Part shown: in pieces, positions 1-64,000 of the stretch
Layout: every line of letters starts with the position of its first letter
Numbering within the stretch: the stretch's first letter is position 1
NCBI RefSeq assembly: GCF_032464895.1
Contig: NZ_JAWDIC010000004.1
Location: 124,001-188,000 of the forward strand
Direction of reading: 5' to 3'
DNA: 64,000 nucleotides
From: Phycicoccus sp. M110.8
GTDB lineage: Bacteria; Actinomycetota; Actinomycetes; Actinomycetales; Dermatophilaceae
The notes under the pieces: generated by a model
The model's database searches: none
Told to the model about the DNA's origin: nothing
Seen by the model: only the letters and a program-made list of their open reading frames with translations
Program-made: the position numbers and the translations under genes

Positions 1-165
1 CTTGCCCTGGACATAGGTGATGGGGCCGCGGCTGTCCGCGCCCGAGGACGCAGCGCTGTTGCCGCCGCCACTGCTCCCACCACCACACGCCGCGGCGACG
101 AGCGCCACGGACGCGGCTCCGGCCAGCACCGTGAGGGTGCGCCGTGTGTGCATTCGGAGGGCCAT
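1..165 (-). CDS. Substrate-binding lipoprotein, N-terminal part only (runs off the left edge)
   Basis: Only the first 55 codons are in the window. They show a classic lipoprotein leader: a charged start with RR, a hydrophobic stretch VLAGAASVALVAAA, then the lipobox Cys at residue 27, and a Gly/Ser-rich linker. The mature part opens with GPITYVQGK, which resembles the first strand of extracellular sugar-binding proteins. ATG at 165 is preceded by GGAGG at a good distance; an internal ATG (153) lacks such a site. LacI-type operators lie directly upstream, which fits a carbohydrate ABC transporter. The exact substrate cannot be read from this fragment. Confidence 0.6.
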   Translation of the reverse strand, partial: MALRMHTRRTLTVLAGAASVALVAAACGGGSSGGGNSAASSGADSRGPITYVQGK

Positions 166-209
166 GTGCCCGCCTCCATTTCTCGCGTCGTGCTGAGGCG
201 GACACGCCC

Positions 210-301
210 CCTCAGCGCTGAGGTGAACCGACCCCATGTAAACGTTTACGCCCGCGCCTCGCAATCGTTGCGCGTATTCCTTCGGGTAACGATTGCGTAA
301 C
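210..301 (-). promoter_or_regulatory. Cluster of LacI-type operator palindromes upstream of the lipoprotein gene
   Basis: Three elements lie in the 194-bp gap in front of the lipoprotein gene. GTAAACGTTTAC at 238-249 is a perfect 12-bp palindrome with the AAACGTTT core typical of LacI-family operators. CGCAATCGTT at 260-269 recurs in inverted orientation at 289-298, forming a second, spaced inverted repeat. CCTCAGCGCTGAGG at 210-223 is a further perfect 14-bp palindrome in the presumed 5' leader. The arrangement suggests repression by one or more LacI-family proteins encoded outside the window. The operator at 45048-45060 differs, so the LacI protein in this window is probably not the regulator here. 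Confidence 0.6.
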
Positions 302-359
302 TCGACCGCAACCGCCAGAGGTGACGCGTGTCACATCGCGCCGCGCGGGCAGCGAGGGC

Positions 360-1358
360 TCAGCCGACGGTGCGGGGCACCCGCTGCACGACGGTGACCG
401 GCAGCTTCGCGCAGGACTCCGGCAGGGTCCCGGCCTCGTGCCGCTGCACCTGCACGACCCACGCGCGCCCGTCCCGGTGCCGGACGGCATACCGGCCCTG
501 CACGGTCTCTGCGCCCTCGTCCACCGGCTCGGTGACCAGCGCGCCAAGGTCGGTGACGGCGTGCTCGGCGCGGACGTGGGACTCCGCAGCCATGGCGTCG
601 GGGGCGAGGCTGCTGCGGCCGCGGTCGTGCCGGGGACCGAGCGCCGCGGCCGGGAGCCGGCCGTGGTCCGCCTCGTCGAGGACGGTGGTGGCCAGCGCGG
701 TGTCCAGCCGGGCGAGGGTCGCGCCGTGGGGCAGCAGGACGCCCGTCGGCGCGAAGCGGTGGCCGCCGGTGTGCGAGGCCTCCCACACGCGCCCCGGGCG
801 GGCGGCGGCGGCCTCGACCGCGACCGGCCGGCCGCGCACCGCGCAGCAGACGTCGCGCCGCCCGTTCGTGCACACGAGCAGCACGGGCTCGGCGGGCACT
901 GCACCCGGGAGCGACGCCACGACGGCGTCGCGGTCACCGCGGGCCAGCGCGTCGAGGTCGACCGAGAGCAGGGTGGCCGGGTCCTCGACCGTGGCCCGGA
1001 GCAGCCAGGCGTCGGGACCGCTCCAGGCGAGGTATGCCGTGTGCCCGCCGCCGTGGTGCTCGTCGGCGTGCCGCCCGGGGCGGCGCAGCAGCGAGAGCCG
1101 GCCCCCGCGGTCGCTGCAGGCCGAGGACAGCCGCGCCCCGAGGTCGGCCGGCAGGTGCGACTGCGTCGCGGCGTCGCGCCCCCAGGGACCGGACTGCTCG
1201 AGGGCGACGAAGAAGCCGGCCCGCGCCGCCGTGCCGTAGGCGCTCACGTCCGCCCGGTCGAACCCCACCGAGCAGGCGTCCGGCGCCGGGTGGCCGTGGC
1301 CGGCCGACGGTGCGGTTCGGGCGGTCTCGCCGGGCGAGCCGCCGGGGGAGTCGCTCAC
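360..1358 (-). CDS. Sucrase/ferredoxin-like (Apd1/Aim32-type) thioredoxin-fold [2Fe-2S] protein
   Basis: Predicted 332-residue cytoplasmic protein of the Suc_Fer-like family. It contains [16 protein letters not shown] followed by the segment [18 protein letters not shown]. The Cys-x8-Cys and His-x3-His spacing matches the ligand set known for the Apd1 branch of the family, where two Cys and two His hold a [2Fe-2S] cluster; a further CSDRGG motif lies upstream. A redox or electron-transfer role is therefore likely, but no substrate is known. The GTG start at 1358 overlaps the parC stop (GTGA), so the two genes are probably translationally coupled. A longer reading frame upstream lacks a plausible start and overlaps parC. 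Confidence 0.8.
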
Positions 1359-3802
1359 CGGGGCGGGCTCGCGATGCGGGCGATCGGGCTGGCGGCCGGG
1401 GTGCCGGAGCCGTCGCGGCGGCCCGTGGCCTCGGGCAGCTCGATCGCGACGCCGTTGGCGGCAGCCGCCCGCGCCGGGGTCTCGCCGGCCCACGCGAGGA
1501 CGAGGGTGTCCTCGCCCTTGAGGAACCGGTGGCAGCGCACCCCGCCGGTGGCGCGGCCCTTGGGCGGGTACTCGGCATACGGGGTCACCTTGAGCGACCC
1601 GGGCTCGGTGCCGGGCAGCGCGCCCGAGGAGCCGGAGGAGGTGGCGACCACGGCGTCGGCGCCCGGCGCCACGGCGCCGAAGAAGGCGACCTTGGCCCCG
1701 GCGGCGAGCTTGATGCCGGCCATGCCCCCCGCCGCGCGGCCCTGCGGGCGCACCGCCGTGGCGCTGAAGCGCAGGAGCTGCGCGTCGGTCGTGATGAACA
1801 CGAGGTCGACGTCGTCGGACGTCAGGCCGACCGCGCCGACGACCTCGTCGCCGTCCTTGAGCGAGATGAGCTCGAAGTCGGTGCGGCCGGGGTAGTCGGT
1901 CGTGACGCGCTTGACAACGCCCTGCGCGGTGCCGAGCGCGACGCCCGCGCCGTCGGTGCCGAGCGACACGATCGTGAGCGGCTCCTCACCGGCGGGCAGG
2001 TCGACGTACGCGGCGAGCGGGGCGCCGCCGGAGAGGTTGGGGGAGCCGTTGGTGGGTGGCAGGGTCGGCAGCTCGAGGGCGGACAGGCGGATCATCCGGC
2101 CGCGCGAGGTGACCAGGCCGACCTCGCCGCGGGCGGTCGTGCGCACCGCGCCCACGACGACGTCGTGCTTGCTGCGGCCGCCGTCGGTGGGGATGGGGTC
2201 GGCGGTCGTCGTGCGTGCCATGAGGCCGGTCGAGGAGAGCAGCACCCAGCACGGGTCGTCGGCGACCTCCAGCGGCGAGGTCGCGGTCGCCGGCACGCCG
2301 GCCGACTCGAGCAGCACCGTCCGGCGGGGCGTGCCGTGCGCCTTGGCGACCTCGGCGAGCTCGGAGGACACGAGCTTGGTGAGCAGGGCCTCGTCGCCGA
2401 GGATCGCCTCCAGCTCCTCGATGAGCCGCTCGAGCTCGGTCTTCTCGTTCTCCAGCTCGATGCGGGAGAACTTGGTCAGGCGGCGCAGCTGCAGGTCGAG
2501 GATGTAGTTGGCCTGGACCTCGGTGAGGTCGAAGACCTCCATGAGGCGGCCGCGCGCGATCGCGGAGTCGTCCGAGGAGCGGATGACCTGGATGACCTCG
2601 TCGATGTCGAGGATCGCGATGAGCAGGCCCTCGACGAGGTGCAGGCGGTCCTTGTTCTTGCCGAGCCGGAACTCGGTGCGACGGCGGACGACCTGCATCC
2701 GGAAGTCGACGAAGACCCGCAGCAGGTCCTTCAGGCCAAGCGTGCGCGGCTGGCCGTCGACGAGCGCCACGTTGTTGATGGGGAACGAGTCCTCCATCGG
2801 CGTCAGCTTGTAGAGCTGCTCGAGCACCGCGTCGGGGTTGAAGCCGTTCTTGACCTCGATGACCAGCCGCAGTCCGTGCTTGCGGTCGGTGAGGTCCTTG
2901 ACGTCGGCGATGCCCTGCAGCCGCTTGGACTGGACGTTGTCCTTGATCTTCTCGATGACCTTCTCGGGGCCGACGAGGTAGGGCAGCTCGGTGACGACGA
3001 TGCCCTGGCGGCGGGGAGTGACCTTCTCGACCCGGGCGGTCGCGCGGGTGCGGAACGAGCCCTTGCCGGAGAGGTAGGCGTCGCGGATGCCGTCGAGCCC
3101 GACGATCCGCCCGCCCTGGGGCAGGTCGGGGCCGGGGACGAACTTCATGAGGTCGTCGAGGGAGCAGGACGGGTGGGTGAGCAGGTGCCGGGCCGCGCCG
3201 ATGACCTCGACGAGGTTGTGCGGCGGCATGTTCGTCGCGAAGCCGACCGCGATGCCGCTCACGCCGTTGACGAGCAGGTTCGGGTAGGCCGCCGGCATGA
3301 CGTCCGGCTGCATGAGCTGGTCGTCGTAGTTGGGGACGAAGTCGACGGTGTCCTCGTGCAGGCTGCCGGTCATGAGCAGGGCCGCCGGGGCGGGGCGGGC
3401 CTCGGTGTACCGGGACGCGGCCGGGCCGTCGTCGAGCGAGCCGAAGTTGCCGTGCCCGTCGACCAGCGGCAGCCGCATCGTGAACGGCTGGGCCATGCGG
3501 ACCAGCGCGTCGTAGATCGCGGTGTCGCCGTGCGGGTGGTACTTGCCCATGACGTCGCCGACGACCCGCGAGGACTTCACGTGGCCGCGGTCGGGCCGCA
3601 GCCCCATCTCCTGCATCGAGAACAGGATCCGTCGCTGCACCGGCTTGAGGCCGTCGCGGGCGTCGGGCAGCGCCCGGGCCTTGATGACGGAGACGGAGTA
3701 CTCGATGTAGGCGTTCTGCATCTCCTCCGACACGTCGATGTCGGCGATCCGCTCGACAAAGTCGTCGGGCGGGGGCGGGGAGGCAGCGGTCTTGCGGGCC
3801 AT
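1355..3802 (-). CDS. parC: DNA topoisomerase IV subunit A
   Basis: Predicted 815-residue type IIA topoisomerase breakage-reunion subunit. The N-terminal domain carries the quinolone-region motif [17 protein letters not shown] (Thr94, Asp98) and the catalytic tyrosine Tyr132 in [11 protein letters not shown] coiled coil around residues 420-480 and a C-terminal beta-pinwheel follow. The canonical GyrA-box QRRGGKG is absent; only a degenerate [11 protein letters not shown] is seen near residue 690. This favours ParC (decatenation) over GyrA. ParE is not in the window. ATG at 3802 has AGGAG eleven bases upstream; an in-frame GTG at 3823 would include the ribosome-binding site in the gene. The 3' end overlaps the next gene by 4 bp. 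Confidence 0.88.
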
Positions 3803-3825
3803 GCGGTGGCGATCTCCTGGCACTC

Positions 3826-3845
3826 ATGGTGGGGAACCCCACCAT
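3826..3845. terminator. Perfect hairpin between nitroreductase and parC
   Basis: ATGGTGGG at 3826-3833 pairs with CCCACCAT at 3838-3845 around a GAAC tetraloop. It lies just after the nitroreductase stop and 24 bases before the parC start, on the transcribed minus strand. There is no U-tract, so it could be a weak terminator, an attenuator or a leader structure affecting parC translation. Confidence 0.4.
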
Positions 3846-3851
3846 CCTGTC

Positions 3852-4580
3852 CTACCGGCCGGAGGGCCCCTCGCCCGCCACGCCGGGAGGTGGTGCGGCC
3901 ACCGCGCCGGAGGGGGCCCGCGTCGCGCTGCCGCCGGGCCCGTGGTCGGCTCCGCCACTGAGCCCTTGGTCGGCTCCGCCGAACCTGCCCCAGTGCACGA
4001 CCTCGGCCGGGGGGCGGCGGGCCCGCGTGCGGCTCGACCCGCCGACGCGGCTGCGCTCGTGCCCGATCGCCACCACCCCGACGAGCCGCCGGTTGCCCGG
4101 TATGCCGTGGGCCTGCCGCACCCGCTCGTGTGCCGTGGGCGGCACGCCGAAGAACAGGGCTCCGAGGCCCTCGTCGACGGCCGCGAGCAGCATCGCCATC
4201 GCCGCCATCCCGGTGTCGACGTCCCAGTAGGGGACGGGCCAGCGGGCCGGGTCGCGGTCGGTCCAGCCCTTGTCGGGCTCGGCGTAGCGGTCGAGGTAGG
4301 CGTCGGGGTCGGAGAGGCACAGGACGAGCACGGGCGCCGCCGACACCCCCCGCAGCCAGGCGTCCGGTTCCCCGGACGAGCCGCCGGCGACCGCTGCCCA
4401 GAACGCCTCCCGCTCGTCCTCGGCGGTCAGGACGACGAAGTCCCAGCCCTGGCTGAACCCGGCGCTCGGTGCCCGCTGCGCGGCATACAGGACCGCGTCG
4501 AGGGCGGCGCGCCCCACCGGGCGGCCGGGGTCGAACCGTCGCACCATCCGTCGCCGGCGCAGCACCTCGCGAAGCTCCAC
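3852..4580 (-). CDS. Nitroreductase family protein
   Basis: Predicted 242 residues. The N-terminal part reads LREVLRRRRMVRRFDPGRPV, the usual FMN-phosphate-binding start of nitroreductases. Around residues 33-44 is AAQRAPSAGFSQ, and near residue 140 GLGALFFGVP, both typical of the family. An NAD(P)H-dependent flavin reductase role is inferred; no substrate can be assigned. The last 50-60 residues are Gly/Pro/Ala-rich, unlike the core, and probably disordered. The start is GTG; the gene follows the deacetylase gene by 21 bp on the same strand and precedes parC, suggesting co-transcription. Confidence 0.8.
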   Translation of the reverse strand: MELREVLRRRRMVRRFDPGRPVGRAALDAVLYAAQRAPSAGFSQGWDFVVLTAEDEREAFWAAVAGGSSGEPDAWLRGVSAAPVLVLCLSDPDAYLDRYAEPDKGWTDRDPARWPVPYWDVDTGMAAMAMLLAAVDEGLGALFFGVPPTAHERVRQAHGIPGNRRLVGVVAIGHERSRVGGSSRTRARRPPAEVVHWGRFGGADQGLSGGADHGPGGSATRAPSGAVAAPPPGVAGEGPSGR

Positions 4581-4601
4581 GCGGCCATTGTGTCGTCGCG
4601 C

Positions 4602-5463
4602 TCAGCGCAGCGCGTCCAGGGTGGTGAAGCCGTACCCGGCCGCGCGGTAGCCGGCGATGACGCGGGGGAGCGCGGCGGCGTCGAGGGTGGTGCCGTCGTC
4701 CGGGTTGGCGCCGACGTGCATGAGGACGACCTGCCCGGGGGTGCGCCCGGCGAGCACGCGCGCGACCACCGAGTCGACCGACTGCCCGCCGCTCGTGCCC
4801 TTCCACCCGAGGGAGTCTGTCGTCCACCCGACGGCCCCGTAGCCGGAGGCGTGGACCAGGGCGAGCGTGCGGGTGCTGTACTCGCCGAACGGGAACCGGA
4901 AGAACGGTCGCGGGGTGCGGCCGGTCGCCGCCCGGACCGCCGACTCGGCGCGCGAGAGCTCGGTGCGGACCGCAGTGTCGGACAGGCTCGTCAGGTGCGG
5001 GTGGTCCCAGGTGTGGTTGCCCACCGGGCCGACTGCCGCCATCTGCCGGACGAGGGCGGGGTTCGCGGTGGCGAACTCGCCGGTGACGAAGAACGAGGCG
5101 GGGACGCCCTGCGACCGCAGCGTCGACAGGATCGAGGCCGCCCCCTGCGACCCGGCTCCGCCGTCGAAGGTGAGGGCCACGACCTTGCGGCTCGTCGGGA
5201 TCCGCGTGACGACGCCGTCGGCGAGGGCCGCGGGCAGGGTCGGGGTGGGCGAGGTGGTCGGAGGCCGCGACGTCGAGGACGTCCGTGACGGTGTCGGCGA
5301 CGACGGGCGTGGTCGCCGTGCCGGTCGAGCTGCCGGTCGAGCCGCCCGTCGGGCTCGTGGCCGGCGTCCGCGCCGTGCCGCCGCAGCCGGACCACAGCAG
5401 GGCGCCCGCGACCAGGGCCACCAGCGGGGTGGCGCGGGTCGACCTCGCGCGACCGGACCTCAT
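4602..5463 (-). pseudogene. Polysaccharide deacetylase lipoprotein, apparently frameshifted between leader and catalytic domain
   Basis: The frame beginning with ATG at 5463 encodes a lipoprotein leader (MRSGRARSTRATPLVALVAG, then a Cys in a WSGCGG lipobox) and a Thr/Ser/Gly linker. The catalytic NodB-type domain lies in another frame, open up to its stop at 4602. It has VALTFDGGAG, GNHTWDHPHL, RFPFGE, GWTTDSLGW and VVLMHVGANPDDG. In that frame no ATG or GTG precedes the GTG at 5180, which already sits inside the domain's first strand, and the natural upstream text ALADGVVTRIPTSRK is readable without a start. The shift must lie at about 5240-5330. A real frameshift mutation or a sequencing error are both possible. 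The second Asp of the usual TFDDG motif is Gly. Confidence 0.65.
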
Positions 5464-5574
5464 GACCCATGCTGGGCGCCGGCCCGGCCGGATGCGCAGG
5501 GGCCAAGGTCCTCCCCGACACGCGGGCTGGGAGGATGGGCCCAACCGCGCGGACCACAGTGGCGTCAGAGGGAC

Positions 5575-6126
5575 ATGACCACGTTGGCCGGGCCGATTCC
5601 CGCGGTGAGCAGTCGGGGAGGGCTGTCGGTGCCTGCGCACGAGTCGGTGGACGTCGAGTCCGCCCTGCGCGAGCTCTACGACGTGCACTACGCCCGGCTC
5701 GCCGGGTGGACGGCCAAGCTGGTCGGCGACCCCGACACCGCCCACGACCTGGCCAGCGAGGCCTTCGTCAAGCTCTACCGGGAGTTCGCCAGGGTGGACG
5801 AGCCGCGGCCCTGGCTCTACACCGTCACCGCGAACCTCGTGCGGGACCACTGGCGCAAGCGCGGTCGTGAGGCCGCGGCATACCAGCGGCACGAGGCGGG
5901 GCGCGACCTCGTCACCCCCGCGCCCGACCACGCCACCACGCTGACGGTGCGCGACGCCGTCCAGGCGCTGCCGGACCGGTTGCGGGTGGTGGTCCTGCTG
6001 CACTACTTCGCCGACCTGCCGGTGGCGACGGTCGCCCGGCAGCTGGAGAAGTCCGAGGGCACCGTGAAGCGAGACCTGTTCGACGCGCGCCAGCGCATGG
6101 CGCAGATGCTGGGAGAGACCCGATGA
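5575..6126 (+). CDS. ECF-type RNA polymerase sigma factor
   Basis: Predicted 183 residues. Sigma region 2 covers about residues 25-90, including DTAHDLASEAFVKLYREF and a promoter-melting segment RPWLYTVTANLVRDHWRK. Region 4 covers about residues 120-175, with ALPDRLRVVVLLHYFADL and a helix-turn-helix ending EGTVKRDLFDARQRM. Regions 1 and 3 are missing, as expected for the extracytoplasmic-function class. ATG at 5575 follows AGAGGGAC. The stop overlaps the start of the next gene (ATGA), implying translational coupling with its membrane partner, which is the likely regulator. The target promoter is unknown. Confidence 0.85.
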   Translation: MTTLAGPIPAVSSRGGLSVPAHESVDVESALRELYDVHYARLAGWTAKLVGDPDTAHDLASEAFVKLYREFARVDEPRPWLYTVTANLVRDHWRKRGREAAAYQRHEAGRDLVTPAPDHATTLTVRDAVQALPDRLRVVVLLHYFADLPVATVARQLEKSEGTVKRDLFDARQRMAQMLGETR

Positions 6127-7598
6127 GCCGCCGCGACCTGACCGACCTGCCCGGGGCCGGCGACCAGCGCGACCCCGTGGAGGAGTTCTTCGCCCGCGAG
6201 CGGGCCGACGTGCGCGACCTGCAGGCGGGGCACGACCACTGGGAGGGCATCGTCCGCGAGGCCCGCCGGCCCGCGCGACGGTCGTGGCTGCCGTATGCCG
6301 CGGCGGCGGCCGTCGCTGCCGTCGTCGCCGCAGGGGCTTGGGCCGGCCTCGTCCACCGGACCGACGACCGCACCTCGCCCGCCACCGCATCGTCCCAGCG
6401 CTCGGTCGAGACGGTGACGCGGACCGTGACGACGACGCCGACGCCGCTGCCCTCGACCTCCTCGCTCCCCGCCCAGGCGACGACCCCCACTCCGGCGGTC
6501 TCGACGGCGACCGGCCCGCTGCCGGTCGCCCAGTCCTTCGGCCTGGTCTCGATGACGAACGCCGGCGGCAACGTCCTCTACGCCCTGGGCTCGGCGACCT
6601 GCCCCGGCGGGAAGCCGTGCACCCAGGTCGTCACGTCGCGCGACGACGGCCGCACGTGGGTGGCGCTCTCCACCTTCACGACGCTGACGACGCCCGCGGC
6701 AGGAAGCACCCCGACAGGTGCCCACCAGCTGGTGGGGATCCGGTTCGCCAGCCCCGACGTGGGTTACGTGTTCGGCAGCACCACCCTGCGGACCCTCGAC
6801 GGGGGGCGGAGCTGGCAGCCGGTCGACGTGGACCGTCGGGTCGTCCTCTCGCTCGAGACCGACGGCGACTGGGTCTGGATGGCCACCGCGCGGTCGTGCA
6901 CCGCGTCGGACACGTCCACCCGGACCGGGTGCACCGACCTCCAGCCCCTGACCGGGAAGGCGGGGGACACCTCGACCACCCCGGTCCGGGCGAACGGCAC
7001 CCCCACCAGCGCCCTCGCCGCGTGGATCACGATGGACGGCCACGACGCGTACCTCAACACCTCCCTCTCCGACCCGGCCCGTCCGGACGTCGCCCGCCCC
7101 GGGCCGCTCGTCCGGCTCTCCGGTCCGGCCGGCGCCCTCGGGGCCGTCGACGGCTGCGACGGCGGCATGTGGGCCTCGGGGGCGGCGGCCGCCCGCGGCA
7201 CCCTGGTCGGGCTGTGCCCGACGAAGGGCAAGCCGGCGGACGAGTGGTCGGTGGTCACCTCGACCGACCGCGGCATGACGTGGACGGCGACGCCGTCGCC
7301 GGGCCTGGGCCGGCCCACGGCACCCGGCACCTGGCTGACCGCCACGGACGCCGACCACCTCGTCGCGGTCACCGGGGGCGCCCCCTCGAGCACCTCCGGC
7401 ACGCCGGCCCCCACGGCCCTGCTCGCCAGCAGCGACGGCGGGCGCACGTGGGGCGACACCGGCCCGGGCCGCGGGGGAGCGCCCGTCTGGGCGGGCGCGG
7501 CGGGCGGTTCGCTGGTGTATGCCGTGGAGGGCGGGCTCGCGTACTGGCAGAGCACCGACGCCGGGCAGCACTTCGCCCGGGTCCCGATGCGGCGCTGA
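6123..7598 (+). CDS. Membrane-anchored Asp-box (BNR) beta-propeller protein coupled to the ECF sigma factor; candidate anti-sigma/sensor
   Basis: Predicted 491 residues in three parts. Residues 1-54 form a short charged, probably cytoplasmic segment. Residues 55-77 form one membrane helix rich in Ala and Val. After a Thr/Pro/Ser linker, a large extracytoplasmic domain (about 120-491) contains several Asp-box motifs: SRDDGRTW, TLDGGRSW, STDRGMTW, SSDGGRTW and a degenerate STDAGQHF. These repeats define sialidase-like beta-propellers but no catalytic sialidase residues are evident. The 4-bp overlap with the sigma gene and the topology suggest an anti-sigma factor, although no HxxxCxxC zinc anti-sigma motif is present. 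Function is inferred from context only. Confidence 0.75.
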   Translation: MSRRDLTDLPGAGDQRDPVEEFFARERADVRDLQAGHDHWEGIVREARRPARRSWLPYAAAAAVAAVVAAGAWAGLVHRTDDRTSPATASSQRSVETVTRTVTTTPTPLPSTSSLPAQATTPTPAVSTATGPLPVAQSFGLVSMTNAGGNVLYALGSATCPGGKPCTQVVTSRDDGRTWVALSTFTTLTTPAAGSTPTGAHQLVGIRFASPDVGYVFGSTTLRTLDGGRSWQPVDVDRRVVLSLETDGDWVWMATARSCTASDTSTRTGCTDLQPLTGKAGDTSTTPVRANGTPTSALAAWITMDGHDAYLNTSLSDPARPDVARPGPLVRLSGPAGALGAVDGCDGGMWASGAAAARGTLVGLCPTKGKPADEWSVVTSTDRGMTWTATPSPGLGRPTAPGTWLTATDADHLVAVTGGAPSSTSGTPAPTALLASSDGGRTWGDTGPGRGGAPVWAGAAGGSLVYAVEGGLAYWQSTDAGQHFARVPMRR

Positions 7599-7637
7599 CC
7601 CGCGAGGGACGTCCCGCGGGTCTGTCATGCTTGCGCC

Positions 7638-10307
7638 ATGACGCAGGCCGCGGCCCTTCCACCCGGGTACCCGGCGTGGTGGGAGGCCGACGTCGTGCTC
7701 CGCGACGGGTCGGTCGCCCACCTGCGCCCCATCACCCCCGCCGACGCGCCGGCGGTGCACCGGTTCCACGCCGGGCAGTCCGACGAGTCCATCTACATGC
7801 GCTTCTTCGCGCCGCTGCGGCAGCTCAGCGACCGTGACGTCACCCGGTTCACCACGGTCGACTACCACGACCGCGTGGCGCTGGTGGCGACCGTGCGCGG
7901 CGAGATCATCGGCATCGGACGGTACGACCGGATCACGCCGACGAGCGCCGAGGTCGCCTTCAACATCTCGGACCACTTCCAGGGCAAGGGCATCGGGTCG
8001 GTGCTGCTCGAGCACCTCGCCGTCATCGCCTGGGACTCGGGCATCGAGGAGTTCACGGCCGAGGTGCTGCCGCAGAACCGCAAGATGATGTCGGTCTTCG
8101 GCGACGCCGGGTACGAGGTCAGCCGCCGGTTCGAGGACGGCGTCGTCTCCCTGCGGTTCGACATCCAGCCGACCGAGCGGTCCGAGGCCGTCCGGCTCTC
8201 CCGCGAGCACCGGGCCGAGTCGGTGAGCATGCACTCGGTGCTGTTCCCCGACTCGATCGCGGTCGTCGGGGCCAGCCGCCGCACCGACTCCATCGGCCAC
8301 CACATCCTCGCCAACATCCTCGCGGCCGGGTTCCACGGCGCGGTGCACGCGGTCAACCGCGAGGCCATGGAGGTGCTCGGGCTGCCGAGCCACGCCCGTG
8401 TCTCGGAGATCCCGGACGACGTCGACCTGGCCGTCGTCGCCGTCCCGGCCGACGAGGTGCTCGAGGTCGTGGCCGACTGCGCCGAGGCCGGTGTGCGCAC
8501 CCTGCTCGTCGTCAGTGCGGGGTTCGCCGAGGCGGGGCCCGCGGGGGAGGAGCTGCAGGCCGAGCTGCTCACCCGGGCCCGTGCCGCCGGCATGAGGGTC
8601 CTCGGGCCGAACTCCTTCGGCGTCATCAACAACTCCCCGCACGTGCGGCTCAACGCCTCGCTCGCCCCCGAGCTGCCGCCCGCGGGGCGGCTGGGGCTGT
8701 TCGCCCAGAGCGGGGCGCTGGGGATCGCGGTGCTCGCGTCGGCGGCCCGTCGGGGGCTGGGCATCTCGGTCTTCGCCTCGGCCGGCAACCGCGTCGACGT
8801 CTCCGGCAACGACTTCATGCAGTACTGGATCGACGACCAGGACACCGACGTCGTCGGCCTCTACCTCGAGTCGATGGGCAACCCCCGCAAGTTCTCCCGC
8901 ATCGCCCGGCGGCTCGCGCTGACCAAGCCCGTCGTCGTGGTGAAGTCCGGCGTCTCGAGCTACGGCGTCCCGCCCGGCCACCGGGCCCGCACGACCCGGG
9001 TGCGGCCCGAGGCCTTCGACGCGATGCTGCGCCAGGCCGGCGTCATCCGGGTCGAGAACGTGCACCAGATGTTCGACGTCGCCCAGCTGCTGGTCCACCA
9101 GCCGCTCCCCGGCGGCAACCGGGTGGCCGTCGTCGGCAACTCCGACGCGCTCGGTGCCCTCACGGCGGAGGCCTGCGTCAGCTGGGGCCTGGAGGTCACC
9201 CACGGTCCGGTGTCGCTGCCCAGCGACGCCAGGGGCGAGCTGTTCGCGCAGGCGCTCGCGGACGCGTTCGCCGACCCCGACGTCGACAGCGTCCTGACCT
9301 GCTTCATCCCGCCGCTGGTCACCCTCGACGAGGACGTCGCCACGGCCGTGCGTGACGCCGCCCTGCTGTCCGACAAGCCGTGCCTCGCCACGTTCCTCGG
9401 CATGCGCGGCGTGGTCGAGCGCCTCGCCGGCACGACGAGCGACGGGCGCGAGGAGGTGGTCCCGGCATACTCCATGCCCGAGGACGCCGTGCGCGCCCTC
9501 GCCGCCGCGACGAGGTATGCCGCGTGGCGCTCGCGCGACCACGGCGTGCCCGTGCGGCCGGTGGGCATCGACCGGGAGGCGGCCCAGCACCTCGTCGACG
9601 AGGTCCTCGAGCGCGACCCGGAGGGGCGGCGCCTCACGCCGACCGAGGCGGGACAGCTGCTCCAGGCGTACGGCATCGAGATGTGGCAGAGCATCCCCGT
9701 GACGACCGCGGACGAGGCGGTGGCGGCGGCGGAGGCGGTCGGCTACCCCGTCGTGGTGAAGTCGGTCGCGCCGCTGATGCAGCACTCGCCGGGCCTGTCC
9801 GGCATCCGGGTGGACCTGCGCACCGAGGGCCAGCTGCGCGGGGCGTTCGAGGCGCTCAACGAGCTGCTCACGCCCCTGTCGGCGAACGCGTTCGTCGTGC
9901 AGCGCATGGCCGCCCAGCCGGGTATCTCCTGCGTCGTGCGCAGCGAGGAGGACCCCCTCTTCGGACCGGTGGTCTCGTTCAGCATCGCGGGCGCACCCAC
10001 CGAGCTGCTCGGCGACATCGGGCACCGGATCCCGCCGTTGACCGACGTCGACGTCTCCGACCTCATCTCCTCGGTCAAGGCGTCGCCGATGCTGCACGGT
10101 CACCGCGGCGCGGCCCCGGTCCACCGTGCCGCCCTCGCGGACCTCATCGCCCGGGTGTCGGTGCTCGCGGACAACCTCCCCGAGGTGGCGAGCCTGGTCC
10201 TCAACCCCGTCAACGCCCACGCCGGCGGGGTGGAGGTGCTGGGTGCGGAGGTCACCCTGTCACCGATGCCGCGGCGCAAGGACCCGGGCCGGCGCACCCT
10301 CACCTGA
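7638..10307 (+). CDS. Bifunctional GNAT acetyltransferase / NDP-forming acyl-CoA synthetase-like protein
   Basis: Predicted 889 residues. Residues about 20-170 form a GNAT domain (VAFNISDHFQGKGIGSVLLE is the acetyl-CoA-binding P-loop). Residues about 205-330 form a CoA-binding Rossmann domain (SIAVVGASRR, NREAMEVLG). The next 330 residues are succinyl-CoA-ligase-like (LGLFAQSGALG, VGNSDALG), and from about 670 an ATP-grasp module follows (PVVVKSVAPLMQHS). This four-domain content is that of Pat/PatZ-type protein lysine acetyltransferases that control acetyl-CoA synthetases, here with GNAT at the N terminus. The usual SHTGAL histidine context of active acyl-CoA synthetases reads GHRARTTRV, so ligase activity is doubtful. 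Confidence 0.85.
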   Translation: MTQAAALPPGYPAWWEADVVLRDGSVAHLRPITPADAPAVHRFHAGQSDESIYMRFFAPLRQLSDRDVTRFTTVDYHDRVALVATVRGEIIGIGRYDRITPTSAEVAFNISDHFQGKGIGSVLLEHLAVIAWDSGIEEFTAEVLPQNRKMMSVFGDAGYEVSRRFEDGVVSLRFDIQPTERSEAVRLSREHRAESVSMHSVLFPDSIAVVGASRRTDSIGHHILANILAAGFHGAVHAVNREAMEVLGLPSHARVSEIPDDVDLAVVAVPADEVLEVVADCAEAGVRTLLVVSAGFAEAGPAGEELQAELLTRARAAGMRVLGPNSFGVINNSPHVRLNASLAPELPPAGRLGLFAQSGALGIAVLASAARRGLGISVFASAGNRVDVSGNDFMQYWIDDQDTDVVGLYLESMGNPRKFSRIARRLALTKPVVVVKSGVSSYGVPPGHRARTTRVRPEAFDAMLRQAGVIRVENVHQMFDVAQLLVHQPLPGGNRVAVVGNSDALGALTAEACVSWGLEVTHGPVSLPSDARGELFAQALADAFADPDVDSVLTCFIPPLVTLDEDVATAVRDAALLSDKPCLATFLGMRGVVERLAGTTSDGREEVVPAYSMPEDAVRALAAATRYAAWRSRDHGVPVRPVGIDREAAQHLVDEVLERDPEGRRLTPTEAGQLLQAYGIEMWQSIPVTTADEAVAAAEAVGYPVVVKSVAPLMQHSPGLSGIRVDLRTEGQLRGAFEALNELLTPLSANAFVVQRMAAQPGISCVVRSEEDPLFGPVVSFSIAGAPTELLGDIGHRIPPLTDVDVSDLISSVKASPMLHGHRGAAPVHRAALADLIARVSVLADNLPEVASLVLNPVNAHAGGVEVLGAEVTLSPMPRRKDPGRRTLT

Positions 10308-10417
10308 GGCCTGCCCTGACGGTGCCGGACCGCCCACCGCGTACCCGCGAGGGGCTGACCTGCACCGATGCCGCGCAGCGTCCACCAGTCCGGCGTGGGG
10401 CCGCGGGCTAGGGCAGG

Positions 10418-11032
10418 ATGGCCTCCATGGGTCCCACCTCCCCGTCCAGCGCGTCCACGCCGCTGGCACCCCTGCCCGACGACCTCACGCGCGCCATCGA
10501 GCGCGCCGGCTACTACCCCGCCCTCGTGGGTGACGTCGTCCAGGCAGCGCTCGCGGGGGAGGACGTCGTCTCGCACCTGGTGCACCAGGAGACGACCTTC
10601 GACCACGACGTGGTCCGGCGCCACATCACCGTGCTGGCCCTCACCTCGAGCCGGCTGGTCATCGCCCACGCCGACGACCACACCGACGAGAGCCCCGAGC
10701 ACGAGGACACCGCCACGGCCACCACCGAGAGCGTCCCGCTGTCGGCCGTGCGCGGGGTGATGGTGACCCACGTCGTGTCCAACCCGCAGGAGTACCGGCC
10801 CGGCTCGCTCGGGCGCGAGATCACCCTGACGCTCGGCTGGGGCGCGGTGAGCCGCGTCGACCTCGTCCCGGCCTCGTGCGCCGACCCCGACTGCGACGCC
10901 GACCACGGCTACGAGGGCAGCATCGCCTCCGACGACATCTCCCTGCGGATCAGCGCCGACGCCGAGGGCGAGGCGGCCCTGCGACAGGCGCTCGGCTTCG
11001 CCCGGCAGCTGTCGGCCGGCATCGGCCGGTGA
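10418..11032 (+). CDS. DUF5998 family protein
   Basis: Predicted 204-residue soluble protein with no signal peptide or membrane helix. It resembles the actinobacterial DUF5998 family, for example in AIERAGYYPALVGDVVQAAL and in the HVVSNPQEYRPGS segment near the middle. There is a CADPDCDADHGYEGS segment with two Cys and a His that could bind metal. The function is unknown. It lies directly upstream of the phosphodiesterase gene on the same strand, a pairing seen in other actinobacteria. ATG at 10418 has AGGG close upstream; a second ATG nine bases later is an alternative start. Confidence 0.65.
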   Translation: MASMGPTSPSSASTPLAPLPDDLTRAIERAGYYPALVGDVVQAALAGEDVVSHLVHQETTFDHDVVRRHITVLALTSSRLVIAHADDHTDESPEHEDTATATTESVPLSAVRGVMVTHVVSNPQEYRPGSLGREITLTLGWGAVSRVDLVPASCADPDCDADHGYEGSIASDDISLRISADAEGEAALRQALGFARQLSAGIGR

Positions 11033-11073
11033 GGACCGTGACCCTGCTCCCCCCTCCGGACGTCCGGTAGCCG

Positions 11074-12222
11074 ATGCCACACGAGGGTCTGACCCCACCG
11101 CACTACGACGACGCCGGCCTTGCGGCCGTGCTCCCCTCCGTGGCAGCCGCCCTGGGCGTCACGGGGTATGCCGGGCGGGCCCCGATCGAGCTTCCGCCGG
11201 CGCGACGCGCCGTCGTGGTGCTCGTGGACGGCCTGGGCTACGAGCTGGTCCGCCGTAGGGGTGGCCACGCGCCGTACCTGCGCTCGCTGCTGCCGGCCGC
11301 CCACCGGCTCACCGCCGGCTTCCCCTCGACCACGGCCACCTCGATGGGCACCTTCGGCACCGGGGCACCGCCGGGGGTGCACGGGCTGCTCGGCTACGAG
11401 GTGCTCGTGCCCGGCGAGGACCGGCTCGTCAACGAGCTCTCGTGGGAGGACGGCCCCGACCCGCTCGCGTGGCAGCCGATCGAGACGGTGCTCGAGGCCG
11501 CCGACCGCGACGGTGTCTCCGTGACCCGCATCGGGCCGGCGTTCTTCGACGGCTCCGGCCTCACGCGCGCTGCCGTGCGCGGCGGCCGGTTCGTGGCAGC
11601 GAAGTCCCTGGCGGACCGCGTGGACGCCGCCCAGGCGGCCCTGCGGCGCGACGCCCGTTCCCTCGTCTACGTGTACTGGGGCGACCTCGACAAGGTCGGC
11701 CACGTCCACGGCTGCCAGTCCTGGGAGTGGGGCGACGAGCTCGAGGCCATCGACTCGGAGATCTCGCGGCTGGTCGCCGGCGTGCCGCCCGACACGGCCG
11801 TGGTCGTGACCGCCGACCACGGCATGGTCGACGCGCCCCACGCCCTGCGCATCGACCTGGCCCACGACCTCGAGCTCGCGGCGGGCGTGCGGCACGTCGG
11901 CGGTGAGCCACGGGCCCTGCAGCTGTACTGCCAGCCCGGCGCCGCCCGCGACGTCGCGCACGTCTGGCGCGAACGGGTCCAGGAGCGCGCCTGGATCCGC
12001 ACGCGCGACCAGGCCATCGAGGAGGGCTGGTTCGGCCCTGTGGAGGACCGCAACCGTGAGCGCATCGGCGACCTCGTGGTGGCGATGCGCGACAACTTCG
12101 CGATCGTCGACTCGCGCCGTGCCCGGCCACAGCTTCTGGCGCTGCTCGGGCTGCACGGGTCGCTGACACCCGAGGAGTCGGCAGTGCCGCTGTTCCACGT
12201 CCCGGCCCGGGTGACCGCCTAG
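11074..12222 (+). CDS. Alkaline-phosphatase-superfamily phosphodiesterase (nucleotide pyrophosphatase-like)
   Basis: Predicted 382 residues, cytoplasmic. The metal-binding motifs of the superfamily are visible: VVVLVDGLGYEL near residue 48, the nucleophile Thr in GFPSTTATSMGTFGTG, VYVYWGDLDKVGHVHG near residue 195, VVVTADHGMVD near 245 and a further His in VRHVGGEPRALQL. This is the arrangement of nucleotide pyrophosphatase/phosphodiesterases; the substrate is unknown. The start ATG at 11074 follows DUF5998 by 41 bp, and the tdk start follows 11 bp after the stop, so the three genes probably form an operon. Confidence 0.8.
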   Translation: MPHEGLTPPHYDDAGLAAVLPSVAAALGVTGYAGRAPIELPPARRAVVVLVDGLGYELVRRRGGHAPYLRSLLPAAHRLTAGFPSTTATSMGTFGTGAPPGVHGLLGYEVLVPGEDRLVNELSWEDGPDPLAWQPIETVLEAADRDGVSVTRIGPAFFDGSGLTRAAVRGGRFVAAKSLADRVDAAQAALRRDARSLVYVYWGDLDKVGHVHGCQSWEWGDELEAIDSEISRLVAGVPPDTAVVVTADHGMVDAPHALRIDLAHDLELAAGVRHVGGEPRALQLYCQPGAARDVAHVWRERVQERAWIRTRDQAIEEGWFGPVEDRNRERIGDLVVAMRDNFAIVDSRRARPQLLALLGLHGSLTPEESAVPLFHVPARVTA

Positions 12223-12233
12223 GGTGTCCTCTC

Positions 12234-12908
12234 GTGGCTGAGCTCGTCTTCTTCTCCGGCACCATGGACTCCGGCAAGTCCACCCTGGCCCTCCAGATGG
12301 ACCACAACCACCGGGCCAGGGGGCGGCGGGGGCTGATCTTCAGCAAGCTCGACCGGGGCGGGGAGGACCGCCTGTCCTCGCGGCTCGGCCTGTCGACCGC
12401 GGCGCACGAGGTGCACGACGACCTCGACTTCTGGGACACCGTGGTGGGACACGCGACCTCCGGCCAGCGGATCGACTACCTGATCTGCGACGAGGCCCAG
12501 TTCTACTCGGCCGAGCAGGTCGAGCAGCTGGCCCGCATCGTCGACGAGATGGGGGTCGACGTCTTCGCCTTCGGGATCACGGCCGACTTCCGGACCCAGC
12601 TGTTCCCCGGGTCGCGCCGGCTCATCGAGCTCGCGGACAAGGTGCAGGTGCTCCAGGTCGAGGCCCTGTGCTGGTGCGGCCGCCGCGCCACGCACAACGC
12701 GCGCGTCGTCAACGGCGCCATGGTCGTGGAGGGCGAGCAGGTCGTCGTCGGCGACACCGCGCCCGGGAGCGAGGACCTCGTGGAGTACGAGGTGCTGTGC
12801 CGTCGCCACTTCATGCGGCGGATGAACTCGGCGGCGGCGCGGGCGGCCTCGAGCTCACCGGACGTGCTGCCGTTCGACCTCGACCTGTGCCCGGTGCCGA
12901 AGGCCTGA
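12234..12908 (+). CDS. tdk: Thymidine kinase
   Basis: Predicted 224 residues of the type II thymidine kinase family, which phosphorylates thymidine for dTTP salvage. FFSGTMDSGKST at residues 6-17 is the P-loop, YLICDEAQF near residue 84-92 holds the Walker B acidic residues, and AFGITADFR follows. The lasso and zinc site are seen as ALCWCGRRATHNAR and YEVLCRRHF. The C-terminal 25 residues are a variable tail. GTG at 12234 is the only start that leaves the P-loop intact. Confidence 0.9.
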   Translation: MAELVFFSGTMDSGKSTLALQMDHNHRARGRRGLIFSKLDRGGEDRLSSRLGLSTAAHEVHDDLDFWDTVVGHATSGQRIDYLICDEAQFYSAEQVEQLARIVDEMGVDVFAFGITADFRTQLFPGSRRLIELADKVQVLQVEALCWCGRRATHNARVVNGAMVVEGEQVVVGDTAPGSEDLVEYEVLCRRHFMRRMNSAAARAASSSPDVLPFDLDLCPVPKA

Positions 12909-12930
12909 GGGCCCGGCACCGGGGCGCGGC

Positions 12931-14193
12931 TCACTCGCGGGGCTTGGCCCCGAACATGACGTCGTCCCAGCTCGGCACGCTCGGCCGACCCGCGCGCCGC
13001 CTGGCCGGCCGCGGCCGCGGCGCGGTCTCGGACTCGGGCTCCCGCCCTGACGTCGGCTCCGACTCGGGCTGCGCGCGGTCCTGCGCCGCCGGTTGCGCCG
13101 GCTTCGCCTTCTCCCGGTCCCCGGGCACCCGCCGGCCGGGCTCCGCCGGCCCGTCGGTCTCCTGGACCTCCGCAGCGCTGGGGGCGTCGGGCCCCGGCGC
13201 GGTCCCACGGCCACGGGAGGGGTCCGGCCGGTCCTCGGGCGAGGTGTACGCGGCGGGGAGGACGTCGTGCCCGACCTCGCCGGCGTCCTCGTCGAGCGGG
13301 TGCGGACCCTTGGCCGCTGGCGGGGGCGCCATGGTCTCGGGGTCGTAGGCGAAGTCCTCCAGGGGCAGCGCGTCCTCGCGCGGGGCCTCGTCGACCGGGG
13401 TCGCCGCGGGGCTGCTCCGGCGCCGGCGGGGACGGCCGCGGTGGGCGGCCCGCTCGCGCATGGCCGACATGAGGTCCAGGGGCTCCTCCGGGACCGGGGG
13501 AGCGGCCTGGCGGCGCGGTGAGGCCACGCCGCCCTCGGCCTCCACGTCGTAGACCGTGGTCGCCCGGGCGGGAGCCGAGACCAGGTGGGGGGCCGGCAGG
13601 GGGGAGGCCGGCGTGGCCGCCTCCTCCTCGCTGAGCCAGCGGGCCTCGTCGTCGACCGCCGTGACGGTGCGCGCCTGCACGTCGAAGGCCCAGCGCGCCT
13701 GGCGCTCGCGGCCGCCGGCGGGGAAGGTCAGGATGACGGTCCACTCACCGCTGTCGTTGCGGGCGGAGTCCCACTCGGCGAGGCCGGGGTCGACGCCGCG
13801 GCCGGAGAGGCGCTGGCTGACCCTCGCGGCCAGCGTCGTGGCCTGCTGCCCGCTGCCGCCTCGGGCGCGCACCCGCACGGTGCGGGCCAGGCCGGCGACA
13901 TACTCGCGCTCGGCGAGGATGGGGCCCTCGTACCGGGCGACCTTCTCGACCGTCCAGCCCGAGCGCTCGGCGACCTCAGCGGCCGAGTACCCCGCCCGGA
14001 TCAGCGCCTGCACCTCGCGCGGACGCATGCCGCCGTCGATCTCGATCTGGAGCTGGCCGAGGCGCGGGCGGTCACGGCGCACGGCAGCGCGAAGCGGCTC
14101 GTCGAGCTCCACCCGGAACCGCTCGCCCTCGTTGTCGGACAGCAGCAGGTGCTGACCGTCCTCGTGGACTCCGATGAGCCGCAGGTCTCGCAT
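12931..14193 (-). CDS. sepH: Septation protein SepH
   Basis: Predicted 420 residues. The conserved N-terminal domain (DUF3071, about residues 1-180) begins MRDLRLIGVHEDGQHLLL and contains a helix-turn-helix-like segment REVQALIRAGYSAAEVAERS. A long, probably disordered Pro/Ala/Glu-rich region follows. The far C terminus, SVPSWDDVMFGAKPRE, matches the short conserved tail of the family. In Streptomyces and mycobacteria SepH binds FtsZ and promotes Z-ring assembly. ATG at 14193 follows GGGAGAGG. The gene converges with tdk and diverges from the TRIC gene. Confidence 0.88.
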   Translation of the reverse strand: MRDLRLIGVHEDGQHLLLSDNEGERFRVELDEPLRAAVRRDRPRLGQLQIEIDGGMRPREVQALIRAGYSAAEVAERSGWTVEKVARYEGPILAEREYVAGLARTVRVRARGGSGQQATTLAARVSQRLSGRGVDPGLAEWDSARNDSGEWTVILTFPAGGRERQARWAFDVQARTVTAVDDEARWLSEEEAATPASPLPAPHLVSAPARATTVYDVEAEGGVASPRRQAAPPVPEEPLDLMSAMRERAAHRGRPRRRRSSPAATPVDEAPREDALPLEDFAYDPETMAPPPAAKGPHPLDEDAGEVGHDVLPAAYTSPEDRPDPSRGRGTAPGPDAPSAAEVQETDGPAEPGRRVPGDREKAKPAQPAAQDRAQPESEPTSGREPESETAPRPRPARRRAGRPSVPSWDDVMFGAKPRE

Positions 14194-14298
14194 TGCCTCT
14201 CCCGTACCGCCCTGGTCTGTGCTGGGCATCGCCTCGACTCTGCCATCCGTGAGGTCCCCACGAAAGCGCCCACGCCGCGCAGGTACTTTTGACCTGCG

Positions 14299-14934
14299 AT
14301 GCTCACCCTCGACACCCACCTGCAGCTGGTCCTCGACCTCGTCGGGGTCTTCACGTTCGCCCTGTCCGGTGGGCTCGTGGCGGTCAAGAAGCGGCTCGAC
14401 CTGTTCGGGGTGCTGGTGCTCGCCGGAGCCGCGGCCCTGGGTGGCGGGGTCCTGCGCGACCTGCTCATCGGCTCCGTGCCACCGGTCGGCATCTCGGACT
14501 GGCGGCTGGTGACCTGTGCCGTCGTCGCCGGCCTCGTGACCTTCCTCTTCCACCCGGGCGTCGAGCGGATCTCGCGGTTCGTGCGGGTCCTCGACGCCGC
14601 CGGCCTGGCCGTCTTCGCGATCAGCGGGTCGCTCAAGGCCCTGGGCGCAGGCATGGACCCCCTGACCTCGGTCCTCGTCGGCGGCATCACCGCCGTCGGG
14701 GGCGGCATGCTGCGCGACCTGCTCGCCGGCCAGGTGCCGGAGGTGCTCCGCCGGGAGATGTACGCGCTGCCGGCGCTCTTCGGGTCCGCCCTCATCGTGA
14801 CCGCCCACCACTTCGACCTGGTCACCCCGCTGGTGATCTGGTCCTGTGTCGCGTTCGTCTTCGTTGTCCGGATGGTGGCGGTCATCCTCGACGTCCACGC
14901 CCCTCGTCCCCTGCGCACCGAGCTGCCCCAGTAG
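14299..14934 (+). CDS. TRIC-family cation channel (UPF0126) membrane protein
   Basis: Predicted 211 residues with about seven hydrophobic segments. It consists of two homologous three-helix halves: the first includes FTFALSGGLVAVKKRLD and GGGVLRDLLIG, the second FAISGSLKALGAGMDP and GGGMLRDLLAGQVPEVL. The paired GGGxLRD motifs are diagnostic of the TRIC/UPF0126 family, trimeric monovalent-cation channels. The physiological role is not evident from context. The gene lies 12 bp upstream of the ferrochelatase gene. Confidence 0.85.
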   Translation: MLTLDTHLQLVLDLVGVFTFALSGGLVAVKKRLDLFGVLVLAGAAALGGGVLRDLLIGSVPPVGISDWRLVTCAVVAGLVTFLFHPGVERISRFVRVLDAAGLAVFAISGSLKALGAGMDPLTSVLVGGITAVGGGMLRDLLAGQVPEVLRREMYALPALFGSALIVTAHHFDLVTPLVIWSCVAFVFVVRMVAVILDVHAPRPLRTELPQ

Positions 14935-14945
14935 AGGATTTCCCT

Positions 14946-16079
14946 GTGAGCACCCCTGAGAACACCGCGAACCCCCTCGCCCCCTACGACGGCATCCTGC
15001 TGCTGTCCTTCGGCGGACCCGAGAAGCCGGAGGACGTCCTGCCGTTCCTGCGCCGGGTCACCGCCGGCAAGAACATCCCCGACGAGCGGCTCGAGCAGGT
15101 CGGCGAGCACTACTACGGCTTCGGCGGCCGCAGCCCGATCAACGACCAGAACCGCGCCCTCATCGCCGCCCTGCGCGCCGAGCTGGACCGCCGGGAGATC
15201 GACACCCCGATCGTGTGGGGCAACCGCAACTTCACCCCGTTCGTGGCCGAGGCCCTCACCGAGGCGCACGAGCGCGGCATACGGCGGCTCGTGACGGTCA
15301 TGACCAGCGCGTACTCCTGCTACTCCTCGTGCCGGCAGTACCGCGAGGACCTCGCCGCCGCCCAGCAGGAGGTGGAGGCCGCAGGCGTCGACCTCGAGGT
15401 CGAGGTCGACAAGGTCCGCACCTACGCCAACCACCCCGGCTTCTCGCGCACCAACAGCCGGCTGGTCACCGAGGCCGTCCGCGAGGTCCTGCGCTCCGGC
15501 GAGGACCCGGGGTCGGTCCGGCTGCTGTTCGTGACGCACTCGATCCCGACCGCGATGGACGACACGTCGGGTCCCGGCGACGGGGAGGGCAACGCGTACT
15601 CGCGCCAGCACCTCGCCCTCGGCGCGGCCATCACCGAGGAGGTCAACGCCACCCTCGACACCGACCTCGAGGGCGAGCTGGTCTTCTGCTCGCGCTCCGG
15701 CCCGCCGACCCAGCCGTGGCTCGAGCCCGACGTCAACGACCGGCTCGAGGAGCTGGCTGCCGAGGGGGCCCGGACGGTCGTGGTGGCCCCCATCGGCTTC
15801 GTGTCCGACCACATGGAGGTGGTCTACGACCTGGACACCGAGGCCGCGGAGACGGCCGAGCGGCTCGGGCTGCGCATGGTCCGCGTCCCCACCGTCGGTG
15901 TCGACCCCGAGTTCGTCTCCGGGCTGGCCGACCTCCTCCTCGAGCGTGCGGCCCTGGCGCGGGGTGAGCAGCCGCAGCAGCCGGCGTGGCCGGGAGGCAA
16001 GCCCCTGAACTGGGTCTGCGCCCCGGGCTGCTGCCCCAACCTGCGCGTCGCCAAGCCCGCCCTGTGCGGCCGGGACTGA
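14946..16079 (+). CDS. hemH: Coproporphyrin-type ferrochelatase
   Basis: Predicted 377 residues. Ferrochelatase motifs include ILLLSFGGPEKPEDVLPFL at the N terminus, the iron-ligand His in VWGNRNFTPF/MTSAYSCYSSCRQYR surroundings, FVTHSIPTAMD and APIGFVSDHMEVVYDLD. The C-terminal VCAPGCCPNLRVAKPALCG supplies clustered Cys residues as in actinobacterial enzymes with a [2Fe-2S] cluster. Actinobacteria use the coproporphyrin-dependent haem route, so the product inserts iron into coproporphyrin III (the enzyme is also called CpfC). GTG at 14946 follows AGAGGA. The next gene begins 2 bp after the stop. hemE lies at the right end of the window. Confidence 0.9.
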   Translation: MSTPENTANPLAPYDGILLLSFGGPEKPEDVLPFLRRVTAGKNIPDERLEQVGEHYYGFGGRSPINDQNRALIAALRAELDRREIDTPIVWGNRNFTPFVAEALTEAHERGIRRLVTVMTSAYSCYSSCRQYREDLAAAQQEVEAAGVDLEVEVDKVRTYANHPGFSRTNSRLVTEAVREVLRSGEDPGSVRLLFVTHSIPTAMDDTSGPGDGEGNAYSRQHLALGAAITEEVNATLDTDLEGELVFCSRSGPPTQPWLEPDVNDRLEELAAEGARTVVVAPIGFVSDHMEVVYDLDTEAAETAERLGLRMVRVPTVGVDPEFVSGLADLLLERAALARGEQPQQPAWPGGKPLNWVCAPGCCPNLRVAKPALCGRD

Positions 16080-16081
16080 CC

Positions 16082-16933
16082 GTGGACGCGGTCCTTCCGC
16101 CGCAGGAGGAGCTCGAGGAGCTCGAGCGGGTCGCCGTCGCGGTGGCCGGGGAGGCGGGGCGGCTCGTCGTCGACGAGCGCCCGCGTGACCTCGGGGTGTC
16201 CAAGACCAAGAGCACGGCCACGGACATCGTCACCGTGATGGACCAGCGGGCCCAGGACCTGCTGCGCGCGCGGCTGGGGGAGCTGCGCCCGCAGGACGGC
16301 TTCCTCGGCGAGGAGGAGGGCGGCGCCGCCGCCCGGTCCGACGTCACGTGGGTCGTCGACCCCATCGACGGCACCGTGAACTACCTCTACGCCCTGCCCG
16401 CGTATGCCGTGTCCGTGGCGGCCGTGGTGGGGGACCCCGGCACGCCCGGGGCGTGGCAGCCGGTCGCCGGGGCCGTGGTCAACCCGGTCACGGGCCAGCT
16501 CTTCCACGCCCGCGCGGGTGGTGGCGCCTGGCTGCGCACCGGCGTCGGTGAGGACCAGCGGCTCGAGGTGACAGCGCCCCCGGTCCTGGCCCAGGCGCTG
16601 ACCGGCACGGGCTTCGGCTACGACCCCGAGCGGCGACGCGAGCAGGCGCGGCTCCTGGTCGAGGTGCTGCCGCGCGTCCGGGACATCCGGCGCCTGGGCA
16701 GCGCCGCGCTCGACATCTGCGCCGTCGCGCACGGCACCCTGGACTGCTACTACGAGCAGGGCCTCAACGCCTGGGACATGGCCGCGGCGTGGCTGGTGCT
16801 CACCGAGGCGGGCGGCGTCTTCACCGGGCTCGGCGACGCCCCGCCCACGCCCGACATGGTCGTGGCCGGGGCACCCGCGCTGCACGGGGAGCTCGAGCGT
16901 GTCGTCCGCGAGGCGAGGGCCACCCTGGCCTGA
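16082..16933 (+). CDS. Inositol monophosphatase family protein (SuhB-like)
   Basis: Predicted 283 residues of the Li-sensitive phosphatase family. Metal sites are seen as LGEEEGG (Glu pair), WVVDPIDGTVNYLY (DPIDGT) and the C-terminal LNAWDMAAAWLVLTEAGG (WD motif). It may dephosphorylate inositol-1-phosphate, histidinol-phosphate or NADP-like substrates; which one cannot be told. GTG at 16082 lies 2 bp after the hemH stop, so co-translation is likely. The gene order suhB - DUF4193 - dut resembles mycobacteria. Confidence 0.85.
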   Translation: MDAVLPPQEELEELERVAVAVAGEAGRLVVDERPRDLGVSKTKSTATDIVTVMDQRAQDLLRARLGELRPQDGFLGEEEGGAAARSDVTWVVDPIDGTVNYLYALPAYAVSVAAVVGDPGTPGAWQPVAGAVVNPVTGQLFHARAGGGAWLRTGVGEDQRLEVTAPPVLAQALTGTGFGYDPERRREQARLLVEVLPRVRDIRRLGSAALDICAVAHGTLDCYYEQGLNAWDMAAAWLVLTEAGGVFTGLGDAPPTPDMVVAGAPALHGELERVVREARATLA

Positions 16934-16943
16934 GGGCGCCGGG

Positions 16944-17132
16944 TCAGGCCGAGGCGGCGAACCCCGCCAGCTCGGGGATGCGCAGGCCGTGCTCGGCGGC
17001 GAGGCGGGCGAGGTTCTCCAGCTCGGCCTCCCTGACGGAGGCGAGGTAGTCGTCACCGGACTCCCGCGCTCCGCGCAGGGACTCCATGGCGCTCTGGGCG
17101 TGGGAGCGGATCTCACTGTGGAACTCGGTCAT
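16944..17132 (-). CDS. Small conserved-looking hypothetical protein
   Basis: Predicted 62 residues, MTEFHSEIRSHAQSAMESL at the start, then a mostly helical charged middle and AEHGLRIPELAGFAASA at the end. No membrane segment, Cys or known motif is visible. ATG at 17132 has AGAGGGG at proper spacing, which supports translation. The stop lies 10 bp from the converging phosphatase gene. Function unknown. Confidence 0.55.
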   Translation of the reverse strand: MTEFHSEIRSHAQSAMESLRGARESGDDYLASVREAELENLARLAAEHGLRIPELAGFAASA

Positions 17133-17497
17133 CGTGCACCCCTCTCTTCGTCTGGGACGAGGCGTAGGTCGGGCTCGGGCCGGAGCGAAGACTCTATGCA
17201 CCCGAACGCAGGAACCGGGAACCGGGTTGCCCGTCTTGGGTGAACAGTGGGTGAATGCAGACGCTTCCTTGGCATTGGGAACCGCCACGTTCGGGCAGAA
17301 ACGGGACGCCCGTCGAGGCCGCTGGCGACGGTCGGCTCGCCGAATCTGGACCCGATGGTGACGCCCCGGTCTCCATGGGGCACAATCCCGGCCTGCGGTG
17401 GGCACAAAACCGCACGCACCTGCGTTGACACCGGCGAAATGGCTTCCCGGCGAGCGGGAGGCCAGATGTACCGAGCAACAGGAGAGCGACAGCGACC
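17133..17497. other. 365-bp intergenic region between divergent small genes
   Basis: No gene is supported here. The region should hold the divergent promoters for the 62-residue gene and the DUF4193 gene. It contains a tandem 7-mer (ggaaccg twice, 17211-17226) and two TGGGTGAA copies at about 17238 and 17248. TTGACA at 17425-17430 looks like a -35 box, but no good -10 follows at 16-19 bp. GC content is visibly lower than in the genes. Confidence 0.5.
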
Positions 17498-17797
17498 ATG
17501 GCGACTGACTACGACGCGCCGCGCAAGACCGATGACGAGCTGTCCGAGGACTCGATCGAGGAGCTGAAGTCCCGACGGGTCGACAAGAGCGCCTCGAGCG
17601 TGGACGTCGACGAGGCCGAGCAGGCCGAGGGCTTCGAGCTCCCGGGTGCCGACCTGTCCGGGGAGGAGCTCTCGGTCCGGGTGATCCCGCGCCAGAGCGA
17701 CGAGTTCACCTGCTCCCGGTGCTTCCTGGTGCACCACCGCAGCCAGCTGGCCAGCGAGGCCGGCGGGGTGCTGGTGTGCCGGGAGTGCGCCGCGTAG
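17498..17797 (+). CDS. DUF4193 family protein with a C-terminal zinc-ribbon-like motif
   Basis: Predicted 99 residues. The N-terminal two thirds are acidic ([15 protein letters not shown]). The C-terminal part has [16 protein letters not shown] and LVCRECAA, a CxxC...CxxC pair expected to bind zinc. This is the DUF4193 family, conserved in actinobacteria next to dut (Rv2699c in Mycobacterium). The mycobacterial DUF3093 gene that usually sits beside it is absent here. ATG at 17498 follows AGGAGAGCG. Function unknown. Confidence 0.8.
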
Positions 17798-17855
17798 GTG
17801 GCACCCGCGTCCGGACGGACGACGGCAGGGCCGGGCAGGGATAGGGTCAGTCCAC

Positions 17856-18350
17856 GTGGCTGACCCTTCCCGCGTCCCGGAGCCGGCGGTGCCCGTGCAC
17901 CTGCGCCGGCTCGACCCGGACCTCCCGGTGCCCTCGTACGCCCATCCGGGCGACGCCGGCGCCGACCTGCACGCAGCGGTCGAGGTGACCCTGGCCCCGG
18001 GGGAGCGCACGCTCGTCCCCACCGGGGTGGCCCTCGCCCTGCCGGAGGGCTACGTGGGGCTGGTGCACCCCCGCTCCGGGCTCGCCGCCCGGCACGGGAT
18101 CACGATCGTGAACGCACCCGGGACGGTCGACGCCGGCTACCGCGGGGAGGTGCTGGTCAACCTGGTCAACCTCGACCCCCGCGAGGACTTCACGGTGCGC
18201 CGTGGCGACCGCATCGCGCAGCTCGTGGTGCAGCAGGTCGCCCGCGTGCAGTTCGTCGAGGTCGATTCGCTCGAGGACAGCTCCCGGGGTGACACTGGAC
18301 ACGGGGCCAGTGGTGGCTTCGGGCACCACACCACGACGACGAAGGACTGA
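17856..18350 (+). CDS. dut: dUTP diphosphatase
   Basis: Predicted 164 residues, trimeric dUTPase type, which hydrolyses dUTP to dUMP and keeps uracil out of DNA. The five motifs are present: [43 protein letters not shown] and a C-terminal [11 protein letters not shown] arm with the Phe that closes the site. GTG at 17856 follows DUF4193 by 58 bp. The gene starts a tightly packed run of plus-strand genes of the DUF3710/OB/DUF3159 set. Confidence 0.92.
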
Positions 18351-18358
18351 CGACAGCA

Positions 18359-19246
18359 GTGGGCATCTTCCGACGAGGCAAGCAGACCGCGGCGACCGAC
18401 CAGACGGTTCCCGGCGACGCCGTCGACGACCTCTCCGCCGAGGGCTCCACTGTGGACCGCACGGACACGGTCTCCGACGCGACAGGTGCGGCGGACCCGG
18501 ACGCCACCGGCGCTGGTTCCGTGGACGCGTCGACCGCCGGCGGCGACGACACCGAGGGCAGCTCCTCCGGGGCGGACGAGACCGGTGCACCGCGCACGGG
18601 CCGGCGCGAGGAGCTCGGCCCGTTCGACAGCGCTGAGGTCGACGGCGAGTCCGACGGCCGCCTGGACCTCGGTGGCCTGCGCATCCAGGGGGTCCCCGGG
18701 ATGGAGCTGCGGCTCGAGGTCGACGAGGAGGCGGGACAGGTGGTCGGCGCGACCGCCGTCATCGCGGACTCCGCCGTCCAGCTCCAGGCCTTCGCCGCGC
18801 CCCGGACCGCCGGCATCTGGGACGAGATCCGCGGCGAGATCGCGGAGTCGATCCTCAACCAGGGTGGCACCGCCGACGAGGTGCGTGGCGAGCTCGGCCT
18901 CGAGCTGCGCACGCGGATGCCCTCCGCCGGCCCCGACGGCCGCACGGTCTTCGCCCCGGCCCGGTTCGCCGGTGTCGACGGCCCGCGCTGGTTCCTGCGC
19001 GCCGTGTTCTCGGGCCGCGCGGCGATCGAGGACGAGGCGGCCGCCCCACTGCTCGAGGTCGTGCGCAACACGGTCGTGGTCCGCGGTGACGCCGCCATGG
19101 CCCCCCGGGAGATGCTTCCCCTGCAGCTCCCCGCCCAGGCCGCCGGGCCGGAGGGCGAGCCGGCCGACGAGGCGGGCGCCCCCCAGCGCCGCGCCGACGA
19201 CCTCAACCCCTTCGAACGCGGCCCCGAGATCACCGAGGTCAGGTAG
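18359..19246 (+). CDS. DUF3710 family protein
   Basis: Predicted 295 residues. About 85 N-terminal residues are acidic and low in complexity (MGIFRRGKQ, then Asp/Thr/Ser-rich). The conserved domain begins around GPFDSAEVDGE and includes GLRIQGVPGMELRLEVDE and GVDGPRWFLRAVFSGRAAI. No membrane helix is seen. The family is actinobacterial (Rv2696c) and always near dut; its function is unknown. GTG at 18359 lies 8 bp after the dut stop. Confidence 0.8.
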   Translation: MGIFRRGKQTAATDQTVPGDAVDDLSAEGSTVDRTDTVSDATGAADPDATGAGSVDASTAGGDDTEGSSSGADETGAPRTGRREELGPFDSAEVDGESDGRLDLGGLRIQGVPGMELRLEVDEEAGQVVGATAVIADSAVQLQAFAAPRTAGIWDEIRGEIAESILNQGGTADEVRGELGLELRTRMPSAGPDGRTVFAPARFAGVDGPRWFLRAVFSGRAAIEDEAAAPLLEVVRNTVVVRGDAAMAPREMLPLQLPAQAAGPEGEPADEAGAPQRRADDLNPFERGPEITEVR

Positions 19247-19252
19247 GCAGCC

Positions 19253-19675
19253 ATGGCTCACCCCAGCACCCCGACCCGCGTCGGCGGCACGGCCACCAAG
19301 GAGCACCGTTCGGCCCTCGCCCGGCTCGGGGAACGGCTCACCAAGTCGGTCACGCAGATCGAGGCCGACGAGCTGCAGGAGGACGCCGTTCGCATGGGCT
19401 GCACCCCGATGTGCGACCTCGTCGACCGGCAGGAGGCGACGGTGTCCGGCACCGTCCGCGCGGTGACGCTGCGGCCCCGGGTCAACGTGCCCGCGCTCGT
19501 CGTCGACCTCTACGACGGCAGCCGCACCATCAACCTCGTCTGGCTCGGTCGCCGCACCATCGGCGGCATCTCGCCGGGCACCTACCTGCGGGCCAGCGGT
19601 CGCGTCACGTGGACGCGCGGCGTGCCCACGATCTTCAACCCGTCGTACGAGATCGTCCCGCCGCGTGGCCACTGA
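19253..19675 (+). CDS. OB-fold nucleic-acid-binding domain protein
   Basis: Predicted 140 residues. The OB-fold tRNA/helicase-type segment spans about residues 60-135 (VSGTVRAVTLRPR, VVDLYDGSRTINLVWLGRR, TYLRASGRVTWTRG). The N-terminal 55 residues are helical and charged. The homolog in Mycobacterium is Rv2694c, in the same gene cluster. Nucleic-acid binding is a family inference only. The gene follows DUF3710 by 6 bp, and its stop lies inside the start of the next gene. Confidence 0.75.
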   Translation: MAHPSTPTRVGGTATKEHRSALARLGERLTKSVTQIEADELQEDAVRMGCTPMCDLVDRQEATVSGTVRAVTLRPRVNVPALVVDLYDGSRTINLVWLGRRTIGGISPGTYLRASGRVTWTRGVPTIFNPSYEIVPPRGH

Positions 19676-20432
19676 CCGCGTGGGCGCGGACGCCGGCGGG
19701 GCGCTCGTCCCGCTGACGACGGTGGAGGAGGTCATCCGCCACCGGCTGACCGCCGCCTTGGGCGGGTGGCGCGGGTCGCTCGAGACCGCCCTGCCGACGC
19801 TGGCCTTCGTCGTGCCGTGGGTCGCGCGGAGCGACCTGCGGACGGCCGTCGTGGCCGCCGTCGCCGTGACGGTCGTGCTCGCGGTCGTCCGGCTCGCCCA
19901 GCGCCAGAGCACCAAGTTCGTCCTGCAGGCGGTCGTCCCCACCGTCGTCGCCGCCGTCTTCGCGCTGCGCTCGGGCCGGGCCGAGGACGCGTTCCTGCCC
20001 GGGATCCTCTGGAACGCGGTCATGGGCGTCGTCGCCGTCGTGTCCGTCGCGACCCGGTGGCCGCTGGTCGGGTTCATGGTCGCGGCCGGTGACCCGGACC
20101 TCGCCGAGGACCCCCTGGGGTGGCGGCGCGACCGGGGGCTGGTGCGCGTCTGCCAGCGGCTCACCCTCGTGCTGGTCGCGATCTTCGCCGTCCGGCTCGC
20201 CGTGATGGTCCCGCTGTACCTCGCGGGCGCCGTGGCAGCCCTCGGCGTGGCCAAGATCGTCCTGGGCTGGCCGTTGTGGCTCGGCGCGGTGGCGGTCATG
20301 GGCGTGCTGCTCGTGCGTGGCCACACGCCGCAGGAGCCGGCTGCCGCCCCCGCAGCGGCCCGGGCACCCCACCACGCCGCCGAGGCGGCGGAGCACGGCC
20401 CGGCGACGGACACCGAGTCCGCTGCTCGCTAG
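19665..20432 (+). CDS. DUF3159 family membrane protein
   Basis: Predicted 255 residues with five or six membrane helices (for example TLAFVVPWVARS, AVVAAVAVTVVLAVV, ILWNAVMGVVAVVSVA, ALGVAKIVLGWPLWLGAVAV). It belongs to DUF3159 (Rv2693c in Mycobacterium), function unknown. The GTG start overlaps the preceding gene by 11 bp. The last about 35 residues are an Ala/Pro-rich tail; its coding sequence is duplicated just beyond the stop codon (see the repeat). Confidence 0.75.
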   Translation: MATDRVGADAGGALVPLTTVEEVIRHRLTAALGGWRGSLETALPTLAFVVPWVARSDLRTAVVAAVAVTVVLAVVRLAQRQSTKFVLQAVVPTVVAAVFALRSGRAEDAFLPGILWNAVMGVVAVVSVATRWPLVGFMVAAGDPDLAEDPLGWRRDRGLVRVCQRLTLVLVAIFAVRLAVMVPLYLAGAVAALGVAKIVLGWPLWLGAVAVMGVLLVRGHTPQEPAAAPAAARAPHHAAEAAEHGPATDTESAAR

Positions 20433-20466
20433 GCCACGGCCCGGCGGCGGACACCGAGTCCGCGGC
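20394..20466. repeat. 32-bp near-perfect direct repeat spanning the DUF3159 stop codon
   Basis: Copy 1 is at 20394-20425 and copy 2 at 20435-20466, 41 bp apart. By eye 30 of 32 positions match; the core ggacaccgagtccgc is identical. Copy 1 encodes the end of the DUF3159 protein; copy 2 lies just after the TAG stop. It looks like a local tandem duplication of the gene's 3' end. Confidence 0.85.
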
Positions 20467-20503
20467 ACGCCAAGGCTCGCCGCGGCGGGCTGGCGGCAGG
20501 CGG

Positions 20504-21184
20504 TCAGTCGGCCGCGCGCGGCTGCCGGTCGCCGGGGCTGAGCATCGCCTCGAGCTCGTCCTCGAACTCCGGCGTGGTGATGAACAGCAGCTCGTCGTGC
20601 GGCTCGAGCGAGTCGTCCCGGCTCGGCGCGATCGGGTGGTCCTCGCGGATGATCCCCACGAGCACCGTCTCGCCGGGGAACGCCACGTCGCCGGCGCGCT
20701 TGCCGGCATACGGGCTGTCGGCCGGCAGCGTGAGCTCGACCATGGTGGCCTGGCCCTGCTGGAACTGGAAGATCCGGACGAGGTCGCCGACGCTGACGGC
20801 CTCCTCGACGAGGGCCGTCATGAGGCGCGGCGTCGACACCGCGACGTCCACCCCCCAGGCCTCGTCGAACATCCACTCGTTCTTGGGGTTGTTGACCCGC
20901 GCCACGGTGCGGGGCACGCCGAACTCGGTCTTGGCGAGCAGCGACACCACGAGGTTGACCTTGTCGTCGCCGGTGGCGGCGACGACGACGTCGCACTCGG
21001 CGAGGCCCGCCTCGTGCAGGGCCGTGATCTCACAGGCGTCGGCGAGCAGCCAGCTCGCCTCGGGGATCCGGCTCTGGATCTCCTTGCGCTCCTTGTCCAT
21101 GAGCAGCACCTGGTGGCCGTTGTGCAGCAGCTCGCGGGCGATGGAACGGCCCACGCTGCCGGCGCCGGCGATGACGACACGCAT
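20504..21184 (-). CDS. TrkA-family potassium uptake regulatory protein (RCK), second of pair
   Basis: Predicted 226 residues. The N-terminal Rossmann fold opens with MRVVIAGAGSVGRSIAREL and includes CDVVVAATGDDKVNLVVSLLAK; the C-terminal RCK_C domain runs from about residue 140 (ELTLPADSPYAGKR) to the end. Such cytosolic subunits bind NAD(H) or nucleotides and gate K+ transporters. No TrkH/KtrB membrane partner is encoded here. The gene is 27 bp downstream of a paralog on the same strand, the same order as ceoB-ceoC in mycobacteria. Confidence 0.85.
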   Translation of the reverse strand: MRVVIAGAGSVGRSIARELLHNGHQVLLMDKERKEIQSRIPEASWLLADACEITALHEAGLAECDVVVAATGDDKVNLVVSLLAKTEFGVPRTVARVNNPKNEWMFDEAWGVDVAVSTPRLMTALVEEAVSVGDLVRIFQFQQGQATMVELTLPADSPYAGKRAGDVAFPGETVLVGIIREDHPIAPSRDDSLEPHDELLFITTPEFEDELEAMLSPGDRQPRAAD

Positions 21185-21211
21185 CGATGTCCTCCTGGTC
21201 CGTGCTTCTCG

Positions 21212-21880
21212 TCAGTGCTCGCTGGGCGCGGGCGGGGCGTCGAGCGTGCGCTCCACCGACGGCAGGTCGGTGACCAGCGTCGCGACGTGCAGCAGGTCGC
21301 CCTCCTGGAAGACCGTGTCGCGTTCGACGAGGATGCCGGAGCCGAGCCGGGTCAGGTATGCCGTGCGGGCGCCGGTGGCCTCCTCGAGCGCGCTGATGCG
21401 GTGGCCCACCCAGGCGGGGTTGACCGTCACCTCTGCGATGACGACCTTGCCGGAGGGGTCGACCAGCTCGGGCACGTGTCCCTGGGGGAGCAGCCGGCGG
21501 ATCATCTGGTCCGACGTCCACTTCACCGTGGCCACGGTGGGGATGCCGAGCCGCTGGTAGACCTCGGCGCGGCCGGGGTCGTAGATCCGGGCGACCACGT
21601 GCTCCACGCCGAAAGTCTCCCGGGCCACGCGGGCCGCCAGGATGTTGGAGTTGTCGCCGCTGGACACGGCCGCGAAGGCGTAGGCGTCGTCGATGCCCGC
21701 CTCCTTGAGGGTGTCGCGGTCGAAGCCCACACCGGTGACGCGGCGCCCCTCGAAGGAGGACCCCAGCCGGCGGAACGCCGACTCCTCCTGGTCGATGACG
21801 GCGACGTCGTGGCCCTGCGCCTCGAGGCTGTGCGCGAGGGAGGACCCCACACGCCCACAACCCATGATCACGAAATGCAC
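21212..21880 (-). CDS. TrkA-family potassium uptake regulatory protein (RCK), first of pair
   Basis: Predicted 222 residues. MHFVIMGCGRVGSSLAHSLE is the dinucleotide-binding motif, followed by VIDQEESAFRRL, GVGFDRDTLKEAGI and SSGDNSNILAARVAR. The RCK_C domain starts near residue 135 (KVVIAEVTVNPAWVGHRIS). It likely works with the adjacent paralog. The gene is divergent from the KimA-like permease across about 80 bp, so K+ uptake and regulation may share control. Confidence 0.85.
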   Translation of the reverse strand: MHFVIMGCGRVGSSLAHSLEAQGHDVAVIDQEESAFRRLGSSFEGRRVTGVGFDRDTLKEAGIDDAYAFAAVSSGDNSNILAARVARETFGVEHVVARIYDPGRAEVYQRLGIPTVATVKWTSDQMIRRLLPQGHVPELVDPSGKVVIAEVTVNPAWVGHRISALEEATGARTAYLTRLGSGILVERDTVFQEGDLLHVATLVTDLPSVERTLDAPPAPSEH

Positions 21881-21960
21881 GACGCCGACGCTACACGCTC
21901 ACCTGACCAGCGGCGCAGGGCGGCGCGCAGCCCCCACCCGGGCCCCATAGAGTGTTCGCC

Positions 21961-23967
21961 GTGCCAACCTCTGGACGCGTCCTCAAGCGGGTGCTCGTCG
22001 GGCGCGCGATGCGCAGCGACCGCCTCGGGGAGACCCTCCTCCCCAAGAAGCTCGCGCTCCCCATCTTCGCCAGCGACGCGTTGTCCTCCGTGGCCTACGC
22101 CCCGGACGAGATCTTCCTGACCCTCGGCCTGGCCGGCGGCTTCCTCGCGCTGACCCACTCGTGGCAGATCGGCCTGTGCGTCGTCGCCGTCATGCTGGTC
22201 GTCGTCGCGTCCTACCGGCAGAACGTGCACGCCTACCCCTCCGGCGGTGGCGACTACGAGGTGGCCAACACCAACCTGGGGCCCAAGGCCGGGCTCACCG
22301 TCGCCTCGGCCCTCCTCGTCGACTACGTCCTGACCGTCGCGGTCTCGATCTCCTCCGGCGTGCAGAACGCCGCGGCCGCGCTGCCGTTCATCCGCGGGCA
22401 CGAGGTCGTCGTCGCCGTGGCGCTCGTCGTCCTGCTCACCGCGATGAACCTGCGTGGCGTGCGCGAGTCCGGGAAGGCGTTCGCGATCCCGGTCTACGCG
22501 TTCATGGCCAGCGTCATCGGCATGGGCGTCGTCGGGCTCATCCGCGAGGTGACCGGCACGCTGCCGCAGGCCGAGAGCGCCAAGCTGACGCTCGCCCCGG
22601 AGACCGGGTTCGAGTCCCTGGGCGGCTTCGCGCTGATGTTCCTGCTGCTGCGGGCGTTCTCCTCCGGCTGTGCCGCCCTCACCGGTGTCGAGGCGATCTC
22701 CAACGGGGTCCCGGCGTTCAAGAAGCCCAAGTCCCGCAACGCCGCGACGACGCTGCTCATGATGGGCCTCATCGCCATCACGATGCTCATGTCGATGCTG
22801 GTGCTGGCGAAGTGGACCGGCATCAAGTACGCCGAGAACCCCGCCACGCAGCTCCTGCTCGACGGCAAGCCGGTCGGCGACGGCTACGTGCAGGACACGA
22901 TCATGGGGCAGGTTTCCAAGGCCGTCTTCTCCGGCTTCCACCCGGGCGTCGTGCTCGTCTCGATCGTCGCCGGGCTCATCCTCGTCCTGGCCGCCAACAC
23001 GGCGTTCAACGGCTTCCCGGTGCTGGGCTCGATCCTGGCCAAGGACGGCTACCTGCCGCGCCAGCTGCACACCCGCGGCGACCGGCTGGCCTTCTCCAAC
23101 GGGATCCTCATCCTCGCCGGCGCCGCCGCCTTCCTCATCATCCTGTACAACGCCGAGGTCACGAAGCTGATCCAGCTGTACATCGTCGGCGTCTTCGTGT
23201 CGTTCACGCTGAGCCAGACCGGCATGATCCGGCACTGGAACCGGCACCTGCGCCTCGAGCGCGACCCGCGTGCCCGCGCCCGCATGATGCGCAGCCGGGT
23301 CATCAACGCGGTCGGCGCGACCATGTCGGGCCTGGTGCTGGTGGTCGTGCTGCTCACGAAGTTCGTCCACGGCGCGGGCTACGCCATCGCGGCCATGGTG
23401 GTGCTGTTCTTCATCATGCTGCGCATCCACAAGCACTACGAGCGGGTCCGCGAGGAGCTGCGGGTCATGGAGGACGACAGCGAGGCCCAGCTGCTGCCGA
23501 GCCGGGTCCACGCCATCGTGCTCGTGTCCAAGATCCACAAGCCGACCCTGCGGGCCCTCGCCTACGCCCGGGCCACCCGCCCCAACCGGCTCGAGGCGAT
23601 CACGGTCAACGTGGAGCCCGACGAGACCCGCGCGCTGCAGGAGGAGTGGGACCGCCGCCGGATCCCGGTGCCGCTCAAGGCCCTCGACTCGCCCTACCGC
23701 GAGATCACGCGGCCGGTCGTCGAGTACGTCAAGTCGCTGCGCTCGGGCCACCCCCGCGACGTCGTGGTCGTCTACATCCCCGAGTACGTCTTGGGCCGCT
23801 GGTACGAGCAGGTCCTGCACAACCAGAGCGCCCTGCGCCTCAAGGGCCGGCTGCTGTTCACGCCCGGTGTCATGGTCGCGAGCGTCCCGTGGCAGCTGCG
23901 GTCCTCCGAGGGCGTCGAGGAGCGGCTCGACGGCCCCACGGCGGGCTCGGTCCGGCTCGGCCAGTGA
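21961..23967 (+). CDS. APC-superfamily permease, KimA-like potassium transporter
   Basis: Predicted 668 residues. About 12 membrane helices span residues 40-490, starting with LPIFASDALSSVAYAPDEIF, a segment characteristic of the KimA/YdaO branch of amino acid/polyamine/organocation carriers. A cytosolic C-terminal domain of about 170 residues follows. In Bacillus KimA is a high-affinity K+/H+ symporter controlled by c-di-AMP. Pairing with two TrkA proteins supports a potassium role here; amino-acid transport cannot be excluded. GTG at 21961 was preferred over an in-frame GTG at 21952. The stop overlaps the next start (GTGA). Confidence 0.75.
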   Translation: MPTSGRVLKRVLVGRAMRSDRLGETLLPKKLALPIFASDALSSVAYAPDEIFLTLGLAGGFLALTHSWQIGLCVVAVMLVVVASYRQNVHAYPSGGGDYEVANTNLGPKAGLTVASALLVDYVLTVAVSISSGVQNAAAALPFIRGHEVVVAVALVVLLTAMNLRGVRESGKAFAIPVYAFMASVIGMGVVGLIREVTGTLPQAESAKLTLAPETGFESLGGFALMFLLLRAFSSGCAALTGVEAISNGVPAFKKPKSRNAATTLLMMGLIAITMLMSMLVLAKWTGIKYAENPATQLLLDGKPVGDGYVQDTIMGQVSKAVFSGFHPGVVLVSIVAGLILVLAANTAFNGFPVLGSILAKDGYLPRQLHTRGDRLAFSNGILILAGAAAFLIILYNAEVTKLIQLYIVGVFVSFTLSQTGMIRHWNRHLRLERDPRARARMMRSRVINAVGATMSGLVLVVVLLTKFVHGAGYAIAAMVVLFFIMLRIHKHYERVREELRVMEDDSEAQLLPSRVHAIVLVSKIHKPTLRALAYARATRPNRLEAITVNVEPDETRALQEEWDRRRIPVPLKALDSPYREITRPVVEYVKSLRSGHPRDVVVVYIPEYVLGRWYEQVLHNQSALRLKGRLLFTPGVMVASVPWQLRSSEGVEERLDGPTAGSVRLGQ

Positions 23968-25277
23968 GCGGCGGCAGCGAGCCGACGGTGCACGCCGGTC
24001 CCGGCGACCTGTCCGTCGGTGACGAGGTGGAGGTCGAGGTCGGCCCCGTCGCCCACGGCGGCTTCTGCGTCGCCCGGCACGAGGGCCGCGTCGTGTTCGT
24101 CCGGCACGCCCTGCCGGGGGAGCGGGTCACCGTCCGGGTGACCGAGGCGCGCGAGGGCCAGCGGTTCGTGCGGGCAGACGCCATGGCCGTGACGGCCGCG
24201 AGCCCGCACCGGGTCCAGCCGCCGTGCCCGTATGCCGGGCCGGGGCTGTGCGGCGGGTGCGACTTCCAGCACGCGGACCTGGCGTACCAGCGCGAGCTCA
24301 AGACCGCCGTCGTCCGTGAGCAGCTGTCGCGCCTGGCCGGGCTCGAGGTCGACGTCGAGGTCGAGGCGCTGCCCGGTGCGCCCGACGGCCTCGGCTGGCG
24401 GACCCGGGTCGAGTTCGCCGTCGACGAGTCGGGGCGGGCCGGCCTGCGCAAGCACCGGTCGCACGACGTCGTCCCCGTCGACACCTGCCTCATCGCCGAC
24501 CCGCGGGTGCTGGCCACCGGTGTGCTCGAGGGCAGCTGGGCCGGGGAGAGCTCGGTGGACGTCGTGGCACCGTCGGTGGGGGAGCCCGTCGTGGTCGCGG
24601 TGCCCGGCGCGCAGGCCGTGCCGGTGGTCACGGAGGCGGTCCGCGGGGACCGGTTCTCCGGGGAGTTCGAGGTGTCGGCCCGCGGCTTCTGGCAGGTCCA
24701 CCCCGCCGCCGCGACGACCTTCGTCGACACCGTCCTCGGCATGCTCGCGCCGCGCGCGGGGGAGACCGCCCTCGACCTGTATGCCGGCGTCGGGCTCTTC
24801 GCCCGGGCGCTGGCCGAGCAGGTGGGCCCGACCGGTCGGGTCGTCGCGGTCGAGTCCGACCCGCGCGCCACGGACGAGGCCGAGCGCAACCTCGCGGCGC
24901 ACCCGTCGACGCTCGTGGTGCGAGCCCGGGTGGACGACGCGTTCGGCGTCCCGCGGCCGACCCGCAAGGGCTCGTCGGGCAACCGCCGCGCCGCCAGGGG
25001 CCGCAAGCTGCGCCGTCACCCGATGCTGCCGCCGACGGCCGACCTCGTCGTCCTCGACCCGCCACGCACCGGCGCCGGGCGCGACGTCGTGCGGCAGGTC
25101 GCCGCGCTGGGGGCGAGGGCCGTGGCCTACGTCGCCTGCGACCCCGCGGCGCTCGCGCGTGACACGGCATACCTCGCCGAGCACGGCTACGACCTCGTGA
25201 CCCTGCGCGCCTTCGACGCCTTCCCCATGACCCACCACCTGGAGTGCATCGCGCTCTTCGAGAGGACCCGCACGTGA
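23964..25277 (+). CDS. TrmA/RlmD-family RNA m5U methyltransferase
   Basis: Predicted 437 residues. An N-terminal TRAM domain (GDEVEVEVGPVAHGGFCVAR) is followed by an [Fe-S] cluster motif in PPCPYAGPGLCGGCDFQH. The methyltransferase domain has TALDLYAGVGLFARALAEQ and VVLDPPRTGAGR, the catalytic Cys in YVACDPAALARD and the final HLECIALFER. The target, tRNA U54 or 23S rRNA uridines, cannot be decided. A Lys/Arg-rich insertion (TRKGSSGNRR and following) of about 20 residues precedes the DPPR motif. The gene overlaps both neighbours by 4 bp. Confidence 0.85.
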   Translation: MSGGSEPTVHAGPGDLSVGDEVEVEVGPVAHGGFCVARHEGRVVFVRHALPGERVTVRVTEAREGQRFVRADAMAVTAASPHRVQPPCPYAGPGLCGGCDFQHADLAYQRELKTAVVREQLSRLAGLEVDVEVEALPGAPDGLGWRTRVEFAVDESGRAGLRKHRSHDVVPVDTCLIADPRVLATGVLEGSWAGESSVDVVAPSVGEPVVVAVPGAQAVPVVTEAVRGDRFSGEFEVSARGFWQVHPAAATTFVDTVLGMLAPRAGETALDLYAGVGLFARALAEQVGPTGRVVAVESDPRATDEAERNLAAHPSTLVVRARVDDAFGVPRPTRKGSSGNRRAARGRKLRRHPMLPPTADLVVLDPPRTGAGRDVVRQVAALGARAVAYVACDPAALARDTAYLAEHGYDLVTLRAFDAFPMTHHLECIALFERTRT

Positions 25278-25780
25278 GCACCACCGACCGGACCGACCCG
25301 ACCATCGCCGCGCGGGAGACCGGTGCGAGCGCGGCCGGGGCGACCGACGCAGGCGCGGCCGACCCCTTCGTGCACCGGGTCGAGGTGCACTTCTACGAGG
25401 TCGACCAGGTCGGGGTCGTGTTCAACGCGTGGTACCTCGCGTGGTGCGACGACGCCCGGCTGGCCTACTGCGACGCCCGTGGCTACGGCATCGAGGAGGC
25501 GAAGGCGCACGATGCGATGCCCCTGGTGCGGCACGCCGAGATCGAGTGGCTCGCGAGCCTGTCGGCAGGGGACCACGCGGAGATCGTGGTCCGGCCGGTG
25601 CGGGTCGGCACGACGTCGTTCACGCTCCGGCACGAGATCCACCGGGCCGGCGACGGCCAGCTGTGCGCCGTCCTCACCATCACCTACGTCGCCGCCGGTC
25701 TCGCCGAGCGGACCAAGCGAGACCTCCCGCTTCCGCTGCGTCGCGCGCTGGAGCAGGATCGATCGCAGCGCCCCTCCTGA
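25274..25780 (+). CDS. Acyl-CoA thioesterase (4HBT hotdog fold)
   Basis: Predicted 168 residues. After about 35 disordered Thr/Ala residues comes the hotdog domain: HRVEVHFYEVDQVGVVFNAW carries the family's catalytic Asp position, then WLASLSAGDHAEIVV and GTTSFTLRHEI. It resembles YbgC/4-hydroxybenzoyl-CoA thioesterases; the substrate is unknown. The GTG start overlaps the methyltransferase stop (GTGA), the third gene in a coupled chain from the KimA-like permease. Confidence 0.8.
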   Translation: MSTTDRTDPTIAARETGASAAGATDAGAADPFVHRVEVHFYEVDQVGVVFNAWYLAWCDDARLAYCDARGYGIEEAKAHDAMPLVRHAEIEWLASLSAGDHAEIVVRPVRVGTTSFTLRHEIHRAGDGQLCAVLTITYVAAGLAERTKRDLPLPLRRALEQDRSQRPS

Positions 25781-25785
25781 CGTGA

Positions 25786-25803
25786 TATCTTGACGTCAAG
25801 ATA
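25786..25803. promoter_or_regulatory. Perfect 18-bp palindrome upstream of aconitase
   Basis: TATCTTGACGTCAAGATA is a perfect palindrome ending 40 bp before the acnA start. It contains TTGACG, a possible -35 hexamer, so a bound regulator would block RNA polymerase. In Streptomyces the MarR-family citrate sensor TamR controls aconitase through a similar kind of palindrome; whether this is its site is inferred. No MarR gene is in the window. Confidence 0.7.
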
Positions 25804-25842
25804 AATCGGACGAAGAAGTCGACAGCATCGAAGGAGCCTGCA

Positions 25843-28632
<2,790 letters not shown>

Positions 28633-28660
28633 GTTCCCCTCCGCCGCAACGGAGTTCGCC

Positions 28661-28700
28661 AAGGGGTGTGCCGCGTGGGAGACCACGCGGCACACCCCTT
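28661..28700 (+). terminator. Strong hairpin after acnA
   Basis: An 18-bp perfect stem (28661-28678 with 28683-28700) closes a GAGA tetraloop. The arms begin AAGGGGTGTG and end CACACCCCTT. It starts 28 bp after the aconitase stop. There is no long U-tract, which is common for actinobacterial terminators. Confidence 0.85.
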
Positions 28701-28859
28701 CACCGTGTGTGGAGCCCGCCGGACGTTGGGCTGTCCGCAGCCCGCTGAGAAGACCCGCGGACGCTGCCGGGCACGCCGGTTCGGTTGCATCCCCTTCCGG
28801 TTGGTGTTCCACTGGACACCGCAGGTCCTTTGAGCCGGGGAGCTTGGGGGAGCAGGGGA

Positions 28860-29888
28860 ATGAGGGGAATAGTGCCGTGGCACCGCCTTGTGCGGCTGCT
28901 GCTCGGTGCTGGGTTCCTGTGTGTCGCGTGGGTGGTGCTCTCGTCCGGAGAGGCCCAGGCGGCCGAGGCGCCGCGCCCGCTCGGCCTCCTGCCTGCCACG
29001 ACGTCCTCGTCGCCCCTCCCCGCGGCTCTCGACGACATCACGTCGACGACTACGCAGGCGACTGCGAGGACGACGGCGACGGCGACGGGTGGCGCGACGA
29101 CTGCGGCGACGGCGACGGCACCGGCAACGAGTGCGGCGAGGACCGCGGCGACGGCGACGGCACCGGCAACGGGTGCGGCGACGGCACCGCTGGGCGGCCT
29201 TGTCGGTACCACCGTCGAGACCTCCATCGGGACCTCTGAGGAGCTCGTCGGCACGACGACCCAGGTGGTCGAACAGGCCACGAGCGGCGTTCCTGTCGTG
29301 GGAGACCAGGTCGCCGAGGTGACCCCCGTCGTGCGCGACGTCGTCGAGGGCGTGACGACGCCCATCACCACCACCGTGGAGGCGGTGCTCCCGCCCGCGC
29401 CGGCCGAAGCTCCGGTTCCCGCGCCGTCGCCGGGAGCTGGTTCGACGACCGCACCGGCCACCGAGCCGTCGGCCGACCAGAGCACGGTGAACACCGGAGC
29501 GCCGGCGAAACCTCACCTCGCAGGATCGGGAGCAGAACTGCAGGAATCCTCCGACATCGTTGTGTCGCAGTCGATTCCGCCATCGTCGCTTGTCGGGCCG
29601 CCGAGTGGAATGGTCCCGGCGCCGGACCCCTCTGTGCCGGCCCGCTCGGCTGCTTCGATGGCGTCGTCGTCCGGGCCGGACGGCCCTGCGCCGACGGCGC
29701 CCCTCAGCCCGGACCCGCAGGCGCCGGCGGCTCCGGCCACCTCAAGTTCGTCCGGCCCGCTGGCCTCAGACATGGCTGCGCTGCCGCCTCACGCGGTGCT
29801 GCGTGCCGCGGCGCAGGTACCGGTCCCTCATTGGGCGCCGGCCCTGGCCGGGTCCGACCTCAGGCAACCCGACAGCCGTCCTGACTGA
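28860..29888 (+). CDS. Secreted low-complexity hypothetical protein
   Basis: Predicted 342 residues. A signal peptide (LLLGAGFLCVAWVVL, cleavage near EAQA-AE, about residue 34) precedes a Thr/Ala-rich repeat zone, a Val/Thr-rich segment (about 100-170: VVEQATSGVPVVGDQVAEV), and a Pro/Ser/Ala-rich C terminus. No membrane anchor or sorting signal is seen. ATG at 28860 follows AGCAGGGGA; longer upstream reading is possible but lacks support. It lies 80 bp upstream of the chaplin-like gene on the same strand and may be co-expressed as another surface component. No family recognised. Confidence 0.65.
   Translation: MRGIVPWHRLVRLLLGAGFLCVAWVVLSSGEAQAAEAPRPLGLLPATTSSSPLPAALDDITSTTTQATARTTATATGGATTAATATAPATSAARTAATATAPATGAATAPLGGLVGTTVETSIGTSEELVGTTTQVVEQATSGVPVVGDQVAEVTPVVRDVVEGVTTPITTTVEAVLPPAPAEAPVPAPSPGAGSTTAPATEPSADQSTVNTGAPAKPHLAGSGAELQESSDIVVSQSIPPSSLVGPPSGMVPAPDPSVPARSAASMASSSGPDGPAPTAPLSPDPQAPAAPATSSSSGPLASDMAALPPHAVLRAAAQVPVPHWAPALAGSDLRQPDSRPD
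29103..29181 (+). repeat. Internal 42-bp tandem repeat in the secreted protein gene
   Basis: A 37-bp unit at 29103-29139 recurs at 29145-29181 with one mismatch, a period of 14 codons. It encodes the Ala/Thr pattern AATATAPAT. Flanking GACGGCGACGGC runs are further degenerate copies. Confidence 0.85.
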
Positions 29889-29968
29889 TCGGCTCGCTGC
29901 GTCCCTGGACGGACGCGAGAGAGCCATGTCGCGCTGCGCGCGACGTTCACGATCAGGAAGGAACGACC

Positions 29969-31378
29969 ATGCACGCATACGTGCGCAGGGGCCTCGAAGC
30001 GGCCCTGATCGTTGGGGGAGGCATCCTGTTCTTCGCAGGGACGGCCTCCGCCGACGACACGAACGGAACGTCCGGCACCCTTGCCGGAAACCAGCTGGCG
30101 ACCGTCGTCAGCGCGCCGATCGCGGCGTCGGGCAACAGCATCTCGGTGCTGGGGGACTCGACCTCGGGTGGCTCCGCCGCATCGACCACGGCCGGTGGGG
30201 GCGGTACGTCGGGCTCGACAACAAGCGGTACCGACTCGACGGCGGGTGGCAACCAGGTCACCGCGCCGGTGTCGGCGCCGGTCACGGCGTCGGGCAACAG
30301 CATCTCGGTGCTGGGCGACTCGACGTCGAGCGGTTCAGCCACGTCGGGGTCCACGACCTCCGGGTCAGGCTCGACGACGAGCGGTACCGACTCGACGGCG
30401 GGTGGCAACCAGGTGACCGCGCCGGTGTCGGCGCCGATCGCGGCGTCGGGCAACAGCATCTCGGTGCTGCGGGACTCGACGTCGAGCGGTTCGACGTCGA
30501 GGACGTCGAGCGGTTCAGCCACGTCGGGGTCCACGACCCCCGGGTCGGGCTCGACGACGAGCGGTACCGACTCGACGGCGGGTGGCAACCAGGTCACCGC
30601 GCCGGTGACGGCGCCGGTCACGGCCGGTGGCAACGCCGTGTCCGTAGTCGGGGATGCCACGTCGAGTGGCTCGACGGTCTCAGGGCCGACGGGTGCGTCC
30701 GGTACGTCGGGGTCCGGTTCGACCACCAGCGGTACCGACTCGACGGCGGGTGGCAACCAGGTCACCGCGCCGGTGACGGCGCCGGTCACGGCCGGTGGCA
30801 ACGCCGTGTCCGTGGTCGGGGATGCCACGTCGAGTGGCTCGACGGTCTCAGGGTCGACGGGTGCGTCCGGTACGTCGGGCTCCGGTTCGACCACCAGCGG
30901 TTCCGACTCCGCCGGCGGTGGCAACCAGGTGACCACACCGGTCACGCTTCCCGTGACCATCGTCGGGAACGCTGTGTCGGTCGTCGGCGACGCGAGCACC
31001 ATTGACTCCTCGTCGGGTGGCACGAGCACCCCGCCCGCTGGGGGCGCAGGGATGCCTCCGGGCAGCGGGGGAAGCGGCTCGACGCAGCCCGGTGACGGTG
31101 GCGGCGGCTCCACCACTCCGCCCGGTACTCCCGGTGGTTCCACGACCACGCCGGGTGGCTCCGGTGGCGGGGGTACGCCGAGCGGCGACGTCGTGGACCC
31201 CGGGACCGGTCCGTCGAGCTCGGGCGCAGCGTCTGCGGTGCCAGCCCTCGACACCGCCGCAGGGGCGGCCCTTGCCCTCACGGGTGCTCCCGCCATCGGG
31301 CTGCTGCTCCTCGCGCTGGCCCTCGTCCTGGCGGGCGCGGCAGCGCTGACGAGCAGGAGGTGGGTGCCCGCGGCCTGA
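29969..31378 (+). CDS. Chaplin-like multi-repeat secreted protein with LAXTG-type sorting signal
   Basis: Predicted 469 residues. Signal peptide, cleavage near TASA-DD (residue 28). Six cores of about 25 residues lie at 40-64, 94-118, 146-170, 206-230, 262-286 and 318-342, each close to GNQVTAPVSAPV...SGNSISVLGD. This matches the chaplin (DUF320) pattern GN-x-V-x-x-P-V-x-x-P-V-x-x-x-GN-x-V-x-V-x-G, but the usual Cys before the second GN is Ser, Gly or Val and no Cys occurs anywhere. Ser/Gly/Thr linkers separate the cores. The C terminus has LALTG (435-439), a hydrophobic helix and SRR: an LAXTG-type signal for class E sortase. AGGAAGGA precedes the ATG. Likely an amyloid-forming or surface-modifying wall protein. 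Confidence 0.8.
   Translation: MHAYVRRGLEAALIVGGGILFFAGTASADDTNGTSGTLAGNQLATVVSAPIAASGNSISVLGDSTSGGSAASTTAGGGGTSGSTTSGTDSTAGGNQVTAPVSAPVTASGNSISVLGDSTSSGSATSGSTTSGSGSTTSGTDSTAGGNQVTAPVSAPIAASGNSISVLRDSTSSGSTSRTSSGSATSGSTTPGSGSTTSGTDSTAGGNQVTAPVTAPVTAGGNAVSVVGDATSSGSTVSGPTGASGTSGSGSTTSGTDSTAGGNQVTAPVTAPVTAGGNAVSVVGDATSSGSTVSGSTGASGTSGSGSTTSGSDSAGGGNQVTTPVTLPVTIVGNAVSVVGDASTIDSSSGGTSTPPAGGAGMPPGSGGSGSTQPGDGGGGSTTPPGTPGGSTTTPGGSGGGGTPSGDVVDPGTGPSSSGAASAVPALDTAAGAALALTGAPAIGLLLLALALVLAGAAALTSRRWVPAA
30566..30901 (+). repeat. Two near-identical 168-bp tandem units in the chaplin-like gene
   Basis: The segments 30566-30733 and 30734-30901 encode the fourth and fifth repeat units (56 codons each). 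By eye only a few positions differ over nearly the whole unit until the last about 15 bases. Shorter similar units occur at 30240-30560. This indicates recent unit duplication within the gene. Confidence 0.85.
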
Positions 31379-31414
31379 CCGGCTGACTGGGTGCCCGCGG
31401 CCTGACGAGCTGAC
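31361..31414. repeat. 27-bp tandem duplication spanning the chaplin-like stop codon
   Basis: Copy 1 (31361-31387) contains the last codons and the TGA stop; copy 2 (31388-31414) follows directly. By eye 25 of 27 bases agree; both begin tgggtgcccgcggcctgac. The arrangement mirrors the duplicated 3' end of the DUF3159 gene. Confidence 0.85.
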
Positions 31415-31449
31415 TGGCTCGGTCAGCGTCGTCGACCGGCGTCCGAACT

Positions 31450-31490
31450 GGCGGTCCCGGGGCTGAAACAGCCACGGTCCCGGGACCGCC
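31450..31490. terminator. Hairpin terminator, first of three hairpins between converging genes
   Basis: GGCGGTCCCGGG (31450-31461) pairs perfectly with CCCGGGACCGCC (31479-31490); the loop itself contains the small stem GCTG-AAA-CAGC. Two more hairpins follow: CTGCTCGCG/CGCGAGCAG at 31498-31520 and CCCCGTCC/GGACGGGG at about 31535-31554. Together they separate the chaplin-like gene from the converging HNH gene and probably terminate both. Confidence 0.75.
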
Positions 31491-31554
31491 GTCCGTGCTG
31501 CTCGCGCCCTGCGCGAGCAGGGGCATGCCGCTGGCCCCGTCCGGGCGGACGGGG

Positions 31555-32949
31555 TCAGGGGCGAGGTCGATCTCGTCCCGGCGGCTCGGGCTCGGGGTCC
31601 TCCACCGGCACCAGGTGGAGCCCCCTGCGGCGCATCGCCTCGACGAGGTCGTCGTACGAGCCGGGGACGAGCTCCCAGTGCACCCTCGGGCCGTGGTCGC
31701 CCTGGACCACCGATCCGGCATACCTCTGCCGGTGCACCACGGTGTGGTGGGCGCGGCACAGGAGGGCGGCGTTGGCCACGTCGGTCGCCCCGCCATCGGC
31801 CCAGTGGACGAGGTGGTGCGCATCCGTCCAGCGAGCGGGCTTCGAGCATCCCGGGAAGGTGCAGCGGCGATCGCGCAGCCAGAGGTTGCGGATCTGTCCG
31901 GGTGTGAACAGCCGCTTCGCCTGGCCCTGGTCGAGCACCTCACCGCGCGAACCGAGGACGACGGGCACCACCTCAGCGTCGCAGGCCAGCCGTCGCACGG
32001 TGTCGGTCGTGAGCAGGGCGTCGCCGAAGGTCAGGCCGGCGCCCCGGCAACGTCGGCTCAGCACGTCCAGGCCGATCGTCACCACCAGGCTCGTCTTGGC
32101 CTGTCGTGGGACACCGTCAGGCGCCTCGACCGCGCGGCGGACGAGGTCGAGCAGGGCGTCCGCGCGACGGGTCGCGGGAGAGCGCAGGTCGAGCTCGCCG
32201 GTCTCCTCGTCGCGGGAGGGCTTGGCGAGCGCGTCGACGGCAGCGTCGACGACCGCGGCGCCCTCGTCGTCGAGCAACAGCGTGTAGCGGGAGAGGCCGA
32301 GCGGGCCCCTGCTCTTGACCATCGACCGGTGTGCCCGTCGGACGTCGTCCTCGTGCTCCACCAGCCGGTCCGGGCGCAGCTCGTTGCTCGTGTGGCGCAG
32401 GGCCACCGCGAGGTCGCCCTCGGACAGCCCACCGTGCCCGCGGGCGGAGTCGAGGAGCAGGTCCGTCAGGCTGTCGAGCTGCTTGGGGTCGGCCAGGCCA
32501 CGGACAGACCTGTGGAACCGGACCAGCTGTGCCGCCTTCGAGACCGGCAGGCTCGAGGCGGTGTCCCCGCCGCAGGCGACGGTCGCGGCGGCGACGACCT
32601 CCGCCAGGCGTGGCTCGTCCGCGGACTCGGCCACGGTGTTGGCGGCGAGCACGGTCCGCTGCGGCAGCTCGGGTGCGACGGCCCGAGCCCAGTCGACGGG
32701 ACCCCACCCCTCGCCCTTGTCCAGGCTGCGCCGCTTGGCCTCGGCGAGGACGGACACGAGGTGGGCGTCGACGCACGCCGAGAGGCGGCCGAGCAGCTGC
32801 AGCGCGGCCGTGACCTCACCCTCGCCGAGGGCCCACAGCCGCTCCGGGGACGACGAGGTCATCGCCTCGAGCGCCGCGACGGTCGCAGCCAGCACCGGGC
32901 GGGGCCCGGTGGCTCCTCGCCAGGCGAAGCCCTCGTCTGCGGTGGACAT
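31555..32949 (-). CDS. HNH endonuclease domain protein of the DUF222/13E12 repeat family
   Basis: Predicted 464 residues. The DUF222 domain occupies roughly residues 40-330 (helical, for example LGRLSACVDAHLVSVLAEAK, SKAAQLVRFHRSV). The C-terminal HNH nuclease motif is CTFPGCSKPARWTDAHHLVH followed by the WADGG...NAALLCRAHHTVVH segment with the His, Asn and zinc-binding Cys residues. The family is widespread and often multicopy in actinobacteria (13E12 repeat proteins of Mycobacterium); its role is unproven and it may be a selfish element. No inverted repeats or target duplications are visible around it. Confidence 0.85.
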   Translation of the reverse strand: MSTADEGFAWRGATGPRPVLAATVAALEAMTSSSPERLWALGEGEVTAALQLLGRLSACVDAHLVSVLAEAKRRSLDKGEGWGPVDWARAVAPELPQRTVLAANTVAESADEPRLAEVVAAATVACGGDTASSLPVSKAAQLVRFHRSVRGLADPKQLDSLTDLLLDSARGHGGLSEGDLAVALRHTSNELRPDRLVEHEDDVRRAHRSMVKSRGPLGLSRYTLLLDDEGAAVVDAAVDALAKPSRDEETGELDLRSPATRRADALLDLVRRAVEAPDGVPRQAKTSLVVTIGLDVLSRRCRGAGLTFGDALLTTDTVRRLACDAEVVPVVLGSRGEVLDQGQAKRLFTPGQIRNLWLRDRRCTFPGCSKPARWTDAHHLVHWADGGATDVANAALLCRAHHTVVHRQRYAGSVVQGDHGPRVHWELVPGSYDDLVEAMRRRGLHLVPVEDPEPEPPGRDRPRP

Positions 32950-33174
32950 GATGCAAGCCTAGGTGCGACCATCGACAGCCTGCCGCCACGCGTCGCAGTC
33001 GTAATCGACTGCGACGCAACGACTTCGCCATCCGGGCTGACACAGAGGCACCGTCGCTGCTCACGCCACCGACGGGAGCGTCGGCCCTGTCCCCACGACC
33101 CGCTCCCTCACCCGAACGGTCGGCATCCCACGGTCCGGACCATCCGCACGCAGCCGTCGTGACAGCCTGCCCCC

Positions 33175-33897
33175 ATGGGGATGGACGTCTATGTGGGCCC
33201 GTTGTCGCGGTACCTCGCGCGCGACTGGCTCACTCTGGTGCAGCAGGTCGGTGCGGCGACGGGGCGGCGCGTGCAGGTCCTGCGGAGGGAGGACCCTCCC
33301 GCCCCCGACCACGCGGCGGCCGAGTCGATGGTCGCCACCTGGCAGCGCGAGCTGCTCGAGGCCCTGGGCAGCGACACCCCGTGGGTCGACCACCGAGACC
33401 TGCCGTACTGGACGGACAAGCCCGACTGGGACGGGTACGGCGGCCTGGTGCTGCTCGCGGCATACCTCGAACGCCCCGAGCTCGTCCCCGTCAACCGCGG
33501 CGGCTTCTTCCGCCGCGCCCACGCCGACGACCCCCGGGACTTCCAGCAGGCGGAGGCATACCAGGCAGCCAGCGCGGCCCCCACACGCTTCCCGAGCCTG
33601 CTCGGTGGCACCGAGTGGTGGTTGCCCGTCGAGACCGGAGGCCGCGTGTTCCGGGCGCCACGGCCCGACGGACCGGTGACGACCATGGCCCCGCTGAGCC
33701 GGCTGCTGCTCGAGCTCAAGGACATCGCGGAGGCGATCGGCCTGACGGACACCGAGGAGCGGGCGGCGATCCGGGCAGCGGGCCCGCCGGACCCGGACTC
33801 CGACGTGGAGACGTGCGCCCGGTTCGGGCTGTCCACGCTGCTTCCGCTGGCGGGCAAGGCGCACGTCGAGCGCCAGCCGCTGCTCCTCGACTTCTAG
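33175..33897 (+). CDS. Hypothetical protein, GMDVYVGPLSRY type
   Basis: Predicted 240 residues, soluble. It begins MGMDVYVGPLSRYLARDWLT and contains WTDKPDWDGYGGLVLLAAYLE and LGGTEWWLPVETGG, the last being Trp-rich. No signal peptide, membrane helix or catalytic motif was recognised. ATG at 33175 is close to a second ATG (33181). A TAT codon in an early position is unusual for this DNA. Its neighbours (HNH endonuclease and the VWA gene, converging) give no functional hint. Confidence 0.65.
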   Translation: MGMDVYVGPLSRYLARDWLTLVQQVGAATGRRVQVLRREDPPAPDHAAAESMVATWQRELLEALGSDTPWVDHRDLPYWTDKPDWDGYGGLVLLAAYLERPELVPVNRGGFFRRAHADDPRDFQQAEAYQAASAAPTRFPSLLGGTEWWLPVETGGRVFRAPRPDGPVTTMAPLSRLLLELKDIAEAIGLTDTEERAAIRAAGPPDPDSDVETCARFGLSTLLPLAGKAHVERQPLLLDF

Positions 33898-33945
33898 CCT
33901 CGACCCGGAAGCCCTCCCGCCGCCGCCCCAGGCCCGGGCCTTCAC

Positions 33946-36021
33946 TCAGTCGTCGACCCAGAAGCCGCGCCCGCCGCCGAACCAGTCGCCGAAGTGGTCG
34001 CGGTACGACCCGCCCCCGCGGCCACCGCGCGACCCGAGGTAGCTGCCCACCACCGCCGCGCCGAGGTCGTCGAGCTCCGGTGCGACGACACGTCCCTCGA
34101 CCCGGCGGGCCATCTGCTCGACGAACCGCGCCAGCCCCGGGTCCTCGCCCAGCCGGAAGAACGTCGCCTGTGCCCCCAGCCGCGCGACGTTGTCGAGCTC
34201 GCGGACGCTGTAGGCGATCGTGAGCGGGTGGGGCGGGTAGTCGAAGTAGACGCCGCCGTCCGGCTCGAGGTGGGCCGTCGGCTCGCCGTCGGTCACGACG
34301 AGCAGCACCGGCTGCGCGCTGGGGTGCTTGCGGAAGTGCCTCTGCGCCAACAGGAGCGCGTGGTGCAGGTTGGTGCCCTTGGCCCACTCGGCGTCGAGCG
34401 CGGTGAGCTCCTCGATCTCCATCACCTGCGCGTGCCGGCCGAACCCGATGAGCTGCAGGTGGTCGCCGCGGAACCGCGTCCGCACGAGGTGGTGCAGCGC
34501 GAGCGCGGTGCGCTTCATCGGCACCCACCGCCCGTCCATCGCCATGGAGAACGACGTGTCCACCAGGAGCGCCACCGCCGCCTGCGTCCGCGCCTCCGTC
34601 TCGGCGACCTCCACGTCGCGGATGTCGAGGCGTATGCCGGGTGCCCGGCCGCCGTGGGCGCCGGCAGTCCCGGCGCCCGCGCCACCGCCCAGGCCCCCTC
34701 CCGAGGAGGCCGTGCGGAGGACGGCGTTGGTGACCGTGCGGGTCACGTCCCACGGCTGGGTGTCGCCGAACTGCCACTCGCGCGTCGCCCCGCTGGGCTC
34801 GGCCGCGGCCCCCGACTGGCGCACGTCGCGCTGGCCCTGCCGCCCCGAAAGGCGTTGTGCCACATCGCGGAGCAGCGCCCGGCCCAGCTGGCGCATCGCC
34901 TTGGGGGAGAGGCGGAGCTGTCCGTCGGAGGTGCGGTTGAGGTAGCCCGAGTCGCGCAACGCCTTCTCCAGCCGCGACAGCGTCTGGGCGTCGACGGCCG
35001 CGGCGTCCCCGACGAGCCGGGCGAGCGCGTCGACGTCGATGTCGTCCATCCGGGCGCCCGGGTAGGACTGCGAGAGCTGCTCGCTCAGCTGGTCGAGCGC
35101 CGCGAGGTCCTGCAATGCCCCTGTGCCGTCGCCGAGCCCCAGTCCCTGCGACCCCTCGAACTGCTCGGACCCCGACCAGTCCTCGCCCGGCCGCAGCGCC
35201 TGGAGGTTCGCGTCGAGGTCGGCGAGGGCGTCCATGAGGTCGGGGCTGCCGAACGCTTGGGCCGACAGCTCCATCAGCTCGGCGCGCTGCTCCGGCGTCA
35301 TCGAGTTGAGCATCCGCTGGGCCGCGGCGGCGCGCTGGGCCAGGCTGTCGACGAGCTCCTCGACCGACTGCGGGTTGTCCGGGAAGTAGTCGCCGTGCTG
35401 CTCCATGAACTCGCGGAACTGCTCGGTGGTGTCCTCCCCCCGACGGTGGGCCGCGAGGAGGTCGTTGAGGTCGGACAGCATCCGCCGGACGTCCTCGCGG
35501 TCCTCGTCCGTCGCGTTCTCCAGCGCCTGCTTCATGCCGGCGAACCGCTGGTCGAGCGCCTCCCGCCCCAGCAGGTCCTTGATCCGCTCGTAGTCCTCCC
35601 GCGCCGACGGGCTGCGCCACTGGTAGTCGGCGAGCTCGCTCACCGCCCCGGCGGTCGACGGCGGCAGGTTCTCCATCCGCATCTCCGCGAACCGCGCGTC
35701 GTCGTCGAGGTCCCGGGCCAGCTGCTTGCGCTCGGCCAGGACCGCCCGGTCGAGCAGCTCCCTGACCTCCTGCAGCGTCCCGTCGAGCGAGTGCCGCTGC
35801 AGCAGCTCCTGCCGCTTGCGCGCGACCTGCGCGGCCAGGTCGTCCAGGCCGGCCTGCTGGCGTGAGCCCCGGCGCAGGTACTCCCGCATCGCGTGCTCCG
35901 CGGAGTACCCGGCCATGACGTCCTCGCCGATGGCGTCGAGCGCCTCCGCGAGGTCGACCGGGGGAGCGAGCGGGTCGGGGCCGCCGGTGTACCTCCCGTA
36001 GCGGGAACGGTGCTCAGCCAT
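33946..36021 (-). CDS. VWA-domain protein, partner of the MoxR-type AAA ATPase
   Basis: Predicted 691 residues. A long helical, charged N-terminal region (about 1-440) carries coiled-coil-like segments. A Gly-rich hinge follows, then a von Willebrand A domain (about 475-640) with an intact MIDAS: LLVDTSFSMAMD (DxSxS), GTNLHHAL and VVTDGEPTA. The C terminus is Gly-rich (SRGGRGGGSYRDH). AAA plus VWA pairs act like chelatase-type or MoxR chaperone machines; the mycobacterial pair is Rv0958-Rv0959. The client is unknown. ATG at 36021 overlaps the AAA gene by 8 bp. Confidence 0.82.
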   Translation of the reverse strand: MAEHRSRYGRYTGGPDPLAPPVDLAEALDAIGEDVMAGYSAEHAMREYLRRGSRQQAGLDDLAAQVARKRQELLQRHSLDGTLQEVRELLDRAVLAERKQLARDLDDDARFAEMRMENLPPSTAGAVSELADYQWRSPSAREDYERIKDLLGREALDQRFAGMKQALENATDEDREDVRRMLSDLNDLLAAHRRGEDTTEQFREFMEQHGDYFPDNPQSVEELVDSLAQRAAAAQRMLNSMTPEQRAELMELSAQAFGSPDLMDALADLDANLQALRPGEDWSGSEQFEGSQGLGLGDGTGALQDLAALDQLSEQLSQSYPGARMDDIDVDALARLVGDAAAVDAQTLSRLEKALRDSGYLNRTSDGQLRLSPKAMRQLGRALLRDVAQRLSGRQGQRDVRQSGAAAEPSGATREWQFGDTQPWDVTRTVTNAVLRTASSGGGLGGGAGAGTAGAHGGRAPGIRLDIRDVEVAETEARTQAAVALLVDTSFSMAMDGRWVPMKRTALALHHLVRTRFRGDHLQLIGFGRHAQVMEIEELTALDAEWAKGTNLHHALLLAQRHFRKHPSAQPVLLVVTDGEPTAHLEPDGGVYFDYPPHPLTIAYSVRELDNVARLGAQATFFRLGEDPGLARFVEQMARRVEGRVVAPELDDLGAAVVGSYLGSRGGRGGGSYRDHFGDWFGGGRGFWVDD

Positions 36022-37432
36022 AGACGACTTCGCCGTCGGCGCTGTCCTTGTCGATCCGGCGGCCGAGGTACAGCGCCTCGAGGGCCAGCTCCACGGCACC
36101 GGCCCTGCCGCCGTCCGTGGTGGCGCCGAGCCGGTCGGCGAGCTGGTCGTAGAGGTCGGACTCGCCCAGCACCGGCAGCCCGGTCAGCACGTCGCGCGCC
36201 GACACCTGCTCGCCCGTGGTGACGCTGGCACCGTTCTCGAGGGCGGATACGAGCAGCGCGAGGTCGATGCCGCCGAGGTGGCGGCGCGCCGTCTCGGCGA
36301 CCGCGGTGCGCAGCAGGTGGGTGAGGACCTCCTGCTCGCGGCCCTCCTCGCCTGTCTCGAACTCGATCTTGCCGCCGAGGACCTCGACGGCGCTGTCGAG
36401 GTCGACGACGCGGGCGACCGCCTCGTCCTCACCCTGCCGGGTGGCACGGTGCAGGGCGGAGGCCGCTACCGTCTCGGCGCCGGCGATCGCGAACCGGGCG
36501 GAGACGCCCGAGCGCTGGTCGACCGACGACGACTCCCGCAGCCCGCGGGTGAAGCGCGCGAGGATCTCCACGAGGTGGTCGGGCAGCTCGGCGACGAGGT
36601 CGGCCTCCTGCCGGATCACCGCCATCTCGTCCTCGAGCTCGCGCGGGTAGTGCGTGCGGATCTCGGCGCCGAACCGGTCCTGCAGCGGCGTGATGATCCG
36701 CCCGCGGTTGGTGTAGTCCTCGGGGTTCGCGCTGGCCACGACGAGCACGTCCAGGGGCAGTCGCAGGACGTACCCGCGGATCTGGATGTCGCGCTCCTCC
36801 ATGACGTTGAGCATCGCGACCTGGATCCGCTCGGCCAGGTCGGGCAGCTCGTTGATCGCGACGATCCCCCTGTGGCTGCGGGGGATCAGGCCGAAGTGGA
36901 TCGTCTCGGGGTCGCCGAGGGAGCGGCCCTCGGCGACCTTCATCGGGTCGACGTCGCCGATGAGGTCGGCGACGGAGGTGTCCGGGGTGGCGAGCTTCTC
37001 GGCATACCGCTCGTCGCGGTGGCGCCACGCCACGCGCAGGTCGTCGCCGAGCTCGGCCGCGCGGCGGATCGACGCGGGGGAGACGGGGTGGAACGGGTGC
37101 TCGCCGAGCTCGGACCCCTCGATGACGGGGGTCCACTCGTCGAGCAGGCCGACGAGGCTGCGCAGCAGGCGGGTCTTGCCCTGGCCGCGCTCGCCCAGCA
37201 GCACGACGTCGTGCCCGGCGAGCAGCGCCCGCTCGAGCTGGGGGATCACGGAGTTCTCGAAGCCGTGCAGGCCGGGCCACGGGTCCTCGCCGGCCGCAAG
37301 CTTGGCCAGCAGGTTGTCGCGGACCTCCTGGCGCAGCGGCTTGTGCTGGTGGCCGGAGGCGCGCAGCTCGCCGACGGTGCGGGCGGTGGGGGCGGGAGTG
37401 GGGGTGGTGGTCGCGGAGGAAGGGTGCGTCAC
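36014..37432 (-). CDS. MoxR/magnesium-chelatase-like AAA+ ATPase
   Basis: Predicted 472 residues. Walker A is VVLLGERGQGKTRLL near residue 80; the Walker B region is GIVAINELPDL near 185, with NVMEERDIQIRGYVLRLPLD as the helix-2 insert and VVASANPEDYTNRGRI as sensor 1. The C-terminal lid contains SGVSARFAIAGAET. It resembles chelatase BchI-like subunits and is encoded just upstream of, and overlapping, the VWA gene, so the two likely form one complex that remodels a metal-dependent client. GTG start at 37432. Confidence 0.85.
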   Translation of the reverse strand: MTHPSSATTTPTPAPTARTVGELRASGHQHKPLRQEVRDNLLAKLAAGEDPWPGLHGFENSVIPQLERALLAGHDVVLLGERGQGKTRLLRSLVGLLDEWTPVIEGSELGEHPFHPVSPASIRRAAELGDDLRVAWRHRDERYAEKLATPDTSVADLIGDVDPMKVAEGRSLGDPETIHFGLIPRSHRGIVAINELPDLAERIQVAMLNVMEERDIQIRGYVLRLPLDVLVVASANPEDYTNRGRIITPLQDRFGAEIRTHYPRELEDEMAVIRQEADLVAELPDHLVEILARFTRGLRESSSVDQRSGVSARFAIAGAETVAASALHRATRQGEDEAVARVVDLDSAVEVLGGKIEFETGEEGREQEVLTHLLRTAVAETARRHLGGIDLALLVSALENGASVTTGEQVSARDVLTGLPVLGESDLYDQLADRLGATTDGGRAGAVELALEALYLGRRIDKDSADGEVVYG

Positions 37433-37554
37433 CGCCTCACGCTAACTCCGCTGCCGCGGATTGGGTATGCCGGGCGTCCACCTCGTGGTCCGCAGCGACG
37501 TCCGCGCCGCCCCGGGCGGCCTGCTCCGGTGCGCCTCCGGGGCGCGGATCCCTC

Positions 37555-38121
37555 TCAGCCCATGGTCTTCTGGCCGTCGAGCGCCTCGCGGATGATGTCT
37601 GCGTGGCCGGCGTGCTGCGACGTCTCGGCGACGATGTGCAGGGCGGCGCGCCGCACCGTCCACGTCGCGCCCGGCTCGAACCACGGTGCCTTCGGCAGCT
37701 CGTACGCGGTGTCGAGGTCGAGGGTGCGGACGAGCTCGTCGGTGCGCGCGGCGACCTGCTCGTAGCGGGCGAGCTGCTCCGCCAGCGTCTCGTCCTCGGT
37801 GAGCCGGTGGGAGTCCTGGAAGGCGGCGACCTCCGGCGGCGGGTTCTGCCAGTCGATCGAGGGCCAGTCGATGTCCGGGGCGGTTCCCGCGCCCTCGGTC
37901 ATGAACGTCGCCCAGTGGGCCTCGGTCTCGGCCACGTGCTTGATGAGGCCGCCGAGGGTCAGCTCGCTCACCGTGGTCCGGGTGCGGGCCTGCTCGTCGG
38001 TGATGCCCCGAACCGTGAAGAGCAGGAAGCCGCGGTGACGCTGGAGGGTCTCCACCAGGTCGTCGCGCTCACGCGAACCGGAAGGAGTCGGGTGCTGGGC
38101 CTGGGGCGAGGAGGTGTCCAT
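37555..38121 (-). CDS. DinB-family (DUF664-like) protein
   Basis: Predicted 188 residues, a four-helix bundle. Metal-ligand His residues are recognisable: GGLIKHVAETEAHW near residue 60 and LHIVAETSQHAGHADIIREAL near 165-180. DinB/YfiT-type proteins include thiol-dependent transferases. ATG at 38121 is the start adopted; the reading frame open upstream crosses the divergent promoter. A LexA box lies about 85 bp upstream and could also affect this gene. Confidence 0.8.
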   Translation of the reverse strand: MDTSSPQAQHPTPSGSRERDDLVETLQRHRGFLLFTVRGITDEQARTRTTVSELTLGGLIKHVAETEAHWATFMTEGAGTAPDIDWPSIDWQNPPPEVAAFQDSHRLTEDETLAEQLARYEQVAARTDELVRTLDLDTAYELPKAPWFEPGATWTVRRAALHIVAETSQHAGHADIIREALDGQKTMG

Positions 38122-38198
38122 GGATCCAGCGTAGGAGCGCTTCCGGCCAGTTCGTGACCTGATTTCTCGGTCGTTCCGCGGCTCCCGGGAAGCTGTCC

Positions 38199-38219
38199 TA
38201 CACTCGAACATGTGTTCGA
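38199..38219 (+). promoter_or_regulatory. LexA (SOS) box overlapping a probable leaderless promoter
   Basis: TCGAACATGTGTTCGA at 38204-38219 matches the mycobacterial LexA consensus TCGAAC-N4-GTTCGA exactly. A -10-like TACACT sits at 38199-38204, and transcription about 7 bp later would begin at the GTG start codon (38212), which is inside the box. Repressor binding would thus cover both transcription and translation start. Confidence 0.8.
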
Positions 38220-38598
38220 CAAGCAGCCCAGGACGGCAGCCGTGCCGCCGGGCTGGCCGCCTCTCGTGCCACCCCCGGAGGCCGACGGGTGGCAGGTTCC
38301 GGCGGTGTCGTGGCTGCTCGACTTCTGCCCGGCGGACTACCGGCTCTACGCCTCGTGGCGGCGCCAGCCGGTGGCCCTCGCCTGGCTCGCGACCCGCCAC
38401 ATCGATGCCCAGCTCGTCGCGATGCGGCAGGCCTACCGGGAGGTCCGCGTCGAGCTCGGCGAGCACCTCAGCGACGAGGGCCTGGCGCAGGTGCTCGCCG
38501 ACCTCGAGGCCGAGGGGGTGCGGCTGCTCGCCGCCCGGCGCAGCGCCGGACTGGTCTACGACGCCTTGCAGGGCAAGCGCTACGTGCCCCGACTCTGA
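38212..38598 (+). CDS. SOS-controlled small hypothetical protein
   Basis: Predicted 128 residues, soluble, no membrane helix. The N terminus is Pro-rich (AAVPPGWPPLVPPP); the core is helical with WLLDFCPADYRLYASWRRQP, LATRHIDAQLVAMRQAYREV and a C-terminal ARRSAGLVYDALQGKRYVPRL signature, which I associate with uncharacterised actinobacterial proteins. The GTG start lies in the LexA box, with no Shine-Dalgarno, consistent with a leaderless message. A role in DNA-damage response is inferred from control alone. It is divergent from the DinB-family gene. Confidence 0.7.
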   Translation: MFDKQPRTAAVPPGWPPLVPPPEADGWQVPAVSWLLDFCPADYRLYASWRRQPVALAWLATRHIDAQLVAMRQAYREVRVELGEHLSDEGLAQVLADLEAEGVRLLAARRSAGLVYDALQGKRYVPRL

Positions 38599-38672
38599 GC
38601 GGACGTCTTCCCTCGAGCACCCGTGCGCGCCGCATGGACCGGCTCTGGGCGATGAGCGGACGTCGGGACGTG

Positions 38673-39059
38673 TTACCGGTCCACCTCCCACGACGCATCG
38701 CTGGGAGGGACGCCGTCAGAAACAAGGGAGACCACGATCCTCAACGCCTCGCCCATCGGCACCGTCTCTCGGTCGTCGTACTCGTCGACCTGACCGTTGT
38801 CGAGGACGAACCCACCGCTCGACCCCACGCCGGCCGCTGGGTCGATCGCGTGTTCGCCGGGGTCGCCGTCGTCATGCTGGAGGAGCAGCACCATCGCTCG
38901 CAGACCGTTGCTCACCAAGGCGATCCGGCGACCGAGCGAACTCTCCAGCCATGTGGTCATCACGCCCGATGCCACTCGGCGCTCAATCGTCTCGGCAAGC
39001 GTTGCCGCGTCGACCATGTCGTCAGGCTGATCGGAGAATCGCCATCGCTCCTGCACCAC
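38673..39059 (-). CDS. Imm1-like immunity protein
   Basis: Predicted 128 residues. The C-terminal half has the Imm1-type order: LVSNGLRAMVLLLQHDDGDP, GEHAIDP, GGFVLDNGQVDEYDDRETVP and SDASWEVDR. Imm1 proteins neutralise polymorphic toxins such as nuclease or deaminase effectors. No toxin gene is adjacent, so it would be an orphan immunity gene. It ends with TAA, rare in this window. The GTG at 39059 is a weakly supported start; it follows the methyltransferase gene by 9 bp on the same strand. Confidence 0.6.
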   Translation of the reverse strand: MVQERWRFSDQPDDMVDAATLAETIERRVASGVMTTWLESSLGRRIALVSNGLRAMVLLLQHDDGDPGEHAIDPAAGVGSSGGFVLDNGQVDEYDDRETVPMGEALRIVVSLVSDGVPPSDASWEVDR

Positions 39060-39068
39060 GACCTACGA

Positions 39069-39860
39069 TCACGCCCTGACAGCCGCAGCAGTCCGATCGC
39101 GACCGGCAACCACGACGTATCCGTCGCTCTGGGGGTCGAAGGTGGTGGACTGCACCGTGAGCCCGACGCTGCCCAACTGCGCCACGAGGTCCTCGTACCG
39201 GTAGGGCCAGATGGACAGCCGCTCCGAGCAGGCGCGCACCGCCCCATCCGGCTCGATCTGGGCGACCACGATCTCCAGGAAGTGCTCCTGCTCCCAGCGC
39301 TGCTCGATCTGCCAGTAGTAGCTGACGACCGCGTCGCGGTCGTTGCGGCGGATGAGTCGGTCGCGGACGTCCACCCGTGAGCCGGCGGAGCGCACGAGTT
39401 CCCAGTTCCGTGACGTGAGAACGAGGCGTCCGTTCGGACCCAACAGCTGCGACATCGCTTCCAGTGCTGTCAGGCGCCCGGCTGCGCCCTCGGCGTGCCC
39501 CAGCGAGTTGCCGACGCAGAACACCAGATCGAACGTGGAGTCCTCCAGGTGGTCGGGCAGCTGGTCCCAGCTCGCGCGGAGAGCTCGGAGCGGGACGCCC
39601 TGCTCGTCGGCGAGCTCCTCCGTCCGGCGGACCATCCCATCGCTGGCGTCCGCGGCGACCACGTCGAGGCCGAGGCTCGCGAGACCGACAGCGAGCTGGC
39701 CAGTTCCACACGCGCAGTCGAGGACGCGCGAGTGGGGCGGCAGAGAGCCCACGACGTCGCCGTAGTACGAGGCGGCCGCCTTGGCCGGGGTCAGCTTGTC
39801 GTCGCCGATCAGCCACTCGTACACGTCGGAAAGCGCTCCGTAACCAGCCACCGCGACCAC
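39069..39860 (-). CDS. Class I SAM-dependent methyltransferase
   Basis: Predicted 263 residues with GTG at 39860 (GTGs at 39851 and 39869 are alternatives; AGGTGA precedes 39860). SAM-binding motif I is SRVLDCACGTGQLAVGLASLG, shown by VLDCACGTGQ; later motifs are VVAADASDGMV, FDLVFCVGNSLGHA and LGPNGRLVLTSRNWE. It resembles glycine-N-methyltransferase-like small-molecule enzymes; the substrate is unknown. It is followed by the Imm1-like gene, probably in one transcript. Codon use is less GC-biased than the flanking housekeeping genes. Confidence 0.75.
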   Translation of the reverse strand: MVAVAGYGALSDVYEWLIGDDKLTPAKAAASYYGDVVGSLPPHSRVLDCACGTGQLAVGLASLGLDVVAADASDGMVRRTEELADEQGVPLRALRASWDQLPDHLEDSTFDLVFCVGNSLGHAEGAAGRLTALEAMSQLLGPNGRLVLTSRNWELVRSAGSRVDVRDRLIRRNDRDAVVSYYWQIEQRWEQEHFLEIVVAQIEPDGAVRACSERLSIWPYRYEDLVAQLGSVGLTVQSTTFDPQSDGYVVVAGRDRTAAAVRA

Positions 39861-40116
39861 CCCCGTCACCTGAGGAGACGCGGCGTGGACCGCGCCTTGA
39901 GATTCGTGCCCTTCGCCTCGCACTGTGCTGGGTCGTGGCAGCGAGGCACTCAACAGGACCCAACCACTTCACGCCGCTGGGACTCCACCGGGTTTCCACC
40001 GGGAAGCCCCGGCACGCGCACCGAGGCAGGTCCCGAATCGGCCGGCGGTCGCCCATCGGCCACGAGGGGGACGACGGTCGGCAAGCGCGCGCATCGTCAT
40101 GCGGCATGCTGCCCAC

Positions 40117-40425
40117 ATGGGGCTGGTGACACATCTGACCTGGGGCGACTCGTGGCGACGCCCGAAGGAGGGGCTCGGTCGGGTCGTTGACGGGATCCAG
40201 AGGAAGTCCGGCGAGCTGCCGAAGCCGGTGGACGCCGACGACCCGTCGGTCGACATCTACATCTACGTCTCCGGCGCCCTTGGCAGCACGAGGACGACAG
40301 AACGTCCGGATCTGTCGTGGTCGGGTCGGTCCGCTGACCGTCCGGTCTCGTGCAAGGAAGCGGCGTCCAGGGCGGCCGTCAACGGTCCCGGGCCGCCCGA
40401 GCGGTGGTACGTGACCGACCTCTAG
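40117..40425 (+). CDS. Short hypothetical protein
   Basis: Predicted 102 residues: MGLVTHLTWGDSWRRPKEGL at the start, then VDIYIYVSGALG, and an Arg/Ser/Pro-rich second half ending RWYVTDL. The first 55 residues look like a real fold; the second half is less convincing and may reflect a frameshift or decay. No family recognised. It lies alone between the methyltransferase and the ABC operon, in the accessory stretch. Confidence 0.4.
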   Translation: MGLVTHLTWGDSWRRPKEGLGRVVDGIQRKSGELPKPVDADDPSVDIYIYVSGALGSTRTTERPDLSWSGRSADRPVSCKEAASRAAVNGPGPPERWYVTDL

Positions 40426-40533
40426 GTCGTGTGGATCGACCGGACCAGCGCGTCGACGAAGGACTGTGCCGACGCTTCGTCCCGCGTCAGTACGTGCGCA
40501 GGTCCCGCGGTACGTGGACTCCGACAGGCGCTG

Positions 40534-41388
40534 TCAGCCCTTCACGCCGCCCTCGTTGGCGCCGCGGATGAAGTGGCGCTGGAGGGCGAAGAAGATGACG
40601 GCGACCGGGATGGTCGTGAGCAGCGCTGCGCCGAGCTTGAGCGGGTACTGCGTGCCGGTGCCCAGCTGCCCGCTGACGAGGCTGGCGAGACCGGTCACCA
40701 GGGTCATGTGCTCCGGCGTGCCGCGGGTGACAACGAGGAAGTGCGAGAACTCGTTCCACGAGCCCTGGAACGACAGGATCGTCAACGTGATGAGGGCCGG
40801 CCGGGCCATCGGCAGCACGACCGACCAGAAGGTGCGGAAGATGCTCGCACCGTCCATCCGGGCGGCCTCCTCGATCGAGACCGGCACCGAGTCGAAGAAC
40901 TGCTTCATGATGAAGACGCCCGCCCCGTCGACGATCAGGGGCAGGATCATCGCGGCATAGGTGTCGTAGATCCCGAGGTAGTTGACCATCAGGAACTTCG
41001 GGATGAGCAGCGCGACGCTGGGCACGCTCATCACGGCCAGCAAGGCTGCGAAGACGAAGCCGCGCCCACGGAACCTGAGGCGCGACAACGCATACCCGGC
41101 CAGGCTGTCGAGGAACACCCGGCCCACGGTCACGACCGTGGCGATGACCACGGAGTTGGACAGCCACCGCATGAAGGGCACGCTCCCGGCTCCCTGGCCG
41201 AAGATCTGCTTCCACGCGTGGAGGTCGAACGGGTTGGGGACGAGCGACAGCGGGTGGGCCGCGGCGTCCGGGTCCGTCTTGAACGACGTCGCGATCTGGA
41301 TGAGGAACGGGTAGATGAACAGGATGGAGAAGAGCGCGAGGGCGACGTAGAGCATCACCTGCTTCAGCGGGCTGACCCGGCGGTTCAC
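40534..41388 (-). CDS. Carbohydrate ABC transporter permease (MalG-type)
   Basis: Predicted 284 residues with six membrane helices. The EAA loop, EEAARMDGASIFRTFWSVVLP, near residue 185 (read as EEAARMDGAS...VLP) contacts the ATPase. The C-terminal RHFIRGANEGGVKG is typical of MalG-like subunits. The GTG start overlaps the first permease's stop (GTGA). No ATP-binding subunit follows; a shared MsmK-type ATPase encoded elsewhere is likely. Confidence 0.88.
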   Translation of the reverse strand: MNRRVSPLKQVMLYVALALFSILFIYPFLIQIATSFKTDPDAAAHPLSLVPNPFDLHAWKQIFGQGAGSVPFMRWLSNSVVIATVVTVGRVFLDSLAGYALSRLRFRGRGFVFAALLAVMSVPSVALLIPKFLMVNYLGIYDTYAAMILPLIVDGAGVFIMKQFFDSVPVSIEEAARMDGASIFRTFWSVVLPMARPALITLTILSFQGSWNEFSHFLVVTRGTPEHMTLVTGLASLVSGQLGTGTQYPLKLGAALLTTIPVAVIFFALQRHFIRGANEGGVKG

Positions 41389-42521
41389 CGGGCCACCGCC
41401 TTCGACCGGCGAAGCAGTGGTCGACGCTCGTCCTTGTCGGTCAGGACCCAGCGCTGGATCCGTGTCAGCACCACGATGATCGCGAACACGACGAACGCCA
41501 TGGCCGCGCCCGAGCCGTACTTGAAGTTGCCGAAGCTCTGCTGGTAGCTGAGGTAGGCGGGCGTTAGCGTCGTGCCGTTGGGGTTGCCCTTGCCCATGAC
41601 GTAGATCTGGTCGAAGACCTGCCAGGTGCCGATGAGGCCGAGCGTGATGACGAGGAAGAGCGTGGGCCGGATCATCGGGATCGTGACGTGGCGCAGCTTC
41701 TGCCAGCCGCTGGTGCCGTCCAGGGCGGCCGCCTCGTCGATCTCGACGGGGAGGTCCTGCAGCGCCGCGATGAACATGAGCATGAACGTCCCGGACGTCG
41801 TCCACACGACGAGGATGATGATGACGCTGAGCGCGACCGACGGCCCTGAGACCCAGTCCCACAGCGAGCGGCCGAGGACCTCGCCCTGCGCCCACCCGGG
41901 GTTGTCGACACCGACCGCGTTGAACAGCAGGTGGACCAGCCCGCGGTCGTCGGTGAACCAGTTGGGCTGGCCGGCGCCGATGGCGCCGAGCAGGGCGTTG
42001 ACGGCGCCCGTGGCGGAGAAGAGGAAGAGGAAGACCGTCGAGATCGCGATCGAGCTGGTCACGGAGGGGAAGTAGAAGGCGGTGCGGAAGAAGCCCTTGG
42101 CCTTGAGCATCCGGTTGTTGACCAGGAGCGCGAGCCCCAGGGCCAGCAGCGTCTGCAGCGGCACGACGAACAGCACGTACCAGAAGGTGTTGCCGATCGA
42201 CTGCATGAAGTTGGAGCGCGTCAGGCCGTCGCGGGCGAACAGGTCGCTGTAGTTCCTCACCCCGACGAACTCCGCGCCCGGGCCGCCGCTAAACGGGTTC
42301 ACCGACCCGTTCCAGTTCGTGAGGCTGACCCAGAGCGCCATGACGATCGGGATCACCATGAAGAGCCCGAGGATGACGATCATCGGGCTGACGAACACCC
42401 ACCCGGCGATGCCCTCGCCGCTGCGGATCCCCCCACCACCGCGGCGCCCCCGCGGAGGCTGGGCCGTCGGCGTCATGGCCTCGGTCCCCACCGCCTGGTT
42501 CGCAGTGCCGAGCTGGGTCAT
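41385..42521 (-). CDS. Carbohydrate ABC transporter permease (MalF-type)
   Basis: Predicted 378 residues. A 40-residue Gly/Pro/Arg cytosolic tail precedes six or seven membrane helices (first: GWVFVSPMIVILGLFMVIPI). A periplasmic-type insert lies at about 160-200. The EAA loop is DEAAALDGTSGWQKLRHVTIP near residue 265 (DEAAALDG...IP). It pairs with the downstream MalG-type subunit and lies 114 bp after the binding-protein gene. Confidence 0.88.
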   Translation of the reverse strand: MTQLGTANQAVGTEAMTPTAQPPRGRRGGGGIRSGEGIAGWVFVSPMIVILGLFMVIPIVMALWVSLTNWNGSVNPFSGGPGAEFVGVRNYSDLFARDGLTRSNFMQSIGNTFWYVLFVVPLQTLLALGLALLVNNRMLKAKGFFRTAFYFPSVTSSIAISTVFLFLFSATGAVNALLGAIGAGQPNWFTDDRGLVHLLFNAVGVDNPGWAQGEVLGRSLWDWVSGPSVALSVIIILVVWTTSGTFMLMFIAALQDLPVEIDEAAALDGTSGWQKLRHVTIPMIRPTLFLVITLGLIGTWQVFDQIYVMGKGNPNGTTLTPAYLSYQQSFGNFKYGSGAAMAFVVFAIIVVLTRIQRWVLTDKDERRPLLRRSKAVAR

Positions 42522-42635
42522 GGGTCCTCCTGGGGGATGCCGCGTCGCGGCAGGGCGGAGTCGGGTGCGTTCTGGTGGCGGGCGGCGTGCGAGGCGTGGG
42601 GGTCGCTCGCACGCCGCCCGCGATTCGGGGACGGG

Positions 42636-43880
42636 TCAGCCGCCGAGGGCGGCGGCGCCGTTCTTCTGCAGGTCGGACAGCCACGCCTTCGGGTCGCCGG
42701 ACGTACCGGTCAGGGTGGCCAGCTGGCTGTTGAACTTGCCGATCACGTCGTCCAGACCCGGGAGGTTGACCGGGCCCTGCCCGTATGCCGCGCCGTCGAC
42801 GAACGCCTTGCTGTCCGGGTACTTCGCGGAGAACTGCTGCAGGCCCTCGGTGGTCGAGGGCATGACGCCGAAGGCGTCCGCGAACTTCATCTGCTGCTCG
42901 GGCGTGATGAGCGACTTGACGAGCTCGACGGCCTGCGCCTGGTTGGGCGACTTGGCGGCGATGCCCCAGCAGTTGCTGAACAGCAGCGTGCCCTTGCCCG
43001 CAGGGCCGGCGGGCAGCTCGACCGTCTTGTACTTGATGTTGGGGTAGTCCTTCATCCCACCGGCGATCCAGTTGCCCTCGATCGTCATGGCGGCCAGGCC
43101 CTTGCCGAACGCCTCGCCACCCCAGCCTGCGGCCGGCTTGGTCTGGGTGTTGAACTTGAGCGACCCCTCCTTCATCATCTTCTGCACCTCCTGCAGGCCC
43201 TGGAGGTTGCCGGGGGCGTCGGCGCTCATCTTGCCGTCGGAGACGACCCAGCCACCGGCCTGCTTCATGAAGGCGCCGGACCGGTTGATGTCGTTGCCGA
43301 TCACGAGGCCGGTGACGTTGCCCTTCGTGAGCTTCTTGGCGACCGTCTCGAGGCCGGCCCAGTCCTTCGGGACGTCCGCGTCGGTGAGCCCTGCCTTCTG
43401 CCACAGGTCGGTGTTGATCTCCAGCGCGAGGGTGGAGGAGTCCTTGGGCGCGCAGTAGAACTTGCCGTCGTACGTGAAGGTCTTCACGAGGGAGTCGACG
43501 AAACCCGCGTCCTTGACCTGGTCGCCGTACGCGTACAGGTTGCCCGCCTTGGCGTAGGTGCCGATCTTCGAGGCGTCGGTGTAGAAGAGGTCGGGCGGGG
43601 TCGAGCTGGCGAACGCCTGCCCGAGCTGCTGCCCGAGGTCGGAGGCTGCGATGACCTCGACGGTGTTGCCCGTCTTCGACGCCCACGCGGCAGTCGCGTC
43701 CTTGACGGCCTTGGTCTCGGCGTCGCCCGAGCTGCCGATCATGACGGTGAGCTTGACCGGGCCCTTCTTGGTGTTCTGGGTCGCCGAGCCGCTGCTGAAG
43801 CCGCCGCCGCCTCCGCAGGCACTCAACGCGAGTGCGGAGGTGGCCGCCAGCGCGACGGCGAGGATGGGGGTGCGCCTCAT
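42636..43880 (-). CDS. Extracellular sugar-binding lipoprotein
   Basis: Predicted 414 residues. The signal peptide ends at LSACGGG with Cys near residue 22 as the lipid attachment site. The mature part has KLTVMIGSSGDAETKAVKD, LGQQLGQAFASSTPPDLFYT and an MTIEGNWIAGGMKDYPN hinge, as in family 1 solute-binding proteins for oligosaccharides. The start overlaps the LacI gene's last codon by 4 bp, so regulator and transporter are co-transcribed. The sugar is unknown; a maltodextrin or other alpha-glucoside is suggested by the divergent glucosidase. Confidence 0.9.
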   Translation of the reverse strand: MRRTPILAVALAATSALALSACGGGGGFSSGSATQNTKKGPVKLTVMIGSSGDAETKAVKDATAAWASKTGNTVEVIAASDLGQQLGQAFASSTPPDLFYTDASKIGTYAKAGNLYAYGDQVKDAGFVDSLVKTFTYDGKFYCAPKDSSTLALEINTDLWQKAGLTDADVPKDWAGLETVAKKLTKGNVTGLVIGNDINRSGAFMKQAGGWVVSDGKMSADAPGNLQGLQEVQKMMKEGSLKFNTQTKPAAGWGGEAFGKGLAAMTIEGNWIAGGMKDYPNIKYKTVELPAGPAGKGTLLFSNCWGIAAKSPNQAQAVELVKSLITPEQQMKFADAFGVMPSTTEGLQQFSAKYPDSKAFVDGAAYGQGPVNLPGLDDVIGKFNSQLATLTGTSGDPKAWLSDLQKNGAAALGG

Positions 43881-44992
43881 GTACTGCTCCTTCGGGTGGG
43901 GCGTCCGGTGGGAGTGCCGGACGGGTCTCGGGTGCTGCTCGCACGGATGGTCAGGGTGGGGGGCAGGAGTGCGGTCCGGTCGGCCCTGCCGGCCGCCGGG
44001 GGAGTCGCCGCTCCGTCAGTGGCCCCCGGGTTGGTCGCGGCCGGCTGGAGGATGCCCCACGCCGCCTCGGCTGCCGCGCGCAGCGGCTGGCGCAGGCTGG
44101 TGAGGGAGAGCGCCTCGGCCACGTCCGAGTCGTCGAACCCGACTACGCCGACGTCCGTGCCGAGCCGGAGGTCCTGCGCCGCGATGGCGCGGACCGCTCC
44201 GAGGGCCAGCAGGTCGGAGGCGCACAGGATCGCGCCGCGGCCGCCCATCCCGTGCAGCAGGCGCTCGGCGGCCGCGGTGGCCTCGGCGACGTCCTGCACC
44301 GCCTCGGCCGTGAGCGACGCGTCGTCGTCGTGTCCGGACGCCACGAGCGCGTCGAGCCAGCCGGCGCGGCGGTCCTCGCCGACGGGGGACCCCTCCGGCC
44401 AGCCCAGCCACGCCACGTGCTCGTACCCCTGCGACAGGAGGTGCTCGACGCCGATGCGCATGCCCGCGCGGCCGTCGACGTCGACCCAGCCGCCGAGGTC
44501 GGGGCGGTCCCAGATCCGGCCGAACGTCACGAAGGGCACGTCCTGGCCGAGCAGCCAGTCCGGTCGGGGGTCCCCGCGCCGGGTGTCGCCGAGGACGAAG
44601 CCGTCGACGAGCCCGGTGCCGAGCAGCCGGTCGTAGCCCTCGATGAGGGCGTCCAGGTCGGGGGCGAAGGTCACCAGGTGGGCGGCGTGGCCCGGGGCCG
44701 CGACGGTCATCTCGACGAGGAACCCGTCCAGGATGTGCCCCATCCGCCCGGCGCCCGAGGGGTTGACCTCGAAGCCGTAGGCGCTGGCGCGGCGACGGCG
44801 CAGCTGCTGCGCGGCGACGTTGGGGGCGAAGCCGAGCTCGTCGATCGCCGCGTGCACCTTGGCGAGCGTCTCGGCGGCCAGCAGGTGCGGCTTGTTGAGC
44901 GCGTTGCTCACCGTCTGCCGGGACACGCCGGCGGCGGCGGCGACGTCGACGATCGTCACGCGGTCGCCGGGCCGGGTCGCTCTCGTTGCCAC
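43877..44992 (-). CDS. LacI-family transcriptional regulator
   Basis: Predicted 371 residues. The DNA-binding helix-turn-helix and hinge helix lie at residues about 10-60: VTIVDVAAAAGVSRQTVSNA, LNKPHLLAAETLAKV, GFAPNVAAQQLR. The effector domain resembles periplasmic sugar-binding proteins (VTFAPDLDALIEGYDRL, DVGVVGFDDSDVAEA). The GTG at 44992 with AAGGGAG upstream was chosen over a longer frame. It heads the ABC operon and presumably represses it via the palindrome at 45048-45060. Confidence 0.87.
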   Translation of the reverse strand: MATRATRPGDRVTIVDVAAAAGVSRQTVSNALNKPHLLAAETLAKVHAAIDELGFAPNVAAQQLRRRRASAYGFEVNPSGAGRMGHILDGFLVEMTVAAPGHAAHLVTFAPDLDALIEGYDRLLGTGLVDGFVLGDTRRGDPRPDWLLGQDVPFVTFGRIWDRPDLGGWVDVDGRAGMRIGVEHLLSQGYEHVAWLGWPEGSPVGEDRRAGWLDALVASGHDDDASLTAEAVQDVAEATAAAERLLHGMGGRGAILCASDLLALGAVRAIAAQDLRLGTDVGVVGFDDSDVAEALSLTSLRQPLRAAAEAAWGILQPAATNPGATDGAATPPAAGRADRTALLPPTLTIRASSTRDPSGTPTGRPTRRSST

Positions 44993-45047
44993 GTCGCTCC
45001 CTTGCGAAGTGATCGTCGGTGGTGGGACGGTTGCCCCGGAACGCGGA

Positions 45048-45060
45048 TTGGAACGTTCAA
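45048..45060. promoter_or_regulatory. LacI-type operator between the ABC operon and the glucosidase gene
   Basis: TTGGAACGTTCAA is nearly palindromic around a GAACGTTC core and has the central CG of LacI-family operators. It is 56 bp upstream of the lacI-type gene and 160 bp upstream of the divergent glucosidase gene, so it could control both. Confidence 0.6.
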
Positions 45061-45219
45061 ATCGGGTGCCATCGGAAGGATGACCCACCACGCGTGCGTC
45101 GTCAAGATCTGCCGGCGGCCCGGCTCGGCGAACGGTCCGGCACCTGAGAGGGTGGGCCCACCGCGTTCCCGACCCACACCCCTGCACGACGCAGACCCCG
45201 ACCCGAAGGAGCCGCCCGC

Positions 45220-47280
45220 ATGCCCACTCGACACCGCCAGCCGTGGTTGCACGACCTGGCGATCACGGTTCGGGGCAACGTCACAGCCCTGTCCGGGGAG
45301 GACGGCCAGCTCCGCCCCGGCACGGCGCACGGTCTCTACGTGGACGACGAGCGGGTCCTGAGCGGGCTGCTGGTGGCGGTGGGCGGCGAGGAGCCGAGTC
45401 CGGTCGGTGGCGAGGCGCGCGCCGGGCGCGCCCAGTTCCTCTCCTCGGCCAGGGACCTCGGGGACCCCGGTGCCGACCCGACGGTCGAGGTGCGGCGCAG
45501 CAGGGAGCTCGTGGACGCCGGGATGGTCGAGACCGTCCGCGTCGTCTCCCGGGCGGCGACGACGGTGCGCTCGACCGTGCGGGTCGAGGTCACGGCCGAC
45601 GGCGCCGACATGGCCACGGTCAAGGCTGGGCAGGTCGACCAGCCCCCGCTCGAGTGGTCCGTCGACGGCGAGGGAGCGCGGGTCGAGACGCCGCGCCACG
45701 GCATCACCGTCCGGTCGCAGGCCACGGTCCGTGTCGACGGGGGAGCGCTCGTGCTCGAGCAGCCGTTCGAGCTGTCGCCGGGGGGCTCGCTGGACCTGGC
45801 GGTGACGGTCGCGACGACGCGCCGGTCGACCAGCGCGCTCGACGCCGACGCCGGGCTCGACGTGGTCGCCTGGGACGAGGTCGTCGTCGAGGCCGACGAC
45901 CCCCGCCTGGGCCCGCTGGTGGCGGAGTCGATGGCAGACCTGCGCCACCTGCTCCTGCGCGACCCGCTGGACCCCGACGACGTGTTCGCCGCGGCCGGAA
46001 CCCCCTGGTACCTCACGCTGTTCGGCCGCGACTCGATCTGGGCGGCGCGCCTGACGCTGCCCTTCGGCACCGAGCTCGCCGCCGGCACGCTGCGCTCGCT
46101 GGCGCGGCGCCAGGGCACGAAGAACGACGCGGACTCGGCCGAGCAGCCCGGCAAGATCGCGCACGAGGTGCGTCGCACGGCATACGGCGCCGCGGGCCAC
46201 GCGCTCCAGCTGCCGCCGCTCTACTACGGCACGGTGGACGCCACGGCACTGTGGGTGTGCCTGCTGGTCGACGCCTGGCGCTGGGGCCTGCCCGAGGACG
46301 AGGTGCGCTCCCTCCTCCCGAACCTGCAGGCGGCGCTGGACTGGCTGACCGGTCCCGGCCGACCGGACACCGACGGCCTGCTCAAGTACATCGACACCAC
46401 CGGCCACGGGCTGGCCAACCAGGGGTGGAAGGACTCCGGCGACTCGATGCGGATGCGCGACGGCAGCGTGGCCGACGCCCCGATCGCGCTCGTGGAGGCG
46501 CAGGCGTATGCCGTCGAGGCGCTCGCCGGGGCAGCGGACCTGCTCGGGGCGCTGGGCGTCGACGGGGCGGACCGGTGGTCGGCGGAGGCACAGCAGGTGG
46601 CGACGCGGGTCCGCGACGGCTTCTGGGTCGAGGACGCCGAGGGCCGGTACCTCGCGATGGCCCTCGACGGCCACGGAGCGCCGGTCGACGGCGTGGGCTC
46701 GAACATGGGGCACGTCCTCGGCACGGGCGCCCTCACCCCGGAGGAGGCCGTGCTCGTCAGCGAGCGGCTCACCTCGCCGGCCCTGCTCGACCCTTTCGGT
46801 GTCCGCACGATGTCCACAGACACGGGGGGCTTCAACCCGATCGGCTACCACACGGGCTCCATCTGGACCCACGACACCGCCATCGCCGCGGTAGGGCTGT
46901 CCCGCGAGGGATTCGGCGACCTCGCCGGCATGCTGGCCCGGTCGCTCGTCGCGTCGGGGACGGCGTTCGACCGCCGGTGGCCCGAGCTCTACTCCGGGTC
47001 GCCGCTCATCGAGAGCCCGGCGCCCTACCCGGCGTCCTGCCGCCCGCAGGCGTGGTCGGCCGCCTCGGTGGGCGCGCTCGTCACGACCGCCCTGGGGCTG
47101 CGCGCCGACGTGCCCGGGGGCGAGCTCGTGGTGCGGCCGCCCGCGACCCCGCCCTTCGGGAGCCTGCGCGTGAAGGGGCTGCGCTGGGCGGACGTGACGT
47201 TCTCGGTGACCGTGGACCGGGACGGGGAGGTGCACGTCGAGGGGCTGCCCGACTCGGTCTCCGTGGTGGTCACGGCTTAG
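45220..47280 (+). CDS. Glycogen-debranching-type amylo-alpha-1,6-glucosidase family protein
   Basis: Predicted 686 residues. The N-terminal beta domain (about 1-220) starts HRQPWLHDLAITVRGNVTAL and is of the GDE_N_bis type. The (alpha/alpha)6 barrel follows: PWYLTLFGRDSIWAARL near residue 258, LKYIDTTGHGLANQGWKDSG near 390 (GWKDSGDSM), and GFNPIGYHTGSIWTHDTAI near 540 carry likely catalytic acids. The enzyme probably trims alpha-glucan or oligosaccharide taken up by the divergent transporter. AAGGAG precedes the ATG. Confidence 0.85.
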   Translation: MPTRHRQPWLHDLAITVRGNVTALSGEDGQLRPGTAHGLYVDDERVLSGLLVAVGGEEPSPVGGEARAGRAQFLSSARDLGDPGADPTVEVRRSRELVDAGMVETVRVVSRAATTVRSTVRVEVTADGADMATVKAGQVDQPPLEWSVDGEGARVETPRHGITVRSQATVRVDGGALVLEQPFELSPGGSLDLAVTVATTRRSTSALDADAGLDVVAWDEVVVEADDPRLGPLVAESMADLRHLLLRDPLDPDDVFAAAGTPWYLTLFGRDSIWAARLTLPFGTELAAGTLRSLARRQGTKNDADSAEQPGKIAHEVRRTAYGAAGHALQLPPLYYGTVDATALWVCLLVDAWRWGLPEDEVRSLLPNLQAALDWLTGPGRPDTDGLLKYIDTTGHGLANQGWKDSGDSMRMRDGSVADAPIALVEAQAYAVEALAGAADLLGALGVDGADRWSAEAQQVATRVRDGFWVEDAEGRYLAMALDGHGAPVDGVGSNMGHVLGTGALTPEEAVLVSERLTSPALLDPFGVRTMSTDTGGFNPIGYHTGSIWTHDTAIAAVGLSREGFGDLAGMLARSLVASGTAFDRRWPELYSGSPLIESPAPYPASCRPQAWSAASVGALVTTALGLRADVPGGELVVRPPATPPFGSLRVKGLRWADVTFSVTVDRDGEVHVEGLPDSVSVVVTA

Positions 47281-47297
47281 ACTCGGGCGTTCCCCCC

Positions 47298-47345
47298 AGG
47301 ACGCAGCACGGGTCCGCGAAGGACGCAGCACGGCGAAAGGACGCA
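47298..47345 (+). repeat. Short tandem repeats in the dxs leader
   Basis: AGGACGCAGCACGG occurs at 47298-47311 and again at 47320-47333, with a partial third copy AGGACGCA at 47338-47345. The third copy provides the AAGG-type ribosome-binding site of dxs. The repeats could reflect slippage or a leader element. Confidence 0.7.
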
Positions 47346-47349
47346 CCCT

Positions 47350-49218
47350 GTGGGACTGCTCGAGACGATCGCGAGCCCGGCAGACCTCAAGGCCCTGACG
47401 CCTGCCCAGCTCCCGGCCCTGGCCGAGGAGATCCGCACCTTCCTGGTCACCGAGGTCTCCAAGACCGGTGGCCACCTCGGCCCCAACCTGGGTGTCGTCG
47501 AGCTCACCATCGCCCTGCACCGCGTCTTCGACAGCCCCACGGACACGATCGTCTTCGACACCGGGCACCAGTCGTACGTGCACAAGCTGCTCACCGGCCG
47601 GCACGACTTCAGCCGGCTCAAGAAGAGCGGTGGCCTGTCCGGCTACCCGAGCCGCGCCGAGTCCGAGCACGACGTCGTCGAGAACAGCCACGCCAGCACC
47701 GCGCTGTCGTGGGCCGACGGCATCGCCAAGGCCCGTCGCCTGCGCGGTGAGCGCGGCCGGCACACCGTGGCCGTCATCGGCGACGGAGCGCTCACCGGCG
47801 GCATGGCGTGGGAGGCGATCAACAACATCGCCGCCGACAAGGACCTGCCGCTGACGATCGTCGTCAACGACAACGAGCGCTCCTACGCCCCGACCATCGG
47901 CGGCCTCGCCGAGCACCTCGCGACGCTGCGTACCACCCGGGGGTACGAGCGCTTCCTCGACTGGGGCAAGAGCACCCTGCACCGCACACCCGTCGTCGGC
48001 GGTGCGATGTACGAGACGTTGCACGGCATGAAGAAGGGCATCAAGGACATCGTCGCCCCGCAGGGGATGTTCGAGGACCTCGGCCTGAAGTACCTCGGCC
48101 CGGTCGACGGCCACGACGAGCAGGCGGTCGAGCAGGCCCTGCGCCGGGCGCGGTCGTTCGGTGGCCCGGTGCTCGTGCACGTCATCACCCAGAAGGGCCG
48201 CGGCTACGCGCCCGCCCGCAACGACGAGGCTGACCAGTTCCACGGCGTCGGCAAGTTCAACCCCGAGACCGGCCTGCCGTTCGAGGTCAGCGGCCGCATC
48301 TGGACCGACGAGTTCAACGACGAGATGGTCGCGGTCGGTCGGGAGCGCAAGGACGTCGTGGCGCTCACGGCCGCCATGCTCATCCCGGTCGGCCTCGACG
48401 GCTTCGCCGCCGCGTACCCCGACCGCGTGTTCGACGTGGGCATCGCCGAGCAGCACGCCGTGACGATGGCCAGCGGCCTGGCGTATGCCGGGATGCACCC
48501 GGTCGTCGCCGTGTACGCCACCTTCCTCAACCGGGCCTTCGACCAGCTGCTCATGGACGCGGCCCTGCACCACGCCGGCGTCACCTTCGTCCTCGACCGG
48601 GCCGGGGTCACCGGGTCGGACGGTGCCTCGCACAACGGGATGTGGGACATGACCCTGGCCTCGATCGTGCCCGGGCTGCGGCTGGCGGCCCCGCGCGACG
48701 GCCAGCAGGTGCGCCTGCAGCTGCGCGAGGCGCTCGAGGTCTCCGACGCCCCCACCGTGCTGCGCTTCCCCAAGGGCGACGTCGGCCCGGCCGTGCCGGC
48801 CGTGCGGCAGCAGGGCAGCGTCGACGTGCTGCACGAGACCACGGGGGACTCCTGCGAGCTGCTCGTCGTCGGCGTGGGGGTCTTCGCCTCGCTCGCGGTC
48901 GACGTCGCCGCCAAGCTCGAGGCCCAGGGGCACACCGTCACCGCGGTCGACCCGCGCTGGGTGCTGCCGGTCTCTGACGACCTCGTCGAGCTCGCCCGTT
49001 CCGCAGGTGCCGTGGCCGTCGTCGAGGACAACCTGGTCAGCGGCGGCGTCGGCGCGGCCGTGACCCTGGCCCTGCGCCAGGCCGGCCTCGACGTGCCGGT
49101 GCACCTGCACGGCATACCGAAGCAGTTCCTCCACCACGCCTCGCGCGGTGAGCTCCTCGAGGAGCTAGGCCTCACGGCCGACGCCGTGGCTACGTCGCTC
49201 GCCGAGCGCCTTCGCTGA
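47350..49218 (+). CDS. dxs: 1-deoxy-D-xylulose-5-phosphate synthase
   Basis: Predicted 622 residues, full length for Dxs, which condenses pyruvate and glyceraldehyde-3-phosphate in the MEP isoprenoid pathway. Thiamine-diphosphate motif: [19 protein letters not shown] near residue 140 (GDGALTGG...NN). Others: [40 protein letters not shown] near 375, and the transketolase C-terminal domain with [12 protein letters not shown]. The GTG start is used. The 3' end overlaps the converging PucR gene by 29 bp. Confidence 0.95.
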
Positions 49219-51025
49219 GCAGCCGCAGGCGCAGCGCGAGCTGCAGCTCCAGGGCGGCGTCGGGGCGCTGCCAGTCCCCACCGAGCAGCGCCGTGATGCG
49301 TTCGAGGCGCTGGCTGACGGTGTTGACGTGCACGTGCAGCGCCGTCGCCGCGTGCCGCGGGCTGCCCCCGGCGTCGAAGTAGGCCTGGAGCGTCTTGACG
49401 AGTTCCGACCCGCGCCGGGCGTCGTAGTCCAGCAGCGGTCCGAGCTGGGTGCGGACGTACCCGTCGATGTCGGGCGTGGAACCCACGACCAGACCGGCGA
49501 AGCCCAGGTGGGCCGACGAGGCGCCGTGGCCCTGCAGGCCGAGGGCCACGAGGGCGTCGAGGGTGCGCACCGCCTCCCGCCAGGCTCCCGGGAGGTCGCC
49601 GCCGACCGCCACCGGACCGGCGGCACCGACGGTGACGGCGCCCAGTCGTGCCAGCCGCTTCGCGAGCTGCACCGCCGCGGCGTGCGGGTCGTCGGTCGGC
49701 AGCAGCGCCACGACGTTGCCGTCGTGCTCACCGACCACCGAGCCGGGCCCCGCTGCGGCGTGGGAGGCCAGCAGCAGCGTGCGACGGGGCGTCTGGTCGT
49801 CGGCGTGGGCCACGAGGACCGTGAGGGGGGTCGTGGGGTCGACGCCCTGCGAACGCGCCCGCGCGGCAAGCGTCTGCGGGTCACCCCGGCCGCTCACCAG
49901 GTCGCTGACGAGGTCGGTACGGACCCGCTGCTCGGCCTCCGCAGCCGTCCGCTCGAAGAGGAGCACCAGCGCGCACACGACGGCCGCGCGCTCCATCGTC
50001 CGGCGGTCGGCGTCGTCGAGCACGCCGGCTCCTCCGAGGACGAGGGCGCCGAGCGGTGTCTGCGGCGCCTTGACGGCGATCGCCCACTGGTCGCGCGCGG
50101 CGTCGTGCGCGAGGCGTCCGGTGCCCGAGGTCTCGCGGACGGCGGGCGACTCCGACAGCGCCGGGCCGCCCTTGTCGGTCGCGGCCGGGACGGGCCCGTG
50201 GCTGCTCAGCTCCTCGCCCTCGGAGTCGACGAACACCACCCAGCCGCCGAGCAGGTCGCCCAGCGCCTTGGTGATGTCGTCGACGCCGCCGCCGGCCAGC
50301 ACGAGCTCGGCGAAGCGGTCGTGCGCCGCCGCCGCGCGCTCCACGCCCGAGGTGTGGCGCCGCACCTCCTCGGCGCTGCGGGTCTGCACGATCGAGACGG
50401 CCGCCAGGGCCGCCAGCGACCCGAGCAGGGCCACCTGGTCGGGGGAGAACGGCCGCGGCGACCGGTTCGCGGCGAAGAGCACTCCGACGAACTCGTCCTC
50501 GACCACGAGGGGCGTGCCGCAGATCGAGACCAGTCCCTCGTCGCCGACGGCGCTGTCGATGGTCCCCGTGTGCTGGAAGCGGTGGTCGTGCAGGTAGTCG
50601 GCGCTCCAGTACGGCTTGTGCGTCGAGGCCACCAGGCCGCCGAGGCCGTCGCCGAGGGAGAGCCGGACGTTCTGGAACTCGACGCTGACCGACCCGTCCG
50701 TGGCCCGCATGAAGGTGTCGCCGGCCTGCGCGTCGTACAGCGTCAGGTAGCTGACGTCGGTACCCAGCAGGGCCCGGGCCCGGCGCACGATCGCCTCCAG
50801 CAGGCCTGCCGGGTCGCGCAGTGACGCCAGGTCGCGCGCGGTCTCGACCAGGGCGGTCAGCTCGGCCTCGCGGCGTCGCCGGGAGTCGAAGGCGGCGCGC
50901 ACCCGCAGCGCGAGCTCGCGGGCCTCGCCGGAGTCGTCGCGGACAGCACCGAGCTCGGACGCGGGTGCCCCCTCGGCCAGCAGGCGCAGCAGCGTCATCG
51001 CGGGGTCGTCGCGGTGCTCGGCCAT
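49190..51025 (-). CDS. GAF-domain PucR-family transcriptional regulator
   Basis: Predicted 611 residues. A GAF domain lies at about 60-220 ([56 protein letters not shown]). The C-terminal PucR-type helix-turn-helix is [19 protein letters not shown] near residue 575. The middle carries a second sensory or GGDEF-like region. It lies 29 bp downstream of the 3-hydroxybutyrate dehydrogenase gene on the same strand, so it likely controls that gene and senses a ketone-body-related compound (inference). ATG at 51025 was chosen over a longer frame. Confidence 0.82.
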
Positions 51026-51054
51026 CGCCCGGGATCCTAGGGGAGCCGGAGCCG

Positions 51055-51816
51055 TCAGTGGGCCGTCCACCCGCCGTCCATCGCGAACGACGCCCCGGAC
51101 ACCGAGTCGGCAGCGGGGGAGCAGAGGAACGCCACGAGCTCGGCGACCTCCGGCGGCTCGACCAGGCGCTTGACCGCCACCGGGTCGAGCATGACCTTGC
51201 CCACGACCTCGTCCTCGCCGATGCCGTGGGTGCGCGCCTGGTCGGCGATCTGCTTCTCCACCAACGGTGTGCGCACGTAGGCCGGGTTGACGCAGTTGCT
51301 CGTGACCCCGCGTCCACCACCCTCGAGCGCGGTCACCTTCGACAGGCCCTCCAGCCCGTGCTTCGCCGAGACGTACGCCGCCTTGAACTCGCTGGCGCGC
51401 AGGCCGTGGACGCTGGAGACGTTGACGACGCGGCCCCACTGCTGCTCGTACATGTGCGGCAGCACCCGGCGCACGAGGCGGAAGGGGGAGGTGAGCATGA
51501 GCCGCAGGATGAGGTCCCACGTCTCGGTGGGGAACTCGTGGATCGGCGCGACGTGCTGGATGCCCGCGTTGTTGACGAGCACGTCGACGTCGCCGGGCAG
51601 AGCGTCCACGGCGTCGAGGTCGCTGAGGTCGGTCGCGAGGGCCACGACCCCGCTGTCCTCGAACCGGGCCAGGCCCGCCTCGTCGCGGTCGACCGCGTAG
51701 ACCTTCGCCCCGGCAGCCGCCAGCCGGTCCACGCAGGCGGCCCCGATCCCGCTCGCGGCGCCGGTCACCAGGGCCGTGCGTCCGGACAGGTCGAGCAGGG
51801 CTGGCGTCGTCGGCAT
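51055..51816 (-). CDS. 3-hydroxybutyrate dehydrogenase (SDR family)
   Basis: Predicted 253 residues. NAD-binding TGAASGIG near residue 18, NNAGIQHVAPI near 85, catalytic Ser in NVSSVHGL and Tyr-x3-Lys in YVSAKHG near 145-149. The NAGIQHVAPIHEFP and LVEKQIADQA segments are typical of BdhA, which interconverts D-3-hydroxybutyrate and acetoacetate. The gene heads a two-gene unit with the PucR regulator. Confidence 0.85.
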   Translation of the reverse strand: MPTTPALLDLSGRTALVTGAASGIGAACVDRLAAAGAKVYAVDRDEAGLARFEDSGVVALATDLSDLDAVDALPGDVDVLVNNAGIQHVAPIHEFPTETWDLILRLMLTSPFRLVRRVLPHMYEQQWGRVVNVSSVHGLRASEFKAAYVSAKHGLEGLSKVTALEGGGRGVTSNCVNPAYVRTPLVEKQIADQARTHGIGEDEVVGKVMLDPVAVKRLVEPPEVAELVAFLCSPAADSVSGASFAMDGGWTAH

Positions 51817-51903
51817 GACCGCGAGACTAGGTCTGGCGGGAGGGGCCGAGCATGTGGTGGCCAACCACAGTTCGCCCCGGTCCTGTGTGGGCGCCCGCGA
51901 TGA

Positions 51904-52851
51904 TCAGGAGGGGTACGGGCGGACCGGGTAGGGGTAGGGGTCGGGGTCGCCGGAGCTGCTGGTGCGCAGCGAGGTCCACGGCGTGGCCGGCGACAGCAGC
52001 TCGCCCGGGGCGAGCACCACCAGGCCGCGGGTGTCGATGCACAGCTCTGCGTGGTCGGCCCTGCGGTCGGCCGCCTCGACCGTGGTCCCCTCGAGCGTCG
52101 CGAGGTCCGCGGGCTGCTCGACCACGACGACGCAGTCCAGGGCGCCGAGCGGCGACTCCACGGTCGCCGTCCCCAGGGCCGGTCCCTGGCCGCGGACCGC
52201 GTCGAGGAATGCCGGCCCGCGCGCCTGGGCCGTCATGGCGGCCGACGCCACGTAGACGAAGGAGTCGGTCACCGTGTCGAACAGGTGCGGCCTGTCGCCG
52301 GGGGACTCCTTGCCCGTGATCGTGAAGCAGGACCTCTCCGCGTGGGGGCAGACGGTGACCGGCACGGCGAGGAGCCGTTGCGGGTCGGGGTCCGCCAGCG
52401 CCGCGTGGTCGGCATACACGTCCAGGACGGGGCGGTCCTGCGGACCGAGGCGGACGTGGGACCGGGCGCGTCCACGGGTCAGGGTGTACTCCCCGAAGGG
52501 GCCCGCGACCGTGGCGGTGAACTCGCGCGCGAGCACGGCGCGGCTGCGGCGCCGGACGGTCTCCACGTCGTCCTCGCCGGCCGGCCGGACGTTCCGCAGG
52601 ACCGGCTTCCACGTCGTCCAGGCCGTGGCCGGGACGCTGAAGTCCGCCCACCGGCCGGGTCCCGGCGTCACCGGCGTGCCGGTGGCACCGCCCGGGCCGG
52701 TGGCTGGCAGGGGCGTCGTGGTCGTCGCGCCGGCGCCGGCCGAGGACGTACCGGAGCCCGTCCCGGGGGACGTCCGGAGGCACGCCGCGGTGGAGCCGGT
52801 GACCACGACGGCGATGACCGCGGCGAGGACGGCTCGGTGGGGGCTGGGCAC
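51904..52851 (-). CDS. Hypothetical lipoprotein
   Basis: Predicted 315 residues. The leader AVLAAVIAVVVTGSTAAC places the lipidated Cys near residue 23; a Thr/Gly/Pro linker follows, then a domain of about 240 residues with WADFSVPATAWTTWKPVL and two Cys in VTVCPHAERSCFTITG. No family recognised. The C terminus PDPYPYPVRPYPS is Pro/Tyr-rich. The GTG at 52851 lacks a clear ribosome-binding site, so the start is uncertain. Confidence 0.65.
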   Translation of the reverse strand: MPSPHRAVLAAVIAVVVTGSTAACLRTSPGTGSGTSSAGAGATTTTPLPATGPGGATGTPVTPGPGRWADFSVPATAWTTWKPVLRNVRPAGEDDVETVRRRSRAVLAREFTATVAGPFGEYTLTRGRARSHVRLGPQDRPVLDVYADHAALADPDPQRLLAVPVTVCPHAERSCFTITGKESPGDRPHLFDTVTDSFVYVASAAMTAQARGPAFLDAVRGQGPALGTATVESPLGALDCVVVVEQPADLATLEGTTVEAADRRADHAELCIDTRGLVVLAPGELLSPATPWTSLRTSSSGDPDPYPYPVRPYPS

Positions 52852-52974
52852 GCAGTGGACTGTGGCAGGTCCCGCCGCGTCGCGTGCCGGGATCGGCCAG
52901 GTCCGGCCGGAGGGACGAGCCGACACCGACGGCCGCGCCCGGGCTCTGGTGTGCCGTGAGGTGCCCGCCGGAGG

Positions 52975-53829
52975 TCAGGCGAGCACTGCCTCGACGTGAG
53001 TCGAGGACAGCCACGGGTATGCCGCGTGGGCGGGTGCCGCGTCGAAGGTCATGTCAGTCGTGTCCATGGCGAGGGCCGCCTCGGCGAGGCGGGCGAGCTG
53101 CGGTCGTACCGGTCGGGCGAGCACGCGCATCACCCGCAGCGCCGTCCGGGGCACGTGGCGTGGTGCAGTCCCGGGTGCGACCAGCTGGGCGAGCTCGACG
53201 AGGGTCAGCTGGTCGGGGCCGCCGACCTCGATGACCTGTCCCCGGAGGCCCGGGTCCACCGCGGCGCGGACCACGGCAGTGGCCATGTCCGTCACCGACA
53301 CGAAGTTCACCGGGTTCCGGCCCCTGCCGAAGACCTGGACCCGCCCCGCCCGGTTGGCGCTCGATCGCAGGATGTCGCTCCAGGTCTCGACGAACGCGGT
53401 GCCACGCACGATCGTCCACGGCACGCCGCTGGACCTCAGGTACGCCTCCGCAGCGCCCTTCATGCGGTGCAGCTCGACGGGGTGGTCCGGACCGGCGCCG
53501 ACGACCGACACGAGCACGAGGGCCGCCCCCGCAGCGGCTGCGGCATCCACGACGTGGCGGTTGCCGTCGCGGTCGACGGAGGCGGGGGAGGGCTTGCCGG
53601 TACCCGCCAGCCCCTGGGCTGCGCACACGGCGACCGTCGCGCCCTCGACGGCCCGCGCGACGGCCGCCGCGTCACGGATGTCGCCCGGCACGAGCTGGGC
53701 GCCCGCGTCCGCGAGGTCCGTGGCGGAGGCGGCCCCCTTGGCGTACACGCGGACCGTGTTCCCCTCCGCGAGCAGGCGTCGCACCACCTCGCGTCCCAGG
53801 TGGCCGGTGCCGCCGACCACGGTGATCAC
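52975..53829 (-). CDS. NAD(P)-binding NmrA-type oxidoreductase
   Basis: Predicted 284 residues. VITVVGGTGHLGREVVRRLL is the atypical-SDR Rossmann motif; later segments are LVPGDIRDAAAVARAV, LVLVSVVGAGPDHPVE and a C-terminal substrate region. It resembles NmrA/NAD(P)H-quinone-reductase-like proteins with an unknown substrate. The GTG start at 53829 overlaps the stop of the SnoaL-like gene (GTGA). Both are divergent from a TetR regulator. Confidence 0.82.
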   Translation of the reverse strand: MITVVGGTGHLGREVVRRLLAEGNTVRVYAKGAASATDLADAGAQLVPGDIRDAAAVARAVEGATVAVCAAQGLAGTGKPSPASVDRDGNRHVVDAAAAAGAALVLVSVVGAGPDHPVELHRMKGAAEAYLRSSGVPWTIVRGTAFVETWSDILRSSANRAGRVQVFGRGRNPVNFVSVTDMATAVVRAAVDPGLRGQVIEVGGPDQLTLVELAQLVAPGTAPRHVPRTALRVMRVLARPVRPQLARLAEAALAMDTTDMTFDAAPAHAAYPWLSSTHVEAVLA

Positions 53830-54254
53830 GGCGCGCCGCCCGAGACAGCCCGGGCCACTGCGTCGTCCGCCGTCGAACCGCTCTCGTCGACGGGTTCGAC
53901 GTAGAAGCGGAGCCGCCGCACGAGACCGTCGGCGACGGTGAAGACCAGCACGCCGCGGGCCAGGTGCCTGCTGCCGTCGCCCCGGGTGCCGGACATCTCG
54001 ACCTCCGCCCAGACGTCGTCCCCCTGGGTGACCTGGGCCCGCACCCTGCACGTCATGTCTGGGAGCCCCGCGAACAGCTGGGTCCAGTTCGCGCGCACCT
54101 GCTGCGGGCCCCGGAAGCCGCGGTCGGGGTGGGCGGGGGTCTCGTTGACGTAGTCCGGGGCGAAGCAGGCGACCAAGGCCTCCAGGTCGTGCGCGTTGGT
54201 CGCTGCGAAGAGCCTGTCGATGGTGCTGGCGGGCGTGGCGTGTGACGTGTCCAT
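53826..54254 (-). CDS. SnoaL-like / NTF2-fold protein
   Basis: Predicted 142 residues. TIDRLFAATNAHDLEALVAC and FAPDYVNETPAHPD are typical of SnoaL-like polyketide cyclase or hydrolase folds; QVRANWTQLFAGLPDM follows. No catalytic assignment is possible. The gene is the first of a two-gene unit and begins 17 bp from a palindromic operator. Confidence 0.78.
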   Translation of the reverse strand: MDTSHATPASTIDRLFAATNAHDLEALVACFAPDYVNETPAHPDRGFRGPQQVRANWTQLFAGLPDMTCRVRAQVTQGDDVWAEVEMSGTRGDGSRHLARGVLVFTVADGLVRRLRFYVEPVDESGSTADDAVARAVSGGAP

Positions 54255-54270
54255 GGTGCCTCGATCCCTA

Positions 54271-54296
54271 ATTGGTTACAGTTATCAGTAACCAAT
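54271..54296. promoter_or_regulatory. TetR-type operator in the divergent promoter
   Basis: ATTGGTTAC (54271-54279) and GTAACCAAT (54288-54296) are perfect inverted 9-mers separated by 8 bp. The element lies between the SnoaL-like gene and the TetR gene, with AT-rich sequence unlike the surroundings. Autorepression and control of the divergent pair are likely. Confidence 0.8.
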
Positions 54297-54312
54297 ACTG
54301 GGATGGTGCGCC

Positions 54313-54951
54313 TTGGCCGAAGCGGTCGTCAAGAGGCGGCGCCCCTACGACTCGTCGGGGCGCCGTGCCGCGGCTGCCGAGCGCCGCCGGGCCGTCGTCG
54401 ACGCGGCCGCGGGCAGATTCGCGGCACAGGGCTACGCCGGCACCACCGTGGCCGACGTCGCAGCGGACGCCGGGGTGTCCGTGGAGACCGTCTACAAGCA
54501 GTTCGGTGGCAAGCCCGGCCTCGTCCGGGCGCTGTGGCTGCAGGCACTCGAGGGCGCAGGGCCCGAGCCGGCGGAGCGCCGGTCGGACGCGGTGTCGAGC
54601 ACGGCCACGGACCCGCTCGTGGTCCTCGACGCGTGGGCCCGGCTGAGCGCCGAGGTGGCACCACGCGCCGCGCCGGTGCAGCTGCTCGTGCGTGCGGCGG
54701 CCGCGAGCGACCCGGCGGTGGCCGACCTGCACGAGGAGCTCGAGGCCGCTCGCCTGCGTCGAATGGCCCACAACGCCAGGGCGATCCGACGCTTCCTGCG
54801 ACCAGGGCTGTCCACACGCAGGGCGCGTGACGTGCTCTTCGCCATCACCGGCGCCGGGCTGTACGAGACCCTGGTGCTGCAGCAGGGCTGGTCGCTCGAG
54901 GACTACGCCGACTTCGTCCGCCGCACCCTGGTGGCGCAGCTGCTCGACTGA
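54313..54951 (+). CDS. TetR-family transcriptional regulator
   Basis: Predicted 212 residues. The helix-turn-helix is at about residues 35-65: FAAQGYAGTTVADVAADAG and VSVETVYKQFGGKPGLV. The rest is a helical ligand and dimer domain. The only in-frame start compatible with the domain is TTG at 54313; ATG and GTG codons nearby are in other frames. It probably represses the divergent SnoaL/NmrA genes through the 26-bp operator just upstream. Confidence 0.82.
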   Translation: MAEAVVKRRRPYDSSGRRAAAAERRRAVVDAAAGRFAAQGYAGTTVADVAADAGVSVETVYKQFGGKPGLVRALWLQALEGAGPEPAERRSDAVSSTATDPLVVLDAWARLSAEVAPRAAPVQLLVRAAAASDPAVADLHEELEAARLRRMAHNARAIRRFLRPGLSTRRARDVLFAITGAGLYETLVLQQGWSLEDYADFVRRTLVAQLLD

Positions 54952-55006
54952 CCGCGCGGGCCTCGGTCGTCCGCGGGTGCCGCTGAAGGGTTTCGTTCCC
55001 CGGACG

Positions 55007-55050
55007 CCGGAGGGGTGGCGCACGACCGCTGTCGTGCGCCACCCCTCCGG
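55007..55050. terminator. Strong bidirectional hairpin between TetR and fadB
   Basis: A perfect 20-bp stem (55007-55026 with 55031-55050) with a CGCT loop lies in the gap between the converging genes. The arms begin CCGGAGGGGT and end ACCCCTCCGG. Its style matches the acnA terminator. Confidence 0.85.
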
Positions 55051-55066
55051 TTGGTGACGTGTCCGC

Positions 55067-57205
55067 TCAGGCGGGGACGCTGGCCACGCCCGGCGGCAGG
55101 AAGCGCGTGCCGGTGACCTTCTCCGAGACGCCCTCGCGGTCGAGCAGCGGCGTGAGGCCGCCGTTCCAGAACTGGAACCCGGCTCCGGTGATCATCGCCA
55201 GGTCGAGGTCCATCGGGGCCTGCGCGACGCCCTCGTCGAGCATCCTGCGGGCCTCGTCGGCCAGGACGCCGAGGACGCGCTCGCGAACCTCCTCGGTGGT
55301 CAGGACCACCGGGTCGGCAGGCTTGTCGAACAGCGCCTCGACCTCGGGGTCGACGACCGGCTTGCCCTCGGGCCAGGTGTAGATCGCCGGCTTCTTCGCG
55401 GCGACGACCTTGCGCAGGTTCTCCGACACGTAGAACCGGTCGGGGAACGCCTTGGCCAGGGTCTCGTTGTTGTGCAACGCGATCGCAGGGCCGACCAGGC
55501 CGAGCAGGATGAACGGCGGCATCGGCGCGAGGCCGGCGAACGCACGGTCCGCCACCTCGATCGGCGTGCCCTCGTCGACGACCTTGGCGACCTCGCCCAT
55601 GAAGCGGCCGAGCAGCCGGTTGACGATGAAGCTGGGGGAGTCCTTGACCAGGATGGTCGTCTTCTTCAGCCCCTTGCCGGTGGCGAACGCCGTGGCGAGG
55701 GTCGCGTCGTCGGTCTGCTCGCCCTTGATGATCTCGAGCAGCGGCATGACCGCGACCGGGTTGAAGAAGTGGAAGCCCACGACCCGCTCGGGGTGCGTCA
55801 GCTCCGAGGCCATCTCGGTGATCGACAGCGAGGAGGTGTTGGTCGCGAGGACGCACTCCTCACCGACGATCGCCTCGACCTCGGCCCAGACCTGCTTCTT
55901 GACCGACATCTCCTCGAAGACGGCCTCGAGCACGAAGTCGGCGTCGGCGAAGCCGTCCTTGGACGTGGAGCCGGTGACCAGGCCCTTGAGCCGGTTCGCT
56001 TTGTCCTTGCCGAGACGGCCCTTGGCGAGCAGCTTATCGACCTCGCCGTGGACGTAGCCGACGCCCTTGGCGACGCGCTCCTCGTCCAGGTCGGTCATGA
56101 CGACCGGCACCTCGAGGTTCTTGGCGAACAGCAGCGCGAGCTGGCTGGCCATGAGGCCTGCCCCGACGATGCCGACCTTGGTGACCTTGCGCGCCAGCGA
56201 TTTGTCCGGCGCACCAGCGGGCCGCTTGGCGCGGCGCTGCACGAGGTCGAACGAGTACAGCCCGGCGCGCAGCTCGTCGCCCATGACGAGGTCGGCGAGC
56301 GCCTCGTCCTCGGCGGCGAAGCCCTCGTCACGGGTGGCCGTGCGGGCCGCCTCGACGAGCTTCAGCGCGCGGTACGGCGCGGGGGACTTGCCACCCGTCT
56401 TGAGGTCGACGACACTCTTGGCAGCCTTGAGGGCTGCGGCCCACTCGGCCTCGTCACGGCTGACCTCGGGGCGCTGGACCGTCGTCTCGCCCGAGACGAC
56501 CTCGGCCGCCCAGAGCAGGGACTCCTCGAGGAAGTCGGCCGGCTCGAACATGGCGTCGGCCATGCCCAGCTCGAAGGCCTGCGGGCCCTTGAGCATGCGG
56601 TTCATGTTCATCGGGTTGTCGATGATGACCTTGAGCGCGTTGGCGGGGCCGACGAGGTTCGGGAGCAGCCAGCAGCCGCCCCAGCCGGGGACGAGGCCGA
56701 GGAACGTCTCGGGCAGCGCGATCGCCGGCACGCCCGAGGAGATGGTGCGGTAGTCGGCGGACAGCGCGATCTCCACGCCACCGCCCATGGCGGCGCCGTT
56801 GACGAACGCGAACGTCGGCACGGGCAGGTCCATGATGCCGGCGAATGCCGCGTGGCCGGCCCGGGCGACACCGAGCGCGTCCTCGCGGGAGCGGGCCTGA
56901 CCCACGGCCTTGAGGTCGGCGCCGACGGCGAAGATGAACGGCTTGCCGGTGATGCCGACCGCCTGGATCTCGCCCGCGTCGGCGCGCCGGCGCAGCTCGG
57001 CCACCGTGGCGACGAGGCCCTCGATGGTCTTGGGCCCGAACGTGTTCGGCTTGGTGTGGTCGAAGCCGTTGTCGAGGGTGACGAGCGCGAGGGTGCCCGC
57101 GCCGCCGGGGAGGGTGATGTCGCGGACCGGGGTGTGGGTCACGACCTCCTCGAAGCCCTGGGCGCCCTTGTCCGCCGGGGCCTGCTGCTGGGTGTCCGTG
57201 CTCAT
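55067..57205 (-). CDS. fadB: Fatty-acid oxidation complex alpha subunit (enoyl-CoA hydratase / 3-hydroxyacyl-CoA dehydrogenase)
   Basis: Predicted 712 residues. The N-terminal crotonase part (about 20-300) has FVNGAAMGGGVEIALSADY (oxyanion region) and ALPETFLGLVPGWGG. The dehydrogenase part starts KVGIVGAGLMASQLALLFAK near residue 335, with NTSSLSITEMA and the catalytic His in VVGFHFFNPVAVMPL. It acts on trans-2-enoyl-CoA intermediates of beta-oxidation together with the thiolase. ATG at 57205 overlaps the fadA stop (ATGA), with AAGGAGG upstream. Confidence 0.92.
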   Translation of the reverse strand: MSTDTQQQAPADKGAQGFEEVVTHTPVRDITLPGGAGTLALVTLDNGFDHTKPNTFGPKTIEGLVATVAELRRRADAGEIQAVGITGKPFIFAVGADLKAVGQARSREDALGVARAGHAAFAGIMDLPVPTFAFVNGAAMGGGVEIALSADYRTISSGVPAIALPETFLGLVPGWGGCWLLPNLVGPANALKVIIDNPMNMNRMLKGPQAFELGMADAMFEPADFLEESLLWAAEVVSGETTVQRPEVSRDEAEWAAALKAAKSVVDLKTGGKSPAPYRALKLVEAARTATRDEGFAAEDEALADLVMGDELRAGLYSFDLVQRRAKRPAGAPDKSLARKVTKVGIVGAGLMASQLALLFAKNLEVPVVMTDLDEERVAKGVGYVHGEVDKLLAKGRLGKDKANRLKGLVTGSTSKDGFADADFVLEAVFEEMSVKKQVWAEVEAIVGEECVLATNTSSLSITEMASELTHPERVVGFHFFNPVAVMPLLEIIKGEQTDDATLATAFATGKGLKKTTILVKDSPSFIVNRLLGRFMGEVAKVVDEGTPIEVADRAFAGLAPMPPFILLGLVGPAIALHNNETLAKAFPDRFYVSENLRKVVAAKKPAIYTWPEGKPVVDPEVEALFDKPADPVVLTTEEVRERVLGVLADEARRMLDEGVAQAPMDLDLAMITGAGFQFWNGGLTPLLDREGVSEKVTGTRFLPPGVASVPA

Positions 57206-58419
57206 GCCGCGTCCTCCTTGCCGTAGTCGGCGTGGTTGGGGTTCTCCCAGATCACCGCGCCGCCCATGCCGATGCCGATGCACATCGCGGTCATGCCGTA
57301 GCGCACCTCGGGGTGCTCCTCGAACTGGCGGGCGAGCTGGGTCATCAGCCGCACGCCGGAGGAGGCGAGGGGGTGGCCGGTGGCGATGGCGCCGCCGTAC
57401 TGGTTGACCCGGGGGTCGTCGTCGGCGATGCCGAAGTGGTCGAGGAACGCCAGCACCTGCACGGCGAAGGCCTCGTTGAGCTCGAACAGGCCGATGTCCT
57501 CGATCGACAGGCCGGCCTTGCCCAGCGCCTTCTCGGCGGCCGGCACCGGGCCGATGCCCATGACCTCGGGCTCGACACCCACGAAGGCGAAGTCCACGAG
57601 CCGCATCCGCACCGGCAGGCCGAGCTCCTCGGCGGCCTCGGCGGAGGCCAGGATGCACGCGGTGGCGCCGTCGTTGAGGCCGGCTGCGTTGCCCGCCGTC
57701 ACGTTGCCGTGCGGGCGGAAGGGCGTCTTGAGCTGCGCCAGGTCCTCGACGGTCGTGCCGGGACGCGGCGGCTCGTCCTCGGTGGCCAGCCCCCAGCCGA
57801 GCTCCTCGTGGCGGGTCGCGACCGGCACGAGGTCGGGCTGCACCTGGTTGTTGGCGTAGGCCTTCGCGAGCTTGTCCTGGGAGGCCACGGCATACGCGTC
57901 GCTGCGCTCCTTGGTGAGCTGCGGGAACCGGTCGTGCAGGTTCTCGGCGGTCGAGCCCATGACGAGCGCGGAGGGGTCCACGAGCTTCTCGGCCACGATC
58001 CGCGGGTTGGGGTCGACGCCCTCACCCATCGGGTGGCGGCCCATGTGCTCCACCCCGCCCGCGATGGCGACGTCGATGGCGCCGAAGGCGATCGAGGACG
58101 CCGTGGTGGTCACGGCGGTCATCGCGCCCGCGCACATGCGGTCGATGGAGTAGCCGGGCGTGGTCTTCGGCAGCCCGGACAGCAGCGCGGCCATGCGGCC
58201 GAGGGTGAGGCCCTGGTCGCCGATCTGGGTGGTCGCGGCGATGGCGACCTCCTCCACGCGCTCCGGCGGCAGCTCGGGGTGGCGGCGGATGAGCTCACGG
58301 ATGCATTTGATGACGAGGTCGTCGGCGCGGGTCTGGGCGTAGATGCCCTTCTCCCCGGCCTTGCCGAACGGCGTCCGGACGCCGTCGACGAACACGACCT
58401 CACGCAGAGTGCGGGGCAC
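57202..58419 (-). CDS. fadA: Acetyl-CoA C-acyltransferase (3-ketoacyl-CoA thiolase)
   Basis: Predicted 405 residues. The nucleophilic Cys is in YSIDRMCAGAMTAV near residue 93; GHPLASSGVRLM and CIGIGMGGAVIW complete the active site near residues 360-395. It cleaves 3-ketoacyl-CoA in the last step of beta-oxidation. GTG at 58419 follows AGGAGGCC. It is the first gene of the fadAB pair; a palindrome 61 bp upstream is a candidate operator. Confidence 0.93.
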   Translation of the reverse strand: MPRTLREVVFVDGVRTPFGKAGEKGIYAQTRADDLVIKCIRELIRRHPELPPERVEEVAIAATTQIGDQGLTLGRMAALLSGLPKTTPGYSIDRMCAGAMTAVTTTASSIAFGAIDVAIAGGVEHMGRHPMGEGVDPNPRIVAEKLVDPSALVMGSTAENLHDRFPQLTKERSDAYAVASQDKLAKAYANNQVQPDLVPVATRHEELGWGLATEDEPPRPGTTVEDLAQLKTPFRPHGNVTAGNAAGLNDGATACILASAEAAEELGLPVRMRLVDFAFVGVEPEVMGIGPVPAAEKALGKAGLSIEDIGLFELNEAFAVQVLAFLDHFGIADDDPRVNQYGGAIATGHPLASSGVRLMTQLARQFEEHPEVRYGMTAMCIGIGMGGAVIWENPNHADYGKEDAA

Positions 58420-58479
58420 GAGTGGCCTCCTGTGGAAGGTGGGGGTGACACCGGTATGCCGGTGCGTACCGCTCGATGC

Positions 58480-58491
58480 TACCCGCGGGTA
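58480..58491. promoter_or_regulatory. Palindrome upstream of fadA
   Basis: TACCCGCGGGTA is a perfect 12-bp palindrome in the fadAB promoter region. A second one, CACCGG-TATG-CCGGTG, lies at about 58449-58464. Either could be the operator of a TetR-family fatty-acid regulator; no such gene adjoins. Confidence 0.5.
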
Positions 58492-58543
58492 ACCGGTCGG
58501 TCACGGCACCCCGGAAGTGAGTGCCGTCACCCGTGTCGGTTCC

Positions 58544-59809
58544 TCACCCCGCGTCGGCGTCCGGGTGGTCGGCGAAGGCGCGCGTCACCATCGGCGCGAC
58601 GATGTCGGTCTGCCACCGGCGGGCACCGAGCCGGGCGAGCGCCTCGGCGAAGCCCTCTGCGGTGCGGTCGGCCGGCGGCGTCCAGATGACGCGGCGCAGC
58701 GGGTCGGGGGAGAGCACGTTCTCCACGGGTACCCTGCGCTCCTCCGCGAACGCGGTGAGCTCGGCCCGGGCCTGGGACAGCCGGGCGGCCGCGACCGGGT
58801 CGCGCTCGGCCCACGCGCGCGCCGGCGGGGGCCCGTCGGACCGCAACGTCATCGGCGGCAGCTTGTCCTCGGGGACCTGACCGGCCCGCGCCACGGCCTC
58901 GAGCCACTGGCGCTGGTAGCGGCGCACCGCACGGTGGCCGCCGGGCAGCTGGTCGGGGCTGGACGGCGCCGCCATGGCGATGTCGACGATGGCGGCGTCG
59001 GGCAGGACCCGGCCGGGCGAGACGTCGCGGTCCCGGGCGATGGCGTCGCGCGCCTCCCACAGCTCGCGGACCATGGCCGCGGTGCGGCGGTGCCGGACCT
59101 TGTGCATCCCGGACGTGCGGCGCCACGGGTCGACGCGCGGGGCGGGACCGGTGAAGTCGAGCAGCGCCTCGAACTCCTCGCGCGCCCAACCGTCCTTGCC
59201 CTGGCGGGCGAGGTCGACGCCCATGAGGTTGCGCAGGTCGACGAGCACCTCGACGTCGAGGGCGGCGTACCGCAGCCACGGCTCCGGCAGCGGGCGGGTC
59301 GACCAGTCGACGGCCGAGTGCTCTTTGGCCAGCGACAGCCCGAGGTAGTGCTCGACGACGGCGGCCAGGCCGACGCGCGGGAGGCCGAGCAGCCGTCCGG
59401 CGAGCTCGGTGTCGAACAGCTGCCGCGGTCGCAGCCCCACCTCGGCGAGGCAGGCGAGGTCCTGGGTCGCGGCGTGCAGGATCCACTCGGCGTTGCCGAT
59501 GGCCTCGTCGACCGGCGACAGGTCGGGGCAGGCGATGGGGTCGATCAGCCAGGTGCCGGCACCCTCGCGGCGCAGCTGCACGAGGTAGGCGCGCTGGCCG
59601 TAGCGGTAGCCGCTGGCCCGCTCGGCGTCGAGCGCCACGGGCCCCTCGCCGGCCCGGATCGCGCGGGCGGCCTCCATCAGCGCCCGCTCGGTCTCCACCA
59701 CCGGCGGCACGCCGTCGGCAGGCATGTCGAGGGGGACGAGGTCGACCGCCGGGGTGGCGTCGGGCGCCGGGTCCAGCTCGGCGTCACGCGCGGCGTCGGT
59801 GTCGGTCAC
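58544..59809 (-). CDS. rnd: Ribonuclease D
   Basis: Predicted 421 residues. The DEDD exonuclease motifs are present: PVALDAERASGYRY (DxE) near residue 60, ILHAATQDLACL near 110 and WLRYAALDVEVLVDL (YxxxD) near 182. Two HRDC-type helical regions follow (RRTAAMVRELWEARDAIARD, AVRRYQRQWLEAV). It trims the 3' ends of tRNA precursors and other small RNAs. The DUF3000 gene is 25 bp upstream on the same strand, as is common in actinobacteria. Confidence 0.9.
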   Translation of the reverse strand: MTDTDAARDAELDPAPDATPAVDLVPLDMPADGVPPVVETERALMEAARAIRAGEGPVALDAERASGYRYGQRAYLVQLRREGAGTWLIDPIACPDLSPVDEAIGNAEWILHAATQDLACLAEVGLRPRQLFDTELAGRLLGLPRVGLAAVVEHYLGLSLAKEHSAVDWSTRPLPEPWLRYAALDVEVLVDLRNLMGVDLARQGKDGWAREEFEALLDFTGPAPRVDPWRRTSGMHKVRHRRTAAMVRELWEARDAIARDRDVSPGRVLPDAAIVDIAMAAPSSPDQLPGGHRAVRRYQRQWLEAVARAGQVPEDKLPPMTLRSDGPPPARAWAERDPVAAARLSQARAELTAFAEERRVPVENVLSPDPLRRVIWTPPADRTAEGFAEALARLGARRWQTDIVAPMVTRAFADHPDADAG

Positions 59810-59834
59810 CGGCCCAACCTACCGGCTGGTCCCC

Positions 59835-60464
59835 TCAGCGGCGTGGGCCCGGGAGGGCGATGACGCCCTCGGGCAGCGGAGGCAGGCCGGCGATGGTGCA
59901 CAGCAGGTCCGACCACGCGAGCAGGTGTGCCCCCACGTTGCCGGTCACCGGGGTCCACGAGGCGCGCACCTCCATCTCGACGCTGGCCGGCCGGTCGGAC
60001 AGCCCGGCGAAGCTCTCGGACACCACACGCGTGACCGTGCCGGCCTCGGCGGTGTAGCCGACGTGGTGGCTGTCGAGCGCGTCGACGAGCCAGGACCACC
60101 CGACCGCACCGAGCATCGGGTCGGTGGCCAGCTCGGGCTCGAGCTCGGCCCGCGCGAACGTCACCGCACGCCAGGCGCCGTCCCACGGCTCGGGGACCGA
60201 CGGGTCGTGCAGCAGCACGAACCGTCCCGAGGCGAGCTCGTCCTCGTCGGCGGCCGCACCGACCACCTCGGCGGTGAGGGCCACGGCATACGGGGCGATG
60301 CGCTGCGGCGCGGGCACCTCGGTGAGCCGGATCTCGGGGCGCAGGCGCGCTCCACGCAGATCGGCCAACGCCTGCGCGAACTCGGGGGAGTGGTCTCCGG
60401 GGACCGTTCGGCTGCCCACCGTCAGAGCGTATGCCGCGGGGTCGCCTATCACAGGCAACGGCAC
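59835..60464 (-). CDS. DUF3000 family protein
   Basis: Predicted 209 residues at most. The family core runs from FAQALADLRGARLRPEIRL to LPPLPEGVIALPGPRR, with WSWLVDALDSHHVGYTAEAG in the middle. Function unknown. The GTG at 60464 and two further in-frame GTGs (VIGDPAAY and VGSRTVPG) are possible starts. It adjoins rnd and lies close to hemE, an order conserved in many actinobacteria. Confidence 0.75.
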   Translation of the reverse strand: MPLPVIGDPAAYALTVGSRTVPGDHSPEFAQALADLRGARLRPEIRLTEVPAPQRIAPYAVALTAEVVGAAADEDELASGRFVLLHDPSVPEPWDGAWRAVTFARAELEPELATDPMLGAVGWSWLVDALDSHHVGYTAEAGTVTRVVSESFAGLSDRPASVEMEVRASWTPVTGNVGAHLLAWSDLLCTIAGLPPLPEGVIALPGPRR

Positions 60465-60526
60465 GCCGCGCGGGGTGTCGGACCGCGCGTGGACGCCGTG
60501 CCCCGGGGTCGGGGAGGGTCGGTACC

Positions 60527-61360
60527 GTGCGGGCCATGGTCTCGCTGCTCGCCCTCGCGTCGAGCGCGGTGTGGGGGACCTCGGACTTCTTCGCCGGGCT
60601 GTTCTCGCGCCGGCGCCCGGCCGTCGCGGTCGTGGGCTGGACCCAGGGACTGGCCTTCCTCGTCATCAGCGTCGTGGTCCTCACCCAGCTCGGGCACGTG
60701 CCGTGGCACGGCTGGCCGCTGTGGTCCGTGGCCGCCGGGCTGTCGGGGCTCACCGGGCTGCTCTGCTTCTACACCGCGCTGTCGACCGGGACGATGGGCG
60801 TGGTGGCACCGATCGCCGCCCTGGGGGTCGCGGTGCCGGTGCTGCTCGGCGTGGCCACGGGCGACGAGCCCGGCGCGTGGACCTGGGTGGGCATCCTCGT
60901 CGCCGTCATCGGCGTCACCCTCGCCTCGGGGCCCGAGCTCAGCGGTGACGTGTCGCCGCGGCCGGTGGTGCTCGCGGGGGTCGCGGCCGTCGGGTTCGGG
61001 CTGGCGCTGTTCTGCATCGACCGGGGCGCGCGCACCTCGACGCTGATGACGCTGTGGGGGATGCGCGCCACCTCCGTCGTCGTCTTCACCGTCGTGGCGC
61101 TCGTCGCGCGGTCGGTCGGCGGTGTCGTCGCCCGCGAGCTGCCGGCCCTGCTGGTCATCGGCTGCGGCGACATGCTCGCCAACATCCTCTTCGGCCTCGC
61201 CAGCAGCCGCGGGCAGGTCAGCGTCGCGAGCGTCCTGGGGTCGCTCTACCCGGTCGTGACGATCCTGCTGGCACGGGTGGTCCTCAAGGAGCGGCTGCGC
61301 GCGATCCAGCGGGTCGGCGCGGTCCTGTCCCTCGTGGGCGCCGCGGTCATCGCCTTCTGA
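60527..61360 (+). CDS. EamA/DMT-family transporter
   Basis: Predicted 277 residues with ten membrane helices in two EamA halves (LLALASSAVWGTSDFFAGLF, then GLTGLLCFYTALSTGTMGVV and VASVLGSLYPVVTILLARVV). The VLKERLRAIQRVGAVLSLVG end is typical. The substrate, a metabolite or drug, is unknown. GTG at 60527 has GGGAGG at good spacing; ATG at 60536 is the alternative. Confidence 0.82.
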   Translation: MRAMVSLLALASSAVWGTSDFFAGLFSRRRPAVAVVGWTQGLAFLVISVVVLTQLGHVPWHGWPLWSVAAGLSGLTGLLCFYTALSTGTMGVVAPIAALGVAVPVLLGVATGDEPGAWTWVGILVAVIGVTLASGPELSGDVSPRPVVLAGVAAVGFGLALFCIDRGARTSTLMTLWGMRATSVVVFTVVALVARSVGGVVARELPALLVIGCGDMLANILFGLASSRGQVSVASVLGSLYPVVTILLARVVLKERLRAIQRVGAVLSLVGAAVIAF

Positions 61361-61393
61361 GCGACGACCGCGGCGCGTCCGCGAGGCGCTGCG

Positions 61394-62161
61394 TCACCAG
61401 GGGGCGACGCCGTGCCGGTCGAAGTGCGGTCCCGGGACCGTGTCGGCGGCGGCGGCGGTGACGATCGCGTCCGTGCCCTCGCGGACCGTCTGGGGACCGG
61501 AGTGCCCGTTGAGGTCGGTCGCGGTGTACCCGGGGTCGACGGCGCAGACGCGGACACCGGGCAACGCCTTGGCGTAGAGGGTCGTCACCATGTTGAGGGC
61601 CGCCTTGGACGACTGGTAGACGAGGCCGGGCACCCTGGACTCGGTCCGTGCCGGGTCGTTCACGTGCTGGATGGAGCCCAGCCCGCTGGAGACCATGACG
61701 AGCCGCGGGCGCGACGACGCCGCGAGCAGCGGCAGGAAGGCGTGCGTCACGCGGACCGGACCCAGCAGGTTGACCTCGAGCACGGGCAGGAAGTCCGCGG
61801 GGACCGTCTCGAGGGCGGGGCGTCCCGGGCCGAGGACGCCGGCGTTGTTGACGAGGACGTCGAGGCCGGTGCCGGAGCCGTCGACCGCCTCGACGGCCTT
61901 GGCGACCGAGTCGTCGTCGGTCACGTCGAGCTCGACGAACCGGACGTCGGCGCCGGGGTGGGCGTCGGCGACCGCCCGGGCGGCCGCCTCGCCGCGCGCT
62001 GCGTCGCGGGCGCCCATCCAGACGGTCCAGCCGAGGTCGGCCAGCCGGTGCGAGGTCTCCAGGCCCAGGCCCTTGTTGGCGCCGGTGACCAGGACGGTGG
62101 TGGTGCTGTCCGCGGGGTCGTCGGGGAGGGTGGTGTCGGTGGTGTCGGTGGTGGGGGTCAT
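61394..62161 (-). CDS. Short-chain dehydrogenase/reductase
   Basis: Predicted 255 residues. VLVTGANKGLGLETSHRLAD is the cofactor motif (TGxxxGLG), NNAGVLGPGRPAL follows, and catalytic residues are Ser in MVSSGLGS and Tyr-x3-Lys in YQSSKAAL. It resembles the carbonyl-reductase-like SDR group. The substrate is unknown. It is divergent from an MmyB-like regulator, a frequent pairing in actinobacteria. Confidence 0.83.
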   Translation of the reverse strand: MTPTTDTTDTTLPDDPADSTTTVLVTGANKGLGLETSHRLADLGWTVWMGARDAARGEAAARAVADAHPGADVRFVELDVTDDDSVAKAVEAVDGSGTGLDVLVNNAGVLGPGRPALETVPADFLPVLEVNLLGPVRVTHAFLPLLAASSRPRLVMVSSGLGSIQHVNDPARTESRVPGLVYQSSKAALNMVTTLYAKALPGVRVCAVDPGYTATDLNGHSGPQTVREGTDAIVTAAAADTVPGPHFDRHGVAPW

Positions 62162-62261
62162 GGCACCACCGTGCGGCCGGCGCGCAGGCCCCGGAAGGGA
62201 CGGCTGGTCGTGGGAGCGGCAGTCCTACCCAGCGCCGCCCGAGACCGGGGATGCTGGGGGC

Positions 62262-63158
62262 GTGCCGTCCAGCCGTCCCCAGCTCGCCGCCGTCCTGCGC
62301 CGCGCCCGGGAAGCGGTCCGTCCCGAGGACGTCGGCCTCGCGGCGGGGTCGCGCCGCCGGGTGCCCGGCCTGCGCCGTGAGGAGCTCGCGCTCCTGGCCG
62401 GGATCAGCGTGGACTACGTGGTGCGGCTGGAGCAGGGCCGGGGACCGCAGCCGTCGAGCCAGGTGCTGGGCGCGCTCGCGCGGGCCCTGCGCCTGGACGT
62501 GGACGCCCGGGACGAGCTGTTCCGGCTCGCCGGGACGCCTCCTCCGGAGGCGGGGACGATCGACGTGCACGTCCGTCCCTCGGTGCTCCGCCTGATCGAC
62601 CGGTTCACGGACCTGCCGGCGTTCGTGCAGAGCGCCAAGGGCGACGTGCTGGCCTGGAACGCCATGTCGGCGGCGCTGCAGGGGGACTGGTCCGGCCTGC
62701 GGCCCGAGCAGCGCAACCTCGCCCGCCTGCGGTTCCTGCACGACCCCGCAGGCGAGGCGATGACACCCGTGGGCGGTACTCCCGAGGAGCGTGCCGCGAT
62801 CGCGCGCCAGAGCGTGGCCAACCTGCGCAGGGCGGCAGCGCGCTACCCGCGCGACCCCGACCTCCAGCGGCTCCTGCGCGACCTGCGGTCGGGGTCGACG
62901 GAGTTCGCGGCGCTGTGGGAGGACACCACTGCCGGCGCCTGGCGCAGCCACCGGAAGACGCTGCTCCACCCCGCGGTCGGCCCGCTCACCCTCGAGTGCG
63001 ACACGCTGCACGTACCCGACACCGACCAGCTGCTCGTCGTCTACTCGGCGGCGCCGGGGACGCCGGAGGCCGACGCCCTGGCCCTGCTGCGGGTGCTGGG
63101 GACCCAGCAGCTGCAGGAGCGGGCCGGGGCGTCAGGAGGAGGCGCGCGACCGACCTAG
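62262..63158 (+). CDS. XRE-family (MmyB-like) transcriptional regulator
   Basis: Predicted 298 residues. The N-terminal helix-turn-helix is VPGLRREELALLAGISVDY followed by VVRLEQGRGPQPSSQVLGAL. The C-terminal MmyB-like ligand-binding domain has FVQSAKGDVLAWNAMSAAL, WRSHRKTLLHPAVGPLTLE and DQLLVVYSAAPGTP. This class typically controls a neighbouring SDR; the 100-bp gap between them would hold the operator. GTG at 62262 was selected as the start. Confidence 0.83.
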   Translation: MPSSRPQLAAVLRRAREAVRPEDVGLAAGSRRRVPGLRREELALLAGISVDYVVRLEQGRGPQPSSQVLGALARALRLDVDARDELFRLAGTPPPEAGTIDVHVRPSVLRLIDRFTDLPAFVQSAKGDVLAWNAMSAALQGDWSGLRPEQRNLARLRFLHDPAGEAMTPVGGTPEERAAIARQSVANLRRAAARYPRDPDLQRLLRDLRSGSTEFAALWEDTTAGAWRSHRKTLLHPAVGPLTLECDTLHVPDTDQLLVVYSAAPGTPEADALALLRVLGTQQLQERAGASGGGARPT

Positions 63159-63167
63159 GATTGCCGG

Positions 63168-64000
63168 GTGACCTCCCCAGCAGACTCCGTCCTCGTCCGG
63201 GCCGCCCGACGCCAGCCCGTGCCGCACACCCCGGTGTGGTTCATGCGCCAGGCGGGCCGCTCGCTGCCGGAGTACCGCAAGGTCCGCGAGGGCGTCGGGA
63301 TGCTCGAGTCCTGCCGCCGCCCCGACCTCGTCACCGAGATCACCCTGCAGCCGGTCCGCCGTCACGGCGTGGACGCCGCGATCTTCTTCTCCGACATCGT
63401 CGTCCCGCTCGCGGCGGTCGGCGTCGACCTCGACATCGTCGCCGGTGTCGGACCCGTGGTCGCCAAGCCGGTCCGCACCCGCGCAGACCTCGACCGCCTG
63501 CCGGAGCTCACGCCCGACCACGTCCCGTACGTCACCGAGTCCGTCCGGCTGCTGACCGCCGAGCTGGGCGGGACCCCGCTCATCGGGTTCGCCGGCGCGC
63601 CGTTCACCCTCGCCAGCTACCTCGTCGAGGGCGGACCGAGCAAGAACCACGAGCACACCAAGGCGCTCATGTACGGCGACCCGCAGCTGTGGCACGACCT
63701 GTGCGCCCGGCTCGCCCAGATCTCCGGCGCGTTCCTCGACGTGCAGGCCGCCGCCGGCGCCTCCGCGGTCCAGCTGTTCGACTCCTGGGTCGGCGCGCTG
63801 CCCCGGGCCGACTACGAGCGGTTCGTCCAGCCCCACTCGGCGGCGGCGCTCGCCGCGGTGGAGGCACGCGGCATACCGCGCATCCACTTCGGGGTCGGCA
63901 CCGGTGAGCTGCTCGCCTCGATGGGCGCCGCCGGCGCCGACGTCGTGGGCGTCGACTTCCGGGTGTCGCTCACCGACGCGATCGCCCGCCTCGGCGGGTC
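63168..64000 (+). CDS. hemE: Uroporphyrinogen decarboxylase, N-terminal part (runs off the right edge)
   Basis: The frame is open from GTG at 63168 to the window end, 277 codons. [20 protein letters not shown] is the signature for substrate-carboxylate binding, followed by [34 protein letters not shown] and [18 protein letters not shown]. The enzyme makes coproporphyrinogen III, the branch compound for the haem route in which the ferrochelatase at 14.9-16.1 kb acts last. The start lies 9 bp after the regulator's stop. Confidence 0.93.

What the first reader, a model, noticed from the sequence alone, without database searches (positions are those of the whole stretch)
1..64000. Dispersed heptamer GTATGCC/GGCATAC, over-represented in all frames and on both strands
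Reading the window I found about 37 copies of GTATGCC or its complement GGCATAC (e.g. near 487, 1033, 1574, 4102, 4484, 5879, 6293, 7519, 9467, 9517, 11168, 15278, 16404, 20706, 21356, 24231, 24782, 25167, 26845, 31718, 33460, 33559, 34634, 37003, 37467, 42785, 46182, 46506, 48483, 49114, 52412, 53020, 57894, 58454, 60290, 60427, 63872). A hand estimate from roughly 73 percent GC gives about 5-6. Most extend to GTATGCCG. In genes it is read as Tyr-Ala (TAT GCC), Ala-Tyr (GCA TAC) or Gly-Ile (GGC ATA), so it forces the rare TAT, GCA and ATA codons in three frames (ATA in hemH, dxs, hemE, the nitroreductase and the VWA gene); two copies are intergenic (37467, 58454). Codon bias alone cannot explain this. 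It points to a DNA-level function such as a chromosome-organising site, a methylation or recombination signal, or a neighbour-dependent mutational pattern. The copies are split about evenly between strands, so it is not a polar element like KOPS.
Basis: partly seen in the sequence, partly recalled or inferred. Interest (0 to 1): 0.75.

Follow-up and report, generated by a model that had tools for sequence, protein, structure and literature searches.

The report
Uptake-sequence-like motif in an actinobacterial family
A short DNA word, GTATGCCG, is spread evenly through this bacterium's genome and kept in place between species, much as the self-recognition tags of naturally transformable bacteria are, which would be unexpected in a Gram-positive group.

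Summary
It is not codon bias (311 octamers in genes, 20 after synonymous shuffling) and not replication-polar. It is spaced more evenly than any of 140 control words. High-copy congeners keep 78 of 111 aligned sites, against 8 of 90 matched control words. A 57.8-kb transposon holds only 4 copies. In the genomes searched it is confined to one family, Dermatophilaceae, where relatives instead carry GGATGCCG (up to 2,268 copies) or GTACGCCG (up to 1,525). Six genera lacking one Tad-pilus ATPase (tadA-c) lack all three words counted genome-wide; seven further motif-less genera have it. Mobile elements interrupt tadA genes in 4 of 11 own-genus species, the own genome included. Best explanation: a DNA uptake sequence for natural transformation, read by a Tad/Flp competence pilus; such pili are required for transformation in Micrococcus luteus. 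Uptake itself is untested and no receptor was identified. The main rival is a HIP1-like, methylation-linked motif.

The parts
486..492 (-). motif copy
1032..1038 (+). motif copy
1574..1580 (-). motif copy
4100..4106 (+). motif copy, read Gly-Ile (GGC ATA) in a nitroreductase/BluB-like gene (match below the family cut-off)
4482..4488 (-). motif copy
5877..5883 (-). motif copy
6293..6299 (+). motif copy
7517..7523 (+). motif copy
9464..9470 (-). motif copy
9515..9521 (+). motif copy
11166..11172 (+). motif copy
15276..15282 (-). motif copy, read Gly-Ile (GGC ATA)
16402..16408 (+). motif copy
20705..20711 (-). motif copy
21356..21362 (+). motif copy
24230..24236 (+). motif copy
24779..24785 (+). 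motif copy
25166..25172 (-). motif copy
26844..26850 (+). motif copy in the aconitase gene
31717..31723 (-). motif copy
33459..33465 (-). motif copy
33555..33561 (-). motif copy
34632..34638 (+). motif copy, read Gly-Ile (GGC ATA)
37001..37007 (-). motif copy
37465..37471 (+). motif copy, outside called genes
42783..42789 (+). motif copy
46179..46185 (-). motif copy
46506..46512 (+). motif copy
48483..48489 (+). motif copy in dxs
49111..49117 (-). motif copy in dxs, read Gly-Ile (GGC ATA)
52411..52417 (-). motif copy
53017..53023 (+). motif copy
57889..57895 (-). motif copy
58454..58460 (+). motif copy, outside called genes
60285..60291 (-). motif copy
60429..60435 (+). motif copy
63870..63876 (-). 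motif copy, outside called genes (about 130 bases from window end)

Best explanation
GTATGCCGnG is a DNA uptake sequence (DUS/USS-like). Shown: a short asymmetric word, 0.43 copies per kb here (0.09 to 0.66 in the genus), on both strands; enriched in every reading frame and between genes; evenly spaced; kept in place between species; scarce in a large mobile element; with one-letter dialects in related genera; in a genome that carries comEA-comEC and Tad/Flp pilus loci. Inferred: cells are, or recently were, naturally competent; a surface component of the Tad/Flp competence pilus (a minor pilin, or a partner of it) prefers DNA that carries the word; fragments with the word are taken up and recombined more often, so the word spreads and is kept by biased uptake of kin DNA, one copy per fragment being enough (hence the even spacing). 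Dialects arise when the receptor's preference drifts. Mobile elements lack the word, and elements that insert into tadA may switch uptake off and so escape removal by recombination.
For: Abundance: 37 vs 1.6; 1,775 vs 56 reversed control. Codon-independent: 311 vs 20.0 (sd 3.4), each of six frames raised 6- to 25-fold. Gaps under 400 bp between called genes are denser (0.94 vs 0.56 per kb, crude gene calls). Even spacing: var/mean 0.60 in 5-kb bins (Poisson p 1.4e-5) against a mean of 1.14 for 140 control 8-mers, 0 of 140 as even; spacings under 200 bp 6.9% vs 13.0%. In-place conservation: high-copy species keep 78 of 111 aligned sites, NTATNNNN words 8 of 90; in the comEC region alone 49 of 56 against 21-24% for any 8-mer. 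No strand polarity. Transposon: 4 copies in 57.8 kb (0.07/kb) vs 0.61/kb in 824 kb of sample. Family-restricted: in 294 phylum genomes outside the family the most is 117 copies in 7.5 Mb, control 47. Dialects: GGATGCCGnG 2,268, 1,786, 1,477, 980 and 970; GTACGCCGnG 1,525, 1,252, 1,187, 1,162, 1,063 and 1,048; CGTATGCCGCTG and GTATGCG in samples; GAATGCCG 18 vs 1.1 in 22 kb of a named MAG. Two dialects together: G085 657 + 843. Machinery: ComEC in 41 of 41 genomes tested; ComEA with HHH_3 and SLBB domains; Tad loci b and c. tadA-c is absent from all 13 genomes of six genera, none with GTATGCCGnG, GGATGCCGnG or GTACGCCGnG enriched; no positive genus of 37 lacks it throughout; Fisher p 1.1e-4, not corrected for kinship. 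Elements sit inside tadA-b in G000 and G006 and inside tadA-c in G003 and G009. M. luteus needs both of its tad clusters for transformation (PMC4322843, section 8).
Against: No uptake or transformation was measured; no receptor was identified. Seven genera (g9, g10, g11, g62, g64, g66, and g67 by a partial match) have tadA-c but none of the words counted, so the machinery is not sufficient. Single motif-bearing genomes have only weak or partial tadA-c matches (G155 716 copies, G161 510, G118 960): broken or missing. Lesions found do not cleanly separate low-copy species (3 of 4: G006, G007, G009; none found in G010) from high-copy ones (G000 and G003 of 7, or 3 of 7 if the split comEC of G004 is real); the own genome itself has an interrupted tadA-b. 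Evenness is weaker by other measures (10-kb bins p 0.08, 20-kb bins p 0.28, spacing CV p 0.07). Evenness, conservation and dialects would also suit a HIP-like motif. The tadA-c association may reflect few losses on the tree.
Confidence: 0.67

Rival explanations
1. A HIP1-like motif: a word created and kept by an orphan DNA methyltransferase and a linked repair or recognition activity, with no part in uptake. Dialects would follow changes of methyltransferase.
For: HIP1 of cyanobacteria is frequent in many genomes, has alternate forms and tracks methyltransferases (abstract of PMC4390886). I did not survey methyltransferases or methylation.
Against: HIPs are palindromes; this word is asymmetric. 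Six genera without tadA-c all lack the words counted, which a methylation motif would not predict, though kinship may explain it. Dialects differ from GTATGCCG at positions 2, 4, 6 and 7, spread across the word.
Confidence: 0.18
2. A binding site for a chromosome-organising or recombination protein (nucleoid protein, Chi-like or KOPS-like signal).
For: Even spacing, in-place conservation and scarcity in a recent insert would also suit such a site.
Against: No strand bias with GC-skew sign (117/127 and 124/134), unlike Chi or KOPS. Copies fall from 2,841 to 365 inside the own genus and from 2,327 to 6 inside genus g26, hard for an essential chromosome function.
Confidence: 0.09
3. A neighbour-dependent mutational bias, e.g. 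deamination of GTACGCCG to GTATGCCG.
For: In some relatives GTACGCCGnG falls below its reversed control while GTATGCCGnG is high (G149: 11 vs control 58, with 1,148 GTATGCCGnG).
Against: GTACGCCG is not depleted in the own genome (48 vs 33.7 expected; GTACGCCGnG 221 vs control 83). GTATGCCGnG plus GTACGCCGnG is 1,996 in the own genome but 54 (G110) to 320 (G189) in genomes of the motif-less genera and g2, so one-step conversion cannot supply the copies. Even spacing and in-place retention are not expected. GGATGCCG and GAATGCCG dialects need other changes.
Confidence: 0.04
4. Codon-pair or protein-motif bias (Tyr-Ala, Ala-Tyr).
For: 30 of the 37 window copies read Tyr-Ala or Ala-Tyr.
Against: Synonymous-codon shuffles give 20.0 against 311; all six frames and the gaps between genes are enriched. 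The shuffle rests on my cruder gene calls.
Confidence: 0.01

Closest known systems
Neisseriaceae DNA uptake sequence (DUS) and its dialects
   Same: About 10-bp word in hundreds to thousands of copies, closely similar dialects between genera, a genome with two dialects, some relatives with none (PMC3630211, abstract and section 6).
   Different: Different letters; an actinobacterial family; no PilM-type type IV pilus in the 11 own-genus genomes but Tad/Flp loci; uptake not shown.
Pasteurellaceae uptake signal sequence (USS)
   Same: Similar core length (9 bp); competence lost repeatedly while the motif persists (passages of PMC1626085). Similar density and mostly genic location are recalled.
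   Different: Different sequence and host group; the USS has conserved flanking segments, while here only nG is seen beyond the core.
Flp/Tad-pilus-dependent natural transformation of Micrococcus luteus
   Same: An actinobacterium with comEA/comEC and two tad clusters, both required (PMC4322843, section 8). That it belongs to the same order is recalled.
   Different: The term 'uptake sequence' occurs nowhere in that paper nor in a 2026 M. luteus competence paper (PMC12849477); I saw passages and one section, not the whole texts.
Cyanobacterial HIP1
   Same: Highly iterated in many genomes of one group, with alternate forms (abstract of PMC4390886).
   Different: HIP1 is palindromic and tied to methyltransferases; this word is asymmetric.
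Mobile elements that disrupt competence genes (comK, comYC, comFA, comM)
   Same: Large elements inserted inside genes for DNA-uptake pili; two lie at nearly the same place in tadA-c of two species, with a serine recombinase at the junction (passages of PMC4774983).
   Different: The target here is tadA, which is not among the genes named in the passages I saw.

Membership tests
DNA uptake sequence (DUS/USS) | Short word in hundreds to thousands of copies, far above expectation | tested here: met
   1,775 vs 56 control; 11 of 11 own-genus genomes 365-2,841
DNA uptake sequence (DUS/USS) | Both strands, coding and non-coding, codon-independent | tested here: met
DNA uptake sequence (DUS/USS) | Dialects among relatives | tested here: met
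DNA uptake sequence (DUS/USS) | Sites kept by more than protein conservation | tested here: met
   78/111 vs 8/90 in high-copy species; 27/92 vs 8/70 in low-copy species
DNA uptake sequence (DUS/USS) | Scarce in mobile elements | tested here: met
   4 in 57.8 kb of one element where about 35 would be expected; 0 in 15.4 kb of a second, uninformative because its host G006 is a low-copy species. Two elements only
DNA uptake sequence (DUS/USS) | Competence machinery in the genome (ComEC, ComEA, DNA-binding pilus) | tested here: met
   Genes only; in the own genome tadA-b is interrupted
DNA uptake sequence (DUS/USS) | Preferential uptake or transformation by DNA that carries the word | not testable with these tools
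   needs a bench assay; this is the decisive feature
DNA uptake sequence (DUS/USS) | A sequence-preferring receptor (ComP in Neisseria) | not tested
   no receptor candidate singled out
HIP1-like motif | Palindromic | tested here: not met
   GTATGCCGnG is asymmetric
HIP1-like motif | Cognate DNA methyltransferase | not tested
   no methylation data; methyltransferase genes not surveyed
Chi or KOPS | Strand polarity along the replichore | tested here: not met
   117/127 vs 124/134, p = 1.0; replichores approximated by local GC-skew sign, which is small and noisy here

The most novel reading that the evidence does not exclude
Dermatophilaceae run sequence-specific natural transformation: a Tad/Flp competence pilus in a Gram-positive cell recognises a family of 8-10 bp self tags, unrelated in sequence to those of Neisseriaceae and Pasteurellaceae, making this an independent third origin of uptake sequences and the first outside the Gram-negative bacteria, with mobile elements fighting it by inserting into tadA.
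Probability: 0.62. Interest if true: 0.92.

Novelty: new variant of a known kind. Interest (0 to 1): 0.82.

Why it matters
Uptake sequences are known to me only from two Gram-negative families, where they make transformation favour kin DNA. A third, independent case in Gram-positive Actinomycetota would show that self-tagging is not a peculiarity of crossing an outer membrane, would point to a sequence-reading component of Tad/Flp pili, and would give clear predictions: which actinobacteria of this family are transformable, with which DNA tag, and which are barred from exchange by dialect. It would also offer a practical genetic tool.

Tried and rejected
Codon or codon-pair bias: rejected by synonymous shuffles. 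Mutational conversion from one precursor: unlikely. Strand-polar Chi/KOPS signal: no polarity. RNA element: no Rfam match and no tRNA in the window. Type IVa pili as the machine: PilM found in 5 of 41 genomes, none of the 11 of the own genus. A further Tad ATPase class (locus a, T2SSE matches near 1e-62 to 1e-69) is not needed: in the motif-bearing genomes G013, G014, G021, G022 and G032 the best T2SSE match is no better than 6e-51. Whether broken tad/com genes explain motif decay inside the own genus: not clean (3 of 4 low-copy against 2 or 3 of 7 high-copy species). My first gene callers picked some wrong frames; a dicodon caller replaced them, but the frame counts and codon-shuffle test rest on a first one. 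One search stopped with an error in its last loop, on a 606-base contig without G or C, after the results used here were printed; its strand rows were redone. Script searches for direct repeats at the element junctions found none of 10 bases or more and only short chance-like matches; the 5-bp and 9-bp repeats reported are by eye from printed junctions. Dropped before counts: the 5.5-kb and 606-base contigs in the spacing tests; weak genera g2, g20 and g56 in the main Fisher test (p 7.5e-5 if counted as positive). The thresholds for calling a genus positive were set after seeing the counts. Several requested stretches did not exist or were tiny, so G012 and G023 were judged by whole-genome counts only. 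Literature: no paper held all terms for uptake sequences in Actinobacteria/Actinomycetota or for natural transformation in Intrasporangiaceae; a looser search gave 10 papers, none with Actinobacteria in its listing; the literal octamer gave 643 papers, of which the 20 listed are by title not about genome motifs.
Full report
What was checked. 35 of 37 run on to GTATGCCG and 29 of 37 have G two bases later. In 430 kb of the same genome (window included) GTATGCCG occurs 249 times against 11.5 expected, and the only clear further context is nG. Genome-wide, GTATGCCGnG has 1,775 copies against 56 for the reversed control.

Whose genome. The window lies in a 4.1-Mb genome in 7 contigs; the window is 73% GC. 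Searching named genomes with its dxs protein gave Knoellia koreensis (91% identity), two Phycicoccus (89%) and several Terrabacter (83-84%) as nearest; very near records may be left out by that tool. From this I infer the family Dermatophilaceae (Intrasporangiaceae); that GTDB calls this genus Pedococcus is recalled.

Not codons, not polarity, not chance placement. In 506 crudely called genes from 824 kb, 311 octamers were found against 20.0 (sd 3.4) after shuffling synonymous codons within genes, and all six frames are enriched. Gaps under 400 bp between called genes hold 0.94 per kb against 0.56 in genes. Copies on the two strands do not follow the sign of GC skew. Spacing is more even than random: variance/mean 0.60 in 164 bins of 5 kb, Poisson p 1.4e-5. 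140 other 8-mers of similar abundance average 1.14, none as low, and spacings under 200 bp are about half as common (6.9% vs 13.0%; 2 of 140 controls as low). In larger bins and for the raw spacing CV the effect is weaker (10-kb bins p 0.08, 20-kb bins p 0.28, CV p 0.07). Even spacing of USS in Haemophilus is recalled, not looked up.

Kept in place. Aligning the comEC region between the own genome and nine congeners (identity 77-80% over aligned parts), five high-copy species keep 49 of 56 aligned motif sites exactly, where any 8-mer survives in 21-24% and one-letter neighbours of the motif in 4 of 43. Four low-copy species (G006, G007, G009, G010) keep 16 of 44. In the dxs region, K. koreensis keeps 10 of 12, Phycicoccus sp. 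Soil748 2 of 10 and Root101 5 of 9, against 26-33% for any 8-mer. The comEC and tad regions together (tad with G001 as reference, G004 added) give 78 of 111 against 8 of 90 for other NTATNNNN words in high-copy species, and 27 of 92 against 8 of 70 in low-copy ones. Lost sites show many different changes (GTACGCCG, GTAGGCCG, GTATGCAG, GTATGGCG), as expected for decay after upkeep has stopped.

Where it occurs. In 186 genomes of the family GTATGCCGnG ranges from 2 to 2,955 copies. In 294 phylum genomes outside the family the most is 117 copies in 7.5 Mb, control 47. Relatives that lack it often carry a one-letter variant at similar density. GGATGCCGnG: G083 2,268, G084 1,786, G202 1,477, G071 980, G026 970. 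GTACGCCGnG: G069 1,525, G130 1,252, G060 1,187, G033 1,162, G059 1,063, G131 1,048. GTATGCG in G030, CGTATGCCGCTG in G025, and GTATGACG/GTATGGCG beside GTATGCCG in G013 and G014 were seen in samples. GAATGCCG is in a Phycicoccus MAG and GGATGCCG in Humibacillus. G085 and G086 hold two dialects together. By genus I count 37 of 53 with a dialect: 29 with at least one genome of 150 or more GTATGCCGnG and over twice its control, g17 and g74 by GGATGCCGnG, g3, g24, g25, g49 and g65 by GTACGCCGnG (g25 only 435 copies) and g16 by sample. Three are weak (g2, g20, g56) and 13 show none of the three words counted. The other forms were not counted genome-wide, so some of the 13 may hold one of those or an unknown word. 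Inside single genera copy number can collapse: G127 6 against G128 2,327; G151 21 against up to 1,181; G065 13 against 511-627. A shared core, drifting letters and lineages with none is what DUS dialects show in Neisseriaceae (PMC3630211, section 6).

The machinery. All 41 genomes tested have ComEC. In the own genome comEC lies beside a ComEA with SLBB and HHH_3 domains. PilM of type IVa pili was not found in the own genus. Instead there are Tad loci. Locus b, read in G001, has a TadA, a DUF4244 Flp-like pilin, TadE and TadE/G-like proteins (the last two below the Pfam cut-off) and a helicase with an MrfA-type domain; the names CpaE, TadB and TadC for the genes between are by position and recalled gene order. 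Locus c, read in the own genome, has TadA, a T2SSF protein and a TadE protein. In Micrococcus luteus genes of both tad clusters are needed for transformation (PMC4322843, section 8); which of its clusters corresponds to b or c I did not test. Across 186 family genomes tadA-c is missing (paralogue-level matches, best E 3e-17 to 2e-52, or none) from all 13 genomes of six genera, g7, g14, g15, g48, g54 and g63, three of these genomes being under 90% complete; none is enriched in the three words. Fisher p 1.1e-4 for 6 of 13 against 0 of 37 genera, not corrected for kinship. Seven motif-less genera do have tadA-c (g67 by a partial match), and in positive genera g8, g22 and g51 only partial matches were found. 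Motif-bearing G155, G161 and G118 have only weak or partial matches, so motif and intact tadA-c do not go together genome by genome.

Mobile elements inside the machinery. In the own genome tadA-b breaks off at codon 281 and resumes 57.8 kb away. The insert has matching inverted ends starting TGTC, a 5-bp repeat of the target by eye, and TniB and TniQ genes; its 796-aa neighbouring protein matched no Pfam family. I read it as Tn7-like. It holds 4 motif copies where about 35 would be expected from the sample density of 0.61 per kb. In G006 tadA-b is split near codon 262 by another element of about 25 kb, with a 9-bp repeat by eye. In G003 and G009 tadA-c is split by inserts of about 71 and 79 kb: the downstream part starts at codon 230 in both, the upstream part aligns to codon 230 and 210, and a large serine recombinase lies next to the downstream junction in both. 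G007 has a probable frameshift in tadA-b. Further family genomes give only partial tadA-c matches, roughly two dozen by E-value, not checked one by one; some will be contig ends. Mobile elements that insert into competence genes are a known theme (passages of PMC4774983), so this supports, without proving, a role of both tadA genes in uptake.

Judgement. The word behaves like an uptake sequence in the respects that I could test by sequence. The decisive property, preferential uptake, is untested, and a HIP1-like methylation-linked motif is not excluded, because methyltransferases and methylation were not examined. What would be new is the place: a Gram-positive family and Tad/Flp pili. My searches found no report of uptake sequences there; the library holds only part of the literature. 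That uptake sequences are known only from Neisseriaceae and Pasteurellaceae is general knowledge, in line with abstracts listed.

Noticed in passing
G000:C1:2163150-2220998 (L194, L212, L213, L236, L232): A 57.8-kb Tn7-like element (TniB, TniQ; TGTC...GACA ends; 5-bp GCGGC target repeat by eye) sits inside tadA of Tad locus b in the window's own genome.
   Followed up: partly
L244-L247 (G003:C1 about 2353.5-2424.1 kb; G009:C11 about 595.5-674.2 kb): Large serine-recombinase elements interrupt tadA of Tad locus c at nearly the same place in two species; partial tadA-c matches in roughly two dozen more family genomes suggest a recurrent insertion site, not checked one by one.
   Followed up: partly
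G006:C1 about 1774.2-1799.6 kb (L219, L220): An element of about 25 kb splits tadA-b, with a 9-bp repeat at the junctions by eye; it carries an AbiEii-type gene and a pPIWI-associating-nuclease-like gene.
   Followed up: partly
G149, G148, G147 (genus g68), whole genome: GTACGCCGnG is far below its reversed control (11 vs 58, 18 vs 47, 27 vs 51) while GTATGCCGnG is abundant (1,148, 912, 904): near-miss sites seem to be purged or converted in these species.
   Followed up: no
G009 and G010 (own genus), whole genome: GTACGCCGnG is raised (460 and 434, against 88-221 in the other nine own-genus genomes) where GTATGCCGnG has fallen: either decay by TAT to TAC changes or the start of a dialect change.
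   Followed up: no
G004:C1:1517076-1517881: The ComEC domain is found in two separate pieces, possibly a frameshift or a sequencing error.
   Followed up: no
window 37472-42782: The longest motif-free gap of the window (5.3 kb) overlaps its lowest-GC 4-kb block (68%, 40001-44000).
   Followed up: no
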